Shown here in pieces: positions 1 through 64,000 of a DNA stretch of 64,000 bases (position 1 is its first letter; each line of letters begins with the position of its first letter). The notes beneath the pieces are model-generated. The model had not been told where the DNA came from. It ran no database searches and saw nothing but the letters and a program-made list of their open reading frames with translations. This DNA comes from an uncultured Dokdonia sp. (lineage in GTDB: Bacteria > Bacteroidota > Bacteroidia > Flavobacteriales > Flavobacteriaceae): contig NZ_CANLNH010000004.1 in NCBI RefSeq assembly GCF_947492535.1, positions 248,001 to 312,000 on the forward strand, written 5' to 3'. The translations under genes were made by a program, and so were the position numbers.

Positions 1-2
1 CT

Positions 3-596
3 CAAAAGATAAAAGAACTACAGTCAGATTATCAAGATCGCTTGTTTATTTTAGAAAGAGAAAAGAAGCTTGGCTTAGGAACGGCGTATATTGCAGGCTT
101 TAAATGGGCGTTACATAAAGGGTATGAGTATATCTTTGAGATGGATGCCGATTTTTCGCATAACCCGAATGATCTTATACGGCTTTATAACGCTTGCGCG
201 AAAAATCAAGCAGATATTGCTATAGGGTCGCGTTATGTGACAGGTGTTAATGTGGTAAATTGGCCTATGGGTAGAGTATTACTCTCGTGGGGTGCTTCAA
301 AATATGTCCGTTTAATAACGGGTATGGACATACATGATACAACCGCTGGTTTTATTTGTTATAAAAAAGAAGTGCTTGAGACCATAAACCTAGACAAAAT
401 TCGTTTTGTAGGATATGCTTTTCAAATAGAAATGAAATACAAAGCATACATTAAAAAATTTGCTATTGTAGAAATACCAGTTGTTTTTACAGATAGAACA
501 AAAGGACAAAGTAAAATGAGTAAAGGAATTATTTCAGAAGCTGTTTTTGGAGTAATCCGATTACGATTAAACCATCTTTTTAAGGGGAAAAAATAA
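3..596 (+). CDS. Polyprenol-phosphate mannosyl/glucosyltransferase (GT2), 5' end outside window
   Basis: Family 2 glycosyltransferase of the dolichol-phosphate mannose synthase (DPM1) type, which moves a sugar from a nucleotide donor to a polyprenyl phosphate at the cytoplasmic face of the membrane. The reading frame is open to the window edge, so the N-terminal Rossmann start is missing; the TTG at 42 is internal. Visible are the GLGTAYIAGF segment, the metal-binding EMDADFSHNP stretch and the acceptor-loop region IGSRYVTGV. No C-terminal membrane domain is present, as in single-domain DPM1 enzymes. It lies 1 nt before the dihydroorotase start, so the two are probably cotranscribed. The exact sugar is inferred only from family. 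Confidence 0.9.
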   Translation, partial: QKIKELQSDYQDRLFILEREKKLGLGTAYIAGFKWALHKGYEYIFEMDADFSHNPNDLIRLYNACAKNQADIAIGSRYVTGVNVVNWPMGRVLLSWGASKYVRLITGMDIHDTTAGFICYKKEVLETINLDKIRFVGYAFQIEMKYKAYIKKFAIVEIPVVFTDRTKGQSKMSKGIISEAVFGVIRLRLNHLFKGKK

Positions 597-597
597 A

Positions 598-1938
598 ATG
601 GAAAAAATTTTAATAAAGGATGTGCATATAGTAAATGAAGGTACTATTATGCATGGGGATATCCTCGTACATCAAGGGGTTATTCAGGAGATAGGAGAAA
701 GTATCAGTGCAAAATCTTCTGATGTGCATGTTTTTGATGCAGAAGGGAAATATTTATTGCCGGGTATTATAGATGATCAAGTACATTTTAGAGAACCAGG
801 ACTTACACATAAAGCCGATATTAAAAGTGAGTCAAGAGCAGCTGTTGCAGGTGGAATTACTTCTTTTATGGAAATGCCTAATACAAACCCGCAAACGACT
901 ACGATTGAAAAGTTAGAAGAAAAATTTGCCATTGCCAAGGAGCATTCTCATGCAAATTATTCTTTTATGTTTGGTGGAACCAATGATAATTTAGAAGAGA
1001 TTCTTAAGGTAGATAAGAAAAATGTTGCAGGGCTTAAATTATTTTTAGGAAGCTCTACGGGGAATATGCTTGTAGATAATGAAGAAATATTGGAAAAAAT
1101 ATTCTCTTCTACCAATTTGAGAATTTCTGTGCATTGTGAAGACGAGCAGACGATCAAAGATAATTTAGCGATTTACAAAGAGCGTTATGGAGATGATATT
1201 CCGATTCACTTACACCCTATTATCCGTAGTGAAGATGCCTGTTATATCTCTTCTTCAAGAGCGATTGAACTAGCAAAAAAGACAGGAGCCAATTTACATG
1301 TCTTCCATCTTTCTACGGCTAAGGAGACCCATCTTTTTGATAATACAATACCCTTGGAAGAAAAGAAAATCACTTCTGAAGTGTGTATACATCATTTATG
1401 GTTTTCAGATCAAGATTATGAAGATAAAGGAACTCATATTAAATGGAACCCTGCTGTAAAAACTGCTGCAGATAGAGAAGAACTTTTTAAAGCACTGCTA
1501 GATGATAGAATAGATGTAATCGCTACAGATCATGCGCCTCATACACTAGAAGAAAAAGATCAGGTATACACAAAAGCGCCTAGCGGAGGGCCATTAGTAC
1601 AGCATGCATTACCAGCGATGTTAGAATTTTATCATCAAGGACGTATCTCTCTGGAAAAAATTGTTCAGAAAATGTGTCATAATCCCGCTATTTTATTTCA
1701 AGTAGAAAAACGAGGATATATAAGAGAAGGATATAAGGCAGATTTGGTTCTTGTAGATTTGAATGCGCCTTGGACAGTGCAAAAAGAAAATATCTTATAT
1801 AAATGTGGATGGTCTCCTTTTGAAGGCACTACATTTAAATCACGTATCACGCATACCTTTGTAAATGGTAGATTGGCATACAAGAATTTTAAAGTATATG
1901 ATGATACATTTGGAGAGCGCTTAACTTTTGATAGATAA
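598..1938 (+). CDS. pyrC: Dihydroorotase (class I)
   Basis: Cyclises N-carbamoyl-aspartate to dihydroorotate, the third step of pyrimidine synthesis, in the cytoplasm. The 446 residues match the class I amidohydrolase length. The metal-site strand reads IDDQVHFREPG near residues 57-67, with Gln where the usual DxHxH motif has its first His. The GLKLFLGSS segment supplies the probable carboxylated lysine, and ATDHAPHT near residue 305 supplies the catalytic Asp. It starts 1 nt after the glycosyltransferase stop, and its TAA overlaps the ATG of the next gene by one base, which indicates translational coupling. Confidence 0.95.
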   Translation: MEKILIKDVHIVNEGTIMHGDILVHQGVIQEIGESISAKSSDVHVFDAEGKYLLPGIIDDQVHFREPGLTHKADIKSESRAAVAGGITSFMEMPNTNPQTTTIEKLEEKFAIAKEHSHANYSFMFGGTNDNLEEILKVDKKNVAGLKLFLGSSTGNMLVDNEEILEKIFSSTNLRISVHCEDEQTIKDNLAIYKERYGDDIPIHLHPIIRSEDACYISSSRAIELAKKTGANLHVFHLSTAKETHLFDNTIPLEEKKITSEVCIHHLWFSDQDYEDKGTHIKWNPAVKTAADREELFKALLDDRIDVIATDHAPHTLEEKDQVYTKAPSGGPLVQHALPAMLEFYHQGRISLEKIVQKMCHNPAILFQVEKRGYIREGYKADLVLVDLNAPWTVQKENILYKCGWSPFEGTTFKSRITHTFVNGRLAYKNFKVYDDTFGERLTFDR

Positions 1939-2465
1939 TGAAATCATTCATATACATACTTTTTATACTATTTGTTGTAAGCTGTCAAGATATTCCGGAT
2001 GTAGAAAAGCCAGAAAATCTTATAGACAGAGCAAAAATGGAAGCTATTATTTATGAGATGTCTATCTTAAATGGAGCGAGAGGTTATGATATTCAAAAAC
2101 TTAGTAAGTATGATGTGAAGCCAGAAACCTATATTTTTGAAAAGTTTGATATAGATAGCTTGCAATATGCTAAAAGTGTTTCCTATTATTCTTCAGATAT
2201 TGAAGCGTATAAGAATATGTATTTGTCTATTCAGAAGCGAATAGATGGAGAGTTTTCCCTTTATGATTCTTTAGCAAAAATTGAAAAGAAGGTTAAGGAC
2301 TCTATTCGTACAGCGAGAGCAAAAGAAATACAACGCGAAAAAGACAGTATCAAGAAATTAGATAGTATTGCAGGTAAATTAGATAAAAATAGTCTTATAG
2401 ATAAAGAAAAGAAACCAAATGCTCCTTTTAGAATATCTAAGGAAATTGTTATAGATTCTTTGTAG
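1938..2465 (+). CDS. DUF4296 family lipoprotein
   Basis: A 175-residue lipoprotein of unknown function. The N-terminus is a signal peptide ending in the lipobox LFVVSC (Cys16). The DUF4296 signature follows (IDRAKMEAIIYEMSILNGARG, here split as MEAIIYEMSIL then NGARGY). The C-terminal third, from about residue 110, is a charged helical stretch rich in Lys, Glu, Asp and Ser, probably coiled coil. The start ATG overlaps the dihydroorotase stop by one base. Its last 17 bp overlap the end of the convergent epimerase gene. Families of this type sit beside pyrC in other flavobacteria, but no role is established. Confidence 0.85.
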   Translation: MKSFIYILFILFVVSCQDIPDVEKPENLIDRAKMEAIIYEMSILNGARGYDIQKLSKYDVKPETYIFEKFDIDSLQYAKSVSYYSSDIEAYKNMYLSIQKRIDGEFSLYDSLAKIEKKVKDSIRTARAKEIQREKDSIKKLDSIAGKLDKNSLIDKEKKPNAPFRISKEIVIDSL

Positions 2466-3447
2466 CTATATGCTGTTGTATTCTTTTTAATGTCTCATCT
2501 ATAGGCGTGGGTGTATACGAAAATTGCTGTATTGCTTTTTCTGAACTATATACTTCTATCCCTTGAATAGAAGCGGCACTTATACGAGTGATTTTTCGTT
2601 TGCGAGTAAATAATCCTAAAAAAGAATCTCCTAAAATAAGAATCTTAAGAAGTCCGTTAGAAAGTGATTTTTTAGAAGGTTTTTTAGAAAAACTAGTTGC
2701 CATACGATCTAAGATATCTTTATAAGAAGTATTCTCTCCTACTAGAATATAACGTTCTTTTGTTATAGAACTATGAAGACCTTGTATCATAAGATGCACA
2801 ACATCTTTTACATCTATAAATCCATTACTTCCTTTTGGGAAAAATGTCTTTTCTTTTAGGGTATGATTACATAATATACCACTACCTTTTGTGTAATCAC
2901 CTTCTCCCAAAATGATAACGGGATTAAAAATAATAGCTTCGAGCCCCTCTTGTGTGCCCCGCCAAACCTCCATTTCGGCACCGTATTTTGAAATAGCATA
3001 CACAGAATTAGCTTCATTAGGGTCCCAGATATTTTCTTCTGTAATGGGGTTGTTAGGTAATTTGCTTAACGCTGCGACAGAACTCAAATGACATAATTTC
3101 TGAACTTGATATGCGAGACATAAATTCACCACATTAGCAGTTCCTTCAGCATTGGTTTTTAGTAGTTTTTGAAAATCATAGGGGTCAAAAGAGATCAGTG
3201 CAGCGCAATGATATACATGTGTAATGTCTTTAAAAGCGACTTCGAGTGAAGGCACGTCTGTGATATCTGCCTCTACCCAATCTATTGTTTTGAATGCTGT
3301 TTCCGCTTTCGCGAAAGCAAAAAAAGCCTCCACCTCCTGTACTTTTTTAAGAGATCTGAACGTAGATCGCACGGGTTTGCTTTCTTGTGTAAGAGCAAGT
3401 AATAAATGCATTCCGACGAGTCCTGTACCTCCTGTAACTAAAATCAT
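2449..3447 (-). CDS. NAD(P)-dependent epimerase/dehydratase family protein
   Basis: Extended short-chain dehydrogenase of the dihydroflavonol-4-reductase-like group, 332 residues. It begins with the Rossmann glycine motif TGGTGLVG (residues 5-12). VYHCAALISFDP and the LSSVAAL strand follow, then the catalytic YAISK (Tyr and Lys of YxxxK) near residue 150. The substrate is unknown; related proteins reduce or epimerise sugar or lipid groups. Residues AFAKA near position 46 are encoded by a perfect copy of the genome-wide palindrome GCTTTCGCGAAAGC. The gene converges on the DUF4296 gene with a 17-bp overlap. Confidence 0.85.
   Translation of the reverse strand: MILVTGGTGLVGMHLLLALTQESKPVRSTFRSLKKVQEVEAFFAFAKAETAFKTIDWVEADITDVPSLEVAFKDITHVYHCAALISFDPYDFQKLLKTNAEGTANVVNLCLAYQVQKLCHLSSVAALSKLPNNPITEENIWDPNEANSVYAISKYGAEMEVWRGTQEGLEAIIFNPVIILGEGDYTKGSGILCNHTLKEKTFFPKGSNGFIDVKDVVHLMIQGLHSSITKERYILVGENTSYKDILDRMATSFSKKPSKKSLSNGLLKILILGDSFLGLFTRKRKITRISAASIQGIEVYSSEKAIQQFSYTPTPIDETLKRIQQHIATKNL
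3305..3318. repeat. GCTTTCGCGAAAGC palindrome, in epimerase gene
   Basis: Perfect 14-bp palindrome read on the minus strand in the frame GCT TTC GCG AAA GC, giving Ala-Phe-Ala-Lys-Ala in the epimerase. Confidence 0.9.
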
Positions 3448-3502
3448 GAGTATAAATATAATCTACTCTGCTCAAGTACCCCAATAACGCCACTTTAATT
3501 TT

Positions 3503-3510
3503 TATATTTG
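3503..3510 (+). promoter_or_regulatory. Probable -7 box (TATATTTG) of tyrS
   Basis: TATATTTG matches the Bacteroidota -7 consensus TAnnTTTG and lies 21 bp before the ATG at 3532. It contains the upstream in-frame TTG at 3508, so that TTG cannot be the start if transcription begins just downstream. No clear TTG -33 box is visible at 19-21 bp. Confidence 0.55.
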
Positions 3511-3531
3511 CATCCTCAAAAAGAAATTTCG

Positions 3532-4827
3532 ATGATTAAAAATTTTGTTCAAGAATTGCAATGGAGAGGTATGGTGCACGATGCGATGCCTAATACCGAA
3601 GAACACCTTATGGAAGCAATGCGAAGCGCTTATGTAGGGTTTGATCCCACAGCAGATTCTTTACATATAGGGAATTTAGTGCCTATTATGTTGCTTGCAC
3701 ATTTTCAGAGAGCTGGGCATAAACCAGTGGCGCTGGTAGGAGGTGCAACAGGAATGATAGGGGATCCTTCAGGGAAATCTTCAGAACGTAATCTACTTGA
3801 TGAAGAAACATTACGTCATAACCAAGAGTGTGTGCGTAAACAACTATCACAGTTTTTAGATTTTACCTCTGGAGCAGATAATGAAGCAGTGATGGTGAAT
3901 AATTATGACTGGATGAAGGAATTTTCATTTCTAGATTTTATTCGTGATGTTGGAAAGCACTTGACTGTTAATTATATGATGGCAAAAGATTCTGTAAAGA
4001 ATCGTTTGTCTGGAGAATCCTCTGATGGAATGTCTTTTACAGAATTTACATACCAACTTGTACAAGGTTATGACTTCTTGCACTTATATCAGAATAATGA
4101 TTGCTCACTCCAAATGGGTGGAAGTGATCAATGGGGGAATATCACCACAGGAACAGAGTTAATACGTCGTATAGGTGGCGGAAAAGGATATGCACTTACG
4201 TGTCCATTAATTACAAAATCTGATGGGAGTAAGTTTGGAAAAAGTGAAGGTGGAAATGTATGGCTAGATTCAAAAAGAACATCTCCTTATAAGTTTTACC
4301 AATACTGGTTAAATACAAGTGATGAAGATGCAGAAAAGTATATTAAGATATTTACGTTTCTGAATCAAGAAGAAATAGTTGCGCTTATTGAGGCTCATAA
4401 AGAAGCGCCTCATCAGCGAGCACTTCAGAAAAAGCTTGCAGAAGAAGTAACTGTTACAGTACATGGAGAAGAAGCATTAGAAAATGCAGTAAAGGCTTCA
4501 AATATTCTTTTTGGAAAATCTACAGGTGATGATTTAAAAGATCTGGATGAAGCGACTTTCCTAGATGTTTTTGAAGGAGTCCCTCAAGCTGAGGTTGCTA
4601 CATCTGAAATCGAAGGAGGTCTTGATATGATTGGAGCCCTTGCAGAAAAGACAGGATTTTTAAAATCTAACGGAGAAGCCAGAAGAGCGCTTAAAGAAAA
4701 TTCTATTTCTGTTAATAAAGAGAAAGTTACTGAAGATTTTAAAATCACAAACGAACAATTGATTAATAACAAATTTGTGCTGTTACAAAGAGGAAGAAGA
4801 AATTACTTTATTATAAGAGTAGTTTAA
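3532..4827 (+). CDS. tyrS: Tyrosyl-tRNA synthetase
   Basis: Charges tRNA-Tyr in the cytoplasm. Class I synthetase of the bacterial TyrRS type, 431 residues from the ATG at 3532. The HIGH motif appears as SLHIGNL near residue 45. The tyrosine/ATP site includes [12 protein letters not shown] and [10 protein letters not shown], and the KMSKS-equivalent loop is [13 protein letters not shown]-terminal S4-like RNA-binding region ([15 protein letters not shown]) closes the protein. I chose the internal ATG rather than the TTG 24 nt upstream because that TTG lies in a -7 promoter box. A strong hairpin follows the stop. Confidence 0.96.
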
Positions 4828-4854
4828 TTAAACAGTACATTTTAGAATAAAAAC

Positions 4855-4890
4855 GAACAGCCCATTAGTATAAAATCTAATGGGCTGTTC
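4855..4890. terminator. Bidirectional terminator hairpin between tyrS and YHS gene
   Basis: Perfect 14-bp inverted repeat: GAACAGCCCATTAG at 4855-4868 and its complement at 4877-4890, with an 8-nt loop. It lies between two convergent genes (27 nt after tyrS, 20 nt before the YHS gene end) and could serve both. Confidence 0.8.
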
Positions 4891-4909
4891 TGGTAAAAGG
4901 GGTGAAAAA

Positions 4910-5362
4910 CTAATTTTTGTATTTTACGTTTTCCCAGTTTCTATCTGCTTTAGGTTGTAGAGTGGTTGGTCCTTCTTTTTTCCAGCTCTTTAAGGTATTT
5001 TTCCCCCAAGAATTATAGAACATATATAATTTACCGTCTCTTATTTCAAATGTTTCTGGGTCGGCATCTACTTTCTTTCCGTTTGTCGCAAGTGCATATG
5101 CGCAATATCCACCATATTGAGGAACATATTTAGTAGGGTTTGCTTTAAACTTGTCTAGGTTAGCTTGTGATGCAAACTTATATTTTGCGCCATCATATGT
5201 GGTTACATAGCTTTTACTTCCCTCTACAGTTTTGTTGTTAAAATATTCTGTTACATCGTATCCTTCAGCGATATATCCACTATCTAAATAATAGTCAATT
5301 TGTTGCGCTTGAGAGGATAAACTGATAAGAATTGTTGCGATTATTAAGGTTAATTTTTTCAT
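4910..5362 (-). CDS. YHS domain protein, secreted (paralogue 1)
   Basis: A 150-residue exported protein. The signal peptide (MKKLTLIIATILISLSSQAQ) is followed by a mature part with the YHS-like core: EGYDVTEYF near residue 30, a KYKFASQANLDKFKANP segment, and QYGGYCAYA. YHS domains bind metal or occur in metal-handling proteins, but no function can be assigned here. The start is the ATG at 5362, which directly precedes the signal peptide; the longer frame to 5443 adds an unlikely leader. The gene to the right encodes a close paralogue, so this is a tandem duplication. Confidence 0.85.
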   Translation of the reverse strand: MKKLTLIIATILISLSSQAQQIDYYLDSGYIAEGYDVTEYFNNKTVEGSKSYVTTYDGAKYKFASQANLDKFKANPTKYVPQYGGYCAYALATNGKKVDADPETFEIRDGKLYMFYNSWGKNTLKSWKKEGPTTLQPKADRNWENVKYKN

Positions 5363-5639
5363 TTTATTTGTTTTATAGTATTGATTATTAATTTTATAAA
5401 GACTAGGTCGAGATAAAATTAGATACTTACATAAAAATGTCAATTTTTCTAGAAACTAATTTTTTTGACAAGAATTAAATAACATAATTAAAAGCGTAAT
5501 ATCTATATATTATATAAAAACTATTTCGAAGTAAGATGGTTACCCTTAGCGTTCATATGAGCCTAAGGTTTCACTGGAAAAAGGAGTGTTTAAGTGGATG
5601 GAAAGATTGAATACTATTTGCCTATGATGTATACATGAA

Positions 5640-5674
5640 AAAACCCTAGTAACAAGATGTGCTACTAGGGTTTT
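5640..5674 (-). terminator. Terminator of YHS paralogue 2, with conserved trailer
   Basis: 12-bp perfect stem, AAAACCCTAGTA (5640-5651) with TACTAGGGTTTT (5663-5674). On the minus strand it ends in a T-run. A trailer CTAACTAACTAACCAATC... extends to about 5702. The same hairpin and trailer recur at 6330-6392. Confidence 0.75.
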
Positions 5675-5713
5675 CTAACTAACTAACCAATCAATTATGA
5701 ATAATCTTTTATT

Positions 5714-6169
5714 TTATTTATTATATTTTACTTTACTCCAAGCGGCATCTGCTTGTCCTTTTAATTTTTCCGGCCCTTCTTCTTGCCATTTTTCTAGAGT
5801 ATTTACGCCCCATGAATTATAAAAGAGATATAACTTTCCATCTCTTATTTCAAATGTTTTAGGATCAACGCTTACTTTTTTTCCTTTATCGGCAACTGCA
5901 TATGCACAGTAACCCCCATATTGAGGAGTATATTTGTCAGGGTTTGCTTTGAATTTGTCAAGATTTGCTTGACTTACAAATTTGAATTTGACTCCGTCAT
6001 GTTCTGTGGTGAACTTTTTGTCACCTTCGACGGCTTTGTTATTAAAGTATTCAGTAACATCGTATCCTTCAGCAACGTATCCTTTTTTAAGGTAATAATC
6101 TGTTTGTTGTGCTTGAATTGAAAATCCAACAAGTAATAATCCTATAAATATGATTAGTGATTTTTTCAT
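5714..6169 (-). CDS. YHS domain protein, secreted (paralogue 2)
   Basis: A 151-residue exported protein closely similar to the neighbour at 4910-5362. It has the same signal-peptide layout (ending SIQAQQ), the same GYDVTEYFNNK, SQANLDKFKANP and QYGGYCAYA segments, and the same EIRDGKLY-FYNSWG tail. The start is the ATG at 6169. A strong hairpin follows the stop and should end the transcript before paralogue 1, so the two copies are probably separate units. The function is unknown; a periplasmic metal-related role is a family guess. Confidence 0.85.
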   Translation of the reverse strand: MKKSLIIFIGLLLVGFSIQAQQTDYYLKKGYVAEGYDVTEYFNNKAVEGDKKFTTEHDGVKFKFVSQANLDKFKANPDKYTPQYGGYCAYAVADKGKKVSVDPKTFEIRDGKLYLFYNSWGVNTLEKWQEEGPEKLKGQADAAWSKVKYNK

Positions 6170-6329
6170 GAGTACGTCTTTATTTGTTGATTTTTGATTT
6201 ATTATGAGGTTTCAGTCGGTATTTTTAAATAAGCTTACAAAGAAATTGTCAATTATTCCTTATTTGTTTTTTGAAACTTAATTTGAGTTATATGTAATTG
6301 AAATGATATTGTCAAAAATACATAAAACA

Positions 6330-6392
6330 AAAACCCTAGTGGCAAGATGCTCTACTAGGGTTTTCTAACTAACTAACCAATCAATTATGAAT
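6330..6392 (-). repeat. Orphan copy of the YHS-gene terminator and trailer
   Basis: An 11-bp stem (6330-6340 with 6354-6364) and the 28-base trailer that ends near 6392 repeat the structure found after YHS paralogue 2 at 5640-5702. No third YHS gene lies upstream of it. The AT-rich 6393-6550 stretch seems to be the place where one would have been. Confidence 0.7.
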
Positions 6393-6552
6393 TTTTTCTA
6401 ATCTTTATATTTTATTTTTTCAAGTACTATTTACTTGTGATTTTATAATTCTATTATTTAAAATATTTAGTAATATCTTATTTTCTTTACTACTAATTTA
6501 TTTGTTGTTTAAAAGTTTAAAAGCTTACAAAACATTTTTTTTAAATCTTTTA

Positions 6553-6730
6553 TTATTTAAACTTTACAAACATTAGGTCGTCAAAAATGTAGAACATTAC
6601 ATTTTTAACATAATTATAATATTTTATTGGCATCGACAATGGATTAGCGACTCCGAAGCTTGCATCAAAATTAAAATTTAGTTTCGTGTAAATGCCTTGT
6701 AGTCCTACGCTGAGGAAGGTTGCTTGATTT
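6553..6730 (-). pseudogene. Possible protein remnant downstream of luxE-like gene
   Basis: On the minus strand the frame starting just beyond the LuxE-like stop stays open for about 58 codons, down to a TAA at 6553-6555. It reads like real protein (ATFLSVGLQGIYTKLNFNF and DASFGVANPLSMPIKYY). The frame has no start codon: upstream it runs into the LuxE-like gene and meets a stop there. It may be the 3' remnant of a deleted gene, or chance. I do not recognise the family. Confidence 0.3.
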
Positions 6731-7708
6731 TTAAAGGACCATGAGATTACAGCCTCGTATGTCAGAATTATCGAATCTGCCTACAATAGAGAAGGTGTTA
6801 TCATGGTATGTGGCGCCTAGATCTTGTGTTGCAATAAAAGAACAAGAATGGATGTTAGCTAGATCTATGATGTTGAGTCCTCCTGTTTTTGAGTGTGGGA
6901 GTATGGTAAATGGATCTTCTGGATCTCTTACCAATATTTTCATCCATGGAGGTGTTGTGAAAATACCTTTACCTTTTGAGTATGCTTGAGACAAGAGTTC
7001 TGTCATGCCATATTCACTATGTATTTCTGAAACACCAAACCCTTCGGATAATACCTGATGAAGTTCCTCTCGTATCATTTCTTTTCGTTTTCCTTTCATG
7101 CCTCCTGTTTCCATGATAATGGTATTTTTTAAAGAGAAATGATCGTTTTCTACGAGATCTAATAAAGCAAAACTTACGCCTATAAGAAGTATTTTTTGAC
7201 CAGAGGCGTCAAGGCTTTTTAATTTTTCGCTTAAAGCGAAATAATCATGCAGATAAAACCCGCTATCTTCATGGTTGCTTTTTTTAATTAAATGATCTGC
7301 CATATACACTAGTGAAGACCCTGTGCGTTCAAGATATGAAGGGAGTAAAGCAAGAATAACATACTCTTCTATGTTTCCATAAGCCTGAGTAAATCCTTTT
7401 AGGAAACTAGCCTCATATAAAGCGAGATCTTTTACATAATGTTTGCTGGTGATACTTCCAGTGGTTCCGCTACTTGTGAATATCGCTTCTGCTTTTGATT
7501 GAGAAGTGGTTACTTCATGCGACTTAAAAAAAGAAATAGGTAGAAAAGGAATTTCTTCTAAGCTCTTAATGTCACTTGGGTGTTTGTATAATAAGTCACA
7601 AAAAGAACGATAGATTGAATTGTTTTCAAATTGATATCGGAATGTGTCAAGGGCTTTTTGCTCAAATTCTTGAGGAGTTTGTATCGCAAAAATATCTTGA
7701 TATTCCAT
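6731..7708 (-). CDS. LuxE-like acyl-protein synthetase / acyltransferase
   Basis: Adenylate-forming enzyme of the LuxE/acyl-protein synthetase family, which activates a carboxylate with ATP and passes it to a protein thiol. The 325 residues include the phosphate-binding SSGTTGSITSKH near residues 79-90, ETGGMKGKRKEM near 199, and SEYGMTELLSQAYS near 232, in the order expected for the family. No luciferase (luxAB) or reductase (luxC) gene lies near, so bioluminescence is not implied. In flavobacteria such genes are usually solitary and uncharacterised. A terminator sits left of the T9SS gene on the other side. Confidence 0.8.
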   Translation of the reverse strand: MEYQDIFAIQTPQEFEQKALDTFRYQFENNSIYRSFCDLLYKHPSDIKSLEEIPFLPISFFKSHEVTTSQSKAEAIFTSSGTTGSITSKHYVKDLALYEASFLKGFTQAYGNIEEYVILALLPSYLERTGSSLVYMADHLIKKSNHEDSGFYLHDYFALSEKLKSLDASGQKILLIGVSFALLDLVENDHFSLKNTIIMETGGMKGKRKEMIREELHQVLSEGFGVSEIHSEYGMTELLSQAYSKGKGIFTTPPWMKILVRDPEDPFTILPHSKTGGLNIIDLANIHSCSFIATQDLGATYHDNTFSIVGRFDNSDIRGCNLMVL

Positions 7709-7765
7709 ATGCTTGATTTAAAACAAAGGTATTAATCCCTTTGGAATAAATAGCTGTATAAAAAC

Positions 7766-7795
7766 AAAAGCGCCTTTTTTAAAAGGCGCTTTTTT
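7766..7795 (-). terminator. Terminator of the T9SS protein gene
   Basis: Inverted repeat AAAAGCGCCTTTT / AAAAGGCGCTTTT with A/T-runs on both sides, 22 nt beyond the stop of the leftward gene at 7817. Confidence 0.8.
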
Positions 7796-7816
7796 GTCAA
7801 TGTTATAGATGAGAGA

Positions 7817-10375
7817 TTATCTAACAATCAGCTTAGCTGTTGCCGTAGCGTTATTCTCATTAATCGTCATTAAGTAGATTCCTGTTTCTAATGTTTGTAC
7901 ATTGATCGTATTTACTGTCATTGTACGTAATACTAGTTTTCCAGTAATATCAAATACAGATACTTCTTTTTCTGTATTTGAAGCTGTAGAGATTGTTACA
8001 ACATCTTGCGCTGGATTAGGATATATTGATAAGCCATTAATAGTGTTTTCTTCAATAGAAAGTGCAATATCAATATCGGCAGAAAATCTAGGAGTGATTT
8101 GGTACGTATCATTAAACTGACCAATAAGTCCAGCAATGTTTACTTCTGTCGTTGGTACCGCATCTGGATTTACTACATAATCAGCTTCATCAAAATTAGT
8201 ACGTAATGTAAAGGTACCATCAGTATTTGTAACGTCATAGTTTGTATCCATAAGCCAGTTGGTATCTCCAGTGGTGTTTGTAACAGTAACGCCTGAGATA
8301 GCTACATATTCAGACTCGTATGCTTCTCCATCTGCATTAAGCGCTGTAATAGATACTACTTGTGGTATAATTTCATTCCCAGTTGAGCTAGCGGCTCCTG
8401 GATCTTGTGAAGGAGAGAATTGTAAAAGTCCGCTAAAAGAACCTAATGTTCCTCTTATTCCTGTAATTCCGTCTCCTATAGCATATGTAGTTGTGATTAC
8501 GCCAGCAGGATCATCAATAACAATCGCTCCAGTAGCATCTTCTATCCATTTTTGATTACGTTGTGATTGCTGGAATGTTAAGACTGCTTCTGCGCTTAAA
8601 ACAAATTCTTCACCTTCCGCTTGTGCTCTTAATTCTGCAATAGTTGCAACTTCTGGTGTTTCTTCACAAGCTGGTGTTGTGATATCTACAGAGATAAAAC
8701 AATTTGTACTTGTGATTTCGAGCGTTATGGTAGTTGCTTCAGAAACAGCAGATACTATAATTGTACCTTCTGCTACTGTAGAAGGGTCATCTCCAGAAAC
8801 TGCACCACCACCTAAAGATATAAGGTTGTATGTTTCAGTGCCACCTCCTGTATAATCAACAGTAACTGTTGTGCCGTCTTGACCTGAAGTTTCTGTGTCG
8901 CAAGTAACAGTTGTCGCTCCTAATACAAGTGTACAAGAAGAAGTATTTTCTATATCATTTAAATCACGAGCAGTGATAAAGTAGTCTCCGTTATTACGTT
9001 CTGTGATGATCCCAGCAATAGTTGCTTCTGTAGGAACGTTTTCCCCAATATAATCTGCATCAAAAAATGACGTTCTGAATACATAATCTCCATCTGTATT
9101 TGAAATTGGGTATTCTGTACCAGTGACCCATGTCATGTTTGCAGAATTGTCTACAGTAAGGTCAGCTAATTGTACATATTCTGACTCAAAATCATTTGGA
9201 TTTGCATTAAGTTCTGTAATTGTAACCATTTGTGGTACTACTGCATTTCCAGTGGAAGTAGCAGCTCCAGGATCTTCTGAAGGTACAAATTGTGTCATTC
9301 CATTAAAAGAACCTAAGGTTCCTAAGATTCCTGTAATCCCATCTCCTATGGTGTACATTGTTGTAATTGCACCCGCAGAATCATCGATAAGAATGGCTCC
9401 AGATGTATCTTCAATAAATTTTTGATTTCTAAAACTTTGCTGGAATGTAAGAACAGCTTCTCCAGTAAGTAAATATTCAACGCCTTCTATACCTGCTCTA
9501 AGTTCTGCAATGTCTGCTACGTTTGTAGTAGGAACACAGTTTACAGCAAATAAATCAATTGCTACGTCACATGTTGTTCCAGTCGCAGTTAAAGCAAAAT
9601 CAACTCCTTCGCTCACACTTATAGAGATTGTTCCAGTTGTTGCACTAGATGGATCGTCACCTCCGATAGTTCCTGTAGTTCCGTCAAGAGCTAGTGTAAC
9701 CATCTCTGCTCCACCACCTGTAAAATCTACAAGGTACGTAACGCTATCTTCACCTGTAGTAACATCATCACAAGTAGCATCATTAAAACTAAAAGAAAGT
9801 GTACAAGCAGAACATCCGTTTGCTGCACGTGGTGAAGGTGTTGCTGTACAGTAGGTACCATCGTCACGACGTTGTAGTGACTCGACATCTGCATCTACGT
9901 TGTCTTCATTGTATTGTACTGTTTCTCCTAATCCAGCTAATAATCCAGCATCATCAGCATCATTTGTTCCGTACACAATAGCATCTACTAGATTTGCTGT
10001 TGCTACGGGAGTGTCATTTGGAAAATCATCGATATTTCCAGTGTAAACAGCTACGGCATCAGCTCCGTTTTGGATGGTATTGTTAGCACCTATCATAATA
10101 TCAGCGCCCATTACCTCATCACCTCCTACAATAAAAAACCCATTGGCATCTGTAGAAAAACCTGTTAAATCTATTGCATTGTAGCTAGCATCATCAGATC
10201 CATTAAAAAGAACAAGGACAAGACCATCAAGAGATTGATTTGGCATCTCAGAAAAGAGCTCGACAAACTCCATCGTGTCTGTTCCAGTTTGATCTGCATC
10301 GACTTCATTGATCACTACCTGTCCAAAAGAAAGGCAAGAGATGAATAATGCAATTAAAAGAGTAATTTTTTTCAT
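7817..10375 (-). CDS. Secreted lamin-tail / DUF5689-like repeat protein with T9SS sorting domain
   Basis: An 852-residue exported protein of unknown activity. Order of parts: signal peptide (residues 1-18, ending LSFGQ); a lamin-tail-like domain (about 20-170, VVINEVDADQTGTDTMEFVE); then a twice-repeated pair. Each pair has a Cys-bearing beta module (about 185-280 and 480-575, with DxTGGG and GGDDPS) followed by a DUF5689-like domain (about 287-478 and 582-775, with VLTFQQS-RNQK-IED). The C-terminus (about 780-852, YPNPAQDVVTI ... GIYLMTI) is a type A T9SS sorting domain, so the protein should be secreted or cell-surface attached. Confidence 0.85.
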   Translation of the reverse strand: MKKITLLIALFISCLSFGQVVINEVDADQTGTDTMEFVELFSEMPNQSLDGLVLVLFNGSDDASYNAIDLTGFSTDANGFFIVGGDEVMGADIMIGANNTIQNGADAVAVYTGNIDDFPNDTPVATANLVDAIVYGTNDADDAGLLAGLGETVQYNEDNVDADVESLQRRDDGTYCTATPSPRAANGCSACTLSFSFNDATCDDVTTGEDSVTYLVDFTGGGAEMVTLALDGTTGTIGGDDPSSATTGTISISVSEGVDFALTATGTTCDVAIDLFAVNCVPTTNVADIAELRAGIEGVEYLLTGEAVLTFQQSFRNQKFIEDTSGAILIDDSAGAITTMYTIGDGITGILGTLGSFNGMTQFVPSEDPGAATSTGNAVVPQMVTITELNANPNDFESEYVQLADLTVDNSANMTWVTGTEYPISNTDGDYVFRTSFFDADYIGENVPTEATIAGIITERNNGDYFITARDLNDIENTSSCTLVLGATTVTCDTETSGQDGTTVTVDYTGGGTETYNLISLGGGAVSGDDPSTVAEGTIIVSAVSEATTITLEITSTNCFISVDITTPACEETPEVATIAELRAQAEGEEFVLSAEAVLTFQQSQRNQKWIEDATGAIVIDDPAGVITTTYAIGDGITGIRGTLGSFSGLLQFSPSQDPGAASSTGNEIIPQVVSITALNADGEAYESEYVAISGVTVTNTTGDTNWLMDTNYDVTNTDGTFTLRTNFDEADYVVNPDAVPTTEVNIAGLIGQFNDTYQITPRFSADIDIALSIEENTINGLSIYPNPAQDVVTISTASNTEKEVSVFDITGKLVLRTMTVNTINVQTLETGIYLMTINENNATATAKLIVR

Positions 10376-10438
10376 AATCGTTAATTAGTTTAGTAATAAG
10401 GTGCAAAAATACAAAATGTAATAATGGTAGCTGTTTTT

Positions 10439-10452
10439 GCTTTCGCGAAAGC
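10439..10452. repeat. GCTTTCGCGAAAGC palindrome, intergenic
   Basis: Perfect copy in the divergent gap between the T9SS gene (start 10375) and the response regulator (start 10576). The rest of this 200-bp gap shows only a -7-like TATTTTTG on the minus strand (10404-10411) that may serve the T9SS gene. Confidence 0.9.
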
Positions 10453-10575
10453 GTAAATATTTAACCCATTCTTAATATTGATTTTGTCTGGGTAACGTGT
10501 GGAATAAATTACTTTAGTGATTTAATAAAGAATATATAATAGAGTATATTTATAACATCAAATTGTGATACACAC

Positions 10576-11259
10576 ATGAAGAATAAAGACATCAAAATAT
10601 TATTAGTAGATGATGAGCCAGATATCTTAGAAATTGTAGGATATAACTTATCTAATGAAGGGTATCATGTGATCACAGGAGCTAATGGTGTAGAAGCTGT
10701 TAAATTAGGTAAGAAACACAAGCCACATCTTGTTATACTGGATGTCATGATGCCAGAAATGGACGGGATAGAGGCATGTGAATTATTGCGTAAAAATCCA
10801 GATCTCTCCGATACTATTATTACTTTTTTTACGGCTAGAGGTGAAGATTATTCTCAAGTGGCGGGATTTGATGCAGGCGCAGATGACTATATTACAAAGC
10901 CTATTAAACCAAAAGTGCTTATTAGTAAAGTAAAAGCATTATTACGCAGGTTAAAAGAAAAAGAAGAGTCTTCCGAAATTATTAAAGTAGGTAATATTAT
11001 CATAAATAGAGAAGAGTATAAAATTGTGAAAGGGAAGGAAGAGATTGTCTTGCCTAGAAAAGAGTTTGAGTTACTTTCATTACTAGCATCAAAACCAGGG
11101 AAAGTTTTTAAGAGAGAAGATATTCTAGATAGAGTCTGGGGAAATGAAGTGGTCGTAGGTGGTCGTACTATAGATGTCCACATACGTAAGCTAAGAGAAA
11201 AAATAGGTGATGAATCTTTTAAGACAATAAAAGGAGTGGGATATAAATTTGTAATTTAA
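10576..11259 (+). CDS. OmpR/PhoB-family response regulator
   Basis: A 227-residue DNA-binding response regulator. The receiver domain (about 1-120) has the acidic pocket VDDEPD, the phosphorylation Asp in LVILDVMMPEMDG (Asp54), a Thr in FFTARGED, and Lys in DYITKPIKPK. The winged-helix output domain (about 130-227) ends with RTIDVHIRKLREKIG and KTIKGVGYKF, typical of OmpR/PhoB. The stop overlaps the start of the histidine kinase gene, so this is a coupled two-component pair. A PhoB-like role in phosphate response is suggested only by similarity. Confidence 0.93.
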   Translation: MKNKDIKILLVDDEPDILEIVGYNLSNEGYHVITGANGVEAVKLGKKHKPHLVILDVMMPEMDGIEACELLRKNPDLSDTIITFFTARGEDYSQVAGFDAGADDYITKPIKPKVLISKVKALLRRLKEKEESSEIIKVGNIIINREEYKIVKGKEEIVLPRKEFELLSLLASKPGKVFKREDILDRVWGNEVVVGGRTIDVHIRKLREKIGDESFKTIKGVGYKFVI

Positions 11260-12311
11260 TGACAGACGACTTTAGGAGGTCATATGGTTTTTCAATAGTT
11301 ACGGCGCTATATGTAACGCTTTTTTTTTCAGGGATACTTGTAGGGATTGGATATTGGCAGGAAAACATTGATTGGATTCTTGTCGCTATGGTGGCCCTTT
11401 TTTGTTTTATATTTCTTTTTGTTATTATCTACTATCGCACTAAGGTGTTTATTTACAGAAGAGTAAAAAATATCTATGACGAGGTAACACTACTAGAAGA
11501 TGCCGATCTCAAGCCTGGTAGAATTACAACAGATTTAAAATCGCTTAGTGATGAGGTGGGGCGTTATGCCACACGTAAAAAGCTTGAGATAGAGTCGCTA
11601 AGAATTAAAGATGAGTACCGTAAAGACTTTTTAGGGAATGTTGCCCATGAGCTTAAAACACCTTTATTTACTGTACAAGGATATATTCTTACACTATTAG
11701 ATGGAGCGATTAAGGACAAATCGGTGCGTAAAAAATATTTAGAGAGAGCAGATAAAGGTGTAGAGCGTCTTATCTATTTAGTAAATGATCTCGATATGAT
11801 TACAAAACTGGAAGTAGGTGATTTAAATCTTAATTATACCTATTTTGATATTGTAGCATTGGTTGAAAGTGCATTTGAATTGTTAGAGATGAAGGCAGCA
11901 AAAAAAAATGTGACATTAACCTTTGATCATACGTATGAAGAGCCTATTCTAGTGAATGCAGATGAAGAACGAATTCAACAGTTATTGACAAACCTTATTG
12001 AGAATTCTATCAAATACGGAAAAAATGATGGAACTACAGAGGTGAGTATTCAAGATTTAATTCAAAATAAAGTGCTTATTCGTATCACAGATAATGGTGA
12101 TGGAATAGAAAGTGAACATATCCCTAGACTTTTTGAGCGGTTTTATCGTGTAGATAAATCAGGAAATCGTAAAGTGGGAGGTTCTGGATTAGGCCTTTCT
12201 ATTGTCAAGCATATTATTGAAGCGCATGATGAGAAAATCTATGTCGAAAGCGAGTTTGGCGTTGGATCTGAATTTTCTTTCACCCTTGAAAAGGCCGAAA
12301 AACTGTCTTAA
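11259..12311 (+). CDS. PhoR-like sensor histidine kinase
   Basis: A 350-residue membrane kinase paired with the preceding regulator. Two transmembrane segments lie at about residues 10-32 and 38-58 with almost no periplasmic loop, so the input is probably membrane or cytoplasmic. The dimerisation helix carries the phospho-His in GNVAHELKTPL near residue 129. The ATPase domain shows NLIENSIKYG (N box), DNGDGIE (G1) and GGSGLGLSIVKH (G2), and ends in a normal way. The final 123 bp are also read on the other strand as the end of the convergent glycosyltransferase. Confidence 0.92.
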   Translation: MTDDFRRSYGFSIVTALYVTLFFSGILVGIGYWQENIDWILVAMVALFCFIFLFVIIYYRTKVFIYRRVKNIYDEVTLLEDADLKPGRITTDLKSLSDEVGRYATRKKLEIESLRIKDEYRKDFLGNVAHELKTPLFTVQGYILTLLDGAIKDKSVRKKYLERADKGVERLIYLVNDLDMITKLEVGDLNLNYTYFDIVALVESAFELLEMKAAKKNVTLTFDHTYEEPILVNADEERIQQLLTNLIENSIKYGKNDGTTEVSIQDLIQNKVLIRITDNGDGIESEHIPRLFERFYRVDKSGNRKVGGSGLGLSIVKHIIEAHDEKIYVESEFGVGSEFSFTLEKAEKLS

Positions 12312-13337
12312 ATCAATCACTTCTTGTGGTTGCTCAAATCCCTTATAAACACTTAATTTTGCAAGGTCCTTTACTTTAAAATTCTCTTGTTTGGAATACG
12401 GAGCAATTCCTTTTTCTTTTAATCGTTTCGCTAAATACTCTTGTTCAGGTTGTCCTGGTGTTGGAATAAAAAAGGCTTTTTTCTGTAAAGCAGCTACATC
12501 CATGATTGTTGTATAGCCAGATCGAGCAATGATAAAATCACTACTATTCATAGCAGCGGTAAGTTTATCGGACGTTAAGAAGTTTACAATCTCAATGTTT
12601 TTCTGTTGCATACGGACTTCCTCTTCCTCTACAACGCCTCTTACAAATAAAACACTGCCATTGTATTTTTTGAGTTCAGCGAGTAATACTGTTTCTAATA
12701 TAGATCGCTGAGGTTCTGGACCAGATAAAATAACAAGGGCATCATAGCGTATTGGTATTTCCTCTTTGCTTATTCTGCTTAGAGGCCCTATGTATTGTAT
12801 GGGATATACTGTTTTTTTAGGATGACCAAGAATACCACTGAGATTTGCACTCCCTTTGTAGTCTGGTACCCAACATTCATCAAAACGTTTTATAAACCGT
12901 TTATGTAAAAAGGTAGTAGCTCCCGTAGTTTTGCCACTTAATACTTGCAATTGATGTGTGATAAACACCGTAGGTACTTTTGAAGTGAAGAGCCCTAACC
13001 TGTTGTCTGAAATAATACCATCAATGTTATACTGTTCTAAAATATCGTTTAGTGCTTTATGCTCCTCCCGGATTGCCTTTCCTATTTTGGGAATATTAGA
13101 CAACATTTTTCGTTTAAAGTGTTGTCCTTTTTCTGGATACTCGACGTTATAAGAAGGGAGTTTGATCGCTTCTAAATGCGGAAACTCTTTTTGTAATAAC
13201 CCTAAAGCAATACCGTCACTTGCTATAATAACATGGAACCCATCTGCTAGTAATGCCTTTATTATAGGGATACAACGTGTTGCATGTCCTAGTCCCCAAT
13301 TAAGAGGAGCTACAAGTATATTTACCGTTTTACTCAT
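12189..13337 (-). CDS. GT-B fold glycosyltransferase (MurG-like)
   Basis: A 382-residue glycosyltransferase of the group with the N-terminal signature NWGLGHATRCIPI, as in MurG-type GT-B enzymes. The donor-site half contains ILSGPEPQRS and ARSGYTTIMDVAALQKKAFFIPTPGQPEQEYLA (read here in parts). The acceptor is unknown. The start is the ATG at 13337; the longer frame begins with TTG. The usual C-terminus seems to fall near VIDLRQFFGLF. The remaining 35 or so residues are read antisense to the kinase gene and look like read-through into it. Confidence 0.82.
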   Translation of the reverse strand: MSKTVNILVAPLNWGLGHATRCIPIIKALLADGFHVIIASDGIALGLLQKEFPHLEAIKLPSYNVEYPEKGQHFKRKMLSNIPKIGKAIREEHKALNDILEQYNIDGIISDNRLGLFTSKVPTVFITHQLQVLSGKTTGATTFLHKRFIKRFDECWVPDYKGSANLSGILGHPKKTVYPIQYIGPLSRISKEEIPIRYDALVILSGPEPQRSILETVLLAELKKYNGSVLFVRGVVEEEEVRMQQKNIEIVNFLTSDKLTAAMNSSDFIIARSGYTTIMDVAALQKKAFFIPTPGQPEQEYLAKRLKEKGIAPYSKQENFKVKDLAKLSVYKGFEQPQEVIDLRQFFGLFKGERKFRSNAKLAFDIDFLIMRFNNMLDNRKA

Positions 13338-13406
13338 AAATGCAAATTTCAAACTCTTATATCTACTAAAAGTTTCCTTAATTTTACCAAAATATTAAAT
13401 AGTACT

Positions 13407-14081
13407 TTGGGAAGTAAAAATAAATTAAAGCGTTTTCGTGAAAACGAAACCTTCAGTAACGTTATTCAACCTACTCGTGAGGAGTTGGTGAATGGAAGTT
13501 TCCCCCTTAAAGGTAAGTGGAAAATAGACTTTTTCAAAAATAATAAGCCTATTGTTTTGGAATTAGGTTGTGGAAAAGGTGAATACTCTGTAGGATTAGC
13601 GCAACGGTATCCAGATAAAAACTTTTTGGGAATAGATATTAAAGGTGCTCGTTTTTGGAGAGGCGCCAAAACCGCATTGGAAGAAAACTTAACCAATGTA
13701 GGATTTATGCGTACACAAATAGAGCTTGTTGATTTTGCTTTCGCGAAAGCTGAAATAGCAGAAATATGGATTACCTTCCCAGATCCTCAAATTAAGTATA
13801 AACGCACTAAGCATAGAATGACTAATACAGAATTCTTGCAAAAATATAAGCAGATATTAGAACCAGAAGGAACGATTAATTTGAAGACAGATTCTGAGTT
13901 TATGCATGGGTATACACTAGGGCTTTTACATGGAGAAGGTCATGAGATATTACATGCAAATCATAATGTGTATAAGAATGAATATTCCCCCGAAGAAGTA
14001 GTGGGAATACAAACATTTTATGAAAAACAATATCTTGAAGAGGGAAAACCAATAACTTATATTAAATTTAGAGTCAAATAG
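13407..14081 (+). CDS. trmB: tRNA (guanine-N7-)-methyltransferase
   Basis: Makes m7G46 in tRNA using S-adenosylmethionine. The 224 residues include the SAM motif LELGCGKGEYSVG near residue 50, GIDIKGARFWRG, and the family motif FPDPQIKYKRTKHR near 126. The start is TTG: the N-terminal GSKNKLKRFRENETF matches the family start and no ATG or GTG is near. A perfect GCTTTCGCGAAAGC palindrome (13737-13750) encodes AFAKA within it. It probably heads an operon with the LysE and alkyltransferase-like genes. Confidence 0.95.
   Translation: MGSKNKLKRFRENETFSNVIQPTREELVNGSFPLKGKWKIDFFKNNKPIVLELGCGKGEYSVGLAQRYPDKNFLGIDIKGARFWRGAKTALEENLTNVGFMRTQIELVDFAFAKAEIAEIWITFPDPQIKYKRTKHRMTNTEFLQKYKQILEPEGTINLKTDSEFMHGYTLGLLHGEGHEILHANHNVYKNEYSPEEVVGIQTFYEKQYLEEGKPITYIKFRVK
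13737..13750. repeat. GCTTTCGCGAAAGC palindrome, in trmB
   Basis: Perfect copy, read as Ala-Phe-Ala-Lys-Ala in trmB (residues following VD). Confidence 0.9.
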
Positions 14082-14091
14082 TTCAGGACTT

Positions 14092-14721
14092 TTGGAAACA
14101 ACCAAACTCTTTTTTATTACTTATTTTGCAGCATTAGCAGGTGTGATTCCTCCTGGGCTTATCAATATGTCTGTTGCAAAGACCTGTGTTCAGCATGGTA
14201 AAAATAATGGACTTCTCGTAGCGATAGGAGCTTCGTTGGTGGTTGCTTTTCAGGCACTTATTGCTATTTTATTAGCACGGTATATTTTTGGAAATCCATA
14301 TGTGCGTAATATGTTGCTTCGTACAGGATTGGTTATTTTTTTAATCATGGCTATTTTCTTTTTCATAAAAGCTAAACGCAGTCGCGTAAAAAAAGTAAAG
14401 GCCCCTAAACATGCAGGAATTAGAAGTTTGGGTAAAGGAATGATGGTTTCTGTACTCAATGTATTACCAATTCCTTATTTCTGTGCATTAGGAGCAGCGC
14501 TAAATGTAAGTGGAAAAGTAGAATATGATGTCATGGCAATAAGCGTATTTATCGCAGCGGCCGTATTGGGAACATTTACAACCTTATATCTATATGTAGT
14601 TTTCTTTGCAAGAATTGAAAATAGAAGTGCTTCTTTTGCAAAATATTCTAACTATTTCATGGCAGCATTAATGCTAGTATTAGTCATTATTACATTAATA
14701 AGAACCGTTTACTTCGAATGA
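14092..14721 (+). CDS. LysE-family transporter
   Basis: A 209-residue inner-membrane protein with about six hydrophobic segments, of the LysE/RhtB exporter superfamily that exports amino acids or other small solutes. The first helix carries GVIPPGLINMSVAK, matching the family's conserved PG motif. The start appears to be TTG at 14092, 10 nt after trmB; the next in-frame ATG would remove most of the first helix. The end overlaps the next gene by 4 nt. The substrate cannot be told from sequence. Confidence 0.85.
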   Translation: METTKLFFITYFAALAGVIPPGLINMSVAKTCVQHGKNNGLLVAIGASLVVAFQALIAILLARYIFGNPYVRNMLLRTGLVIFLIMAIFFFIKAKRSRVKKVKAPKHAGIRSLGKGMMVSVLNVLPIPYFCALGAALNVSGKVEYDVMAISVFIAAAVLGTFTTLYLYVVFFARIENRSASFAKYSNYFMAALMLVLVIITLIRTVYFE

Positions 14722-15065
14722 AATACTCAGTAGAAACAGAAAGCTTTTTTGATAAAGTATATGCCGTTACAAAACTCATTCCTTATGGACGTGTGACAAG
14801 TTATGGCGCCATTGCAAAATATCTAGGTGCAGCACGCAGTAGTCGTATGGTAGGATGGGCAATGAATGGAGCGGGTAAACACCCAGATGTTCCTGCACAT
14901 CGAGTTGTAAATAGAGTAGGCATGCTTACTGGTAAAATGCATTTTGGAAGTAGCAATGCTATGGAGCAAATGCTAGCAGAAGAAGGTATTCAGGTAGAAG
15001 ATGATAAAGTAGTAAACTTTAAAAAATACTTCTGGGATCCTGTTGTAGAACTAGGATTGGAGTAA
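14718..15065 (+). CDS. Alkyltransferase-like (ATL) DNA-binding protein
   Basis: A 115-residue protein of the O6-alkylguanine-DNA alkyltransferase fold. The active-site motif PCHRV is here PAHRV (Ala60 in place of Cys), so it cannot accept alkyl groups. ATL proteins bind O6-alkylguanine and pass the lesion to nucleotide excision repair. The DNA-recognition helix YGAIAKYLG and the Arg-finger segment SSRMVGWAMNG are intact. It overlaps the LysE-like gene by 4 nt. After the stop a short gap to 15118 holds nothing clear. Confidence 0.88.
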   Translation: MKYSVETESFFDKVYAVTKLIPYGRVTSYGAIAKYLGAARSSRMVGWAMNGAGKHPDVPAHRVVNRVGMLTGKMHFGSSNAMEQMLAEEGIQVEDDKVVNFKKYFWDPVVELGLE

Positions 15066-15118
15066 CCTTCTTCTAGTATACATCTTATATACTTGTCATT
15101 TTTCACCCTACTACTTAG

Positions 15119-15967
15119 TTACAGTTTGATTACTTTTTGATTGCCTTGAGCAGGTAATTTTTTAAGCGTACGATCTCTATTTATTTTTCTTGAGATAATA
15201 AGCCCTACAATTAGTAAAGGAAGAAATAAAAGTATAGAAGGGATGGCTTCCGCTATTTGTTCAGATAGACTTTGTGTAGTGACTTCTGAATTACTGTTTA
15301 TAGCAGGTAGGGTTCCAAAAAGGAAAAAGAAATTTATAAGTCCATGTGTTATAGCTATTGGAATTAACTTATTTGTTTTTAATAAAATCGAAGCAAAGAA
15401 TATTCCCATAAAAGTAGCAAAGATCACTTGAGCAATTACCTGAGGAACATTTTCATTTACAGACAAATTGATCAAATGTGAGAGTCCAAAAAATAAGGCA
15501 GAAAAGAAAATACTTAGAAAGATTCCTTTTCTGTGATAGCGATATTTTTTAATAAAAAGCGGAACTAACAATCCTCTAAAAATAAACTCCTCTGCAAAAC
15601 CAACTGCCATACACGCTATAAATAGTAAAATGACATTACTGATCTGTATGTGTGTAAGGTCATTTCCTATAAAAGATAGGATTCCAAGAGCAAAAAGATA
15701 TATAGGGATTACGTTAAGGAGTTTAAAAGACCATGGATTTTTTGGTGAGAGTCCGCTTAATGATAATATAGCTACTTTTTTTATACCTATAAATGCTATT
15801 ACAAAAAGGGACGACATTTTTAATGTTAATATGATATATTCAATTTGAAATTCTGAAAAATAATCATCAGAAAATAAGGCATCTATTGGTAAAGAAAAGA
15901 TAATTGTAATGAGTATAATTAGACCTAAAGAAGTGATAAATGGATTGATGTTTTTGATTGAATACAT
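15119..15967 (-). CDS. CPBP-family intramembrane protease (CAAX-protease-like)
   Basis: A 282-residue multi-pass membrane protein. The abortive-infection/CPBP motifs are in order: EEFIFRG (Glu-Glu with Arg) near residue 125, FGLSHLIN near 163 and ITHGLINFFF near 205. Bacterial members are thought to be membrane proteases, some modifying bacteriocin or prenylated substrates; no substrate can be named. The last 30 residues are basic and cytoplasmic. It stands alone, with a composite repeat and the mrp promoter behind its start. Confidence 0.85.
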   Translation of the reverse strand: MYSIKNINPFITSLGLIILITIIFSLPIDALFSDDYFSEFQIEYIILTLKMSSLFVIAFIGIKKVAILSLSGLSPKNPWSFKLLNVIPIYLFALGILSFIGNDLTHIQISNVILLFIACMAVGFAEEFIFRGLLVPLFIKKYRYHRKGIFLSIFFSALFFGLSHLINLSVNENVPQVIAQVIFATFMGIFFASILLKTNKLIPIAITHGLINFFFLFGTLPAINSNSEVTTQSLSEQIAEAIPSILLFLPLLIVGLIISRKINRDRTLKKLPAQGNQKVIKL

Positions 15968-16098
15968 ATGTCTTTTTTAAAAGAGAAGGATGAATGATAT
16001 ACTTAAAAGACGTTTTTGTTTTTGAAAAGGTTGCCTGTGTTTTGTGAAAATGTACCTGTATATGTGTTAAAGTTGGTTTTAGATGTGATGATTTTATA

Positions 16099-16178
16099 GT
16101 ACGCTTTCGCGAAAGCGTACTTGTGAGACTTGCCTGTCGGCAGCCAGATTCATGACCATCGAGAGTGCGAAACACTAG
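16099..16178. repeat. Composite mosaic repeat, family A (copy 1)
   Basis: Begins with a 22-bp perfect palindrome (16099-16120) centred on TTTCGCGAAA. The module TTGTGAGAC follows, then a degenerate CCTGCC/GGCAGG hairpin (TTGCCTGTCGGCAGCCAG), then ATTCATGACCAT and GAGAGTG. Aligns module by module with copies at 17729, 35218 and 51076. The intergenic gap 15968-16312 holds this repeat and the mrp promoter only. Confidence 0.8.
16103..16116. repeat. GCTTTCGCGAAAGC palindrome, intergenic
   Basis: Perfect copy at the left end of composite repeat 1. Confidence 0.9.
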
Positions 16179-16222
16179 TGTGTATTCACATATACTTAAC
16201 TTTTTGAGCCATAGAAAGGACT

Positions 16223-16252
16223 TTGTACTTCATACTTTATGAGGTATCTTTG
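16223..16252 (+). promoter_or_regulatory. Promoter of mrp (TTG-N19-TATCTTTG)
   Basis: TTG at 16223-16225, 19 bp, then TATCTTTG at 16245-16252: an exact match to the Bacteroidota housekeeping promoter. It leaves an mRNA leader of about 55 nt. Confidence 0.75.
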
Positions 16253-16259
16253 CATTTAG

Positions 16260-16297
16260 AATTAGTCTAAGTAAGATTTAGTGATTTTAGACTAATT
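16260..16297 (+). promoter_or_regulatory. Inverted repeat in the mrp leader
   Basis: 11-bp perfect inverted repeat, AATTAGTCTAA (16260-16270) and TTAGACTAATT (16287-16297), 16-nt spacer, just downstream of the predicted transcription start. It could be an operator or an mRNA hairpin; which factor binds is unknown. Confidence 0.55.
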
Positions 16298-16312
16298 ATA
16301 GTACAAAAAGAA

Positions 16313-17449
16313 ATGAAACTGAATAAGAAAGATATCTTAGAAGCATTACGAACAATAACTGTTCCTGGTGCTGGAGAAAATATGGTAGATAGTGGTGCAG
16401 TAACTAATGTCCTTACGTTTGGAGATGAGGTTATTGTAGATATTACTATTAAGAACCCAACACTACAAGCTCGTAAAAAAACAGAAGTTGAAATTATGAA
16501 GGCTATCCATGATCAGGTGGAACAAAAAGCCCAAGTAAAAGTAAATCTAAAAGTAGATGCTCCTGCTCCTAAAGAAAAGGTGGAGATTAAAGGAAAACAG
16601 ATTCCAGGAATTAAGAATATAGTAGCTATTGCCTCTGGTAAAGGTGGTGTAGGTAAATCTACGACAACAGCAAATATTGCTGTAAGCTTATCAGAAATGG
16701 GCTTTAAAGTAGGAGTACTAGATGCCGATATTTACGGTCCCTCTATTCCTATTATGTTTGATGTTCCAGATGAACGCCCTCTTTCTGTAAATGTAGGTGG
16801 TAAGTCTAAGATGAAACCTGTAGAGAATTATGGAGTAAAAGTATTGTCTATAGGCTTTTTTACAAAACCAGATCAAGCTGTTGTGTGGAGAGGTCCTATG
16901 GCTGCCAAAGCATTGAATCAAATGATTTTTGATGCTGCTTGGGGAGAGTTAGATTTCTTATTATTAGACTTGCCTCCTGGAACGGGAGATATTCATTTGA
17001 GTATCATGCAATCATTACCTATTACAGGAGCCGTAATTGTAAGTACACCTCAAACAGTAGCCCTTGCAGATGCAAAGAAAGGAGTGGCTATGTTTCAGCA
17101 AGAAAGTATCAACGTACCTGTATTAGGTATTGTAGAGAATATGGCATACTTCACACCAGAAGAATTGCCAGATAATAAGTATTATATCTTTGGAAAAGAA
17201 GGCGCAAGAAATCTTGCAGAAGATTTAGAAGTAAGACTTCTAGGAGAAATTCCATTAGTACAAAGTATTAGAGAAGCAGGAGATGTTGGACGTCCAGCAG
17301 CATTACAATCTGGATCGCCACTTTCTGAAGCGTATGAAGAACTTACAAGAAACGTAGTAGAAGAAACTGTACGCCGTAATAAAAACTTGCCTCCTACAGA
17401 AGCAATTAAAATAACAACAATGGCAGGGTGTAGTGCCGTTAAAAACTAG
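16313..17449 (+). CDS. Mrp/ApbC-type iron-sulphur carrier ATPase
   Basis: A 378-residue P-loop protein of the Mrp/NBP35 family, which carries Fe-S clusters to target proteins in the cytoplasm. The N-terminal MIP18-type domain (about 1-85) precedes the ATPase with the deviant Walker A GKGGVGKS near residue 107, LLLDLPPGTGDIH (Walker B) and STPQTVALADAKKG. The CxxC that bridges the cluster in ApbC-type members is absent: that stretch reads NMAYFTPEELPDNKYYIFG. Only the C-terminal GCSAV has a Cys. The nifU-like gene follows by 3 nt. Confidence 0.92.
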   Translation: MKLNKKDILEALRTITVPGAGENMVDSGAVTNVLTFGDEVIVDITIKNPTLQARKKTEVEIMKAIHDQVEQKAQVKVNLKVDAPAPKEKVEIKGKQIPGIKNIVAIASGKGGVGKSTTTANIAVSLSEMGFKVGVLDADIYGPSIPIMFDVPDERPLSVNVGGKSKMKPVENYGVKVLSIGFFTKPDQAVVWRGPMAAKALNQMIFDAAWGELDFLLLDLPPGTGDIHLSIMQSLPITGAVIVSTPQTVALADAKKGVAMFQQESINVPVLGIVENMAYFTPEELPDNKYYIFGKEGARNLAEDLEVRLLGEIPLVQSIREAGDVGRPAALQSGSPLSEAYEELTRNVVEETVRRNKNLPPTEAIKITTMAGCSAVKN

Positions 17450-17452
17450 GGT

Positions 17453-17695
17453 ATGACAGATCAAGAATTAACTCAAAAAGTAGAAGATGCACTTGAAGAA
17501 ATCAGACCATTTCTTCAAAGTGACGGAGGCGATATTACCTTACTTGGTATTGATGAGGGTACAACAGTTCGCGTACAATTAGAAGGCGCATGTGTTGGAT
17601 GTTCTGTAAATCAAATGACATTGAAAAGTGGTGTAGAGATGACTATAAAAAAGCATGCCCCTCAGATTGAAAGTGTTATTAATGTAGAAGCTTAG
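17453..17695 (+). CDS. NifU-like C-terminal domain protein
   Basis: An 80-residue NfU-type scaffold that holds a [4Fe-4S] or [2Fe-2S] cluster for delivery. The family core IRPFLQSDGGDITL and the cluster motif CVGCSVNQMTLK (CxxC) are both present. The length is that of the bare domain. It starts 3 nt after mrp and its product probably works with that protein in cluster transfer. Confidence 0.94.
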   Translation: MTDQELTQKVEDALEEIRPFLQSDGGDITLLGIDEGTTVRVQLEGACVGCSVNQMTLKSGVEMTIKKHAPQIESVINVEA

Positions 17696-17728
17696 AGATA
17701 GCCTTACTAGAGATGTGTTTGTAAAACC

Positions 17729-17792
17729 GCTTTCGCGAAATCGAACTAGTGAGATTCACGACCAAAAGGGAGAGTGTAACGATAAAGCGTAC
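17729..17792. repeat. Composite mosaic repeat, family A (copy 2, short form)
   Basis: GCTTTCGCGAAATCGAACTA, then GTGAGATTCACGACCA, GGGAGAGTG, AACG and AAAGCGTAC. It lacks the internal CCTGCC...GGCAGG palindrome that copies 1 and 3 carry between GAGA and TTCA, so it shows the empty state of that module. Confidence 0.8.
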
Positions 17793-17805
17793 GTAACAAA
17801 AATCA

Positions 17806-18858
17806 ATGATTAAAACAGATATACTTATTATAGGAGCAGGTCCCACAGGACTTTTTGCTGTTTTTGAAGCCGGACTTTTAAAATTAAAATGCCACCTTAT
17901 TGATGCCTTGCCACAACCAGGAGGACAATGCTCAGAAATTTATCCTAAAAAACCTATTTACGATATTCCTGCATTTCCAGAGGTACTTGCAGGAGACTTG
18001 GTAGACAATCTCATGAAACAGATTGCACCTTTTCAACCTGGATTTACATTAGGAGAACGTGCACAAACTATAGAAAAACAAGAAGACGATACTTTTATTG
18101 TTACGACAAATAAAGGGACGAAACATCATGCGCCTGTTGTTGCAATAGCAGGAGGTTTGGGAAGTTTTGAACCGCGTAAACCTATTCTAGAAAACATTAC
18201 TCATTTTGAAGATAAAGGAGTCGAATATATTATTAGAGATCCTGAGTTTTATAGAAATAAAAGAGTCATTATTGCTGGAGGTGGAGATAGCGCATTAGAT
18301 TGGAGTATTTTCTTATCAGATGTAGCAAGTGAAGTAACGTTAGTACACCGTCGTAATGAATTTAGAGGAGCGTTAGATAGTGTTGAAAAAGTACAAGAAT
18401 TAAAAAACCAAGGAAGGATTACCTTGATTACGCCTGCAGAAATTATAGCGCTTTCTGGAAATGATCACCTTGAAAGTGTTACGGTAAAAAGAGGCGAAGA
18501 AGAAAAAGAAATTAAAGTAGATCATTTTATTCCATTATTTGGATTAGCTCCTAAATTAGGGCCTATTGCAGATTGGGGACTTGAGATTGAAAAAAATGCC
18601 ATTAAAGTAAATAATAGCCTTGATTACCAAACCAATATCCCTGGCATTTATGCTATTGGAGATGTAAATACCTATCCTGGAAAGTTAAAACTTATTCTTT
18701 GCGGTTTTCACGAAGCTACACTCATGTGTCAGAGTGCTTACCAACGTATTTTTCCTGATAAGCGATATGTTATGAAATATACAACCGTAGGGGGTGTTAC
18801 TGGATTTGATGGAAGTAAAAAAGAAGCACCCAAAGCTGTTGTAAAAGCTATAGAGTAA
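17806..18858 (+). CDS. Ferredoxin/flavodoxin--NADP reductase, thioredoxin-reductase-like
   Basis: A 350-residue FAD/NAD(P) oxidoreductase of the type 2 ferredoxin-NADP reductase group. The FAD dinucleotide motif GAGPTGLFAVFEAG is at residues 8-21, PGGQCSEIYPKKPIYD near 38, and the NADPH motif IIAGGGDSALDW near 155. C-terminal AIGDVNTYPG is the second FAD signature. The CxxC of true thioredoxin reductase is absent. A small membrane protein and a [2Fe-2S] ferredoxin follow directly, so the likely partner is that ferredoxin. Confidence 0.92.
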   Translation: MIKTDILIIGAGPTGLFAVFEAGLLKLKCHLIDALPQPGGQCSEIYPKKPIYDIPAFPEVLAGDLVDNLMKQIAPFQPGFTLGERAQTIEKQEDDTFIVTTNKGTKHHAPVVAIAGGLGSFEPRKPILENITHFEDKGVEYIIRDPEFYRNKRVIIAGGGDSALDWSIFLSDVASEVTLVHRRNEFRGALDSVEKVQELKNQGRITLITPAEIIALSGNDHLESVTVKRGEEEKEIKVDHFIPLFGLAPKLGPIADWGLEIEKNAIKVNNSLDYQTNIPGIYAIGDVNTYPGKLKLILCGFHEATLMCQSAYQRIFPDKRYVMKYTTVGGVTGFDGSKKEAPKAVVKAIE

Positions 18859-19094
18859 TGGATCAAATTATTACAAATGCTGAGGTTAGTACGGCTAGTA
18901 TTATTGGCTTCTTTGTAATTGTTATTGTTGGAGGTTTCTTTCTTCATTTAGTACTTTCAAAAACAGGGATATATAAAAAGAGAGTCAAAGCAAAAGGATT
19001 TCTTGCAAAGTTTTTATACTTCGGTATATTTTTGATACTACTTTATATTGTATTGTTAGTTATTTTTGGGATTATTAAACTAATAGGTATTTAA
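18858..19094 (+). CDS. Small two-helix membrane protein
   Basis: A 78-residue protein with two hydrophobic helices (about residues 13-33 and 50-76) joined by a Lys-rich loop (KKRVKAKG). I do not recognise the family. Its ATG overlaps the reductase stop by one base and the ferredoxin starts 1 nt after it, so it is cotranslated with an electron-transfer pair. A membrane-anchoring role for that pair is an inference only. Confidence 0.75.
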   Translation: MDQIITNAEVSTASIIGFFVIVIVGGFFLHLVLSKTGIYKKRVKAKGFLAKFLYFGIFLILLYIVLLVIFGIIKLIGI

Positions 19095-19095
19095 C

Positions 19096-19425
19096 ATGTC
19101 AGATATTACGATACATATTACAGATAGAGAAGGCACTACACATCAAGTAGAAGCACCTATAGATATGAATATGAACCTTATGGAAATAGTGCGTTCTTAT
19201 GAACTGGCACCAGAAGGAACCATAGGTGTTTGTGGAGGCATGGCGATGTGTGCTTCCTGCCAATGTTATGTAGAGAGTGATCATGAGTTGCCTGAAATGT
19301 CTGATGATGAAGATGCGATGCTTGCCGAAGCTTTTTATGTTGAAGATAACAGCCGACTTGGCTGTCAAATACATATGGATACAGCATTAGAAGGACTTAA
19401 AGTACGATTAGCACCAGAAAGCTAA
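19096..19425 (+). CDS. [2Fe-2S] ferredoxin, adrenodoxin-like
   Basis: A 109-residue plant/adrenodoxin-type ferredoxin. The cluster ligands are C-x5-C-x2-C in GVCGGMAMCASCQCYV (residues about 46-57) and a fourth Cys in SRLGCQIH near residue 93. The acidic helix after the cluster (DHELPEMSDDED) suits docking to the reductase encoded two genes upstream. It is the last gene of the reductase-membrane protein-ferredoxin operon. Confidence 0.93.
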   Translation: MSDITIHITDREGTTHQVEAPIDMNMNLMEIVRSYELAPEGTIGVCGGMAMCASCQCYVESDHELPEMSDDEDAMLAEAFYVEDNSRLGCQIHMDTALEGLKVRLAPES

Positions 19426-19537
19426 TATTAGATGCGTCTTTAAAGACTTCATTATGATGCTTTTAAAAAATAGTTGAACGGTTCTTAGCGTGTTTAGATA
19501 CATTTTGTATATTTAAAAGAATTAACAGCCCCAAACA

Positions 19538-20626
19538 ATGAATTCAGTATATAGATGCGTATGTGCATTATGTATGCTATTTACTTTATCTGCTAGTGTA
19601 GCTCAAGAGTCAAAAGTGGATAGTTTAAAGTTGCTTCTAAAGGAGATAGAATATCCTATAGAAAAAACAAATCTGTACAACGAAATTTCTGTTTCTTTTT
19701 ATAACTCCCAATTATATATTGATAGTGCGTATTATTATAACCAAAAAGCATATCAAATAGCAAAAGAGTATAGCCTTCCTGATAAAGAAGGAAGAGCCTT
19801 ATTTAATTTTGGTCTAATTCACACAGAAACAGGTGAAACGGGTTTAGCCATTGAAAATTACTTAAAAGCATTATTCATCTTTGAAAGGCTTAAGGATTCT
19901 CGAAGCATCAGTGTGATCAATAGTAGTATTGCTGCGTTATATTTTACAGAAGAAAAATACGATAAAGCGATTACTTTTTTTAATAAAGCAATAGAGATTT
20001 CTACCCGAAATAAAGATAGTGTTGGGATGGCTATTGATTATGCAAATCTAGGGGAGACAGAATATAAAATAGGGAAATATATAGCGGCAAATAAACACTT
20101 GAAACTTGCAAAAAACCTAGCAAAGAAAAAAGGATTAGCATTTCCTTCATTAAATATTTCATGCGGTAATACATTATTTGCTTTACAAGAAGCAGATAGT
20201 GCCATAGTAGAAGGAAAGAAAGGGTTGTTGCTTGCTCAACAAGAAAATGATATCAAAAGTATTTCTGAAGCTTCAGATTTATTATATCGTATTACATATA
20301 CTAAAGAAAATTATAAAGAAGCATTGGCTCATTATAAGCGCTTTGTGATGTATAAAGATAATTTGAATGTTGCAAAAGACACAAATACAATAGAAAAACT
20401 AAAACTAAATGCTGAGATACAAGCAAAAGAAGAAGAGCTGTCTCGAATGCAGCAAAAAGAAAAATATTTAAATATTATTTATGTACTTGTGGGGATTGGG
20501 GTTATCCTGCTTGTATTTTTAGTGTCTAGGCAAGTTAAGGTAGTTAAAATGGCTCAAGAAGTTCATGATATCCAAACAAAACTTGTAGGAGAAGAGCTTA
20601 ATGAACGTAGTATAAAAAATGAGTAG
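19538..20626 (+). CDS. TPR membrane protein without output domain (paralogue 1)
   Basis: A 362-residue protein: signal peptide (ending SASVAQE), several tetratricopeptide repeats (about 40-280, e.g. GLIHTETGETGLAIENYLKA and NLGETEYKIGKYIAANKHL), a transmembrane helix (about 312-330), then a short helical tail that ends 30 residues later. The layout equals that of flavobacterial TPR-linked LuxR regulators and kinases, but no DNA-binding or kinase domain follows. The protein at 25474 has the same shape. A membrane AraC-type gene follows 54 nt later. Confidence 0.8.
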   Translation: MNSVYRCVCALCMLFTLSASVAQESKVDSLKLLLKEIEYPIEKTNLYNEISVSFYNSQLYIDSAYYYNQKAYQIAKEYSLPDKEGRALFNFGLIHTETGETGLAIENYLKALFIFERLKDSRSISVINSSIAALYFTEEKYDKAITFFNKAIEISTRNKDSVGMAIDYANLGETEYKIGKYIAANKHLKLAKNLAKKKGLAFPSLNISCGNTLFALQEADSAIVEGKKGLLLAQQENDIKSISEASDLLYRITYTKENYKEALAHYKRFVMYKDNLNVAKDTNTIEKLKLNAEIQAKEEELSRMQQKEKYLNIIYVLVGIGVILLVFLVSRQVKVVKMAQEVHDIQTKLVGEELNERSIKNE

Positions 20627-20680
20627 TTAGCTTATTTTTTAAAACAGGAGTTATATCAAAGATTTTTATAACTTTGGATA

Positions 20681-21871
20681 GTGTTGACCAACTTTCTTAT
20701 AGAATTTCCTAATTTCAATTTATACAGTACACCACTTCTTATATTGGTGATTCAAGGACTTGTTTTTTCTTTTTTACTATTCGGAAAATATAAAAAAGAA
20801 AAAAGCATATCCTATCTGATTTTAGCTTTTATTCTCCTTATTACGTGTTACCATCGTACCACCTATACCATTGGATTTATGGATTGGTATGATACTTTTA
20901 GAAATACAAAGATTAATTACTACCTAATTAATTTTGGACTCATCGTTGTTCCTCTTATTTATTTTTATGTAAAAAGTATAACAGTATCAGATTTCACTTT
21001 TAAAAAACAACACCTTTGGCATTTTGTGCCAGGCATTCTCTATTTTTTAATTAAGGTAGTTATTCTTATTTATGATGCTAATCAACCAGGGTTTTCAGAA
21101 ACACAAAATGGATATTTAGTTCAGAATTTCCAATGGAAGTATGTAGATCCTTTTCAATCTGCATTTTCTTATATTCAAATGATTGTGTATATCGTTTTGA
21201 CACTGCAGTTATATGCAACCTATCGTAAAAATATCCAGCAATATTTTTCAAATACGTATACATTAGAACTTAATTGGATGCGTAACTTTTTACTGATATA
21301 TACACTATTGTTTATATATGATATTGGGCAGACGCTTGTAGATATGACCATCACAGAACTGAGTTGGATTCAGAAATGGTGGTTGCAGTTTCTAAATGCA
21401 CTTGCGATTATTTATATAGGGATAAAAGGATATATCACCGATACAGATAAGCTAAAGGGATTAGATTTTAATGCATCAACGGCTGCCACATTTAATTCAG
21501 TTTCTGTCACTAGTGAGCCTTTACTTTCAGAAGAGGTAAAGAAAAATAAACAGGTTGTTCGTGCGTATTTTGAACAAGAAAAACCCTATTTAGATCCTGA
21601 TTTAAATTTAATTACGCTTTCGCGAAAGCTTAAGATGTCCCGTTCCCAATTATCTGAAGTGATCAATGATGGGTTCGGTAAAAACTTTAACGATTTTGTG
21701 AATACCTATCGAGTAGAAGCTGTAAAGCAAATGCTGAAAGATGGGAAACAAGAGCAATTATCATTACTTGGTATTGCACTTGAGTGCGGTTTTAATAGTA
21801 AAGCTACATTTAATCGTGTTTTTAAGAAGCTTATACAAACGTCCCCTACAGAATATATTAAATCTCTATAA
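20681..21871 (+). CDS. AraC-family regulator with N-terminal membrane domain
   Basis: A 396-residue membrane-bound transcription factor. About seven hydrophobic helices fill residues 10-255. After a linker, the two-helix-turn-helix AraC domain spans about 290-395 (LITLSRKLKMSRSQLSEVIN and LGIALECGFNSKATFNRVFK). The start is GTG at 20681 or TTG at 20684, since the first ATG lies after two helices. The LSRKL motif in the first HTH is encoded by a perfect GCTTTCGCGAAAGC. The ligand and targets are unknown; the downstream DoxX operon is one candidate. Confidence 0.87.
   Translation: MLTNFLIEFPNFNLYSTPLLILVIQGLVFSFLLFGKYKKEKSISYLILAFILLITCYHRTTYTIGFMDWYDTFRNTKINYYLINFGLIVVPLIYFYVKSITVSDFTFKKQHLWHFVPGILYFLIKVVILIYDANQPGFSETQNGYLVQNFQWKYVDPFQSAFSYIQMIVYIVLTLQLYATYRKNIQQYFSNTYTLELNWMRNFLLIYTLLFIYDIGQTLVDMTITELSWIQKWWLQFLNALAIIYIGIKGYITDTDKLKGLDFNASTAATFNSVSVTSEPLLSEEVKKNKQVVRAYFEQEKPYLDPDLNLITLSRKLKMSRSQLSEVINDGFGKNFNDFVNTYRVEAVKQMLKDGKQEQLSLLGIALECGFNSKATFNRVFKKLIQTSPTEYIKSL
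21616..21629. repeat. GCTTTCGCGAAAGC palindrome, in araC-like gene
   Basis: Perfect copy read in a different frame (CTT TCG CGA AAG), giving Leu-Ser-Arg-Lys in the first DNA-binding helix region. Confidence 0.9.
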
Positions 21872-21914
21872 ATAAGAGGTTTATGTCAAACACCTGATAT
21901 GTTGAAATACAAAA

Positions 21915-21947
21915 TAAGACGACTCAAATCGTATTTGAGTCGTCTTA
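21915..21947 (+). terminator. Hairpin after the araC-like gene
   Basis: 15-bp perfect stem, TAAGACGACTCAAAT (21915-21929) with ATTTGAGTCGTCTTA (21933-21947) and a 3-nt loop. No immediate T-run, but TTTT follows 6 nt later. Confidence 0.65.
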
Positions 21948-22017
21948 GTACGTTTTGAAGCGTGAGAAATAGCTAATGGTTGCACTTTTGACCTATCGAA
22001 TCAAAAGAACAACCGTT

Positions 22018-22503
22018 ATGAAAAAAATAATCAAAATACTTATTACGCCAGTTACACAAAAACATTGGTTTGTAGATCTCACTTTTGCGATTATTCGATT
22101 TGTATGTGGCGTATTACTTTCTGTAGATTTTGGATCAAGCAAGTTTGGAATGCCTTGGACGCCCGATGGACAAAATTTATCTCTTTTTGAAGTATCCGCT
22201 TGGTTTCCAAAAGATGTAGCTGAATACGGAGGCATCTTTGCGATGATGCCCATTTTCTTTGCTTGGATGGGTGCTTTTAGTGAAGCGGTAGGAGGTATCT
22301 TTTTAGCGTTTGGATTTAAAACAAGAATTGCCTCCTTTCTCATTATATGTACAATGCTTGTAGCCATTTTTATGCAAAAGTGGAGTCAAGGTACATGGGC
22401 TATGTTGCCAGCAATGGGATTCTTATGGATAGCCATCTACCACACATACTTAGGATCAGGGCGCTTTGGTGTAGACTATTTAATTTCTAAAAAACTAAAC
22501 TAA
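22018..22503 (+). CDS. DoxX-like membrane protein
   Basis: A 161-residue inner-membrane protein with four hydrophobic segments, resembling the DoxX family (AIIRFVCGVLLSVDFGSSKF near the first helix, GAFSEAVGGIFLAFGFKTR, and ...WIAIYHTYLGSGRFGVD at the end). DoxX proteins are implicated in redox or sulphur chemistry in some bacteria, but this one cannot be assigned. The start is the ATG at 22018. It heads a run of four close genes up to 24403. Confidence 0.8.
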   Translation: MKKIIKILITPVTQKHWFVDLTFAIIRFVCGVLLSVDFGSSKFGMPWTPDGQNLSLFEVSAWFPKDVAEYGGIFAMMPIFFAWMGAFSEAVGGIFLAFGFKTRIASFLIICTMLVAIFMQKWSQGTWAMLPAMGFLWIAIYHTYLGSGRFGVDYLISKKLN

Positions 22504-22508
22504 TACAT

Positions 22509-22892
22509 ATGAAAACATATAAAATAATTACCCTATGTCTTGTACTTATCTCTTTGGTAAGTTGCGTACAAGAAGAGCATCTTAAAACAGTCACTTTTAA
22601 AGTAGATATGACAGCCGTTAAACCCATCTCTCAAGTAGGTGTAAAAGGAGAGTTTACAAATCCACCCTGGAAAGAAATACTACCTCTTACAGATACAAAT
22701 CGCGATGGAATTTATGAGCTAACAGTATCGCAAACTACTGCTGTAAGTAACGTGGAGTTTAAGTTCGTACACAATGGAATCTATGAACTTCTAGGTAAGG
22801 ACAATAGAAAACTTCATTTTGAATACAAACCAGAAACACTCGTATATGAAGGTGTTTTTAATAACCCAGATGCAAAACAAACAAATAAATAA
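22509..22892 (+). CDS. Lipoprotein with CBM48/CBM20-like fold
   Basis: A 127-residue lipoprotein. The signal peptide ends in the lipobox LISLVSC (Cys19). The mature part looks like a carbohydrate-binding immunoglobulin-like module of the CBM20/48 (starch or glycogen binding) type: TVTFKVDMTAV, VGVKGEFTNPPW, DTNRDGIYELTVS and VEFKFVHNG. Only 5 nt separate it from the DoxX gene. Binding of glucan is a fold-based guess. Confidence 0.7.
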   Translation: MKTYKIITLCLVLISLVSCVQEEHLKTVTFKVDMTAVKPISQVGVKGEFTNPPWKEILPLTDTNRDGIYELTVSQTTAVSNVEFKFVHNGIYELLGKDNRKLHFEYKPETLVYEGVFNNPDAKQTNK

Positions 22893-22935
22893 TTAATGCT
22901 TTCGCAAACCTGCCTATCAGCAGGAGCGCACTAAA
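22893..22935. repeat. Truncated mosaic repeat
   Basis: ATGCTTTCGCAAACCTGCCT followed by ATCAGCAGGAGCGC. It joins a partial TTTCGC core to a CCTGCC/GGCAGG-type hairpin, as in the composite repeats elsewhere, and fills the gap before the GIN gene. Confidence 0.5.
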
Positions 22936-22946
22936 AACAATAAACA

Positions 22947-23834
22947 ATGAAAAAACTATATGTATTGCTTATGATGGTCGGGATGACCACTATGGCACAA
23001 GTAAAAGGAAACAAGGAAATTAGTAGTATTACAATTCCTGTAAATAACCTTACAGATCTAGAAATGACATTATATGCCGATGTAGAAATAGATCAGAATG
23101 CAACTGCAACTATGACAATAACAACAGATAGCAATTTGTTAAACCTGATAGATACGGAGATTGTTGGAGGAACGATGAAATTAGCTCAAAAAGAATGGAT
23201 CCAGCCGTCTCAAAATATTAAGATCTCGATTGGGGCTCCGTTACTTAAAAGATTACAAGTTGGCGTTCATGAAACCGTACTATTTAAAAATATACAACGC
23301 CAGGAAGTCTCTCTGATAGCCATTTTAGGCACTATCAAAGCCAGTGGAACAGCAACGTATGCACGTATTTCTGGAGAAGCAGGAACAGTAGATGCTGCGG
23401 CTTTAGAAACACAAGAAGCATATATCAATATGTGGGGAGATGGGAAAGCAATTGTGAACGCGTCTCAAACCATTGATGGGGAGCTCAATGAAGAAGCTCG
23501 TATAGAATTAATAAATCAACCCACAGAACTTAAAGGAGATGTAAAGAGAAAAATAAAAAAGTCACGATTTGCAAAGAGCGATGATAAAGGAAGGTATATA
23601 GATGTTAAAATCAAAAATAACTCATGGAATCGTAATCATTTTGTCGTAAAAGGACCTAAAAAAGATGGAGGGCATTTCGGGTATGGTTTCCCTATGATGC
23701 CAGGCGCCGTTAAAAAAGAACGCTGGACTGTGGGAACCAAAGTATATAAAGTAAATAAGTTAGGAATTAAGAAGCTTTTAATTACCATAACAGCAAAAGA
23801 CGAAGGGAATACAGTTAAATTATTTGAGGACTAA
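22947..23834 (+). CDS. GIN-domain (DUF2807) secreted protein
   Basis: A 295-residue exported protein. The signal peptide (MKKLYVLLMMVGMTTMAQ) precedes a right-handed beta-type GIN domain (about 25-185; NNLTDLEMTLYADVEID, LLNLIDTEIVGGTMKL, AYINMWGDGKAIVNAS). The basic C-terminal part (about 195-295) is not part of that domain. GIN proteins are annotated as putative adhesin heads in Bacteroidota, without proven function. Its stop overlaps the next ATG by one base. Confidence 0.8.
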   Translation: MKKLYVLLMMVGMTTMAQVKGNKEISSITIPVNNLTDLEMTLYADVEIDQNATATMTITTDSNLLNLIDTEIVGGTMKLAQKEWIQPSQNIKISIGAPLLKRLQVGVHETVLFKNIQRQEVSLIAILGTIKASGTATYARISGEAGTVDAAALETQEAYINMWGDGKAIVNASQTIDGELNEEARIELINQPTELKGDVKRKIKKSRFAKSDDKGRYIDVKIKNNSWNRNHFVVKGPKKDGGHFGYGFPMMPGAVKKERWTVGTKVYKVNKLGIKKLLITITAKDEGNTVKLFED

Positions 23835-24403
23835 TGAGATTATTACAGAAAATAAAACGCTTAGGGAAAAAAGGAAATACAAACCTTATTGTAGCTGGCA
23901 GCGCACTTTTTATAAGTGCCTGCGCGCTACTTATCTCTGTGCAAGAGATGCGTATTATGCGTACTCAGCAAAAAGCAACGATGTATCCATACCTCACTAT
24001 GGGAATGTTGTACAATGGCGAAGGGTTTGGCTTTGTACTCAAAAATAGTGGAAACGGGCTTGCAAAGATTAATTCGTATAAAGTAGCTAATGACAGTATA
24101 CATTTTAGAGATTGGTTTGATGTTCTCCAGACAGTAATGCCAGAAGCTCAAAACATAGATTATAATATTATAAATACTGCGGGAAACATAAGAAAACAAA
24201 TGATCACTCCAGGCGAAGAAGTAAACTTGATATTTCTTAAGTGGACACCAGAGACTCGTATTCTTGAGAAACGCATTCAGGATTTAAAGATTGAGATTTG
24301 TTATGCTTCGCTCTTAGAAGAACACTGGAAAATAGAAGGTGGTGTGCCGATAGCACAAGAAAAATCCTGCGATATTGAGGTTGAAAAAGAGTTTGGGTTT
24401 TGA
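23834..24403 (+). CDS. Hypothetical single-pass membrane protein
   Basis: A 189-residue protein of unknown function. A basic N-terminus (LLQKIKRLGKKG) is followed by one transmembrane helix (about residues 19-38) and a globular part, presumably periplasmic, with the strands PYLTMGMLYNGEGFGFVLKN and GEEVNLIFLKW. It overlaps the GIN gene by one base and ends 2 nt before the end of the convergent phosphoesterase gene. I see no family signature. Confidence 0.7.
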   Translation: MRLLQKIKRLGKKGNTNLIVAGSALFISACALLISVQEMRIMRTQQKATMYPYLTMGMLYNGEGFGFVLKNSGNGLAKINSYKVANDSIHFRDWFDVLQTVMPEAQNIDYNIINTAGNIRKQMITPGEEVNLIFLKWTPETRILEKRIQDLKIEICYASLLEEHWKIEGGVPIAQEKSCDIEVEKEFGF

Positions 24404-24405
24404 AA

Positions 24406-25302
24406 CTATGTAGTTTTATAAGCGATTAATTGTTGAGGTCCTTCCAATAAAACACGACTCACGCGTAAAGTCCCGTCGCTATGTGTATCAATATGCCACT
24501 TTATTAATGAGATAGCCCCATTTTCTATTTCTATTCCAGTAATACTCCTAGGATGTACACAGCTTCCATCATTAAAAAAAGCAATGTCGCCAGGTTCAGG
24601 AAAACGAGGTCTATGTGTGTGACCTACAATAGTCATAAGATTTTTATTATCCGTAATCCATTTCTTTAGACGACGTTCTACTTTAATAAGTTCTTTGTAA
24701 TTTTTTGCAGGACTTGTGGGGTCAGAAATACCAAATATTTGTAATGGTTTCCATAACACCCTCACCAAGAATCTATTAAAACGCCATCCGTGATAATTCA
24801 TCCAGTCAGCCTGATGACCATGGCATAAAAAAAGTTCTTGTAGTGTGTCACAATGCTTTAAAACAATAGCTTCATGGTATTTTAAATCGTTAAAAAGAAT
24901 CTCTTCCCTATCATCTTTAGGATCAAAATAGGTGGTAAGGTGTTTCTGTATGTATTTATGATCTCGATACACCATATCATGATTTCCCCATATTAAATGA
25001 AGTCTATTTTCAAGATGAAATTTTTGGAGTAAATGATATACATTTTTATGAGCTCTGAGAATACTTTCAAAAGAACTATTTTCCCATAATTCATCACCGT
25101 CTCCTAGTTCGTAATAGGTAAACCCTTCTTTGTAATAATGCGTAAGTGCATGGAAATAAATGTTTTCATTTCTGGCAAAATCATCTGCAAAGCTTTTGTC
25201 ACCTCGATGACAATCTGAAAAGAAAACCATTTTATCAGCATTACTAAAGTGAATCACTTTAGCGTTTTTATAAGCCCTATCTAATCGTTGACGAGAGTTC
25301 AT
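24406..25302 (-). CDS. Calcineurin-like metallophosphoesterase
   Basis: A 298-residue metallophosphoesterase. The di-metal motifs are in order: FFSDCHRGD, ELGDGDELWE, IWGNHDMVY (GNHD), LCHGHQADW and VGHTHRPRF. The first motif has DCH in place of DxH with normal spacing. The last strand FFNDGSCVHPRSITGIEI is like that of LpxH-related and Ser/Thr-phosphatase-like enzymes. The substrate is unknown. The start is the ATG at 25302; the longer frame begins with TTG. It ends 2 nt from the convergent gene. Confidence 0.82.
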   Translation of the reverse strand: MNSRQRLDRAYKNAKVIHFSNADKMVFFSDCHRGDKSFADDFARNENIYFHALTHYYKEGFTYYELGDGDELWENSSFESILRAHKNVYHLLQKFHLENRLHLIWGNHDMVYRDHKYIQKHLTTYFDPKDDREEILFNDLKYHEAIVLKHCDTLQELFLCHGHQADWMNYHGWRFNRFLVRVLWKPLQIFGISDPTSPAKNYKELIKVERRLKKWITDNKNLMTIVGHTHRPRFPEPGDIAFFNDGSCVHPRSITGIEIENGAISLIKWHIDTHSDGTLRVSRVLLEGPQQLIAYKTT

Positions 25303-25473
25303 ATCGTAAAGATGCAAAAAACTATTTAAGTACGACTATATAGGGTTTGTTTTCTTATATAAGTAACTAGAAATATGTTTAATGCTTCTTGTAAGAAAAA
25401 AGAAAGGATCACTTTTAGAACTATTTATTTTGTATATTAAGCAAACAAACTAACCCCTTAAGGTTTGAATATA

Positions 25474-26589
25474 ATGAGTTTCTCTACATGTAAAAGACGT
25501 ACTTTATGGTTCGTTTTTGTTAGTTTTTTCTTTGTGATTACAAGTTATTGTCAAACTAATAACTTGGATCGCCTAAAGGCGACTCTAGAAGAAATAAATA
25601 ATAAGAAAGAAAAACTTTCTATACTTCAAGAGATTGCGTCTATAAATAAAGATAGTTTAAAAAACTCTGCTGAAGCATATGTCTATTATGATAAAGCAAG
25701 AGTTGCCGCTATTCATCAAAAGGACACTGTAGCTCTTCGAAATGCCATTTACAACTTAGGAGAAATCCTTATAGAAATGGAAGAGTATGATATGGCTATC
25801 ACGTATTTTAATTCAGTTAAGAAAAACCTTATTGAAAAGGAAGGGCCATCTGAAATACTAGCATTAGTATATAAAAGTCTAGGAGAGGTCTATATCAGAA
25901 AAGAAGAGTACGATACAGCAAATGGTTTTTTAGATAAGGGAATAGCTTATGCCGAAAAAATTAAAAATGATTATCAAAAGGCATTAAACCATGTCTATAA
26001 AAGCGAAGTGTATTATATGCTCGACGATTATGCGTCTTCAGAAAGACAGATAAGTACAGCTTTTTCATTTTATGATCCTGATAGTGTTCCTATGATAGCG
26101 CATTATTTTAAGGGAAAACTATTATATAAGTTAGGAGATAATCAAAATGCAATTTTATGTTTTCAGAAAGCTGTTGCACTCGCTGAAGAAGAAAATAATA
26201 TTAATATCAAATCAAAAACATTACAATTACTTGCAGATGTATACTTGTCTTCAGGTAATAGAGAAATGGCATTTGATTACAGTAAAAATGCGCTAGTACT
26301 TGTAGATAGTCTTAATGATATCAATAAGAAAACAGCACTATCTCGCATAGGGTATATCCATGCGTTTGAATCTATGCTAGAGAAAAATAAGGAACAACAG
26401 TTAAGAGAAAAAGCAGAACAACAAGAGGATAAAAAAAGAAGAATGATTATCTATGGAATATGTACGCTTGTTGGGATCTCACTTATTGTCTTATTTGTAT
26501 ACAGACAGAATAAGGTAATGCGTATGGTAGCAGATATGCGGAAGGCACAAATGGAGCTTGTGGAGAAAAAACAACAAGAGTATTCATAA
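25474..26589 (+). CDS. TPR membrane protein without output domain (paralogue 2)
   Basis: A 371-residue protein with the same plan as the one at 19538: signal peptide (ending ITSYCQ), TPR repeats (about 35-275, e.g. AIYNLGEILIEMEEYDMAITYF and SLGEVYIRKEEYDTANGFL), a helical linker rich in Glu/Lys, a transmembrane helix near 325-342, and a 28-residue tail. No kinase or HTH domain follows. The start is ATG at 25474; the frame upstream begins with TTG. A terminator follows directly. Confidence 0.8.
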   Translation: MSFSTCKRRTLWFVFVSFFFVITSYCQTNNLDRLKATLEEINNKKEKLSILQEIASINKDSLKNSAEAYVYYDKARVAAIHQKDTVALRNAIYNLGEILIEMEEYDMAITYFNSVKKNLIEKEGPSEILALVYKSLGEVYIRKEEYDTANGFLDKGIAYAEKIKNDYQKALNHVYKSEVYYMLDDYASSERQISTAFSFYDPDSVPMIAHYFKGKLLYKLGDNQNAILCFQKAVALAEEENNINIKSKTLQLLADVYLSSGNREMAFDYSKNALVLVDSLNDINKKTALSRIGYIHAFESMLEKNKEQQLREKAEQQEDKKRRMIIYGICTLVGISLIVLFVYRQNKVMRMVADMRKAQMELVEKKQQEYS

Positions 26590-26594
26590 AAACA

Positions 26595-26627
26595 AAAAAG
26601 CCGAATCCTATTAAGATTCGGCTTTTT
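26595..26627. terminator. Bidirectional terminator
   Basis: AAAAAGCCGAATC (26595-26607) pairs with GATTCGGCTTTTT (26615-26627), 7-nt loop. It lies between the convergent TPR and acyl-CoA dehydrogenase genes with T-runs in both directions. Confidence 0.85.
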
Positions 26628-26643
26628 AATATATAATTTGTTT

Positions 26644-27822
26644 TTACTTAAAAGCATTTTCACCTGTAATATCAAGTCCTGTAATAAGGAGGTGAATATC
26701 ATGTGTTCCTTCATACGTAATAACACTTTCTAAGTTCATCATATGTCTCATGATGCTATACTCTCCTGTAATACCCATCCCTCCTAGGATTTGACGAGCT
26801 TCACGAGCAATTTTTATAGCCATATCCACATTATTACGCTTTGCCATAGAAATCTGTGCAGAAGTTGCACGACCTTCATTTTTAAGTTGCCCTAAACGAA
26901 ACGCTAATAATTGTGCTTTTGTGATTTCAGTAATCATTTCAGCAAGCTTCTTTTGCTGTAATTGGAAGGCTGCGATTGGTTTTCCAAACTGAATACGTTC
27001 TTTTGCATAACGTAAAGCCGTATCGTAACAATCCATAGCGGCACCTATCGCTCCCCAAGCAATCCCAAAACGTGCAGAATCTAGACATCCTAATGGGGCT
27101 CCTAATCCTGATTTGTTAGGTAATAAATTCTCTTTAGGAACTTTTACATCTTGAAAAATCAATTCTCCAGTGGCACTCGCACGTAGTGACCATTTGTTGT
27201 GCGTTTCTGGGGTAGAAAAACCTTCCATATCACGCTCTACAATAAGACCGTGTATACGTCCTTCTTCATTTTTTGCCCATACTACGGCAACATCACAAAA
27301 TGGAGAATTAGAAATCCAAAGTTTGGCTCCATTTAAAAGATAGTGGTCGCCCATATCCTTAAAGTTTGTGACCATTCCTCCTGGATTAGAACCATGATCA
27401 GGTTCGGTAAGGCCAAAAGACCCCATCCATTCTCCAGAGGCAAGTTTTGGTAAATATTTTTTACGTTGTTCTTCAGTTCCATATTTCCAAATAGGATACA
27501 TCACAAGAGATGATTGTACAGAAGCAGTAGATCGTACACCAGAGTCTCCTCTTTCGATCTCTTGCATGATCAATCCGTAAGAGATTTGATCAAGACCTGC
27601 ACCCCCATATTCTTCAGGAATATAAGGCCCAAAAGCACCTATCTCTGCGAGTCCTGGAATAATAGATTTAGGAAATGTTGCATTTTGTGCTGCTTCCTCT
27701 ATAATTGGGGATACATCGCGCTTTACCCAAGCACGAGCAGCATCACGTATTAGTTTGTGTTCTTCAGTTAAAAGATCGTCAAGATTGTAGTAATCTGGCG
27801 CTTCAAAAAGATCTGGTCGCAT
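26644..27822 (-). CDS. Acyl-CoA dehydrogenase, glutaryl-CoA dehydrogenase-like
   Basis: FAD enzyme of 392 residues that oxidises an acyl-CoA at C2-C3. FAD-contact segments GSFGLTEPDHGSNPGG and LNGAKLWISNSPF, the QILGGMGITGEYSI segment and the catalytic Glu in VITYEGTHDIH agree best with the glutaryl-CoA dehydrogenase (GcdH) subgroup, which also decarboxylates in lysine and tryptophan breakdown. The start is the ATG at 27822, because the upstream GTG at 27843 lies in the -7 box of a good promoter. It follows trmN6 but has its own promoter. Confidence 0.9.
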   Translation of the reverse strand: MRPDLFEAPDYYNLDDLLTEEHKLIRDAARAWVKRDVSPIIEEAAQNATFPKSIIPGLAEIGAFGPYIPEEYGGAGLDQISYGLIMQEIERGDSGVRSTASVQSSLVMYPIWKYGTEEQRKKYLPKLASGEWMGSFGLTEPDHGSNPGGMVTNFKDMGDHYLLNGAKLWISNSPFCDVAVVWAKNEEGRIHGLIVERDMEGFSTPETHNKWSLRASATGELIFQDVKVPKENLLPNKSGLGAPLGCLDSARFGIAWGAIGAAMDCYDTALRYAKERIQFGKPIAAFQLQQKKLAEMITEITKAQLLAFRLGQLKNEGRATSAQISMAKRNNVDMAIKIAREARQILGGMGITGEYSIMRHMMNLESVITYEGTHDIHLLITGLDITGENAFK

Positions 27823-27842
27823 GGTTTTATTTTTAGTAGACA

Positions 27843-27874
27843 CAAATGTAACGAAAACGTTTTCTATGCCCCAA
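27843..27874 (-). promoter_or_regulatory. Promoter of the acyl-CoA dehydrogenase gene
   Basis: On the minus strand TTG (27874-27872), 21 bp, then TACATTTG (27850-27843), which matches the Bacteroidota consensus and rules out the upstream GTG as start codon. Confidence 0.65.
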
Positions 27875-27882
27875 TATCACCT

Positions 27883-28671
27883 CTACATTTTTAAGTAAAA
27901 ATCTTTCACTAAGGCAATATAAGCGTCAGTATATTCATGTCTAGCATATTCTATGATAAGTTCTTTCGGGAGTACGCTTTCGCGAAAGCGTATAAAGTCG
28001 CCTTCTATATCGTGAGGAATTTGTTCCAAACGTTGAAACGCTAACATACTTCTTTTAATAGGACTCTCTAAATTTCCTTTCACATGGGTGATGCGTGTTG
28101 GGAATAAATGAGCGCTAGACGCTAATGCAATAAAGTCTTCTTCTCTATGATGCGGAATGATGACGTTGAATACTCCTGTTTCTGAAAGTAATTTGGCGAC
28201 AGCACCTATTAATAATTCGAAAGGCATTGTATCTTCAAATCGTGCCTTTTTTCTAGCTTCAGACATTGTGTTCTCTCCCTCTGGAAGAGATGCCGAAGGC
28301 AGAGAGGGTGTTTCGTAAAAAGGGGGATTGCTTATAATAAGGTCGTAAGTGTCTTCTATTTCGGTTGCAAACTCATATAAATGCGCATGATAACAAAACA
28401 ACCGATCGCCCCAGTCACTATTCTCAAAATTTTCTGTTGCCTGCTCATAAGCATCATCATCAAGTTCTAATGCGTCTATTGTTTCGGCATAGCTTCGTTG
28501 TGCCATCATCAAGGCAATAATACCAGTTCCTGTGCCTATGTCAAGAATAGATTCAGGATTATGGTCTATAGATGCCCAGGCACCTAATAAGACACCGTCG
28601 GTCCCTATTTTGGCGGCACATCGATCTTGTGCGACTGTAAATTGCTTGAATTGAAAAGGCTTTTGTGCCAT
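27883..28671 (-). CDS. trmN6: tRNA1(Val) (adenine(37)-N6)-methyltransferase
   Basis: A 262-residue SAM-dependent methyltransferase of the YfiC/TrmN6 family. The SAM motif LDIGTGTGIIALMMAQR is near residue 42, and the catalytic NPPFYE (ISNPPFYETP) near 116 identifies N6-adenine methylation. It begins 11 nt after rimM, so it probably belongs to the rpsP-rimM operon. The C-terminal RFRES is encoded by a perfect genome palindrome (27976-27989). Confidence 0.88.
   Translation of the reverse strand: MAQKPFQFKQFTVAQDRCAAKIGTDGVLLGAWASIDHNPESILDIGTGTGIIALMMAQRSYAETIDALELDDDAYEQATENFENSDWGDRLFCYHAHLYEFATEIEDTYDLIISNPPFYETPSLPSASLPEGENTMSEARKKARFEDTMPFELLIGAVAKLLSETGVFNVIIPHHREEDFIALASSAHLFPTRITHVKGNLESPIKRSMLAFQRLEQIPHDIEGDFIRFRESVLPKELIIEYARHEYTDAYIALVKDFYLKM
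27976..27989. repeat. GCTTTCGCGAAAGC palindrome, in trmN6
   Basis: Perfect copy read in the third frame (C GCT TTC as CGC TTT CGC GAA AGC), giving Arg-Phe-Arg-Glu-Ser. Confidence 0.9.
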
Positions 28672-28682
28672 GTGATATATAC

Positions 28683-29207
28683 TTATAGGTAGAGATCTAT
28701 AAGTCCGTCAGGAACTTGAAGTAAGATCGTTTTTTTATCGCGATCTAGTTTTTTTATAAAATCATCAATCATAGGAATGAGTACTTCCTTGCCATCTCGT
28801 TCTATTTCAAAAATAGCTTGAGAAGTCGTGTCGTTGATGTTTTTAATAGTGCCAATCTCACCAAAATTCTCATCAATGGCTGTATATCCTATAATTTCGT
28901 GAAAATAGAATTTGTCTCCATCCAATTTAGGAAGCATATCTAAAGGAAGATATAATTCGGCTCCTATCAGATCATCTGCATCTTGTTCGGTATCTACATC
29001 TTCGAGTTTGAAGCGTAGTAATGTAGATTTGTGGAGTTGAGAAGATTCTATAAAAAAAGGAACCAGATTCGGGTTAAAATCCACGAATACTGATTCCAAA
29101 TTTGTATACATTTCGGGTTCGTCTGTATCTAGCTTTGCTAGGAGCTCCCCCTTGAAACTATATTTTCGTACGATTTTACCTAGATAGAAGCATTCTTCTT
29201 TCTTCAT
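28683..29207 (-). CDS. rimM: Ribosome maturation factor RimM
   Basis: A 174-residue 16S rRNA processing factor that helps mature the 30S head. N-terminal FYLGKIVRKYSFKGELLAKL is the family opening. The PRC-barrel C-terminal half contains KFYFHEIIGYTAIDE, FEIERDGKEVLIPMIDDFI and DRDKKTILLQVPDGLIDLY. It starts 18 nt after rpsP, the standard bacterial gene order for its binding partner S16. Confidence 0.95.
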   Translation of the reverse strand: MKKEECFYLGKIVRKYSFKGELLAKLDTDEPEMYTNLESVFVDFNPNLVPFFIESSQLHKSTLLRFKLEDVDTEQDADDLIGAELYLPLDMLPKLDGDKFYFHEIIGYTAIDENFGEIGTIKNINDTTSQAIFEIERDGKEVLIPMIDDFIKKLDRDKKTILLQVPDGLIDLYL

Positions 29208-29225
29208 CGTGCAAAAATATAATGA

Positions 29226-29744
29226 TTACTCTTCAGAGTCTGCTGCTGCCTCAGTAGCTTCTGCTGGTGCATCTTCTGCATCTGCTACTACTGGTTCAGG
29301 TTGTGCTGCTGCAATACGAGCTTCGTTTACAGCTTGCTCAGCTTTAAGTGCTTCTGCTTTTGCTGCTTCTGCCGCTTTAGAAAGATCTCCTTCTTTAGAA
29401 GCAATTTTTGATGCTTTTTCTTCTACCCAAGCATTAAATTTTGCTTCAGCTTGTTCTTCTGTAAGTGCGCCTTTACGAACACCTCCAGCTAAATGGTTTT
29501 TAAGCATTGCTCCTTTATAAGAAAGAAGACGCTTAGCAGTTTCAGTTGGTTGTGCACCATTCTGTAACCATTTTACAGATCCGTCAACATCTAATTCGAT
29601 AGTTGCAGGATTTGTGTTTGGATTATAAATTCCTAATTTTTCTAAGAATTTACCATCTCTTTTTGAGCGAGCATCTGCCGCTACGATCCAGTAAAAAGGT
29701 TTTCCTTTTTTACCGTGTCTTTGTAATCTAATTTTAACTGACAT
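29226..29744 (-). CDS. rpsP: 30S ribosomal protein S16 with C-terminal extension
   Basis: Small-subunit protein. The canonical S16 core fills residues 1-85 (VKIRLQRHGKKGKPFYWIVA at the N-terminus, then GKFLEKLGIYNPN). The remaining half, to residue 172, is a low-complexity Ala/Glu-rich tail typical of Bacteroidota S16. It heads the rpsP-rimM-trmN6 operon. On the minus strand a TATCTTTG -7 box (29801-29794) and a leader hairpin precede it. Confidence 0.95.
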   Translation of the reverse strand: MSVKIRLQRHGKKGKPFYWIVAADARSKRDGKFLEKLGIYNPNTNPATIELDVDGSVKWLQNGAQPTETAKRLLSYKGAMLKNHLAGGVRKGALTEEQAEAKFNAWVEEKASKIASKEGDLSKAAEAAKAEALKAEQAVNEARIAAAQPEPVVADAEDAPAEATEAAADSEE

Positions 29745-29759
29745 AATTTGAATTAATTT

Positions 29760-29801
29760 TTGAGGTACCCGACCTCAGATTTAATTAGGCGTGCAAAGAT
29801 A
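29760..29801 (-). promoter_or_regulatory. rpsP -7 box and leader hairpin
   Basis: TATCTTTG on the minus strand at 29801-29794. A small inverted repeat TGAGGT-N5-ACCTCA (29760-29776) then lies in the leader 16 nt before the start codon and could form a hairpin near the ribosome binding site. A regulatory role is inferred. Confidence 0.45.
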
Positions 29802-29844
29802 ACACAATTTTTTAGCCTACATTACGTTATTTACTTTTTTATAG

Positions 29845-29852
29845 TACATTTG
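29845..29852 (+). promoter_or_regulatory. -7 box (TACATTTG) of lipoprotein gene
   Basis: Matches TAnnTTTG, 24 nt before the ATG at 29876. No clear -33 TTG at the usual distance. Confidence 0.4.
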
Positions 29853-29875
29853 TCACTAAACCTATTTATGTAATT

Positions 29876-30691
29876 ATGAAACGCTTATTCCCAATCCTAC
29901 TACTGTCCCTGTTTATCTTTTCATGTTCTAATGACATTCAAGATAACAGCCCCGCATTACAAGCCGTTGTAGATACTGTTCTTGTTAGATCTGCAGATAG
30001 CAGAGCCGTATTTAATGATGACGGAAGCCTTTTAATACAAGGAAATACTGATTCGCAAACCATAAACATATTAATTAACTCCTTAAATCAGACGCAAGTT
30101 GAATTAGGTGGGGATAATCCAAATACAAATATAGCATCGTATACAGATGAGTTTGGAAATGTGTTTTCGACAGCGTCTTCTAGCGCAGACGGACAGGTGA
30201 ATTATGAAATTAATGGTGATAATACAGTATCTGGAACATTTAATTTTACAGCATTACGTAATGCTAATCAAGATACCATTACACTAAGTAGAGGATTTAT
30301 GTTTGGGATTCCTATCCTTACAGAGTTAGGAGATACACCAGATATGAGTACTAATGATTCATTTACCGCGAGAGTAAATTCAGTAATATTCAATCCGACG
30401 ATTATCGCTGCTGTTGAGGCAAACCTTTTAACTGTTGCTGGTCAGACACAACAAGCATCTATTTCAGTGCTTTTTCCGCCAGATACACCTCCTGGGACGT
30501 ATGATATTGCTCCAGGTACAGATTTTAGAGCAACCTATACCTTATTATCAAATAATACAGTATTAGAAGCGCAATCAGGAACCTTAACGATTGTTGCAAA
30601 TGATACAGACGCTGATGAAGTGTCAGGAAACTTTGTATTTGAAGTAGATGGGTTTTCAATTACAGACGGAGAGTTTTCTGTAAGCTACTAA
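29876..30691 (+). CDS. Hypothetical lipoprotein (DUF6252-like)
   Basis: A 271-residue lipoprotein. The lipobox LFIFSCSND places the lipid Cys at residue 17. The mature part is beta-rich with the segments VLVRSADSRAVFNDDGSLLI, ISGTFNFTALRNAN-like strands and a repeated ending, suggesting two related beta halves (about 25-130 and 150-271). It resembles Bacteroidota DUF6252 lipoproteins, though I am not certain. It is a single gene with its own terminator. Confidence 0.7.
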   Translation: MKRLFPILLLSLFIFSCSNDIQDNSPALQAVVDTVLVRSADSRAVFNDDGSLLIQGNTDSQTINILINSLNQTQVELGGDNPNTNIASYTDEFGNVFSTASSSADGQVNYEINGDNTVSGTFNFTALRNANQDTITLSRGFMFGIPILTELGDTPDMSTNDSFTARVNSVIFNPTIIAAVEANLLTVAGQTQQASISVLFPPDTPPGTYDIAPGTDFRATYTLLSNNTVLEAQSGTLTIVANDTDADEVSGNFVFEVDGFSITDGEFSVSY

Positions 30692-30714
30692 TATACAGGT
30701 GAAAAATACTAATA

Positions 30715-30743
30715 AAAAGGGCTTCATTTCGAGGCCCTTTTTT
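30715..30743 (+). terminator. Terminator after lipoprotein gene
   Basis: AAAAAGGGC / GGCCCTTTTTT stem around TTCATTTCGA, with a T-run, 24 nt after the stop. Confidence 0.8.
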
Positions 30744-30832
30744 AGTGTATAACATTTAATAACTCATCTGTAAAAAGTACTACGCTATCTGAAGATTTTT
30801 AGTACATTTCTTTGTTATAAATACGCATTCGT

Positions 30833-33800
30833 ATGTACTTGATTTTTGATACTGAAACTACGGGATTACCTAAAAATTGGAATGCCCCTATTACCGATTC
30901 TGATAACTGGCCACGAGCAATACAAATTGCTTGGCAGTTACATGATGCAATGGGCAATGTAATAGAACATCAGGATTATTTAATTAAGCCTGATGGATTT
31001 GACATTCCCTATGATGCAGAGCGTATTCATGGTATTTCGACAGAGCTAGCTGCGCAAGATGGTATTCCATTACAAGAAGTATTAGAGAAGTTTAATATAG
31101 CGCTATCAAAAACAAAATATGTTGTAGGTCAAAATGTGGGATTTGATGTGAATATTATGGGAGCAGAGTTCCATAGACAAACACTTCCTAACGACCTTCA
31201 AGAATTACCTGTATTAGACACCTGTACAGAGACCACAGCACAATTATGTCAAATCCCTGGAGGTAGAGGCGGTAAATTTAAATTGCCTACACTTACAGAG
31301 CTGCATAAATACTTGTTTGGTGAAGGTTTTGGGGAAGCACATAATGCAACAGCCGATGTGGAAGCAACTACACGTTGTTTTTTTGAACTTATTCGTACAC
31401 GAGTTTTTACAAAAGAAGAACTAGACGTACAACCAGATTACTTTGAAAACTTCTCGCAAAGCAATCCGCAGCCTATCCAATTTATTGGACTGAAGCATAT
31501 TAATCTTAAGAAAGCGTCTGAGAAGATTAGGAAATCACTTCAAAAAGATGAAGTGCCTGAGATTTCAAAAACAGAAATAGCAGATAATGAAGCGCAAATG
31601 GCAGAAGTTGCCTTTGCACACCTTCATAATCATACACAATTTTCCATTCTACAATCTACTACAAACATTCAAAACCTAGTAGATGCTGCTGCAAAATATA
31701 ATATGCCAGCAGTTGCCATGACCGATACTGGAAATATGATGGGGGCTTTCCACTTTGTAAAAGCAGTAAAAAATTACAATAAAGGCGCAAAAGCAAAAAA
31801 TGAAGCAGCTATTGCAGAAGGGAATGCCCCTGAAGCACAAACCATAAAACCTATTGTAGGTTGTGAATTTAATGTGTGTGTAGACCACACAAATAAAAGT
31901 CAAAAAGATAACGGATATCAAATTGTGATGCTCGCCAAAAATAAAAATGGCTACCACAATCTGGCAAAAATGGCATCTATCGCTTATACCGATGGATTCT
32001 ATTATGTCCCACGTATTGATAAAAAAGTTGTAGAACAATACAAAGAAGATGTGATTGTGCTTACAGGAAATCTCTATGGAGAAGTGCCGAGTAAGATTTT
32101 GAATGTAGGAGAGAAACAAGCAGAAGAAGCCTTAGTTTGGTGGAAAGAACAATTTGGAGATGATCTCTATGTAGAGCTCATGCGTCACGGACAAGAAGAT
32201 GAAGATAGGGTGATGCCCGTACTGGTTACGCTTTCGCGAAAGCATAACATTAAATTGATAGCGTCAAATAATACATTTTATGTAGATAAAGAAGATGCCG
32301 AAGCACATGATATTCTGTTATGTGTAAAAGATGGAGAGAAAGTAGCAACCCCGAAGGGTCGAGGACGAGGGTATCGTTATGGATTGCCTAATAATGAATA
32401 TTATTTTAAAAGCGCTGATGAAATGAAAGCGCTTTTTAATGATCTTCCAGAGGCGATTATCAATGTACAAGAAGTTGTCAATAAAGTAGAGGCTTTTGAA
32501 TTAGCTCGTGATGTACTCCTTCCTGCTTTTGATATTCCTGAAGAATTCTTATTTGAAGAAGATAAATTAGACGGAGGAAAACGAGGAGAGAATAAGTTTT
32601 TGAGGCATCTTACATATGAAGGTGCCAAAAAACGATATGGAGAACCTTTGTCTGAAGAGGTGATAGAACGTTTAGACTTTGAGCTTGATGTTATTGAAAA
32701 GACAGGGTATCCTGGATATTTCTTGATTGTGGAGGACTTTATACGAGAAGCCCGAAACATGGATGTGTCTGTAGGTCCCGGACGTGGATCGGCAGCAGGA
32801 AGTGTGGTGGCGTATTGTCTTTGGATTACCAATATCGATCCAATGAAGTATGATCTGCTTTTTGAGAGATTCCTAAATCCGGATCGTGTAAGTATGCCCG
32901 ATATTGATATTGACTTTGATGATGAGGGGCGTGGTCGTGTTATGCAATATGTAATTGATAAGTACGGAGCCAATCAAGTGGCTCAAATTATCACCTATGG
33001 TACCATGGCTGCAAAGTCATCCATACGTGATACCTCAAGAGCATTAGATTTACCCTTAGGAGATGCAGATCGTATTGCAAAGTTGATTCCTAATATGTCT
33101 AAGCTTAATAAGATCATAGGTAAAAGTGAACAAGAGCTTAGAGCGAAATTCAGAGCTGATGATTTGGTCAAAGTAAATGAGCTGATTAATCTTTCTGAAG
33201 GAGATGATTTGGAAGGGAGAATGTTACGTAAGGCAAAAGAACTAGAAGGTTCTATGCGTAATACAGGAATTCATGCCTGTGGAGTCATTATTACACCAGA
33301 TGATATTACAAAATTTGTTCCTGTAGCCACCGCAAAAGATTCTGATTTATATGTAACACAGTTTGATAATTCGGTGGTTGAGGAAGCGGGGCTCCTTAAG
33401 ATGGATTTCTTGGGTCTTAAAACCTTAACACTGATTAAAGATACAGTGAAGTTGGTGAAATATCGTCATGATGTAGATCTCGATCCAGAAAATTTCCCGT
33501 TGGATGACGAGAAAACCTATGAGTTATTCCAGCGAGGAGATACGGTAGGGATCTTCCAATATGAATCCCCTGGAATGCAGAAGCATATGCAGTCTTTAAA
33601 ACCAACAGTTTTTGAAGATCTAATTGCAATGAATGCTTTATACCGTCCAGGACCCATGGAATATATTCCATCGTTCGTACGTCGTAAACACGGAGAAGAA
33701 GATATTGAGTATGACCTTCCAGCGATGGAAGAATACTTAAAAGAAACGTACGGAATTACGGTCTATCAGGAGCAGGTGATGCTTCTTTCTCAAAAGCTCG

Positions 33801-35218
33801 CCGATTTCACCAAAGGTGAAGCCGATGTTCTTCGTAAGGCGATGGGTAAAAAACAAATTGCAGTACTGGATAAGATGAAGCCTAAGTTTATTGAGCAGGC
33901 TTCTGCAAAAGGTCATGATGCCGAAAAACTAGAGAAGATCTGGAAAGATTGGGAAGCCTTTGCTGCCTATGCATTTAATAAATCACACTCTACCTGTTAT
34001 GCTTGGATTGCCTATCAAACAGCTTATTTAAAAGCACATTATCCAGCCGAATATTTAGCTGCAGTACTTTCTAATAATATGAATGATATCAAGCAAGTTA
34101 CGTTCTTTATGGAAGAATGTAAACGTATGGGACTTGAAGTATTAGGCCCAGATGTCAATGAATCCTTTAGGAAGTTTACCGTAAATGATAATGGCGCAAT
34201 TCGTTTTGGAATGGGCGCTGTAAAAGGTGTAGGAACAGGAGCGGTAGCAACCATTGTAGAACATAGACAAGAAAGTAAATACAAATCTGTATTTGATTTT
34301 GCACGTCGTATTGATTTACGTGCTGCCAATAAAAAAGCCTTTGAAAGTTTAGCGCTTGCGGGAGGATTTGATGAATTAGGAGAAACACACCGCGCACAGT
34401 TCTTCCATGATGAAGGCGATGGGATTACGTTTTTGGAGAAAGCCGTAAAATACGGAGCGCGTCATCAGGAAAACGAAAATAGTGCGCAAGTAAGTCTTTT
34501 TGGAGAAGCAAGTGAAGTGCAAATTCCAGAACCTGTTGTCCCACCTTGTGAAGAATGGGGGACGATGGAAAAACTTCGAAGAGAAAAAGAAGTGGTAGGT
34601 GTCTATATTTCTGGACATCCGCTAGATGATTTTAAAACAGAAATGGAAACCTTCTGTAATGCAACAGTATCGCATTTTAATAACATGGAAGCTTATGTAA
34701 ATCGCGAACTTACTTTTGGAGGGGTGATTACCGATGTACAACATCGTATTTCTAAAAATGGAAAAGGTTGGGCAGCCTTTACAATAGAAGATTTTATGGA
34801 TTCTTTTGAATTCAGAATGTTTGGTGAAGAGTATTTGAAATTACGTCACTTTTTGATTCCTAATACCTTTATTCATGCGAAGGTTTTTATCCGAGAAGGG
34901 TTTGTCAATAGAGATACAGGGAGACGAAGTGATCCGCGTACACAGTTTAATAATATCCAGCAATTACAAGATGTAATGGATACGTATGCTAAGAAACTTA
35001 CGATCAATATTGATATTAATGAGATTGCAGAAGCACGTGTGCATGAGATAAAAACGATTTTGGATCAACATAAAGGCGATAATAAACTACATTTTCAGGT
35101 ATTTGAACCTAAAGAAAAATTATATGTCCGTATGCCGAGTAAGAAGCAGAAGGTAAATATAACTCAGGCGTTATTGGATGCTTTAGAGGAAAATTCGGTG
35201 CATTATAAATTGAATTAG
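30833..35218 (+). CDS. dnaE: DNA polymerase III alpha subunit with N-terminal proofreading exonuclease
   Basis: Replicative polymerase of 1461 residues. An N-terminal DEDDh exonuclease (about 1-195: FDTETTG, VGQNVGFDVN, HNATADVEA) is fused to the polymerase, as in Bacteroidota. The PHP domain starts at HLHNHTQFS near 265. Catalytic aspartates lie in PDIDIDFDDEGRGR near 690. The probable internal beta-clamp motif QVSLFG is near 1220, followed by the OB domain (FGGVITDVQHRISKNGKGW). LSRKH near 469 is encoded by a palindrome copy. A composite repeat begins at its stop codon. Confidence 0.96.
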   Translation: MYLIFDTETTGLPKNWNAPITDSDNWPRAIQIAWQLHDAMGNVIEHQDYLIKPDGFDIPYDAERIHGISTELAAQDGIPLQEVLEKFNIALSKTKYVVGQNVGFDVNIMGAEFHRQTLPNDLQELPVLDTCTETTAQLCQIPGGRGGKFKLPTLTELHKYLFGEGFGEAHNATADVEATTRCFFELIRTRVFTKEELDVQPDYFENFSQSNPQPIQFIGLKHINLKKASEKIRKSLQKDEVPEISKTEIADNEAQMAEVAFAHLHNHTQFSILQSTTNIQNLVDAAAKYNMPAVAMTDTGNMMGAFHFVKAVKNYNKGAKAKNEAAIAEGNAPEAQTIKPIVGCEFNVCVDHTNKSQKDNGYQIVMLAKNKNGYHNLAKMASIAYTDGFYYVPRIDKKVVEQYKEDVIVLTGNLYGEVPSKILNVGEKQAEEALVWWKEQFGDDLYVELMRHGQEDEDRVMPVLVTLSRKHNIKLIASNNTFYVDKEDAEAHDILLCVKDGEKVATPKGRGRGYRYGLPNNEYYFKSADEMKALFNDLPEAIINVQEVVNKVEAFELARDVLLPAFDIPEEFLFEEDKLDGGKRGENKFLRHLTYEGAKKRYGEPLSEEVIERLDFELDVIEKTGYPGYFLIVEDFIREARNMDVSVGPGRGSAAGSVVAYCLWITNIDPMKYDLLFERFLNPDRVSMPDIDIDFDDEGRGRVMQYVIDKYGANQVAQIITYGTMAAKSSIRDTSRALDLPLGDADRIAKLIPNMSKLNKIIGKSEQELRAKFRADDLVKVNELINLSEGDDLEGRMLRKAKELEGSMRNTGIHACGVIITPDDITKFVPVATAKDSDLYVTQFDNSVVEEAGLLKMDFLGLKTLTLIKDTVKLVKYRHDVDLDPENFPLDDEKTYELFQRGDTVGIFQYESPGMQKHMQSLKPTVFEDLIAMNALYRPGPMEYIPSFVRRKHGEEDIEYDLPAMEEYLKETYGITVYQEQVMLLSQKLADFTKGEADVLRKAMGKKQIAVLDKMKPKFIEQASAKGHDAEKLEKIWKDWEAFAAYAFNKSHSTCYAWIAYQTAYLKAHYPAEYLAAVLSNNMNDIKQVTFFMEECKRMGLEVLGPDVNESFRKFTVNDNGAIRFGMGAVKGVGTGAVATIVEHRQESKYKSVFDFARRIDLRAANKKAFESLALAGGFDELGETHRAQFFHDEGDGITFLEKAVKYGARHQENENSAQVSLFGEASEVQIPEPVVPPCEEWGTMEKLRREKEVVGVYISGHPLDDFKTEMETFCNATVSHFNNMEAYVNRELTFGGVITDVQHRISKNGKGWAAFTIEDFMDSFEFRMFGEEYLKLRHFLIPNTFIHAKVFIREGFVNRDTGRRSDPRTQFNNIQQLQDVMDTYAKKLTINIDINEIAEARVHEIKTILDQHKGDNKLHFQVFEPKEKLYVRMPSKKQKVNITQALLDALEENSVHYKLN
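32230..32243. repeat. GCTTTCGCGAAAGC palindrome, in dnaE
   Basis: Perfect copy in the PHP-to-palm region of dnaE, read as Leu-Ser-Arg-Lys. Confidence 0.9.
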
Positions 35219-35300
35219 CACGCTTTACCGTTTCACTCTCCCCCTGGTCGTGAATCTGCCTGCCGGCAGGCAGGTCTCGCAAGCTCGATTTCGCGAAAGC
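35218..35300. repeat. Composite mosaic repeat, family A (copy 3, longest)
   Basis: On the minus strand: GCTTTCGCGAAATCGAGCTT, GCGAGA, then a 20-bp CCTGCCTGCCGGCAGGCAGA palindrome, TTCACGACCA, GGGAGAGTG, AACGGTAAAGCGTGC. It abuts the last base of the dnaE stop codon. The remaining intergenic DNA to 35449 shows nothing else. Confidence 0.85.
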
Positions 35301-35449
35301 AGATATCTTTTTTAACTCGTTGTGCATTTTGGTGAATAGTTGGTATTAGTACACGTTATCTTCATTCTTTTCCTCAAATCCTAAAGGATGGAATAAAGAT
35401 TTCTTTAATACCTTTTAAGGTGTGTAATCCATAGTTAACGTAAAACAAA

Positions 35450-36211
35450 TTAAAATCCTGTTACCAATAAGTTACGAGCTCCACGCATGCCACATTTTTG
35501 ATAGTGATTATAGGCTTGTGCGGCAAGTTCTCGTATTTCAGCATCGTTTTTTTCTTGAATCCAACCATCCAATGCCCATTTTAAGGTGTAAGCTTCTGGC
35601 GCCATGAGTCCTGTTGTCCAGACTAATGGAGTCGCGCCCGTTTTTTCGAAATAGGGTTTAAAATATTCTTTGCTGTAACAAGCAAGTATAATAGCGTCTT
35701 TGGTAGAAGAAGTATTTTTTGTAATAGCAATGTCTAATTGAAATTCCATAAGCCCATCATGGCCTATATAACTCACTAAATCTGCTTTTCCTCCAAAGTC
35801 TATTGATTTGTCATCTATCGTAATAGACGAAGAAAAATCACCTGAAGAAGCTTTTAGAAAATCAATAGTGGTCTGTTTGATGTGTTTTCCATCATAGGCA
35901 TCTGCGAGTAGGTAGGTGTTTGTAGTGGTGTGTTTAAAAAGTACACGTTCTAAAATTTGAGGATTTTCTGAAGGAATAGATTTGATAAATGTCCAATCGT
36001 TACTCTTTTTAAAATGTGTTTTTACGCCATATAGCGCACCCCAATATAAGTTCGTTCTAGGGCTTTGACCATTCCCTAATGTTTTAGGAACAGAAACAAT
36101 CCCTTGATTTGCATTATCGCATAGCGCTACAAATACATGAACGGTTTTAGGCGATGTGTTTTGAGCAAATAGGCTTGTTGAGAATAAGAGTAAGGCTATA
36201 TATTTGATCAT
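35450..36211 (-). CDS. Secreted protein with possible caspase-like (clan CD) dyad
   Basis: A 253-residue exported protein, signal peptide 1-17 (ending SLFAQ). No family is recognised outright. Three features recall clan CD cysteine peptidases (caspase, gingipain, legumain fold): a first strand TVHVFVALCDNANQG, then VSYIGHDG with His151 followed by Gly, and AIILACYSK with Cys178 at the end of a hydrophobic strand. The His-Cys spacing of 27 is short. The C-terminal part (WTTGLMAPEAYTLKWALDGW) is helical. The start is the ATG at 36211. It is divergent from the next gene. Confidence 0.6.
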   Translation of the reverse strand: MIKYIALLLFSTSLFAQNTSPKTVHVFVALCDNANQGIVSVPKTLGNGQSPRTNLYWGALYGVKTHFKKSNDWTFIKSIPSENPQILERVLFKHTTTNTYLLADAYDGKHIKQTTIDFLKASSGDFSSSITIDDKSIDFGGKADLVSYIGHDGLMEFQLDIAITKNTSSTKDAIILACYSKEYFKPYFEKTGATPLVWTTGLMAPEAYTLKWALDGWIQEKNDAEIRELAAQAYNHYQKCGMRGARNLLVTGF

Positions 36212-36287
36212 ATAGGGATAACGTGTGTAATTGTGGTTTGGTATCATTCCAATATAATCATACATTGTATATTCAATTAACAACCAC

Positions 36288-36995
36288 ATGAAAACAATCT
36301 TGACAATCCTGTTGGGTGTATTTGCACTATCTGCAACAGGTCAAAATCTAACAGCAAACCAACTTTTAGAAAAAGCAATCACCTATCACGATCCAAATGG
36401 AAATTGGGAAACCTTTTCTGGACTTTTGAATATAGAACTTGAAATGCCAGACAGACCTGCTAGATTTAGTCAGGTGCAAATTGATTTACCCAATGAGTTT
36501 TTTAGATTAACAATGTCGATAGAAGGAAATCATACAACACGTGTAGTTGATAAAGGAGTATGTACATTTACATTGAATGGAAGTGATAAGGTATCTGAAG
36601 AAGACATAAAGAAACATCGAGGTGATTGTGAACGCTCTACCATGTTTAAAAATTACTACACCTATTTATATGGACTTCCCATGAAACTTAAGGACCCTGG
36701 AACCCATATAGATCCTGTAGTGCAAAAAAAGACATTTAAAGGGAAAGAGTATTTGGTGCTTCGTGCGACCTATGATCAAGAAGTAGGTTCTGATATCTGG
36801 CAATTTTACTTTAATCCTACTACATATGCCATGGAAGTGTATCAGTTTTTTAAAGGACCCGAAGAAACCACAGGAGAATATATTCTTCTTACGGATGAGA
36901 TGGAAATAGGAGGGATTAAAATGCCTAAAGATCGTGCTTGGTACTACAATAAAGACAATGGATATTTAGGAACGGACAAACTGGTGAAAAAGTAA
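36288..36995 (+). CDS. DUF6503-like secreted protein
   Basis: A 235-residue exported protein with a signal peptide ending LSATGQ. The mature sequence (LEKAITYHDPNGNWETFSG, TTRVVDKGVCTFTLNG, YYTYLYGLPMKLKDPGT, IWQFYFNPTTYAMEVYQFF) follows the DUF6503 family of flavobacteria, which resembles LolA-type lipid-carrier folds. The function is unknown. The start lies 77 bp from the divergent caspase-like gene. Confidence 0.75.
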   Translation: MKTILTILLGVFALSATGQNLTANQLLEKAITYHDPNGNWETFSGLLNIELEMPDRPARFSQVQIDLPNEFFRLTMSIEGNHTTRVVDKGVCTFTLNGSDKVSEEDIKKHRGDCERSTMFKNYYTYLYGLPMKLKDPGTHIDPVVQKKTFKGKEYLVLRATYDQEVGSDIWQFYFNPTTYAMEVYQFFKGPEETTGEYILLTDEMEIGGIKMPKDRAWYYNKDNGYLGTDKLVKK

Positions 36996-36999
36996 GCTA

Positions 37000-37036
37000 C
37001 TTCGACAGGCTCAGTATACCATTTCGCGAAAGCAAA
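37000..37036. repeat. Mosaic repeat fragment (CTCAGTATA + TTTCGCGAAAGC modules)
   Basis: CTACTTCGACAGGCTCAGTA followed by TACCATTTCGCGAAAGC. The first module recurs in degenerate form at 51076-51095 before composite copy 4. Confidence 0.6.
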
Positions 37037-37103
37037 TATAGTCGTTAGCCAATTCTAAAGAGTGAAATTCATATATTTAACAGCTACTTGAAAAATATAT
37101 GAT

Positions 37104-39071
37104 ATGATTAAAAAAATTACTCTTTTTGTAGGCTTACTATATGGTGTATATATAAATGCACAAATTATAAATGAGCCTCCTTACATTCTAACTGTAGATG
37201 AACTTAAGGAATGGACGCAAAATGGTCCCACGGCAGATCCCATTCTTATAGCAGACGAGCCGCTAGCGATACGTTTTGAAAATACGGAGACGCAATTAAA
37301 TCCAGATTTACCGAATGATATGGAAATTGCCTATTTGCCAGATGGGATGAATAATTTAGGAAATTACGGGCAAGAGCAATCACAATTTAACCTCTATAAT
37401 TTCACCAATTGGTCCTATATAGATAAATTAGTTTGGTTTGGGGGTACAGCTAGTCAGACAGTTCAATTACCATCAGCACCTTGGGTAAATGCAGCCCATC
37501 GTAATGGAGTGAAAGTATTAGGTAATGTTTTTTTTGCGCCTAACCAATTTGGAGGGAGCACAGCAACATTAAATAATTTTTTAGAACAAGACGGTGATGG
37601 TAATTTTCTTGTAGTTCCTATTATGGTAGAAATTATGCAATATTACCAATTTGATGGGTGGTTTATTAATGAAGAGACCAACACAAATTCCACCACGGCA
37701 GGGCTTATGCAAGATTTTTTAAGAGATCTTACCACAGCAGTAGAAGCTGTAGGTAAAGAAGTAATGTGGTATGATGCGATGCTCTTGAACGGTAGTGTGA
37801 ATTGGCAAAACAGGCTTAGTACAAGTAATAGTGTTTTTGTGCAAAACGATACTGATGGTGATACGTCTAATGGATTTGAAGATCGTATCAGTAGTCATAT
37901 ATTTATTAACTTTTTCTGGAGTTCGATGGCATTTCCAAATGCATCAAGAAACAGAGCAAATACCATAGGGAGATCTTCTTTTGAAGTATTTACAGGAGTA
38001 GATGTTTGGCCAGGGAGAAATCAAGCGCGTTTTCAAACAGGAGGTAATAACTGGATGTCTTTGATGCATGACGATCCTACATCTCCAATTACATCTTTTG
38101 GGTTATTTGCACCAAATTGTGTGTTTAATAATGCTGAGTATTCTACATTTAATACAGATCCAAATGACTATGCGAATTTTTATAGTGAAGAGCGACATAT
38201 GTTTGCGGGAGCAGATAGAAACCCAAGAATAGTAGACGCTTCAGGATTTAGAGGGTATTCAAATTGGGTGCCTGCAGCTTCGACCATTACAGAAATTCCT
38301 TTTGAGACTAATTTTAATACGGGTCACGGACTTAATAGATTTGAAGAAGGAGTACTTGTAAATAGTGCTTCTTGGCATAATATGAATGAACAAGATATTC
38401 TTCCAAATTGGCAATTTGCTTTTTCAGAAAACGGATTACTTTCTGCAACTTGGGATTTTGAAAATGCCTATAATGGAGGAAGTTCGTTGCATCTGCAAGG
38501 GAGTTTGAATGCAGGAGATCCTTTGGATTTGTTGCTGTATAAAACACAGCTTTTGGTTACTGGAGATACAAAAATAGATATTATTTATGATCAAGTTACT
38601 AATGATGGGACGAGCCTTATTGTAAAGGTTTCTTTTGCAAATGAATCTATAGATGACGCGCGTTTCTTTGTAAATGTAAACGATGATAATGGATGGTCAG
38701 GAATTACATTCTTTTTAGATGAATTTATTGGCGAAGAAATAGACACCATTGGTCTTGAGTTTCTTTCGTCAGATGGGACAACAAATTATGATGTTAATGT
38801 AGGAAACATCGCTCAGAATACAAATGATGTTCAGGTATATTATACTTTACATAGAGATAACCCAATTACACTACAAATTAATTGGTCATCTGCACAAGAA
38901 TTATCATATAAAATGTACAGTGTAGAAGGTAAATTAGTAGCTCAAAATAGTATTTCAAAACAAGAGCAGTCTAATTATGAATTATTTACTAATACCATTA
39001 CTTCTGGGATTTATTTATTAGAGATAAGTGATGGAGAAACACAAATTGTTAAGAAAATACATGTAAAATAA
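37104..39071 (+). CDS. GH85 endo-beta-N-acetylglucosaminidase with T9SS sorting domain
   Basis: A 655-residue secreted glycosidase that should cleave the GlcNAc-GlcNAc core of N-glycans, leaving one GlcNAc on the protein. After the signal peptide (to about 20) the GH85 catalytic domain spans about 70-360: LVWFGGTASQTV, WVNAAHRNGVKVLGNVFF, and FDGWFINEET with the Asn-x-Glu catalytic pair near residue 190, then MWYDAML. A beta domain (about 400-570) follows. The C-terminal type A sorting domain (YKMYSVEGKLVAQ ... GIYLLEISDG) marks T9SS export. Released glycans suggest use of algal or animal glycoproteins. Confidence 0.9.
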   Translation: MIKKITLFVGLLYGVYINAQIINEPPYILTVDELKEWTQNGPTADPILIADEPLAIRFENTETQLNPDLPNDMEIAYLPDGMNNLGNYGQEQSQFNLYNFTNWSYIDKLVWFGGTASQTVQLPSAPWVNAAHRNGVKVLGNVFFAPNQFGGSTATLNNFLEQDGDGNFLVVPIMVEIMQYYQFDGWFINEETNTNSTTAGLMQDFLRDLTTAVEAVGKEVMWYDAMLLNGSVNWQNRLSTSNSVFVQNDTDGDTSNGFEDRISSHIFINFFWSSMAFPNASRNRANTIGRSSFEVFTGVDVWPGRNQARFQTGGNNWMSLMHDDPTSPITSFGLFAPNCVFNNAEYSTFNTDPNDYANFYSEERHMFAGADRNPRIVDASGFRGYSNWVPAASTITEIPFETNFNTGHGLNRFEEGVLVNSASWHNMNEQDILPNWQFAFSENGLLSATWDFENAYNGGSSLHLQGSLNAGDPLDLLLYKTQLLVTGDTKIDIIYDQVTNDGTSLIVKVSFANESIDDARFFVNVNDDNGWSGITFFLDEFIGEEIDTIGLEFLSSDGTTNYDVNVGNIAQNTNDVQVYYTLHRDNPITLQINWSSAQELSYKMYSVEGKLVAQNSISKQEQSNYELFTNTITSGIYLLEISDGETQIVKKIHVK

Positions 39072-39097
39072 GAAGGTTCAAGATGAGTCTTCTTCCA

Positions 39098-39133
39098 GAA
39101 AAGCTCCCTTTTATTTGTAAGAGGGAGCTTTCT
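39098..39133 (+). terminator. Terminator of GH85 gene
   Basis: GAAAAGCTCCCT / AGGGAGCTTTCT stem flanking TTTATTTGTAAG, 26 nt after the stop. Confidence 0.75.
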
Positions 39134-39151
39134 ATATATAATACTAAGTGC

Positions 39152-39165
39152 GCTTTCGCGAAAGC
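39152..39165. repeat. GCTTTCGCGAAAGC palindrome, intergenic
   Basis: Perfect copy (as GCGCTTTCGCGAAAGCG) between the GH85 terminator and the end of the frameshifted lipoprotein gene. Confidence 0.9.
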
Positions 39166-39186
39166 GTATCCTGTATCATCACTTTA

Positions 39187-39743
39187 TTAATGAGTGTTTA
39201 CTGTTTTCTGAAGCAATAACTCATTGTAGTTCTGAGTGGTAAGATATTCTTCTTGCAATTGTGTTGCAAAGGATACAATTTTAGCTACATCTCTATAGGT
39301 TGGATCTAAAAGGCATCGTTAAGATTTGAATCTGTAATGGTAAGTGCGATGTACCAGTTTCCTGTTCTTGAAGTGTATATATCCTCTAAAATAGGTTCGC
39401 TATCATTAGCTATTAAAGTAGCATCTAAAGCAAGCGGCACTAAATTAATCGTTTGTGTCGTTTTTTTTGTTTCGTAAAATGATAAGAAATAACGTCTGTT
39501 TTCTATAAGTATCGGAATGTTATTCTCATCAGTATCTGTGTTGGTCTGATACTTAGAGGTTATAAAGTGATAAAATTCATTGGCGTCTTTAGGATCTGTA
39601 AACACATAGGTGCGTTGTTTAGGAAGTGAACGCTTAAATTTCTTTGCTTTGTAAACTTTTCCCTCCTCTAAATTAGGTGCAATCTGTAGTGGTATACAGG
39701 AATAACAAATAGATAGAAGGAGAATGTAGGATATTCTTTTCAT
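39187..39743 (-). pseudogene. Lipoprotein gene with frameshift (paralogue of 39937-40479)
   Basis: The intact frame (ATG at 39743 to TAG at 39306) gives 145 residues with lipobox SICYSC, FTDPKDANEFYHFITSKY and WYIALTITDSNLNDAF. The neighbour paralogue continues beyond the same point. Here the continuation is present in another frame: 39 codons from 39306 to a TAA at 39187, reading DPTYRDVAKIV, LQEEYLTTQNYNELL and QK. These match the paralogue's SPSYKNQKKI, LHNEYISTTNYNSL and QFQK. One added base in the A-run at 39308-39311 would restore a single frame. It is either a recent mutation or a homopolymer sequencing error. Confidence 0.8.
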
Positions 39744-39872
39744 AGGTGTAGTTTTAGTCTTTGGGATAAAATCAAAGACTATGCCATATAGAACAAACAA
39801 TATCTCCTATGATTAAAAATGATCTTTACAGTATTGTATTGAATACACGTTAATGATTCAGTATCAAGATGA

Positions 39873-39911
39873 TCGTGAACCTGTCGGCAGACAGGTTCGC
39901 GAAAGCGTACT
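39873..39911. repeat. Mosaic repeat fragment (CCTGTC hairpin + CGCGAAAGCGTAC)
   Basis: CGTGAACCTGTCGGCAGACA followed by GGTTCGCGAAAGCGTAC. The hairpin module and the palindrome's right half are fused directly, as a rearranged version of composite family A. Confidence 0.6.
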
Positions 39912-39936
39912 CTTTATGATAATCTTGTATGAATAG

Positions 39937-40479
39937 TTACTTCTGAAATTGTAGGCTATTATAATTAGTGGTGCTTATGTATTCATTATGAAGTATCTTG
40001 GTGTAGTCTAAAATCTTTTTTTGATTCTTGTAGCTGGGAGACAAGGCATCTATAAATTCGGCATCTGTGATCGTAAGAACAATATACCAAGTACCTTCTC
40101 TTGTAATTGGGGGCTCTTCAAGTTCAATAGGAATGTTTTTGTCTCTCAATACTTCATTCGTAATTGCTGGAAGTAAATTGACCATACGAGATTTCTTTTC
40201 GGTTTCATAAAAAGAAATGTAGTAATTGGTATCATTTATTTGTACAGGAACATTGTTTTCAGAATCTCCTTCTTGATTTGGTGGAAACTTAGCGCTTATG
40301 TAATAATAAAACTCATTGGCATCTTTGGGATCTGTAAAAATGTATGCGTATTGATTAGGGAGTTTGCGTTTAAATTTTTGAGCTTCCATCCATTTTCCAT
40401 TTTCTAGATTAGGAGGAATGCTAACAGGAAAGCAAGATTGAAGTAAAACGGCTATTAAAAGGAGCTGTATATTTTTCAT
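39937..40479 (-). CDS. Hypothetical lipoprotein (intact paralogue)
   Basis: A 180-residue lipoprotein; the signal peptide ends in the lipobox VLLQSC (Cys16). The mature part shares with the neighbour at 39187 the segments IPPNLENGKW, QKFKRKLPNQYAYIFTDPKD, ANEFYYYIS and GTWYIVLTITDAEFID. It ends in a helical tail (LDYTKILHNEYISTTNYNS). I do not recognise the family. The two copies lie head to tail and probably arose by duplication. Confidence 0.75.
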   Translation of the reverse strand: MKNIQLLLIAVLLQSCFPVSIPPNLENGKWMEAQKFKRKLPNQYAYIFTDPKDANEFYYYISAKFPPNQEGDSENNVPVQINDTNYYISFYETEKKSRMVNLLPAITNEVLRDKNIPIELEEPPITREGTWYIVLTITDAEFIDALSPSYKNQKKILDYTKILHNEYISTTNYNSLQFQK

Positions 40480-40604
40480 AGTAGGATTGTTAGTTTTACG
40501 GATAATATCAAAAAGGATGCCTAAAATTTATTAGTGAAACTCAATGTAGAAAAGTCTATAAGATGTCTCTTATTATTATAGGATCAATTCTTTTCATAAA
40601 ATAA

Positions 40605-40634
40605 AAAAGCCTTTTCTATTTAGAAAAGGCTTTT
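40605..40634 (-). terminator. Terminator of the rplU-rpmA operon
   Basis: AAAAGCCTTTTCT / AGAAAAGGCTTTT stem, 23 nt beyond the rpmA stop on the minus strand. Confidence 0.8.
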
Positions 40635-40656
40635 GTTTATAAGGAAAAAACAGTTC

Positions 40657-40917
40657 TTATGCTTCAAACGGTACGATTGAAACGTAAGATTTATTGTCTT
40701 TCTTTTTAGTGAATTTTACAACACCGTCCACTTTAGCGTGAAGTGTGTGATCTTTTCCACCGTATACATTTTCACCTGGATGGTGTGTATTTCCTCTTTG
40801 ACGTACGATGATGTTCCCTGCGATTGCAGCTTGGCCACCAAAAATCTTAACGCCTAAGCGTTTCGATGCTGATTCACGACCGTTTTTAGAACTACCAACT
40901 CCTTTTTTATGAGCCAT
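40657..40917 (-). CDS. rpmA: 50S ribosomal protein L27
   Basis: An 86-residue large-subunit protein. [20 protein letters not shown] at the N-terminus and [20 protein letters not shown] are the family signatures. The N-terminus needs no proteolytic trimming of the kind seen in Firmicutes. It lies 58 nt downstream of rplU in the usual L21-L27 operon. Confidence 0.97.
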
Positions 40918-40975
40918 CTTGTTTCGGTTTTAGTTCCCGTTCTGCAACGGGATATAAGTTATACTTAACGGAAGC

Positions 40976-41656
40976 TTATGCTTTACCGCCGTCTAATTCG
41001 TCTTGCCATTTCTTAAGAGCATCCCACTCACCTGCAGCAGCCATTTCAGCTTGCTTTGGCCATGTGTCTGTAACGTGATTTCCACGTACACCTGCTATGA
41101 TTTCAGAAATTTTAGCAGCATCAGTTTTTGCTAACTCAGCAAACGTTGCGATTCCAGCGTCTGTTAATGTTTGAGCAATTTTTGGTCCGATACCTTCTAT
41201 TTTCTTAAGATCATCACCTTTTGAAGCAGCTTTCTTTGCGGGTGCTTTTTTAGCTTCAGCTTTAGGAGCAGCTTCCTTTACAGGAGCAGCCGCTTTTGGC
41301 TCAGCTTTTTTAGCTTCTTTTTTAGGAGCAGCTTTCTTAGCTCCAGATGCTGTGATGTTTTCGATTACGATTTCAGTAAGAGACTGACGGTGTCCGTTTT
41401 TAACACGGTATCCTTTACGTCTTTTCTTTTTGAAAACGATTACTTTGTCACCTTTTAGGTGTTTAACGACTTTAGCTCCTACTTGAGCTCCGTCTATAGC
41501 CGGGGCGCCGATCGTTACTTTGTCACCGTCACCGATTAAAAGAACGTTGTCAAAAGACACTTTCTTTCCTTCTTCGGTTGCTAGGCGGTGTACAAAGACT
41601 TTCTGGTCTTTTGCAACTTTAAATTGCTGCCCTGCTATCTCTACAATTGCGTACAT
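40976..41656 (-). CDS. rplU: 50S ribosomal protein L21 with C-terminal helix-hairpin-helix domain
   Basis: The canonical L21 fills residues 1-102 (YAIVEIAGQQFKVAKDQKVF; KKRRKGYRVKNGHRQSLTEI). A Lys/Ala/Pro-rich linker (about 105-148) follows. A helix-hairpin-helix module comes next (about 150-226: DDLKKIEGIGPKIAQTLTDA, GIATFAELAKTDAAKI), so the protein is twice normal length at 226 residues. Such extended L21 occurs in flavobacteria. The HhH may touch rRNA or another nucleic acid. The gene is first in the operon and has a consensus promoter. Confidence 0.95.
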   Translation of the reverse strand: MYAIVEIAGQQFKVAKDQKVFVHRLATEEGKKVSFDNVLLIGDGDKVTIGAPAIDGAQVGAKVVKHLKGDKVIVFKKKRRKGYRVKNGHRQSLTEIVIENITASGAKKAAPKKEAKKAEPKAAAPVKEAAPKAEAKKAPAKKAASKGDDLKKIEGIGPKIAQTLTDAGIATFAELAKTDAAKISEIIAGVRGNHVTDTWPKQAEMAAAGEWDALKKWQDELDGGKA

Positions 41657-41707
41657 AGCTATTAATTAATGATTAAAAATAACTTAATCTTTCGATTTAA
41701 GCGGGTG

Positions 41708-41737
41708 CAAATATACCACTAATCTATTAATTTACAA
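41708..41737 (-). promoter_or_regulatory. Promoter of rplU-rpmA (TTG-N19-TATATTTG)
   Basis: On the minus strand TTG at 41737-41735, 19 bp, TATATTTG at 41715-41708. This exact Bacteroidota consensus leaves a leader of about 45 nt. Confidence 0.8.
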
Positions 41738-41811
41738 GGGATGCAAATGCTTTTTTTACTGCATTTACATAAGAAGAAATACAAAGATACGTTTTGATTG
41801 TTTTACAATGA

Positions 41812-42468
41812 CTATTGTACCGTAACAGCTTCTCGTAAATAACGTCTAAAAGGAAGCATCTCTAAATAGACTTCTATACATTTTTCCTGATAGTTAGGAT
41901 CTAGTATTTGCTTTCGCGAAAGCGTCATTTCAATACCAAATGTTTTATGTCTCAATAATTCAATATGCGGATGCTCTTTTGAAAACCCTTTTGGAGCTGT
42001 CTTTAAAGGATCATCATGATAGAGTGTCCCAAACATTTTTTTGAAGGATGGCTTTTCAAGTATAGCTAAAAGTTCTTCTCCATTATAATCTATAGCATCT
42101 CGAATACTTCGTAATACTGATTTTTCAGGACGCCAAAAACCACCCGCGAGTAGATTGTGCTTCAGTCCTATTTCTATATAAAAATCGCCTTGCTTGGTCA
42201 GTTGATCTAATCCAGCAGCAAAATGATCTTTGTAAATAGGTTTATTAGGCGCAAACATCAGATTGTTATTAATTCTATTGATTCCCTTTTTTCCTGGGGT
42301 ATCAAAATAATCTGGATCTACTGTCGCTAGTTTGCTGTTAAGCTCATCTAGCCAACTCACAAAAAAAGTACGTACCGCCTTATATTCTTTTCGGTTGAGA
42401 TCCATCCATTCCTTAGAATTGTTTTGCTGTAAGCGTTCTAAGAAATCAAATAATTCTGGGAAACCCAT
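41812..42468 (-). CDS. DUF2461 family protein
   Basis: A 218-residue cytoplasmic protein with the DUF2461 opening LFDFLERLQQNNSKEWMDLN and the mid-segment INRINNNLMFAPNKPIYKDH, then GFWRPEKSVLRSIRDAI. The function is unknown. MTLSRKQIL near residue 180 is encoded by a perfect palindrome copy (41910-41923). It starts 10 nt after the XRE-S24 regulator, so the two may be cotranscribed. Confidence 0.85.
   Translation of the reverse strand: MGFPELFDFLERLQQNNSKEWMDLNRKEYKAVRTFFVSWLDELNSKLATVDPDYFDTPGKKGINRINNNLMFAPNKPIYKDHFAAGLDQLTKQGDFYIEIGLKHNLLAGGFWRPEKSVLRSIRDAIDYNGEELLAILEKPSFKKMFGTLYHDDPLKTAPKGFSKEHPHIELLRHKTFGIEMTLSRKQILDPNYQEKCIEVYLEMLPFRRYLREAVTVQ
41910..41923. repeat. GCTTTCGCGAAAGC palindrome, in DUF2461 gene
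   Basis: Perfect copy, read as Leu-Ser-Arg-Lys on the minus strand. Confidence 0.9.
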
Positions 42469-42477
42469 AAAATTGCA

Positions 42478-43248
42478 TTAAGTGTTTAAATTTTTAATCT
42501 GACTCTTTAACTCTTGCATAGATGCTTGCAATTCTCGAAGTAATGTATGTTCAGAGCCTGAATCTATATTAAAAGTAAGCTTACTGTTGACTTGCCATAT
42601 TTCTTGAATATCACTTACAAATACTTCATAAGGGACATATTCTTCATTAAGAGAAACCAATAATACTTTTGAAGAGTTTGGTAGTTTTTGTAATTTTTTT
42701 ACCACAACGGCGTCTTGCATAACAACTACATACACTTTATTATCACTCGCATAATCTAAGCTTTCTACACCTTTAGCAAGTACCCAATCATCAGGTCTAA
42801 AATTAGGAAGCATACTATCTCCTTCAACTTGAAAACCACGATAAGTTGCATTGCGATATTGAGGTAGTGGAAGATCAAAAGCTGGGAGTTTTTGATACCA
42901 TTCTACATCTTGAATATTATTAGGATATCCTGCCGCAGCTTTCTGATTTACTAAGATCATATTTTCTTGATCTTCTTTATCAACGATAACCACTTTAGGA
43001 CTAATATCACCACTATCTGTTGTAAGTTGCTTTTGATTACTATATCCAAACAGCCATAATGGATTGACATTAAAAAGGCGTAATAATTCTGTTACTACAC
43101 GACCCGAAAGTTTTGTACGACCACGTTCTATATCGGCAGTAGAATGTTTAATGCCTAATTGTTCTGCAAATTCAGACTGTGTAAAATCATGATCTTCACG
43201 TATTTCTTTAAAACGGCGTATCTCTGAAGGTAATTCATTTGTTCCCAT
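42478..43248 (-). CDS. XRE-family repressor with S24 (LexA-like) peptidase domain
   Basis: A 256-residue regulator. The N-terminal helix-turn-helix (about 10-66: TQSEFAEQLGIKHSTADIER) resembles lambda cI type. The C-terminal S24 domain (about 120-220) has the nucleophile Ser in VEGDSMLPNF and the general-base Lys in DAVVVKKLQ. The protein may therefore cleave itself on RecA activation, as LexA and CI do. A Leu-rich coiled-coil end (LLRELQASMQELKSQIKNL) suggests multimers. No phage genes lie nearby. Two operator-like repeats precede the gene. Confidence 0.85.
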   Translation of the reverse strand: MGTNELPSEIRRFKEIREDHDFTQSEFAEQLGIKHSTADIERGRTKLSGRVVTELLRLFNVNPLWLFGYSNQKQLTTDSGDISPKVVIVDKEDQENMILVNQKAAAGYPNNIQDVEWYQKLPAFDLPLPQYRNATYRGFQVEGDSMLPNFRPDDWVLAKGVESLDYASDNKVYVVVMQDAVVVKKLQKLPNSSKVLLVSLNEEYVPYEVFVSDIQEIWQVNSKLTFNIDSGSEHTLLRELQASMQELKSQIKNLNT

Positions 43249-43269
43249 TTGGTGAATATAAGAATTTTA

Positions 43270-43304
43270 GGAATATTTCCTAGTTATTAATTAGGAATAT
43301 TTCC
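43270..43304. promoter_or_regulatory. Two GGAATATTTCC operator-like sites upstream of XRE-S24 gene
   Basis: Identical 11-mers at 43270-43280 and 43294-43304, each with GGAA...TTCC dyad symmetry, 24 bp centre to centre, 22 bp before the start codon. Their place suggests autoregulation. The rest of the gap to 43501 shows no other clear site. Confidence 0.55.
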
Positions 43305-43501
43305 GTTTTTTCTATATGTGTCGTGATCCAGTTAGGAAGGTATAGACGTATATAAAGTATAATTTAAAGACTAAAGGTGTTTTTAAAGGTGTTGTTTGTG
43401 TATTTCATCGATAAAAACAAAACATTCATCTTGATTGCACTATTGATTAGGATGTATATGTTAATTTTGGTCCATAACTAATCGTCAAAACTTATAACGA
43501 C

Positions 43502-43939
43502 ATGAAACGAATTATTTTGAGTATTGCTGCTGTAGCTTTAGTTTTCAATATTACTTCTTGTAGAGAAGTAAAAGAAAATGCTGAAGAAGCAGGAAATGCT
43601 GTGGAAAATGCGGCTAATGCTGCTGGTGAAGCTGCTAACAATGCAGCAGACGCTGCAGGAGATGCTGTTAACGAAGCAACAAATGCTGCTGGGGAAGCAG
43701 TAGAGAATGCAACAAATGCTGCAGGTGAAGCAGTAGAGAGTGCAACCAATGCTGCGGGTGAAGCGATAGATAAAGCCGGTGAAGCTGTAAATGATGCTAA
43801 AGATGCTGCTGGAAATGCTGTAGATAAGGCTGGTGAAGCTGTAAAAGATGTAAAAGATGCAGCAGGAAATGCTGTAGATAAAGCGAAAGATGCTGCTAAA
43901 GATGCAAAAGACGCTGTAAAAAATGTTACTGACCATTAA
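43502..43939 (+). CDS. Alanine-rich 11-mer repeat lipoprotein, LEA-like
   Basis: A 145-residue lipoprotein: signal peptide with lipobox FNITSC (Cys20), then almost wholly a tandem repeat of an 11-residue unit such as NAAGEAVENAT and NAAGEAVESAT, changing to KDAAGNAVDKA near the end. Such 11-mers form amphipathic helices like group 3 LEA proteins and apolipoproteins. Ala, Asp/Glu and Lys dominate and no Trp is present. A surface or periplasmic stress-protection role is an inference. The DNA is a 33-bp tandem repeat around 43675-43770. A terminator follows. Confidence 0.8.
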   Translation: MKRIILSIAAVALVFNITSCREVKENAEEAGNAVENAANAAGEAANNAADAAGDAVNEATNAAGEAVENATNAAGEAVESATNAAGEAIDKAGEAVNDAKDAAGNAVDKAGEAVKDVKDAAGNAVDKAKDAAKDAKDAVKNVTDH

Positions 43940-43966
43940 TATTTGTGATTAAAAGAAAGTAACTAA

Positions 43967-43993
43967 AAAGCCCGGCATTGCCGGGCTTTTTTT
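43967..43993 (+). terminator. Terminator after LEA-like gene
   Basis: AAAAGCCCGGC ATT GCCGGGCTTTTTTT, a strong GC stem with T-run, 28 nt after the stop. It may also serve the convergent fabD. Confidence 0.9.
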
Positions 43994-44017
43994 ATAGTCG
44001 TATATAAAAGTAATTAC

Positions 44018-44905
44018 CTATTCTGGCAATGCAGCACCACTTGCTGTAACATTACGATCTATTTTACGCATTAATCCTTGTAATACTTTTCCTGGACCTA
44101 CTTCTACAAAGTGAGTAGCTCCATCTGCGATCATATGTTGTATGCTTTGTGTCCATTTTACAGGAGCCGTAAGCTGTGCCATTAAATTTTCTTTAATGAC
44201 CTTTGGATCTGTAATTGCTGTCGTAGATACATTTTGATATATAGGACAGGTTGGTGTGTTAAATGTTGTGTTTTCTATAGCAGCAGCAAGTTCTTCCCGA
44301 GCAGGCTCCATTAAAGGAGAGTGGAAAGCACCACCTACAGGAAGTACCAATGCACGACGGGCTCCTTTTTCTTTTAGTGTTTCACAGGCAGCTTCGATAG
44401 CAGGAATGTCTCCAGAAATTACTAATTGTCCGGGACAGTTATAATTTGCAGCCACTACAATTCCATCAGTAGTTTTACATACATCTTCTACTACTTGGTC
44501 TTCTAATCCTAATACAGCAGCCATTGTTGAAGGTTGCATTTCACATGCTTTTTGCATGGCAAGGGCACGTTGTGATACCAGTTTTAATCCATCTTCAAAA
44601 CCTAAAGTACCATTAGCAACAAGCGCACTTAATTCTCCTAGTGAATGCCCTGCAACCATATCTGGTTGAAAAGAATCTCCTAATACTTTGCTTAAAATAA
44701 CAGAATGTAAGAAAATAGCAGGCTGTGTTACCTTGGTTTGTTTTAAATCTTCAGGATCTCCTTCAAACATAATGTCTGTAATAGCAAAACCTAAAATATC
44801 ATTTGCTTTATGAAAGTAATCTTGTGCCAGTCCAGAGGCTTCAAATAAGTCAAGTCCCATTCCTGAAAATTGTGCTCCTTGTCCTGGAAAAATATATGCA
44901 TTCAT
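44018..44905 (-). CDS. fabD: Malonyl-CoA:ACP transacylase
   Basis: A 295-residue enzyme that loads malonyl groups on acyl carrier protein for fatty-acid synthesis. The opening FPGQGAQFSGMG, the nucleophile Ser in VAGHSLGELSALVA near residue 90, the malonyl-binding Arg in QRALAM near 114 and the catalytic His in GGAFHSPLM near 196 are all present. It is transcribed alone from a consensus promoter. Confidence 0.96.
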   Translation of the reverse strand: MNAYIFPGQGAQFSGMGLDLFEASGLAQDYFHKANDILGFAITDIMFEGDPEDLKQTKVTQPAIFLHSVILSKVLGDSFQPDMVAGHSLGELSALVANGTLGFEDGLKLVSQRALAMQKACEMQPSTMAAVLGLEDQVVEDVCKTTDGIVVAANYNCPGQLVISGDIPAIEAACETLKEKGARRALVLPVGGAFHSPLMEPAREELAAAIENTTFNTPTCPIYQNVSTTAITDPKVIKENLMAQLTAPVKWTQSIQHMIADGATHFVEVGPGKVLQGLMRKIDRNVTASGAALPE

Positions 44906-44933
44906 ATATAGTTTGTTTATTTAGTTGTGTCTG

Positions 44934-44967
44934 CAAAAATACAGAAAGTTTTGTGTTGTTTGTCAAA
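44934..44967 (-). promoter_or_regulatory. Promoter of fabD
   Basis: Minus strand TTTG (44967-44964), 22 bp, TATTTTTG (44941-44934), about 30 nt before the start codon. Confidence 0.55.
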
Positions 44968-45113
44968 GTGACTCATGACTAAAGGGAATCAGGGATCACG
45001 ACGTTTTATTCTTAGTTATGGGTTTTGAAAAAAGATATTAAGGAGCGAAGAATAAGATTCCCTCCTTTGAAGGAATTACATGGACTATGTGAGGTGATTG
45101 AGTGATTTTCGCT

Positions 45114-45631
45114 TTTCGCGAAAATAATATCGAATACAAATAGAGTAACACTCTAATGACGGAGTAATACTCTATTTTAGTGTATTGTAAGCAAACTTTC
45201 TGTATTTAAAAAGCTCCTTCCCTTGGAGAGGGAAGGTGGCTGTATCGAGGTAACGAGACACAGACGGAAGGAAGAGAATGTTTATAAATAACACACCCCT
45301 TAGTCCCCTCTTTCTAGAGGGGAAACTCATATGTTTATCTTTTGGCAAATGATCCTGTATACGCTTTCGCGAAAGCGTACAAAAGAGTATTCGTTTTTTA
45401 AGTCCTAAGTCTTGAGTGTTAAAATACGAAAGTGACTTCATACGTCATTCTGAATTTATTTCAGAATCTCATCAAATTAAGCGCAAATTAGTGAGAAGCT
45501 GAAACAAGTTCAGCTTGACCAAAGAATATTTTTTTGATGATTAGTACTCGTAATATTATATCATTATACCGTAAGAATAATTTTTAAGCAGTATACGCTT
45601 TTGCGAAAGCGTACAAAAGAGTATTCGTTTT
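45114..45631. repeat. Palindrome-rich intergenic region with 35-bp direct repeat
   Basis: The 750 bp between fabD and the isochorismatase-like gene has no convincing gene. It holds a degenerate palindrome (GCTTTTCGCGAAA, 45114-45126) and a perfect one (45363-45376). The block TACGCTTT-GCGAAAGCGTAC + AAAAGAGTATTCGTTTTT occurs twice, at about 45361-45398 and 45596-45631, differing mainly by one C to T. The A/T-rich remainder shows nothing I can name. Confidence 0.7.
45363..45376. repeat. GCTTTCGCGAAAGC palindrome, intergenic
   Basis: Perfect copy at the start of the first 35-bp direct repeat; the second repeat has a T in place of the central C. Confidence 0.9.
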
Positions 45632-45655
45632 TAAAACCTGATTCCTGACTCTTTT

Positions 45656-46225
45656 TTAAACCATCTCAAGCAGCACCGAACTATCCACCACTTCGGCAAA
45701 TTCTTTATGCAAACTTGCTAATGCGGTTTCATGAATCATCTCTGAAGAATAGGTTTGTCCGTTGAGTCCCTGTCTGTCAAACGTAGCAGTTGCATCAGAA
45801 ATTAATAGCACATCAAATCCCAAATTTCCAGCCATTCTAGTCGTGGTAGAAATACAATGATTTGTAGTCAATCCTACAATCACTAGTTTATTGATATTTT
45901 GAGCATCTAGACGTTCTTTCAGATCAGTACCTATAAAGGCACTGTTCACATCTTTAATGATTAACGGTTCGTCGTTTTTAGGCTTTAAGGCGTCTATCAT
46001 TTCAAATCCTGGATGGGATTTATGAAGTAATGAGTTTGGGTCCTGCGAACTATGAATAATATGGAAAATAGGGAGTTTTAATGATCTCCATGTTTCTAGT
46101 AACTGTAATGCCTTTTCTTCGGCATCTCTATTGTTTCTATTGCCACCCCAATGGGCTTCTTCAGAAAACCCTTTTTGAAGGTCTATCAAAAGTAAAGCGG
46201 TGTTCTGGTCTCTTAGTTTTGTCAT
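45656..46225 (-). CDS. Isochorismatase-family cysteine hydrolase
   Basis: A 189-residue hydrolase. The catalytic triad of the family is visible: Asp in LLIDLQKGF (residue 15), Lys in IIKDVNSAF near 92, and Cys in LTTNHCISTTTR near 124. Members hydrolyse amides, nicotinamide or vinyl ethers; the substrate cannot be told. The end of the protein (MIHETALASLHKEFAEVVDS) follows the family. It stands between repeat-rich gaps and has no obvious partner gene. Confidence 0.88.
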   Translation of the reverse strand: MTKLRDQNTALLLIDLQKGFSEEAHWGGNRNNRDAEEKALQLLETWRSLKLPIFHIIHSSQDPNSLLHKSHPGFEMIDALKPKNDEPLIIKDVNSAFIGTDLKERLDAQNINKLVIVGLTTNHCISTTTRMAGNLGFDVLLISDATATFDRQGLNGQTYSSEMIHETALASLHKEFAEVVDSSVLLEMV

Positions 46226-46284
46226 TAGATTATTAGTGAAATATTATTTTGTAAAGTCTGTAAGACGCATATAAAATAGATAGT

Positions 46285-46334
46285 TGAACCTGCCTTTGCC
46301 GGCAGGCAGGCTAATCCCGCTTTTTCAGCGGGCT
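46285..46334. repeat. Mosaic repeat, family B (copy 1)
   Basis: GAACCTGCCTTTGCCGGCAG, GCAGGCTAATCCCGC, then TTTTTCAGCGGGC. Its reverse complement shares CGGGATTAGCCTGCCTGCC and CAGGTTCA with the copy at 49681. It also forms a GCCCGCTGAAAAAGCGGG hairpin. The surrounding gap 46226-46406 shows no gene. Confidence 0.65.
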
Positions 46335-46406
46335 CTTGGTTTAATATCTCAACCCTTGGGTCGATTTCTTTATCGGGTTTAGTACTTGCCTTTGGATTTA
46401 TACCTT

Positions 46407-46874
46407 TTATTGTAAATATGAGTTTAACATCCAAAGGGTTTTTTCTGTTTGAGAGATATAGTCACTCATTAATGCAACGGTTCCTTCATCATCTGCTTCG
46501 GCGGCAAGGGTTAAAATTTCTCTTTCTTTTAAGATAATGGTTGCAAAGTTTTTGACTACAATTTCAACACCTTCAATACCATTAGTGATTCCTTTTTCTT
46601 CTTTGATATCGGCATGACTTACGTAGGCCGTAAAGGTATGTAAAGGTTCTCCTTCTAAGGTAAGGATGCGTTCTGCAATTTCATCTATTTTAATCACGGC
46701 ATCATTGTAAAATTCTTCAAATTTTAAATGCAATTCAAAAAACTCACGTCCTTTGATGTTCCAATGAAACCCGCGTAAGTTTTGATAAAAAACTTGATAG
46801 TCTGCGAGTAATTGGTTGAGCTCACTAGTTAGTACTTTGGCTTTACCTTGGTCAATCCCTATTAGATTTTTCAT
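46407..46874 (-). CDS. Dps-family ferritin-like DNA-protection protein
   Basis: A 155-residue ferritin-like protein of the Dps/DPS-miniferritin family, which oxidises Fe2+ with peroxide and shields DNA. The ferroxidase-site signature is FHWNIKGREFFELHLKFEEF (His, Asp-equivalent and Glu at the dimer interface) followed by DEIAERILTLEGEP. The length is typical. The C-terminal LWMLNSYLQ also fits. It is a single gene; the sequence shows no clear operator. Confidence 0.92.
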   Translation of the reverse strand: MKNLIGIDQGKAKVLTSELNQLLADYQVFYQNLRGFHWNIKGREFFELHLKFEEFYNDAVIKIDEIAERILTLEGEPLHTFTAYVSHADIKEEKGITNGIEGVEIVVKNFATIILKEREILTLAAEADDEGTVALMSDYISQTEKTLWMLNSYLQ

Positions 46875-46943
46875 CGTGTTTGTTTTAGTCCTGTCTTAGT
46901 CGTATTAAAAGTGGTTTCTTTTGTTTGTAATTTTTGTATTTTA

Positions 46944-47426
46944 CTAACGCTTCTTCCACGTCTCATACGTAAACCCAAATTTATGCCTGTCATCTACATC
47001 GTGAAACACACTTTCTTGTAATTCCCAAATAGCGGTATCTATTTTTGGAAAGAACGCATCGGCTTCAAATTCACTGTGAACGCGGGTGAGTTCGATATGG
47101 GTAGCAAAGTCGAGACCAATCGTATAAATTTCTCCACCACCAATAATGTATGCGTTTGAGTCATCTTTCGCGAAAGCGAGCGCATCTTCCATAGAATGTA
47201 CCACTACAGCGCCTTCGGCTTTATAATCGGTATTACGGGTGATGACTACATGTGTACGATTAGGTAAGGGTTTTGGAAACGATTCCCATGTTTTACGTCC
47301 CATAATGATATGGTGTCCCGTAGTCAAGGTTTTAAAACGTTTAAAATCATCGGGTAAGTGCCATACAAGGTCATTGTCTTTTCCTAAGGCGTCATTTTCT
47401 GCCGCAGCAGCGATCATTGTTATCAT
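46944..47426 (-). CDS. folA: Dihydrofolate reductase
   Basis: A 160-residue enzyme reducing dihydrofolate with NADPH. The opening IAAAAENDALGKDNDLVWHL, the active-site Asp in HLPDDFKRFK, the GRKTWESFPKPLPNR NADPH loop and IIGGGEIYTIGL are all in order. The start overlaps the 2TM gene by 4 nt, so the two are coupled. A near-copy of the palindrome (47164-47176) encodes AFAKD. Confidence 0.96.
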   Translation of the reverse strand: MITMIAAAAENDALGKDNDLVWHLPDDFKRFKTLTTGHHIIMGRKTWESFPKPLPNRTHVVITRNTDYKAEGAVVVHSMEDALAFAKDDSNAYIIGGGEIYTIGLDFATHIELTRVHSEFEADAFFPKIDTAIWELQESVFHDVDDRHKFGFTYETWKKR

Positions 47427-47863
47427 AGGGGAGTATTCGGATCTATAGGTGTTACTGTGTTTTCGGCTGAAGTTTTTTTTTCAGGTAATGGATGTTCTAC
47501 TGCTACTTTCTCTTCTAATACAGCAATTCTATCCTGTTGTTTTTTTACGAGTGTATTGATTTGTTCTTCCTCCCAATCTTTACCCATAAAACGGTTTAAG
47601 ACAAAGACATTGATTCCGTGTACGAGGAAGAAAAAGGTCCACAGTAAAATACCCCACACAAACCAATCAGTATCAAATATTTTAATATCTTTTCCAAAAC
47701 CCAATGCAAGATTTACAATAATCATCAGGATAGCGCCTGCTAAAAAAAGCACAAAATGACGATACAGTCTCTTTTTTTGACGCATACGCGCTTGTGCATT
47801 TTCAATTAATGCACGTTGTTCTGGATCGATAGCGGGTGGTGTTTTCTTTGAGAATATAGACAT
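47423..47863 (-). CDS. 2TM domain protein
   Basis: A 146-residue membrane protein with the 2TM domain common in Bacteroidota: a basic stretch ARMRQKKRLYRHFVLFLAGA leading into helix 1 (about 37-55), a loop with IFDTDWFVWG, helix 2 (about 69-88), then GKDWEEEQINTLVKKQQ and a charged tail. The function is unknown. It precedes and overlaps folA by 4 nt. Confidence 0.82.
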   Translation of the reverse strand: MSIFSKKTPPAIDPEQRALIENAQARMRQKKRLYRHFVLFLAGAILMIIVNLALGFGKDIKIFDTDWFVWGILLWTFFFLVHGINVFVLNRFMGKDWEEEQINTLVKKQQDRIAVLEEKVAVEHPLPEKKTSAENTVTPIDPNTPL

Positions 47864-47913
47864 ATATACGACCTTTACTCAAAATTAAGATTTTTAACCC
47901 GCACAGAAAAGTT

Positions 47914-48984
47914 ATGACAGCATTTAAAAAATATTTCCCTATCACAAAACAATGTACGTATCTAAATACACCCGCTTCGGGTTTGTTGCCTGAACCAGTA
48001 TTGGAATATAGACAAGAACATGATTTAGATTTTTTTGTGATGGGAAGTGCGATTAAAGATAATCGAGGTCCTGCACTCACAGCAGTACGTGAGAAAGTAG
48101 GAACCTTATTTTCTTGTGCTCCTAACCGAGTGGCATTGGTGCCTAACTTTTCGTACGGATTTAATACACTTTTAGAAGGTGTGCCAACGCCTAAAAAAGT
48201 ATTGTTATTGGAGAACGATTATCCTTCGGTAAATTGGCCGTTTGAGTCGCGTGATTTTGAGATTGTATATGCGCACATAGATGGTGATTTGGAGAAAAAT
48301 ATTGTCTCCGCTTTCGCGAAAGCGCAGCCTGATATATTTGCATTTTCTGTCGTACAATACATCAACGGAATCAAAATAGACTTTGACTTTCTCAAACAGT
48401 TGAAAGCTACTTATACTGACACCTTATTTTTTGCCGATGCAACGCAGTATTTTGGAACGGAAGCTTTTGATTTTGATACATCGGCTATTGATGTGATGGG
48501 AGGAAGCTGTTATAAATGGATGAATGCAGGCTATGGGAATGGGATTTTCCTTATTAAAGAATCGGTAGCAGAAAAGGTATTTCCAAAAACGACAGGATTC
48601 AATTCTTTACAGGGGAAATATAAAGCACAAGAAGGGAGCTTTTTAGGACGTTTTGAACCAGGACATCAAGATACCTTAAACTACGGAAGTCTAGGGGTTG
48701 CGATAGATCTTATTAATGAATTTGGAATCGATACCATTGCACAACAAATACAGACACTTTCTAAAAAAGCAAAGGAAGCTTTTATTGAACGAGGTTTATT
48801 GGAAGAAGCTGTTGTACAACGAACGGCACATTCTTCCATCTTTAATTTAAAAGGAGATGAGGCTCTTCTAAAACGTCTTGAGTCTCAGAATATCGTAAGT
48901 ATTTTACGTGGTAATGGGTTGCGCGTTGGGTTTCATTATTTCAATACAGAAGACGATTTACAGCAATTATTGGAGGTTTTGTAG
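47914..48984 (+). CDS. Class V aminotransferase / cysteine desulfurase-like enzyme
   Basis: A 356-residue PLP enzyme of fold type I, class V. The PLP Lys lies in MGGSCYKWMNAGYGNG near residue 199 and the cofactor Asp in FFADATQYFG near 172. FEPGHQDTLNYGSL is like the substrate loop of the group. The usual desulfurase Cys loop is not evident, so it may be an aminotransferase or kynureninase-like enzyme. AFAKAQ near 134 is encoded by a palindrome copy. It is divergent from the 2TM-folA pair. Confidence 0.82.
   Translation: MTAFKKYFPITKQCTYLNTPASGLLPEPVLEYRQEHDLDFFVMGSAIKDNRGPALTAVREKVGTLFSCAPNRVALVPNFSYGFNTLLEGVPTPKKVLLLENDYPSVNWPFESRDFEIVYAHIDGDLEKNIVSAFAKAQPDIFAFSVVQYINGIKIDFDFLKQLKATYTDTLFFADATQYFGTEAFDFDTSAIDVMGGSCYKWMNAGYGNGIFLIKESVAEKVFPKTTGFNSLQGKYKAQEGSFLGRFEPGHQDTLNYGSLGVAIDLINEFGIDTIAQQIQTLSKKAKEAFIERGLLEEAVVQRTAHSSIFNLKGDEALLKRLESQNIVSILRGNGLRVGFHYFNTEDDLQQLLEVL
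48310..48323. repeat. GCTTTCGCGAAAGC palindrome, in aminotransferase gene
   Basis: Perfect copy, read as Ala-Phe-Ala-Lys-Ala. Confidence 0.9.
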
Positions 48985-49197
48985 TTTTTTTAGGTTGTAT
49001 TTGTGATACGTAGTTATTGAAAATAGGAAATTTTACTAGCAAATTCATAGTTGAAAACGTTTGCGTTTTACCGTATTGTTTGTTTTACCTAGTGAATATT
49101 GTCATTCTGTAAAAAATGCTGTTAACTCCTTGATAAACTGTTTTTTGTTAGGTGCTATTTCTATATTTGGAGCGTACAATTTTAAATAAATCATCGT

Positions 49198-49491
49198 ATG
49201 CCACTTACAAAGAAATACCTAAAAACAAAGCCTGTATGTAAAGTAACATTTACTGTTCCTGCAGCCGAAGCAACTACGGTAGCTGTAGCTGGAGATTTTA
49301 ATGATTGGGACACTACAGCCTCTTTAAAGAAACTTAAAAATGGAAACTTTAAAGGAACTTTTGATATTCCAACAGAACAGTCGTATGAATTCCGTTATGT
49401 GATAGATGGAGAATGGACGAATGAGCAGGAAGCAGATCGTTTTGAATGGAACTCATATGCCGCTGCAGAAAATAGTGTTATAGAATTATAA
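49198..49491 (+). CDS. Stand-alone CBM48 (glycogen-binding) protein
   Basis: A 97-residue cytoplasmic protein that is little more than one CBM48/isoamylase early-set domain: VAVAGDFNDWDTTASLKKLK, GTFDIPTEQSYEFRYVIDG and a WNSYAAAENSVIEL end. Such modules bind glycogen or starch in AMPK and branching enzymes. As a free domain it may target or sense glucan. A -7 box TATATTTG (49162-49169) lies 28 nt before the ATG. Confidence 0.85.
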   Translation: MPLTKKYLKTKPVCKVTFTVPAAEATTVAVAGDFNDWDTTASLKKLKNGNFKGTFDIPTEQSYEFRYVIDGEWTNEQEADRFEWNSYAAAENSVIEL

Positions 49492-49556
49492 CATATCCTC
49501 ATATATAATTCTATACTATATACCCGAATATAGTATTTAGTAAACATTGTGTGTAA

Positions 49557-49599
49557 AAATAGCGTAATCCTCTATGATAGAGTTTTACGCTATTTATTT
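49557..49599 (+). terminator. Terminator after CBM48 gene
   Basis: AAATAGCGTAA pairs with TTACGCTATTT around TCCTCTATGATAGAGTT, which forms a second stem. Confidence 0.7.
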
Positions 49600-49680
49600 G
49601 AATATTCAAGTAGTAGGTTGTTTTGCTATAAAGATATAATATATTAATAAATAAAAGGTAGTTTTCGATTTCGCTAAAAA

Positions 49681-49724
49681 AACGGGATTAGCCTGCCTGC
49701 CAGAAAACACAGGTTCAGCGAACT
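49681..49724. repeat. Mosaic repeat, family B (copy 2)
   Basis: AACGGGATTAGCCTGCCTGC, CAGAAAACACAGGTTCAGCG, AACT. Related to the reverse complement of 46285-46334. A partial TTTCGC sits 6-14 bp before it. Gap 49492-49834 otherwise holds only two terminators. Confidence 0.65.
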
Positions 49725-49772
49725 ATTTTGAGTATATTTTTCAAATTTCTCAAAATAGCGTTTTACTAAAAA

Positions 49773-49826
49773 GGGTGTGACGATGAAGCGGTATCTATCT
49801 ACTATATGGATAGATTCATCACACCC
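49773..49826 (-). terminator. Terminator of the DUF4407 gene
   Basis: GGGTGTGACGATGAA pairs with TTCATCACACCC with an internal small stem; on the minus strand it ends in CTTTTTAG. Confidence 0.75.
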
Positions 49827-49834
49827 GTATATGA

Positions 49835-50938
49835 TTATCCTAATATCTTAGTTTGCCTGCGATAAAAAGCATCTTGCTGTCGCTTCATAATTTCTTTGGC
49901 CATCTTTTTCTTATAGCTATAAAGCTCTTCCTCATTGGCAATATCAGTATAGATACGATCATTTAAAATATGATCTGTTTCTGTTAAGATTTTACGTTGT
50001 GCTGCTTTTTGTGCGCTCCATGCTTTTATGGTGGCTTCGTGATCGGCGAGTTTTATATCGTATTCTCCCATAGGGGAGATCAATTTTGAAAATATAGGCG
50101 CTGTTTCGATCGCTAGAAATAATAGAAATATGAATAGGGATGGAAGCCAAGGTAATTCTTTCATGGCGTCTATACGTGCCATGAGTCCGTCAAAATTATT
50201 AATGATAGGCTGGCTCGTGCTTACGGCTGTATTGAACTCATCTCTAAGGCGTGTTTTTTCCGCTTCCGCGAAAGCGATCTTATCAGCACTGGAAGCTTTA
50301 AGTGCGGTAAGTTCTTCCAAGGCAGCATCGTGTTTATCACGCTTTTCTTGATAGACGGGACCCTTGCCCAAAAGTTCGGTGCCTGCCGTGCCTTCTGCTT
50401 CGGCAATATAGATTTCATAGAGGTTATTGACCTCTGTTTCTTTGGTTGCAATCTCGTCTTTAAGACTTGTTATTTCTCCATCAAGTTTATTGATTTCTGG
50501 AGTATACGCAGCTAGGATTTCGCCTTGATTCTGAACGGTGTAATCGTTCTTTTGGCTTAGCATCACCCGATCTATTTCTTTTTCAAAAATCTTAAGTTCC
50601 AGAGGTTTTGAAATTACAATAGCAATAATTACCGCTAGAATAAGACGTGGTACTGCCATGCCAAATTCTCTCCACCAATTATCTCTTTTTTTGAGTGTAG
50701 AGACAATAAAACGATCTAAATTAAAAATAACAAAGCCCCAAAGAACTCCAAAAAGAATGGCTCTATATACATTGTCAAAAATAGTGTATAATGCATAGGT
50801 TGCTGCGATAGCTGCTAGAACAGCTGTAAAAAATACGGTGGCGCCTATGCCTGCATATTTATTTTTCTCCCCACGAGAACAGGTGTCTAGCACATCTCTG
50901 TCTGCTCCAGAACAGAGAATGAAAAATTGCTGTATCAT
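49835..50938 (-). CDS. DUF4407 membrane protein
   Basis: A 367-residue protein with the DUF4407 layout: short N-terminal part with ILCSGADRDVLDTCSRGEKN, two adjacent transmembrane helices (about 32-54 and 58-78), a third near 100-118, a long charged coiled coil (about 130-255, rich in Glu, Lys and Ala), and a fourth helix near 270-288 before a cytoplasmic tail (KKMAKEIMKRQQDAFYRR). The function is unknown. The sequence near FAEAEK is a one-mismatch palindrome copy (50264-50277). Confidence 0.85.
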   Translation of the reverse strand: MIQQFFILCSGADRDVLDTCSRGEKNKYAGIGATVFFTAVLAAIAATYALYTIFDNVYRAILFGVLWGFVIFNLDRFIVSTLKKRDNWWREFGMAVPRLILAVIIAIVISKPLELKIFEKEIDRVMLSQKNDYTVQNQGEILAAYTPEINKLDGEITSLKDEIATKETEVNNLYEIYIAEAEGTAGTELLGKGPVYQEKRDKHDAALEELTALKASSADKIAFAEAEKTRLRDEFNTAVSTSQPIINNFDGLMARIDAMKELPWLPSLFIFLLFLAIETAPIFSKLISPMGEYDIKLADHEATIKAWSAQKAAQRKILTETDHILNDRIYTDIANEEELYSYKKKMAKEIMKRQQDAFYRRQTKILG

Positions 50939-51075
50939 AAAAGTATGTTTTGTATTCGCTAGTAACGAACTGGTTGATTGATGATGCTGTGCCTATAAGA
51001 ACGCAAAAATGTATAGAATGTTACATTTTTTTTAGAAGAAGTGTGATATGCTACTTGAATTCTGGGATATACGTT

Positions 51076-51178
51076 ACTTTGATAAACTCAGTATATTTTT
51101 TACGATATCGAACATGTGAGACCTGTCTGCGAGCAGACAGGTTCACAATCATTGGGAGAGCGAAGCATTAAAGCATAA
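51076..51178. repeat. Composite mosaic repeat, family A (copy 4, degenerate)
   Basis: Starts with ACTTTGATAAACTCAGTATA (compare 37000), then GATATCGAACATGTGAGACC, a CTGTCTGCGAGCAGACAG hairpin, GTTCACAATCATTGGGAGAG and AAAGCATAA. The TTTCGCGAAA core has decayed. The gap 50939-51242 otherwise shows only a weak promoter-like TATCTTTA. Confidence 0.7.
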
Positions 51179-51242
51179 AAAAAGATATTGTAATACACCA
51201 TATGTATAAGTTGTATCTTTAGCTAGTTAAAATTTAATTATT

Positions 51243-52892
51243 TTGAAACGCTCCATTCATTGGTATTTATGTTTTTTCTTACTCTTTCTAGGAGGAGTTG
51301 CTGTCTATCTATTGCACCAAAATAATGTAGAGAAAGTTAAGATTTCTAATAAACAGCAATTAGCTTACATACATAATCGTGCTGTAAATCAATTTTCTAG
51401 TAGTATACAGAATCTAGCAGGACTTGTAGCAGGTATGAAATCATATGTTAATATGTCTGAGGAGATGCCGAGTCAGCATCAATTTCAGAAGTTTGTACAA
51501 AGTCAGCTAAATGATATAAATAGCAAAGATTCTATCGTTATTTCAGTGATAGATACATCACATATATTTAGGCAAGCATTTACTCGGTATGAAAATGATC
51601 CAGCAAATTTAATAGGTAGTTCTGTAAGAGATTTTCGTAGTGAAGAAAAAATAAAAGCGTTAGATACTTTAATGGAAACTGATGATCTTACGATGTTTCC
51701 GCCTATAAATCTAAGAGAGGGTTGGTTAGGAATACCTATAAATTTTAGAATAAAACGCCATGGTATTGTAGAAGGATATGGAGCTCCTATTCTAAATTTT
51801 GCTACCATTATGTCTAGTATTTATGATGATGATGCGGTGACTAAAGATTTTGTCTTTAAGTTTTCTACAGAGCATGGGCATGAGTTTGATCGTACACGAT
51901 CATATAATGGGACAGACGTATATACAGAGGAAGTAGATACAGAGTTTTATAAAAACTTTGATGTTCCAGAAGATGCTTTTATCTCTACAACAAAAGAATA
52001 TTTTGGTTTTGAGATAACCATAGCAACAGCGTATAAAGAATTGCCACTTCAGGGAAAACGTTTCAGAAATATTTTGTTATTGTATTATGGGCTTCTGATT
52101 TTAGTGCTATTCATTATTACGTGGCAATTAGATAGATATCGAAAATTAAACAACAGATTAGAAATTGCAAATACAGAGATTGCAAGTCAAAATGAAGAAT
52201 TACAAGACTTGAATCAAACAAAAAACAGGTTTTTTACCATGATAAGTCATGATGTAAAACAACCATTACAATCGGTGGAAGGGTTATTGGGGTTATTGCA
52301 GAATGAAAAAACAAATGATCCTTCTATCAATTCTCTTTTTAAGGAGATTAGAAAGGCTACAAGAAATACAGTTGACTTATTGAATAACTTATTACGTTGG
52401 GCACTTTCGCAAACAGGAGAACTTGCTTATGATCCAGTTACGTTTAATATGACAACAGTTATTCAAAAAACAATTGCATTGGTAGATCAACAGGCACTGG
52501 CAAAAAAGATTACGATTGTTCAAAATTTAGATGATACCATTCGTTTTTATGGAGATGTAGATATGATCCGAACGGTTGTGCGTAATTTAACGTCTAATGC
52601 TATAAAGTATACAGATATAGGTGGGGAGATTGTTATCAATTCGTACCTTCAAGATGATAAAATTCATATTTCTATAAAAGATAATGGGATTGGGATGAAT
52701 CCAGAACTCGCTTCTTCCTTGTTCCAATTAGGAGAGATGGTAAGTAGAGAAGGAACAAGTGGGGAAACAGGTACAGGTCTTGGTTTAATACTCTGTAAAG
52801 AATTTATTGAGAAGCATCATGGAGATATACAAATATCAAGCATGCCTGATGAAGGAACTACATTTACGATTATATTACCTGTGAGTGCATAA
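51243..52892 (+). CDS. CHASE-like sensor histidine kinase
   Basis: A 549-residue membrane kinase. One transmembrane helix (about 4-22) is followed by a periplasmic sensor (about 25-275) resembling a CHASE/PDC domain (FTRYENDPANLIGSSVRDF, PINLREGWLGIPINFRIK). A second helix is at about 278-297, then a coiled coil and the HisKA box FFTMISHDVKQPL (His near 338). The ATPase domain has NLTSNAIKYTD, DNGIGMN and GTGLGLILCKEF. The start is TTG at 51243, directly before the anchor helix. No regulator gene is adjacent, so it is an orphan. Confidence 0.88.
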   Translation: MKRSIHWYLCFFLLFLGGVAVYLLHQNNVEKVKISNKQQLAYIHNRAVNQFSSSIQNLAGLVAGMKSYVNMSEEMPSQHQFQKFVQSQLNDINSKDSIVISVIDTSHIFRQAFTRYENDPANLIGSSVRDFRSEEKIKALDTLMETDDLTMFPPINLREGWLGIPINFRIKRHGIVEGYGAPILNFATIMSSIYDDDAVTKDFVFKFSTEHGHEFDRTRSYNGTDVYTEEVDTEFYKNFDVPEDAFISTTKEYFGFEITIATAYKELPLQGKRFRNILLLYYGLLILVLFIITWQLDRYRKLNNRLEIANTEIASQNEELQDLNQTKNRFFTMISHDVKQPLQSVEGLLGLLQNEKTNDPSINSLFKEIRKATRNTVDLLNNLLRWALSQTGELAYDPVTFNMTTVIQKTIALVDQQALAKKITIVQNLDDTIRFYGDVDMIRTVVRNLTSNAIKYTDIGGEIVINSYLQDDKIHISIKDNGIGMNPELASSLFQLGEMVSREGTSGETGTGLGLILCKEFIEKHHGDIQISSMPDEGTTFTIILPVSA

Positions 52893-52893
52893 C

Positions 52894-52917
52894 TATACGC
52901 TTTCGCGAAAGCGTATA
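52894..52917. repeat. 24-bp perfect palindrome containing GCTTTCGCGAAAGC
   Basis: Extends the 14-mer to 12 bp on each arm (TATACGCTTTCG and its complement). It starts 2 nt after the kinase stop and may double as a transcription hairpin. Confidence 0.9.
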
Positions 52918-53087
52918 AAGAAACCATTACTTTAAGAATGTATTTATCTGTTCATTACTCTAATTTTCTAGTGAAATTTTTAGTTTTTACCTCAATCCTA
53001 AAGGAAGAACTAAAAATTTCGTCGATATTCCCTTTAGGGTTAGGGAAGAAATCAATGGAATTACTCAAAATGTACAACAAGTTGTAT

Positions 53088-53617
53088 TTATGATTTTATA
53101 ACAGTTAGATAAGCCTCCCAAGGACCTACATCATGTTTTAAATATTTTGCTAGTACTCTCGTAATCTGATTGATATGGCTAAGATCGTGAATTGTCCAAG
53201 CGGCCAGTAGATTTTTTAAAGTGACACTACCTAATTGAGGATGTTTTCCCTCTTTAGCAAGCTCCTCTTGAGTGAGGGCAAGACTTTTTAAGATGTCGAT
53301 GTTTTCCGCTCTTAGAATTTTAAATTCCTCTAATAGCATTTCTAATGTTTTTCCTTTGCTATTTTCAAATTGAGCAAAACGATCAAAAGGCTCAAATGCA
53401 TCTGTATGTGTAGAATCTAAAATTTGCTTTATACGCGGAATCCAGTCTGTTTTTTCCCCATGGATGATGTGCCAAATACTATTATATAGACTCCATGTGT
53501 TTTTATACTTTTAATTTGATGCACCCAATCGGGATCTAAATTTTCTAAAAATGTTTTTAGAATAACGGGAGTGCGTTCTAAAACTGGAATAATTTTTTCT
53601 AATTGAAATGCTATTAT
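53088..53617 (-). pseudogene. DinB-family protein gene, frameshifted
   Basis: The 3' part in one frame (TWSLYNSIWHIIHGEKTDWI, then PRIKQIL, FDRFAQFENSKGKT and the C-terminal MLLEEFKIL ... HDLSHINQITRVLAKYL) is a typical DinB four-helix protein with its metal-site His residues. The N-terminal part, FQLEKIIPVLERTPVILKTF and LENLDPDWVHQIK, lies in another frame. One added base in the T-run at 53509-53512 (A-run on the coding strand) joins them as HQIKKYKNTWSLYN. No ATG opens the 5' part; ATA codons stand where the start is expected, 4-7 nt after the amidohydrolase stop. So it is a pseudogene or a sequencing error. Confidence 0.78.
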
Positions 53618-53620
53618 GGT

Positions 53621-55048
53621 TTAGTTTAAACCTACTTTTCCTTTTACGGATTCAAAGAGCTTTTGAGAGTCAAAGCCAATACCATCTTTAAAAACAGTTT
53701 CTAATTTTCTGATGTTTTTAATATCTGTTCTGAGATCTCCATCTATTACTAAAAGATCTGCTTTTTTACCTACAGCAATACTTCCAACTTCGTTATCTAC
53801 TTCTAAAAAGGTAGCGCCATTAAGTGTGCATATCTTGATAGCTTCTTCAAGTGTAAATCCAGCTTCTATGAGAATCTCTACCGTACGCTGATTAGCATAA
53901 CCAGCGACGGTACGTCCTGCGCCTGTTGGATCTGTTCCGGCAACAAGAAACCCGCCTTTATCATAGAATTTTTTGATCCAAGCTAGGTTTTTGTGATAGA
54001 GTTTTGCAGCAATATCATCTCTACCTTGTGCTCTGTCATACCCAGATTGTAAGCGTTCCTGTATTTGTGGCATTAAGGCCTCCAGACCACCTCCGGGTAC
54101 TACCTCATGATTGGTATAAGGTTCAAAGACATTAGGCGTTGTTGTAATTACCGTCTTGTTTTTGATTAGTAAATCAATAAGTTTTGTGATATTTTCTCCA
54201 TCTTCAGGTTCGCGTATCAAGGCACTTCTGGATCCAAAAGGATCACATTTATTTTCTTCTTTTCCATCAAGGAAATCACTGGAAGCCATAAATCCATGTT
54301 CTAAATTATCAATCCCTATTTCTGAAGCTTCTTCATAGGTGATAGAGCATAAGTGTCCGGTTACTTTAAGACCGCGTTTATGTGCTTCGGCGACACAGAT
54401 TCTAAGGTCTTCTTTTGTGATATTATTATATACTTTAAATGAAGTCACTCCTTTATCTGCCCAATAGTTGACAATTTTAGAAACTTCATCTGTGTTTCCT
54501 ATAAAACCTAATTCAGGAACACGTGGTCCTTCCCGTTCTATAAAAGGTCCTGTGATATGCATTTTAGGTCCTGTCATTTTCCCTTCTTCTATCCATTTTT
54601 TGACATTCAAATCAGTTTGTGGTTGAATACTTCCACCTGTTCGCATAGAGGTAACTCCTCCAGCTAAATAGAGTCTGGGGAATGTGAATGTCATTTGTCC
54701 TACACTAAACCAATCTTCGAAAGGCTTGGTATAAAACATATGCTCATGTAACATGACAAGTCCCGGGATAACTGTTTTTCCTATACCATCAATCTGTTTA
54801 AGATCACTAGGGAGTGTCATAGAAGCTGTATTTCCTATAGCTTCAATACGTTGATCTTTTATGATAAGGGTTTGATTTTCTTTGATGGTGTTTCCTGTAC
54901 CATCGATAACAGTGACATTCGTGATAGCAAAATGGGCATTATCTACTGTGATAAAACGTTTTACTGTGTCAGAGAATTCCTGTGCATGTGTTGATGTGAT
55001 ACCAAATCCTAAGAAGAGAAATACGAAAAAAGATTTTACTATGTTCAT
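53621..55048 (-). CDS. Exported metal-dependent amidohydrolase
   Basis: A 475-residue enzyme of the amidohydrolase superfamily, imidazolonepropionase/prolidase-like group. A signal peptide (ending SSTHAQ-like TSTHAQE, residue 23) places it in the periplasm. Metal-site elements are PGLVMLHEHMF near residue 98, GHLCSITYEEA near 224, the HG of LEHGFMAS near 247, and VAGTDPTGAG near 372. It may hydrolyse a dipeptide or cyclic amide; the substrate is unknown. The DinB remnant follows within a few bases and the acyltransferase gene lies 10 nt upstream. Confidence 0.85.
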   Translation of the reverse strand: MNIVKSFFVFLFLGFGITSTHAQEFSDTVKRFITVDNAHFAITNVTVIDGTGNTIKENQTLIIKDQRIEAIGNTASMTLPSDLKQIDGIGKTVIPGLVMLHEHMFYTKPFEDWFSVGQMTFTFPRLYLAGGVTSMRTGGSIQPQTDLNVKKWIEEGKMTGPKMHITGPFIEREGPRVPELGFIGNTDEVSKIVNYWADKGVTSFKVYNNITKEDLRICVAEAHKRGLKVTGHLCSITYEEASEIGIDNLEHGFMASSDFLDGKEENKCDPFGSRSALIREPEDGENITKLIDLLIKNKTVITTTPNVFEPYTNHEVVPGGGLEALMPQIQERLQSGYDRAQGRDDIAAKLYHKNLAWIKKFYDKGGFLVAGTDPTGAGRTVAGYANQRTVEILIEAGFTLEEAIKICTLNGATFLEVDNEVGSIAVGKKADLLVIDGDLRTDIKNIRKLETVFKDGIGFDSQKLFESVKGKVGLN

Positions 55049-55058
55049 TCTGTTTGTG

Positions 55059-56246
55059 TTATATGTAGCTGAGCCACCAAGTTCCTTTGTGTGTTGCTTT
55101 GTATTTCATAAACCATTTACAAATGGGATATAACAGTATGATCATAACAACCCATACAAGATACACAATCCCTAGGGAGTATCCATAGCCAGAAAGTGCT
55201 CCAGAACTCATGGTTTCATTATCTAAGATCATAGTGCGCCAGTCTTTGCCTGTGATAAGGAGGCCTAGTACAGCACCTGCATGTACCACAAAAACATGTA
55301 TGACATAAAAGAAGAAAGGAACTCTTCCAAAAACAATTAAAAAATTGGTAATTCGGTTTTTTATGTTTTCAATAGCATATAGAAATAAAAATGCAGGCCC
55401 TAAAGTGATTAATAGAAACAACAATGATGGCGGGTATTTTGAGAGTATAAAATAAGAGATAATCGTTTTAGAAAAAGATTCTTGTTCAGACCATAACATA
55501 CGATCTCCATATATGTTGAAACTTCGTAAAATGAAAAAGAGTGCAATAGATGAAATCCCTAAAATAAGTAATCCTTTTTTTCTTGTATCTATAGAGGCAT
55601 TCTTTTTATAAAAATGTCCAAAACAATACCCTAAAATAATAACCCCTATCCATGGGAGTACAGGATATGAAAAACATAATAGACGGGCTTCGCCTATAGA
55701 AATACAACTTAACTCATGAAATATTTTCCATAGGGTAGACCATGGATTTTCATCAGGAATACTAATACCGTCAAGTGTATTATGACCTAGTACAATGAGA
55801 AAACCAAGTGCTATTAATATTTTTTTTGGAAGATGAATGAGTATCCCTAAAACAATCATACAGAAACCAATCGCCCAGATTACTTGTAGATTAATCATTC
55901 CATAACTAATATCAAACCACCAAAGTAAATTATTAATTGCGATTTCGACAATAATAAGCCATATTCCTCGGGTAATCAAAAACTTTGAAAGTGTCTTTGT
56001 GCCGTTCTTTTGTCCGTATAAAAATGCTGAAGTTCCTGCTAGAAATACAAATACAGGTGCGCAATAATGCGTTATAAAACGTGTAAAATATAATGCGAGG
56101 TTTGTTGATTCTAAGTTTTCAGGAAAATTCCCTGCAAAAGCATTGATGTGGAAATAATCTCTTACATGATCCAATACCATAATAATCATCACTAAACCTC
56201 TCAGGATGTCTATAGATTCGATGCGTTTTGAAGATGCCTGAGCCAT
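55059..56246 (-). CDS. HGSNAT/DUF1624-like membrane acyltransferase
   Basis: A 395-residue integral membrane protein with about ten helices. The opening RIESIDILRGLVMIIMVLDH with the conserved Asp-His and RDYFH, and the downstream FVFLAGTSAFLYG, match the heparan-alpha-glucosaminide N-acetyltransferase-like (DUF1624/DUF5009) family, which carries acetyl groups across the membrane to sugars. The acceptor is unknown. It lies between the serine hydrolase (27 nt) and the amidohydrolase (10 nt), all leftward, so an operon is likely. Confidence 0.85.
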   Translation of the reverse strand: MAQASSKRIESIDILRGLVMIIMVLDHVRDYFHINAFAGNFPENLESTNLALYFTRFITHYCAPVFVFLAGTSAFLYGQKNGTKTLSKFLITRGIWLIIVEIAINNLLWWFDISYGMINLQVIWAIGFCMIVLGILIHLPKKILIALGFLIVLGHNTLDGISIPDENPWSTLWKIFHELSCISIGEARLLCFSYPVLPWIGVIILGYCFGHFYKKNASIDTRKKGLLILGISSIALFFILRSFNIYGDRMLWSEQESFSKTIISYFILSKYPPSLLFLLITLGPAFLFLYAIENIKNRITNFLIVFGRVPFFFYVIHVFVVHAGAVLGLLITGKDWRTMILDNETMSSGALSGYGYSLGIVYLVWVVMIILLYPICKWFMKYKATHKGTWWLSYI

Positions 56247-56273
56247 GACGATTTACTTAATTAGAGGCCTAAT

Positions 56274-57983
56274 TTATTTTTTTACGAAATGCAGGTTTTG
56301 AACACGCCCAGCAGAAGTTCTAAATGATTGCTGATCTTTTGCGAAATCAAATGTTATAAATCCAAAGACACTAAATACGTCTTTCATAATTGGTTCAACC
56401 GAAGAAAAACTTTCTCCATTTACGTATAAAGTTAATTGGTTATTTTCATTTTTGAAGGTGTAAGTCACATCAAGTTCTTTGCTATAATAATCACCTTCAT
56501 AGCGTTGTATCTGTTCTGGTGTAAGTTGTGTAACAGGTTCGTATTTTTGAAAATTAGAAACTCCTTGTCCTGGAATATCTAATATAAAACTTGAAGGTTT
56601 GTTTGGATTGTCTATGGTAAGTTTTATAGGAATATTAGGGCCTATCCATCTAAACGTATTTTTTGAGATAGGTTCCATTTTTGTGATTCTTCCGTTTCCA
56701 CGATCATATACGAGTGTATCGTTCACTAAGGTTAGGTTTCTACTTATTTTTGAATCTGCACCCCAATAGGAACCTTCTAGTTTTTTAAGATCGGCTGTTG
56801 GGATTTTTATGGAGTTTGCTTTCGCGAAAGCAGAATTAGAAACAGCAGCATCTTCAGCATGAGTAGATGTCTCAATAGGGTCTAAAAATAGGTCTGTTAC
56901 TTTAGAAGCAAGGTCATCAGGATTTGCATCACCTCGATTTGCAAGAACAACAACGGTAAAATGTTTATCAGGAAATTGAAATTTTTGTGCACGAAATCCC
57001 ACAAAGGCACCACCATGACTTATGATTTTATGACCATCATATAAACCCACTTCAAGACCTGAAGCATACTCATTGGTGGTTCCGTCATTAAGTATTGTTG
57101 TGGTTGTCATCGTCTTCCAGAAATTCTGAGTAAGAACGGTAGAGTTATAATAGGCATCGTCCCATTTCTTTACATCTTCTATAGTTGTAAAGATCCCTCC
57201 ATCACCTATCATATTAAGCGTGGTCATACTAATTTGGAACCCTCCATCTTGTGTAGGAGAATATCCTGAAGCACGGTTTTTTACAATCGCTGTATAATCA
57301 TTATGAAAATGCGTATTATTCATTCCTAAAGGTTTGAAAATCTCTTTCTGGGCATAATCTGCCATAGATGTTCCTGTTACTTTCTGAACAATTTGGCCAA
57401 GTAGCCAGTACCCAGAATTACTATATAAATGCTCATCTCCAGGCTTAAAATTAAGCTCTTCTTGGTTGATGAGCCATTTCATAACATCTTGGTCTGTATA
57501 AAAATCTTCATCACCTAAGCCGCTTAGCGATGCAAGTGTTAGATAATCACGTATGCCACTGGTATGATTAAGGAGGTGTCGTACGGTGATTGTTTTTGCA
57601 TAGCTAGGAAATGCAGGCAAAAAGGTATCTAATGTTGCGTCTAAAGATAGTTTTCCTTGTTGAGCAAGTAATACAATACAAGCTGCTGTAAATTGTTTTG
57701 ACGTAGAGGCAATTCTAAATACAGAGGTTGATGAGATAGGGATGTCATATTCTAAATTAGCATATCCATATCCTTTTGCATAGATGATTTCTCCATCTTT
57801 AAAAATGCCTAAAGCTGCTCCTGGATGATCTGCTTTGTCAGTATCTGCAAATACAGCATCTACTTGTGCAGCAAGTTCTGGAGTAATTTTAATGTGCGTA
57901 GGTGGAGTTTTGATTTGTCCTGAGACCGCTTTCGCGAAAGCGAATACAAGAAAAACAGAAAGAAAGAGTGATTTAAATTTCAT
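56274..57983 (-). CDS. Exported class C beta-lactamase-like serine hydrolase
   Basis: A 569-residue serine hydrolase of the penicillin-binding/beta-lactamase C (Pfam Beta-lactamase) group. Signal peptide 1-22. The nucleophile motif is STSK in RIASTSKQFTAAC near residue 93, the second is YSNSGYW (YxN) near 185, the third is HGG in ISHGGAFVGF near 315. A C-terminal beta domain (about 395-569) follows, as in esterase EstB- and D-aminopeptidase-like members. It may cleave peptidoglycan peptides, D-amino peptides or esters. Two palindrome copies encode AFAKA, one inside the signal peptide. Confidence 0.88.
   Translation of the reverse strand: MKFKSLFLSVFLVFAFAKAVSGQIKTPPTHIKITPELAAQVDAVFADTDKADHPGAALGIFKDGEIIYAKGYGYANLEYDIPISSTSVFRIASTSKQFTAACIVLLAQQGKLSLDATLDTFLPAFPSYAKTITVRHLLNHTSGIRDYLTLASLSGLGDEDFYTDQDVMKWLINQEELNFKPGDEHLYSNSGYWLLGQIVQKVTGTSMADYAQKEIFKPLGMNNTHFHNDYTAIVKNRASGYSPTQDGGFQISMTTLNMIGDGGIFTTIEDVKKWDDAYYNSTVLTQNFWKTMTTTTILNDGTTNEYASGLEVGLYDGHKIISHGGAFVGFRAQKFQFPDKHFTVVVLANRGDANPDDLASKVTDLFLDPIETSTHAEDAAVSNSAFAKANSIKIPTADLKKLEGSYWGADSKISRNLTLVNDTLVYDRGNGRITKMEPISKNTFRWIGPNIPIKLTIDNPNKPSSFILDIPGQGVSNFQKYEPVTQLTPEQIQRYEGDYYSKELDVTYTFKNENNQLTLYVNGESFSSVEPIMKDVFSVFGFITFDFAKDQQSFRTSAGRVQNLHFVKK
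56818..56831. repeat. GCTTTCGCGAAAGC palindrome, in serine hydrolase (copy 1)
   Basis: Perfect copy read as Ala-Phe-Ala-Lys-Ala in the linker before the C-terminal domain. Confidence 0.9.
57928..57941. repeat. GCTTTCGCGAAAGC palindrome, in serine hydrolase (copy 2)
   Basis: Perfect copy read as Ala-Phe-Ala-Lys-Ala near the signal-peptide cleavage region. Confidence 0.9.
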
Positions 57984-58103
57984 GATGAATGATGTTACGT
58001 TTGATAGCGATTAAACTCAATAAGATGATTGGTCTTATTATAGAAACTTCCTTCTGTAAATATAGAAAAGGAAAATTTTATCTATTTGTAAAGATATATA
58101 AAA

Positions 58104-58132
58104 AGAGAAGCTCACTAGTAGTGAACTTCTCT
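58104..58132 (-). terminator. Terminator of the blaI-blaR operon
   Basis: AGAGAAG-C-TCACTA / TAGTGA-A-CTTCTCT stem, then CTTTTTATA on the minus strand, 27 nt beyond the blaR stop. Confidence 0.75.
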
Positions 58133-58158
58133 GGTATGCTTTTTTATGGAATTATAGC

Positions 58159-61100
58159 TTAAATGTCTGCTAAAAGGATGGTTATTTCTTTCTCATTTTC
58201 AGCAAGTCTTCTTCCTGTGACAATAGTGGGTCTCGCTAATAATAATTTTTCGCCTTCTGCTACAGATAATTCTTTCCCATTATAACGAAATTTTCTGGTT
58301 TTTTTCTTTAATCTTTCATAGTCACTTGCATAGATGTTATTGTCTATGCCTGAATCTAAATTATACTGTATTTCTTTATCGGTAAGCTTATATAATGTAG
58401 CCATAAATATGTTTTGATACGTTACTTCATCCTTAATAACTTGATCTTTTATACCATACTGATGTGTGCTCAAATAATCCAACGCTTCTTGTGTAGATAA
58501 AGCCTTTCCTTGATAGAAAAATTTAGTGTCTCTAGCAGATATAGGACCTCTTATTTCTATAGGAATTGTATCACCAGATTTTATTGCTGCCATTTTCTGA
58601 CCTGAGTTAGGAGTCGCTGTTTTAACTTTTACAGGAGCAGGTGGCGGTGGTGGAGGAAGTGCAGGATAGGGCTCAGCATTTTTCTTTTGCGTTTTTGTCA
58701 TTCTGCTATAAATCTCATACATAAAAGCCACCTCCGTTTTTAGTATTTCCCCATTAGGATTTTTACCATACTTCTTTGCAAGTTTATTATAAACGCTAAT
58801 GTCTTTTTTAGAGACAGGTTTTTTGCTTTGTTTTTGAGTTTCTACGACAATAGGTTTTGCAGAAATATAAGTTTTAGGAGCATTTGTGTAAGGATGTCTT
58901 GTCTGTACATTAAGATTTTCATTTGCTTTTACAAGACTCACCGCTTTTTCAAAAGTTACCTGTTTGTCTTCATAATAAAACACGCCACCTATATCATTCA
59001 TGCTTTTTAGATGGTCTTCTACACTTGGCGGTGGTGGCGGTGGCGGTAATTGTGCTTCAGGAGCTCCTGGTGCTGGTGGTGGCGGTGGAGGTGGTGGCAC
59101 TAAATCCATCCCTCCATTGGCTTTTGAAAAATTGGTTTTTAAGAATTCTTCATTTAGTTTTTTAATAAAACCTTTAGCTGGATTTTTAACAAGTGTAGAA
59201 GGAAATGCTTCTGCATAATCTGTTGCTGACCAATCTCTTGTAATGGCATCAATATCGCTACGTAGTGTTGCTAGAGACGAAGGCTTTCCGTTTACACGAA
59301 CAGTGTTCTTTCTTATTTCAATAACGAGTCCTTTCTCTCCATTTCTTTCGGCGCCTTCTACAAACTCTTTAGCATAGTTTTGCTTTGTTTGGTTATACAT
59401 AGCTTCAAATGCCTCTTTTTCAATATTTTGTTTTTGTGAATTTCCTTCTTGATTTTTTTCCAAAAATTTTTCTAGATATTCTTTATGCCCTTCTGGATAT
59501 CCTCCTTTTTCTCTCCAATAGGTGTTTGTCATTAGATTTACTTGTACATCATACTTCCCATAGTCTATAGTATTTTTCTCTATAGTGCTTTCTGTAAAAT
59601 AAGGGATATCATCTGGTTGATATGCAGTTAACACTTCGTTGCTAACTTTTACTCCGTTTATCCATATGCCATATTGATTTGTGTCTAACCATCTTTTAAG
59701 ATCTTGCTTTGTTGGGTGTTTCTCTTTTAAAGAGTTTTCAAGGGTAGTGTTTGGGAAAATATTACCCATATACACTTGTACTTCTTTAACACCGTATTCA
59801 TAAAGAACGTTATGTAGCATGTCTACTTGATCTTGTTGCTCTGGTTTTGGTTCTGAAATTGTGGCACTAATAAGCTGTTGTCTTTCTTCTTTTGTATTAT
59901 TTGTGTTAAAGCTCTCCAGTACTGTCATTAACGTAGCATTTGTTGCTGGAATATCATTGATTGTATAATTATCATTATCTATAATTTCAATATTTAGATA
60001 ATTTACATCCTCATTTGTGGTATGGGTTTTATACACAGAATGGTTTTCAATACGTTTAAGTTCAGTGCCATCTTGCATCGTAAGTTTACCGTTGTCAAAT
60101 GTAAATGTGTGCCAATCATTACCTATTGTAAATTCCATTCCATTGTCAACAAGATTTGGATAATAGCGTGTACTTTTGTTTGTAGATGTATTAATAACAT
60201 CACAGGTCGGACCTCCATTTTTGGTGATAAAATGATACTTGGTTTCACCATCTGGTGTTGACCAAATACCATCAATACGATAACTTACGGTGTCTTCTGG
60301 CGGCGTAAAATAAGTGCTGTCACCTAATTTTAAAAATCCATTATCTGCAATAGATAACTCCCATAATTCGCTATCAGGTAAATTACCAGATGGTAAAAAA
60401 TAATTTCCATCCTTAACTGTGATAGGGGCTTTTACAACTTTCTGATCCCACCAGAGTGTTCCATCCTCTTCATAGATAAATACGTCTTGATTTTCATTAG
60501 CATGGTCTATCCAATGTCCCTCAATAGCAAGATCGTTATTTGGTTGTGCAATAATCCCTTGATTAAAGACCAATACACAGCCTACAATAATGGGAATGAG
60601 TAGTAGCGCACTTATTGCGAGTCGCTTTCGATTAAATGATTGTGATAACATAAGAATTCGTTTTTTTGTTGATGAATAATTAAATGGACTCTCAAGGGTA
60701 GTGTGATGAGCACTACTGGCATAGTTTAAGAGTATATGTTGGTATTGATAAATGTCGTGTTCTTTTTGAATTGCCCCTTGGTCTGCTAGGAATTCATGAT
60801 TCAATGTGATAGATTTTTTAGTCATCCAAAACAACGGATTAAACCAAAATACCACTTGTAAAAATTCTATAAATAAGATATCTAAAGAATGCTTTTGACG
60901 TACGTGTGTAGCTTCATGCGCAATTACTTCTGTTGGTATTTCTTTGTTTTCATACCGCTTTCGCGAAAGAAAAATATACTTCAAGAACGAGTGTGGAATA
61001 ATAGACTGTTGTAAGAGCGCTAACGTAAAATGTCTTCGGTCTAGGGTTTCTGCCGTTGTGATTTTTCGCTTTAAGCGAATTAAATTTAATAGAAAACGTC

Positions 61101-61422
61101 CTCCAAAAATAAGGGTTCCTAATCCATATATGGCCCATAAAATATAGGGAAGGTAATTTGTTTTTTCTTCTATAGGTACGGATTGTACAGGTGCTGAAAC
61201 TTGATCCCAAGCGTGTGCAAACTCGCCTATCCAAATTTCTTGAGGTGCCTCGGAAGTAGTATATGTAAATGTTATTAATGGTATCGTTAATGAAAAAATA
61301 AGACTCGCTAATAAATAATACCGTTTAAAATGATGAAGTGCTTTTGCTTCTAATACGATTTTATAAAACCCAAATAAGACCGCAAGACACAAGGTGCTTT
61401 TTATAAGATATGTAGTAATCAT
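58159..61422 (-). CDS. BlaR1-like M56 metallopeptidase, very long, with repeated modules
   Basis: Membrane zinc protease of the BlaR1/MecR1 (M56) type, which cleaves the BlaI repressor after sensing an outside signal. Helices lie near 5-25, 33-52, 91-112 and 268-286. The HExxH motif is AHEATHVRQKH near residue 169. BlaR1 normally ends in a penicillin-binding sensor of about 250 residues; here about 800 periplasmic residues follow with no PBP motif. They carry a recurring short unit (e.g. FYYEDKQVTFEKAVSLV near 812, FFYQGKALSTQEALDYL near 967, FRYNGKELSVAEGEKLL near 1042) and two poly-Pro tracts (near 775-800 and 925). It starts 4 nt inside blaI. Confidence 0.88.
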   Translation of the reverse strand: MITTYLIKSTLCLAVLFGFYKIVLEAKALHHFKRYYLLASLIFSLTIPLITFTYTTSEAPQEIWIGEFAHAWDQVSAPVQSVPIEEKTNYLPYILWAIYGLGTLIFGGRFLLNLIRLKRKITTAETLDRRHFTLALLQQSIIPHSFLKYIFLSRKRYENKEIPTEVIAHEATHVRQKHSLDILFIEFLQVVFWFNPLFWMTKKSITLNHEFLADQGAIQKEHDIYQYQHILLNYASSAHHTTLESPFNYSSTKKRILMLSQSFNRKRLAISALLLIPIIVGCVLVFNQGIIAQPNNDLAIEGHWIDHANENQDVFIYEEDGTLWWDQKVVKAPITVKDGNYFLPSGNLPDSELWELSIADNGFLKLGDSTYFTPPEDTVSYRIDGIWSTPDGETKYHFITKNGGPTCDVINTSTNKSTRYYPNLVDNGMEFTIGNDWHTFTFDNGKLTMQDGTELKRIENHSVYKTHTTNEDVNYLNIEIIDNDNYTINDIPATNATLMTVLESFNTNNTKEERQQLISATISEPKPEQQDQVDMLHNVLYEYGVKEVQVYMGNIFPNTTLENSLKEKHPTKQDLKRWLDTNQYGIWINGVKVSNEVLTAYQPDDIPYFTESTIEKNTIDYGKYDVQVNLMTNTYWREKGGYPEGHKEYLEKFLEKNQEGNSQKQNIEKEAFEAMYNQTKQNYAKEFVEGAERNGEKGLVIEIRKNTVRVNGKPSSLATLRSDIDAITRDWSATDYAEAFPSTLVKNPAKGFIKKLNEEFLKTNFSKANGGMDLVPPPPPPPPAPGAPEAQLPPPPPPPSVEDHLKSMNDIGGVFYYEDKQVTFEKAVSLVKANENLNVQTRHPYTNAPKTYISAKPIVVETQKQSKKPVSKKDISVYNKLAKKYGKNPNGEILKTEVAFMYEIYSRMTKTQKKNAEPYPALPPPPPPAPVKVKTATPNSGQKMAAIKSGDTIPIEIRGPISARDTKFFYQGKALSTQEALDYLSTHQYGIKDQVIKDEVTYQNIFMATLYKLTDKEIQYNLDSGIDNNIYASDYERLKKKTRKFRYNGKELSVAEGEKLLLARPTIVTGRRLAENEKEITILLADI

Positions 61423-61790
61423 TGCTTTTTCTTTTTAAGTTGACTGTCTATAATCCCTCTTAATTCTTCCAATTCTTTCTCGCTTAGATCTGTTTCTTGT
61501 GTAAAGAAAGAAGCAAACTGGGAAGCAGAGTCGTTAAAGAAATTTTTAATAAGTCCGTTTACGTGTTTAGAAAAATAATCCGTTTTCTTTACCAATGGAA
61601 AATATTCTCTAGAGCGTCCGTATTGTACATAATCTACAAACTCTTTATCCTGCATTCTTTTAAGTAAGGTAGCAATAGTCGTGGTAGCTGGTTTGGGATC
61701 AGGGTACGCATCTATAAGGTCCTTCATAAATGCGCGTTCTTGTTTCCAAAGGAGTTGCATGAGTTGTTCTTCTGAAGCAGATAATGCCAT
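61419..61790 (-). CDS. BlaI/MecI-family transcriptional repressor
   Basis: A 123-residue winged-helix repressor (SASEEQLMQLLWKQERAFMK, DAYPDPKPATTTIATLLKRM, then FVDYVQYGRSREYFPL, the wing). The C-terminal helices (FASFFTQETDLSEKELEEL) form the dimer interface that M56 proteases cleave. The stop overlaps the blaR start by 4 nt. Two TACAnnTGTA operators cover its own promoter, so autorepression is expected. Confidence 0.92.
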   Translation of the reverse strand: MALSASEEQLMQLLWKQERAFMKDLIDAYPDPKPATTTIATLLKRMQDKEFVDYVQYGRSREYFPLVKKTDYFSKHVNGLIKNFFNDSASQFASFFTQETDLSEKELEELRGIIDSQLKKKKQ

Positions 61791-61815
61791 TTCTTTCTAC
61801 ATTTTTAGAATTAAC

Positions 61816-61856
61816 TCTACAAATGTAGAATAAAATTTTAATTCTACAAGTGTAGA
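61816..61856. promoter_or_regulatory. Two BlaI operators overlying the blaI promoter
   Basis: TCTACAAATGTAGA (61816-61829) and TCTACAAGTGTAGA (61843-61856), both with TACAnnTGTA cores, 27 bp apart centre to centre. On the minus strand the -7 box TACATTTG (61827-61820) lies in the first, and the -33 TTG (61849-61847) lies in the second, with 19 bp between. Both promoter boxes are thus covered by repressor sites. Confidence 0.85.
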
Positions 61857-61920
61857 GTAAAAATTTAACAAAAAATGGTGTGTTTTTGTTATGTAATTGT
61901 TTAATTAAAAAAAGATAATT

Positions 61921-62031
61921 ATGAAATTAAGTGAATTTAAAAAGTATCAATTAGAGAATACCGATAAAGTTTTTGGAGGAATTACTATTAACTATAAAAC
62001 TTCATTACACCAACTAATTTATTGGTTATAA
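61921..62031 (+). CDS. Small peptide with double-glycine leader (putative RiPP, bacteriocin or signal peptide)
   Basis: A 36-codon frame from ATG at 61921 to TAA at 62029-62031. The first 20 residues, MKLSEFKKYQ + LENTDKVFGG, have the look of a double-glycine leader: charged, amphipathic, hydrophobic at -4/-12 type positions and ending Gly-Gly. The remaining 16 residues, ITINYKTSLHQLIYWL, would be the exported core. It is rich in aromatic residues and has no Cys. An A-rich ribosome-binding region (TTAATTAAAAAAAGAT) precedes the ATG. A 12-bp terminator hairpin overlaps its 3' end. It is divergent from blaI. No transporter, C39 protease or modifying enzyme lies in the window. Confidence 0.6.
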   Translation: MKLSEFKKYQLENTDKVFGGITINYKTSLHQLIYWL

Positions 62032-62041
62032 TGAAGTTTTT
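61996..62041 (+). terminator. Terminator hairpin overlapping the end of the small peptide gene
   Basis: AAAACTTCATTA (61996-62007) and TAATGAAGTTTT (62029-62040) pair perfectly over 12 bp and end in a T-run. The 5' arm lies inside the 36-codon gene and the 3' arm begins at its stop. Confidence 0.65.
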
Positions 62042-62111
62042 GATAAAATGAGGTAATGTTTAAATGCGTATGACACTACATTCACGTTTACATTTTGATA
62101 TGTAAATTGTG

Positions 62112-62417
62112 TTAATCATTCATTAAATGTGTGCCATGAACTACTGCAGCTCCTGCTCGTAATGCAGCTGCCACAAAAGTAACTTCAGAAAGTTCTTCTT
62201 GTGTTGCTCCAGCATCAATTGCATGTTTTTTGTGAATTTCTAAACAATATGGACATTGTGTAGTGAGTGCAACAGCAATGGCTATTAACTCCTTATATTT
62301 TTTTGGAATAGCACCATCAGCAAGTGCAGCTTGATCTAATTGTTGAAAAGCTTTCATAGCTTGTTCTGCATTTTTCCCTAATGTACCTAACTTCTTTAGG
62401 TGACTCATATCATACAT
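62112..62417 (-). CDS. Carboxymuconolactone decarboxylase / AhpD-like protein
   Basis: A 101-residue alkylhydroperoxidase-type protein. The redox motif is CPYCLEIHKKHA (CxxC with the downstream His), as in AhpD and related CMD-fold proteins. DGAIPKKYKELIAIAVALTT precedes it. It may reduce peroxides or act on an unknown electrophile. It lies 84 nt after the SDR gene, with a hairpin between, in the region governed by a TetR regulator. Confidence 0.88.
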   Translation of the reverse strand: MYDMSHLKKLGTLGKNAEQAMKAFQQLDQAALADGAIPKKYKELIAIAVALTTQCPYCLEIHKKHAIDAGATQEELSEVTFVAAALRAGAAVVHGTHLMND

Positions 62418-62446
62418 AAAGATCTATTTTTTTAAATTAAAACATG

Positions 62447-62472
62447 GGCAATACTAAAAATATGTATTGCCC
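62447..62472 (-). terminator. Hairpin between SDR and AhpD-like genes
   Basis: GGGCAATAC / GTATTGCCC, 9-bp stem with an 8-nt loop. The T-run is weak on the minus strand, so it may attenuate rather than stop transcription into the AhpD-like gene. Confidence 0.5.
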
Positions 62473-62501
62473 TTATATGGTATTTATTAATAAAGTGAAA
62501 A

Positions 62502-63242
62502 TTAATTACGTCCTGCACGTACACCACCATCGATATCCCAAATAGCGCCTGTTACCCAAGAAGCTTTGTCTGAAAGTAAGAAGGTGATACTATCGGCTAC
62601 ATCTTGTGGTGTACCATTACGTCCTATAGGATGAAAACCGTGAAAACCTTCAAGGGCTTTTTCTGCTTCTTCTTTCCCTCCAAAAACACCGTGGTATACA
62701 GGTGTAGAGACTACTGCTGGAGATACTGCATTTACTCTAATATTATCATCTGCAAGTTCCATAGCTAAGTGCTGAGTTAATGAGTGTAATCCTGCTTTTT
62801 GCATAGAATAAGCAGAAGAAGGCGTTGCCTTTACGGCTTGTTTTGCCCACATAGATCCTACATTTACAATAGCACCTCCTTGTGTCTCTTTCATTTTTTT
62901 AGCAGCAGCTTGTGTGATAAAAAAGAAACCTCTGTTTAAGTCTTGATATGAATCATAATCTTCTTGTGTGTGATCTAAGAAAGCTTTTGGTCCAAAAATA
63001 CCTGATGCATTTACTAGATAGTCTAGGTTATCCCAACTCGTCACTTCATTGATGAAGTTTTGTACTGCGGCAGTATCTGTAATATCTAGTTGGTGCTTTA
63101 CTAGATTAGGAGTATCTGCTACTTTGCTAGGTGTACGTCCTGCAATATGTACAGTTACACCTTCATTTAGTAAATTTTCTACTGTTGCTAGACCGATACC
63201 GCTGGTACCTCCGATTACTAATGCTGTTTTGTTGTTTGCCAT
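62502..63242 (-). CDS. Short-chain dehydrogenase/reductase
   Basis: A 246-residue NAD(P)-dependent oxidoreductase. The cofactor motif is [13 protein letters not shown] near residue 8, then LVNASGIFG, catalytic Ser in VNVGSMWAK, and YSMQKAG (YxxxK) near 153; [13 protein letters not shown] closes it. The substrate is unknown; homologues often reduce quinones or aldehydes. The start is the ATG at 63242, directly before [12 protein letters not shown]; the longer frame runs through the TetR operator. Expression is likely derepressed with the neighbouring gene. Confidence 0.9.
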
Positions 63243-63274
63243 TGTGTGTTTATTTATTTTAGAGTTTAAATTAT

Positions 63275-63292
63275 AGACAGACAAGTCTGTCT
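63275..63292. promoter_or_regulatory. TetR operator before SDR gene
   Basis: AGACAGAC-AA-GTCTGTCT, an 8-bp perfect inverted repeat with 2-bp spacer, 32 bp upstream of the SDR start. The ACAGACAAGTCTGT core is shared with the site at 63913. Confidence 0.8.
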
Positions 63293-63309
63293 TTTTATTG
63301 ATAAATTTT

Positions 63310-63870
63310 TTATGCTATTAATTTTTTACAAAGCCCACGAGCGGTTTCAATAGGCCATATTTCTTGATGTAAATGACTTTCTGATAAGCCACCTTCGTAG
63401 AGCACATATATTTGTTTTGCATATATGTTCAGATCTGCTTCTGTAAGTTCAGGAATAGCAGCTAAGAGTTCTTGTATATAGGTGATAAGCGTTTCTTTTC
63501 CGTTTTGAATCACAGCTCGGATCTCTTTATTTTCTTTAGGAATTTCAGAAATCGTATTTAAACACCAGCATCCATTAAAATCATTTTGATTATAAAATGC
63601 CGCTAGAAAATCAAACAAAGCAATAAGTTGATCTTTTCCTGGCGTATAGGTTGCAATAAAAGGTTTTAGTTGCTCAAAAAATAACTGATCTTTATATTGT
63701 AAATAGGCAACACAAATCTCTTCTTTAGATCTAAAATGATTATATAAAGTCGCTTTTGCAATACCTGCTTCTTTAATAATCTCATTAATACCTGTCAGAT
63801 TATAGCCCTTCTCGTAAAATAAACGAGAAGCCGTTTCTATAATAGTTTGTCTGACAAGATTGTGTTTCAT
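63310..63870 (-). CDS. TetR/AcrR-family repressor
   Basis: A 186-residue regulator. The N-terminal helix-turn-helix (about 8-54) reads [20 protein letters not shown] then [10 protein letters not shown], standard for TetR. The ligand domain (about 60-186) has two Cys in [12 protein letters not shown] and resembles the YxaF/LmrA-like group, which respond to flavonoids or lipophilic compounds; that is only a similarity. Inverted repeats flank the gene on both sides, one over its own promoter and one before the SDR gene. The inducer is unknown. Confidence 0.9.
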
Positions 63871-63889
63871 CTATTTTAATATTATACTG

Positions 63890-63928
63890 CAAATATATAC
63901 TAATTTTTTAAAAACAGACAAGTCTGTT
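63890..63928 (-). promoter_or_regulatory. tetR promoter with operator over the -33 box
   Basis: AACAGAC-AA-GTCTGTT at 63913-63928 (7-bp arms). On the minus strand TTG (63921-63919) lies in it and TATATTTG (63897-63890) is 21 bp further on. The last bases to 64000 show no other feature. Confidence 0.75.
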
Positions 63929-64000
63929 CATTTTTAATAGTCAGTTACTTTTTTTAATCCTTACAGAATCGATGATTTTAGCTTGTATTGATCTGAAAGC

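What the first reader, a model, noticed from the sequence alone, without database searches (positions are those of the whole stretch)
3305..60969. Highly iterated palindrome GCTTTCGCGAAAGC, 14 exact copies in 64 kb
Exact copies start at 3305, 10439, 13737, 16103, 21616, 27976, 32230, 39152, 41910, 45363, 48310, 52899, 56818 and 57928; near copies at 17729, 35287, 45114, 47164, 50264 and 60957. A random 14-mer should occur about 0.0002 times in this length. Nine exact copies lie inside genes, in three frames (AFAKA five times, LSRK three, RFRES once), so the DNA rather than the protein is what is kept. The pattern recalls HIP1 of cyanobacteria. Possible roles: nucleoid-protein or segregation site, methylation target, uptake signal. 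Some copies extend to 22-24 bp.
Basis: partly seen in the sequence, partly recalled or inferred. Interest (0 to 1): 0.8.

Follow-up and report, generated by a model that had tools for sequence, protein, structure and literature searches.

The report
Dokdonia's evenly spaced palindromic DNA site
A marine bacterium and its relatives carry hundreds of copies of one long symmetrical DNA word, evenly spaced and strongly kept even inside genes, which looks like the docking site of an unknown chromosome-wide protein system.

Summary
Real and striking. All 14 copies are present; the genome holds 827, reversed control 0. The genus is Dokdonia. All 17 congeners sampled carry 369-905; two other genera (g210, sister to Dokdonia; g11, distant) carry 408-664; every other family genome sampled has 19 or fewer. 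In three of these the copies cluster on island-like stretches. The unit exceeds 14 bp: near-invariant TTTCGCGAAA core, GCGTA arms, and strand-asymmetric flanks (G-poor, A every third base), about 50 bp, alike in non-coding DNA, all codon frames and g11. In dnaE it arose by substitution, not insertion. Between species the core is kept in 74-92% of aligned sites; control 10-mers 10-43%. Spacing is more even than random. Five methyltransferase families searched give no shared driver, unlike cyanobacterial HIP1. Best reading: binding site of an unidentified DNA-binding system that maintains the chromosome. The binder was not found; my paper searches found no description.

The parts
3287..3336 (.). 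site 1: exact 14-mer 3305-3318 with +-20 bp flank; inside ORF 2449-3447 (-), AFAKA frame
   Evidence: flank extent
10421..10470 (.). site 2: exact 14-mer 10439-10452; intergenic
13719..13768 (.). site 3: exact 14-mer 13737-13750; ORF 13407-14081 (+), AFAKA
16085..16134 (.). site 4: exact 14-mer 16103-16116; intergenic by the heuristic, extended palindrome GTACGC...GCGTAC
17711..17760 (.). near copy 17729-17742 (1 mismatch, in one arm); intergenic
21598..21647 (.). site 5: exact 14-mer 21616-21629; ORF 20681-21871 (+) with AraC-type HTH, LSRK
27958..28007 (.). site 6: exact 14-mer 27976-27989; ORF 27883-28671 (-), RFRES, close to the C-terminus
32212..32261 (.). site 7: exact 14-mer 32230-32243 inside dnaE (30833-35218 +), LSRK; present in all 12 Dokdonia compared, in G230 and in G433 (g11)
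35269..35318 (.). near copy 35287-35300 (1 mismatch); intergenic
37002..37051 (.). near copy 37020-37033 (2 mismatches, both in one arm); intergenic
39134..39183 (.). site 8: exact 14-mer 39152-39165; intergenic
41892..41941 (.). site 9: exact 14-mer 41910-41923; DUF2461 ORF 41812-42468 (-), LSRK
45094..45143 (.). core-only copy TTTCGCGAAA 45114-45123, both arms diverged; intergenic
45345..45394 (.). site 10: exact 14-mer 45363-45376; intergenic or in a doubtful 89-aa ORF
45597..45610 (.). near copy with one core change (GCTTTTGCGAAAGC)
47146..47195 (.). near copy 47164-47177 (1 mismatch); ORF 46944-47426 (-), AFAK
48292..48341 (.). site 11: exact 14-mer 48310-48323; class V aminotransferase-like ORF 47914-48984 (+), AFAKA
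50262..50275 (.). near copy with one core change (GCTTCCGCGAAAGC)
52881..52930 (.). site 12: exact 14-mer 52899-52912; intergenic, TATACGC...GCGTATA
56800..56849 (.). site 13: exact 14-mer 56818-56831; PF00144 (Beta-lactamase family) ORF 56274-57983 (-), AFAKA
57910..57959 (.). site 14: exact 14-mer 57928-57941; same ORF 56274-57983 (-), AFAKA
60939..60988 (.). near copy 60957-60970 (1 mismatch); ORF 58159-61422 (-), LSRK

Best explanation
The palindrome is the centre of an about 50-bp binding site for a sequence-specific, two-fold symmetric DNA-binding system that acts along the whole chromosome of Dokdonia and two other flavobacterial genera. SHOWN: the site is specific in sequence, about 50 bp long, kept at DNA level in all frames and between genes, gained in place in dnaE, spaced more evenly than random at about one per 3-6 kb (no empty stretch among 20 sampled round the G016 chromosome), carried by phage-like contigs and mobile islands, and visibly decaying in islands that sit in motif-poor hosts. 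INFERRED: a dimeric protein recognises the core, and the strand-asymmetric, three-base-periodic flanks are contacted by further subunits loaded outward on one strand. INFERRED: the system serves chromosome maintenance (folding, segregation or repair), so that every few kilobases need one site and a second one close by brings nothing. The protein is not identified.
For: Symmetric core and arms: of 118 TTCGCGAA in 464 kb, 116 lie in TTTCGCGAAA; of 13 single-mismatch copies 11 deviate in the outer two bases of an arm. Flank footprint: G 7.5% at +6..+20 against 15% background, A 55% in phase against 36% off phase in non-ORF Dokdonia sites (224 half-sites); 5.8% against 14%, and 70% against 42%, in g11 (52 half-sites); all outside 5000 bootstraps; same trend in three codon frames. 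Conservation: core kept in 231 of 281 aligned site pairs, per species pair 74-92%, control 10-mers 10-43%. Even spacing: CV 0.55-0.64 in four 120-kb pieces, P 0.0014 or less; 20 stretches of G016 hold 5-9 sites each, variance/mean 0.21, P 9e-5; 11 stretches of G281 (g11) hold 4-7 each, variance/mean 0.12. Similar density in convergent, divergent and codirectional gaps. Phage-like contigs L175 and L191 carry 3 core sites each, some in head-protease-like, terminase and portal genes. Host dependence: at flank identity under 0.82, 29 of 61 unkept island sites have 3 or fewer mismatches, against 5 of 40 in Dokdonia.
Against: No binder was found and I have no binding, ChIP or knock-out data. One lead, an extra ParB-type protein, was negative. 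By 20-kb counts the window's own genome is not significantly even (variance/mean 0.65, P 0.13), though its gap distribution on one contig is. G230 has a weaker, partly degenerate version with only about twofold intergenic enrichment. Lytic Nonlabens phage P12024S has no copy in 35.7 kb (host motif status unknown). The site pairs counted are not independent. Island sites in motif-poor hosts are still kept 90 of 151 times (control 8%), so constraint is not confined to motif-rich hosts unless islands pass through them.
Confidence: 0.5

Rival explanations
1. Self-recognition or DNA-uptake sequence, like the uptake signals of Haemophilus and Neisseria: DNA with the site is preferentially taken up, and recombination spreads the site.
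For: Even spacing, many copies inside ORFs, excess between genes and lineage-specific spread are also stated for uptake sequences (passages of PMC1939737). The motif is carried on island-like stretches.
Against: Those uptake sequences are said not to be palindromes and to evolve gradually; here the site is a palindrome and the mismatch load shows little excess beyond 2-3 mismatches in the G000 and G016 samples. Sites lie in phage structural genes. Competence genes were not examined.
Confidence: 0.18
2. HIP1-type by-product of methylation: an orphan DNA methyltransferase recognises the centre and methyl-directed mismatch repair ratchets neighbours into the palindrome.
For: Over-represented palindrome, invariant centre and deviation at the ends resemble HIP1 (PMC4390886).
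Against: G006 (757 copies), G009 (808) and G281 (664) have no over-cut-off hit to PF01555, PF00145 or PF02086. G230 has one PF01555 hit, a family without over-cut-off hits in the ten Dokdonia searched, no PF02384, and for PF07669 only a 24-bit hit in a 313-aa ORF that I read as HemK-like. PF02384 is present in the other 8 of 9 and PF07669 in 9 of 9 carriers searched, so a Dokdonia-only enzyme of these classes is not excluded. TCGCGA outside the core is not enriched. Other methyltransferase families were not searched.
Confidence: 0.12
3. Chi-like site read by the double-strand-break repair enzyme, palindromic so that it works in both directions; after it RecA loads on one strand in steps of three bases.
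For: Strand-asymmetric, three-base-periodic flanks in both outward directions, presence in phage-like contigs and regular spacing fit a repair signal.
Against: Known Chi sites are short and asymmetric (recalled); the repair genes were not compared.
Confidence: 0.1
4. Transcription signal: terminator or operator.
For: About 5-12 times denser between genes than within in G000 and G016; palindromic. In G016 convergent gaps are somewhat denser (2.5 per kb, 12 sites) than divergent ones (1.7 per kb, 16 sites); not tested for significance.
Against: 70 of 116 core sites in the G000 sample and 76 of 142 in the G016 sample lie in ORFs of at least 100 aa; in G000 the three kinds of gap have 0.9-1.0 per kb. 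The strand-specific flank on both sides fits no terminator.
Confidence: 0.03
5. Mobile or inserted palindromic element (REP- or Rickettsia-palindrome-like).
For: Recurrent extended palindromes between genes; some unkept sites align with gaps.
Against: In dnaE three sites align without any gap, in codon alignment, to homologues lacking them; the flanks match a graded consensus and not a unit with sharp ends.
Confidence: 0.02

Closest known systems
HIP1 (GCGATCGC) and alternate HIPs of cyanobacteria (Elhai 2015, PMC4390886)
   Same: Massively over-represented palindrome across the chromosome, centre invariant, deviations at the ends
   Different: 10-14 bp core with an about 50-bp footprint instead of 8 bp; about one per 3-6 kb instead of about one per kb; Bacteroidota; no methyltransferase family shared by the carriers among those searched; strand-asymmetric flanks
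DNA uptake sequences of Pasteurellaceae and Neisseriaceae (PMC1939737, passages)
   Same: Hundreds of copies, even spacing, in and between genes, lineage-specific
   Different: Here a palindrome, nearly all-or-none, also in phage structural genes
Noc/ParB-type and other chromosome-organising palindromes
   Same: 14-bp palindromic site class spread over the chromosome (recalled)
   Different: Far more copies (recalled comparison) and no extra ParB-type HTH in carriers
DnaA-trio of bacterial origins (PMC6669920, one passage)
   Same: Three-base repeat read on one strand
   Different: An element of the replication origin; here hundreds of sites over the chromosome, both directions, only an analogy

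Membership tests
HIP (highly iterated palindrome) with orphan methyltransferase | palindrome over-represented genome-wide | tested here: met
   827 copies, reversed control 0; 83 in 464 kb against 0.0006 expected
HIP (highly iterated palindrome) with orphan methyltransferase | deviations concentrated at the ends, centre invariant | tested here: met
   11 of 13 single mismatches in the outer two bases; 19 of 25 two-mismatch copies have both in the outer two bases of one arm
HIP (highly iterated palindrome) with orphan methyltransferase | a cognate methyltransferase in the genomes that carry it | tested here: not met
   no family of PF01555, PF00145, PF02086, PF02384 has over-cut-off hits in all carriers searched; PF07669 does, but G230 only by a 24-bit hit in a 313-aa ORF read as HemK-like; other families not searched, and different enzymes in different genera are not excluded
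DNA uptake sequence | even spacing and presence in ORFs | tested here: met
DNA uptake sequence | non-palindromic, gradual mismatch load | tested here: not met
   perfect palindrome; counts at 4-6 mismatches near expectation, at 3 mismatches 34 against 8 (G000) and 14 against 9 (G016)
DNA uptake sequence | preferential uptake of DNA that carries it | not testable with these tools
   needs an experiment
REP / Rickettsia palindromic element | present as an insertion relative to homologues | tested here: not met
   gap-free dnaE codon alignments at three sites
ParB/Noc binding site | extra ParB-type HTH protein in carriers | tested here: not met
   each of the 9 carriers searched has exactly one PF17762 hit; the 8 others have 1-3
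intrinsic terminator | bias to convergent gaps | tested here: not met
   G000 0.9-1.0 per kb in all three kinds of gap; G016 2.5 convergent, 2.0 codirectional, 1.7 divergent (no significance test)
Chi site | effect on the recombination nuclease | not testable with these tools
   needs an experiment

The most novel reading that the evidence does not exclude
A previously undescribed chromosome-wide nucleoprotein system: a dimer binds the palindromic core every few kilobases and loads a filament outward in both directions that reads one strand in three-base steps. The system, or the obligation to carry its sites, arose twice in Flavobacteriaceae, is shared by their phages and mobile islands, and has been strong enough to change amino acids in the replicative polymerase.
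Probability: 0.15. Interest if true: 0.92.

Novelty: new variant of a known kind. Interest (0 to 1): 0.78.

Why it matters
Highly iterated palindromes are known mainly from cyanobacteria (recalled), and their purpose is unsettled. This one is longer, restricted to a few genera that can be compared, and not tied to a methyltransferase family shared by the genomes tested. Its footprint is detailed enough to guide a pull-down in culturable Dokdonia. If a binder is found, it would give bacteria a new kind of genome-wide address system, a marker for horizontal transfer out of these hosts (the metal-gene islands), and a clean case of DNA-level selection shaping protein sequence.

Tried and rejected
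Insertion element: rejected from dnaE codon alignments; two further gene sites lie at alignment ends and say nothing, and blastn put gaps into one comparison of a dnaE site. Methyltransferase driver: five families searched, none a convincing common one. Noc-like ParB: rejected. Other genera having their own palindrome: none evident in G031 (100 kb), G018 (70 kb), G034 (80 kb), G026 (80 kb), G184 (20 kb). RNA hairpin: flank pairs are hardly more complementary than expected, except at +6 and +7. Named phages and plasmids with the 30-bp consensus: only weak hits (E 2 to 8), none flavobacterial. Determinant encoded on the mobile island: 20 of 90 ORFs of the G116 stretch scanned, no obvious candidate; a 914-aa N6_Mtase-like and a weak HTH/RepL-like protein are present. 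I first took the carrier genera for three independent lineages from dnaE identities; the quick tree of 43 rows groups g210 with Dokdonia (SH-aLRT 94), so two changes of state are needed. Paper searches: no paper on this motif in the listings (two returned nothing; one showed 20 of 56, 61 showed 10 of 31); (sequence strings) I saw only the listing of 10 papers, whose titles are unrelated. Papers seen: PMC4390886 abstract, section 3.4 part 1 and passages; PMC1939737, PMC13151707 and PMC6669920 passages only; all others listing only.
Full report
OBSERVATION. The whole genome (4.86 Mb, 73 contigs) has 827 copies and none of the reversed control. In a 464-kb sample (window plus 20 stretches of 20 kb) 83 exact copies stand against 0.0006 expected from dinucleotides, and the 10-bp core TTTCGCGAAA occurs 116 times against 0.47. 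No other 10-, 12- or 14-bp palindrome comes close.

THE SITE IS LONGER THAN 14 BP. Of 133 TCGCGA in the sample, 116 are inside TTTCGCGAAA. Single-mismatch copies are few (13), and 11 of these deviate in the outer two bases; of 25 two-mismatch copies 19 have both mismatches in one arm's outer two bases. Outside the core the arms read GCGTA. Beyond them, on the strand running outward, G is avoided from +6 to +20 and A recurs at +6, +9, +12 and +15 (369 Dokdonia sites). In strictly non-ORF sites mean G is 7.5% against 15.0% background, and A is 55% in phase against 36% off phase, outside 5000 bootstraps; g11 gives 5.8% against 14.0%, and 70% against 42%. The same tendency is seen in all three codon frames, so it belongs to the DNA.

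DISTRIBUTION. All 17 congeners sampled have 369-905 copies. Of 397 family genomes (drawn evenly from a larger group), besides the genus, three of g11 (578, 664, 609) and one of g210 (408) are rich; all others have 19 or fewer. Of 395 phylum genomes only the window's own is rich; the next has 6. A contig of the same length names the genus as Dokdonia: D. pacifica NZ_FZNY01000001.1, 1,616,484 bp, matches G011:C21. Of 80 named dnaE loci, the 2 Dokdonia loci carry the core and 78 (1.2 Mb) do not. A quick dnaE tree of 43 rows (LG+G4, unrooted) puts g210 beside Dokdonia, Leeuwenhoekiella next (its unnamed relative G184 has 9 copies), and g11 far away; two changes of state are needed.

ISLANDS AND PHAGES. 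In three genomes otherwise without the motif, the copies cluster: G116 16 of 16 in 78 kb, G326 18 of 19 on two contigs, G091 12 of 17 on one contig and 4 on another. Pieces from G118, G127, G254 and G376 carry metal genes (RND pump, multicopper oxidase, metal P-type ATPases), and ORF comparison shows shared ORFs among the hosts. That these stretches are mobile is inferred from this sharing and from a resolvase-family gene at one end. Phage-like contigs with several copies exist: L175 (portal, head protease-like, major head) and L191 (sheath, terminase, portal), three core sites each; their hosts are not known.

HOW SITES ARISE AND ARE KEPT. dnaE (window 30833-35218) has three sites among 21 genomes, all gap-free in codon alignment. 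Site 7 is in 12 of 12 Dokdonia, in G230 and in G433 of g11, but not in G027 or G281 of g11, so it was gained more than once or lost. Where it is absent the protein reads for instance LAKKH or FARKH instead of LSRKH. The 14-mer has 0 variable columns in 12 Dokdonia while 1298 of 1459 third positions vary, and the longest invariant run (17 columns) is the motif. Across 120-kb syntenic pieces of four species the core is kept in 231 of 281 aligned site pairs; per pair 46/55, 59/64, 28/38, 42/53, 28/35 and 28/36, against control 10-mers of 43, 37, 10, 18, 12 and 10%. Sites that could not be aligned (178 site-pair trials) are not counted. Of the 50 unkept pairs, 40 differ at 4 or more of 14 positions and 10 at 1-3; some of the former are gapped, mostly where the surroundings align poorly. 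In islands in other hosts, 29 of 61 unkept sites show 3 or fewer mismatches, against 5 of 40 in Dokdonia at matched flank identity; cores kept 90 of 151 against 111 of 151, controls 8 and 10% (pairs not independent).

SPACING AND PLACEMENT. On contig C1 99 listed exact sites have gap CV 0.71 and one gap under 1 kb against 15 expected. Four 120-kb pieces give CV 0.55-0.64. Twenty stretches round the G016 chromosome hold 5-9 sites each, without a visible gradient. For the window's genome the same count statistic is not significant (P 0.13). Density per kb is 0.17 in ORFs and 0.9-1.0 between genes in G000, 0.21 and 1.7-2.5 in G016, similar across gap types. G281 behaves alike (57 exact, 60 core in 220 kb, 4-7 per 20 kb); G230 is weaker and partly degenerate (18 exact, 30 core in 220 kb).

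MECHANISM. Two-fold symmetry, an invariant core, a footprint with distinct flanks, purifying selection in every frame, and one site per few kilobases point to a chromosome-wide DNA-binding system. The strand asymmetry and the three-base period suggest that something is read on one strand outward from the core; the DnaA-trio is an analogy for such reading (passage of PMC6669920), not evidence of kinship. That a protein does this, and that the role is chromosome maintenance, is inference. Methylation is disfavoured because, among five families, none is a convincing common one; uptake and a Chi-like role are not excluded.

LIMITS. Genes are longest-ORF heuristics. Samples cover about a tenth of G000 and about a sixth of G016. 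The determinant was not found, and g11 and g210 are unnamed. HemK, REP, Noc and Chi comparisons rest on recall.

Noticed in passing
G116:C3:32331-110016, G326:C5:177799-239843, G091:C6, L070, L072, L073, L074: Island-like stretches with metal-resistance genes in several flavobacterial genera carry the motif at host-like density; a pair of sites 933 bp apart (in an OEP efflux gene in L070) recurs in G118, G127, G254, G141, G116, G326 and G200.
   Followed up: partly
L034:2217, 3108, 4505: Three intergenic sites within 2.3 kb share the long context GGGTTTTTCTTTTCGCGAAAGCGTGA, a local repeat or a specialised set.
   Followed up: no
window:17729, window:35287, L037:12610, L041:1413, L042:19884, L044:5832: A sub-family of intergenic sites with one altered arm (GATTTCGCGAAAGC or GCTTTCGCGAAATC), perhaps regulatory variants.
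   Followed up: no
G230 (L341-L350): The relative sister to Dokdonia has a sparser, more degenerate form of the site with only about twofold intergenic enrichment, as if the system were decaying or different.
   Followed up: partly
L175, L191, L141, L110, L124: Viral contigs with two or three copies each, possibly phages of motif-rich hosts; the motif could serve as a host-prediction signal.
   Followed up: partly
G018 (L063, L081-L083): Two copies of GTTCCACGTGGAAC in 70 kb, a parS-like palindrome (recalled likeness).
   Followed up: no
window:37104-39071: Glycosyl hydrolase family 85 protein with a Por secretion tail signal.
   Followed up: no
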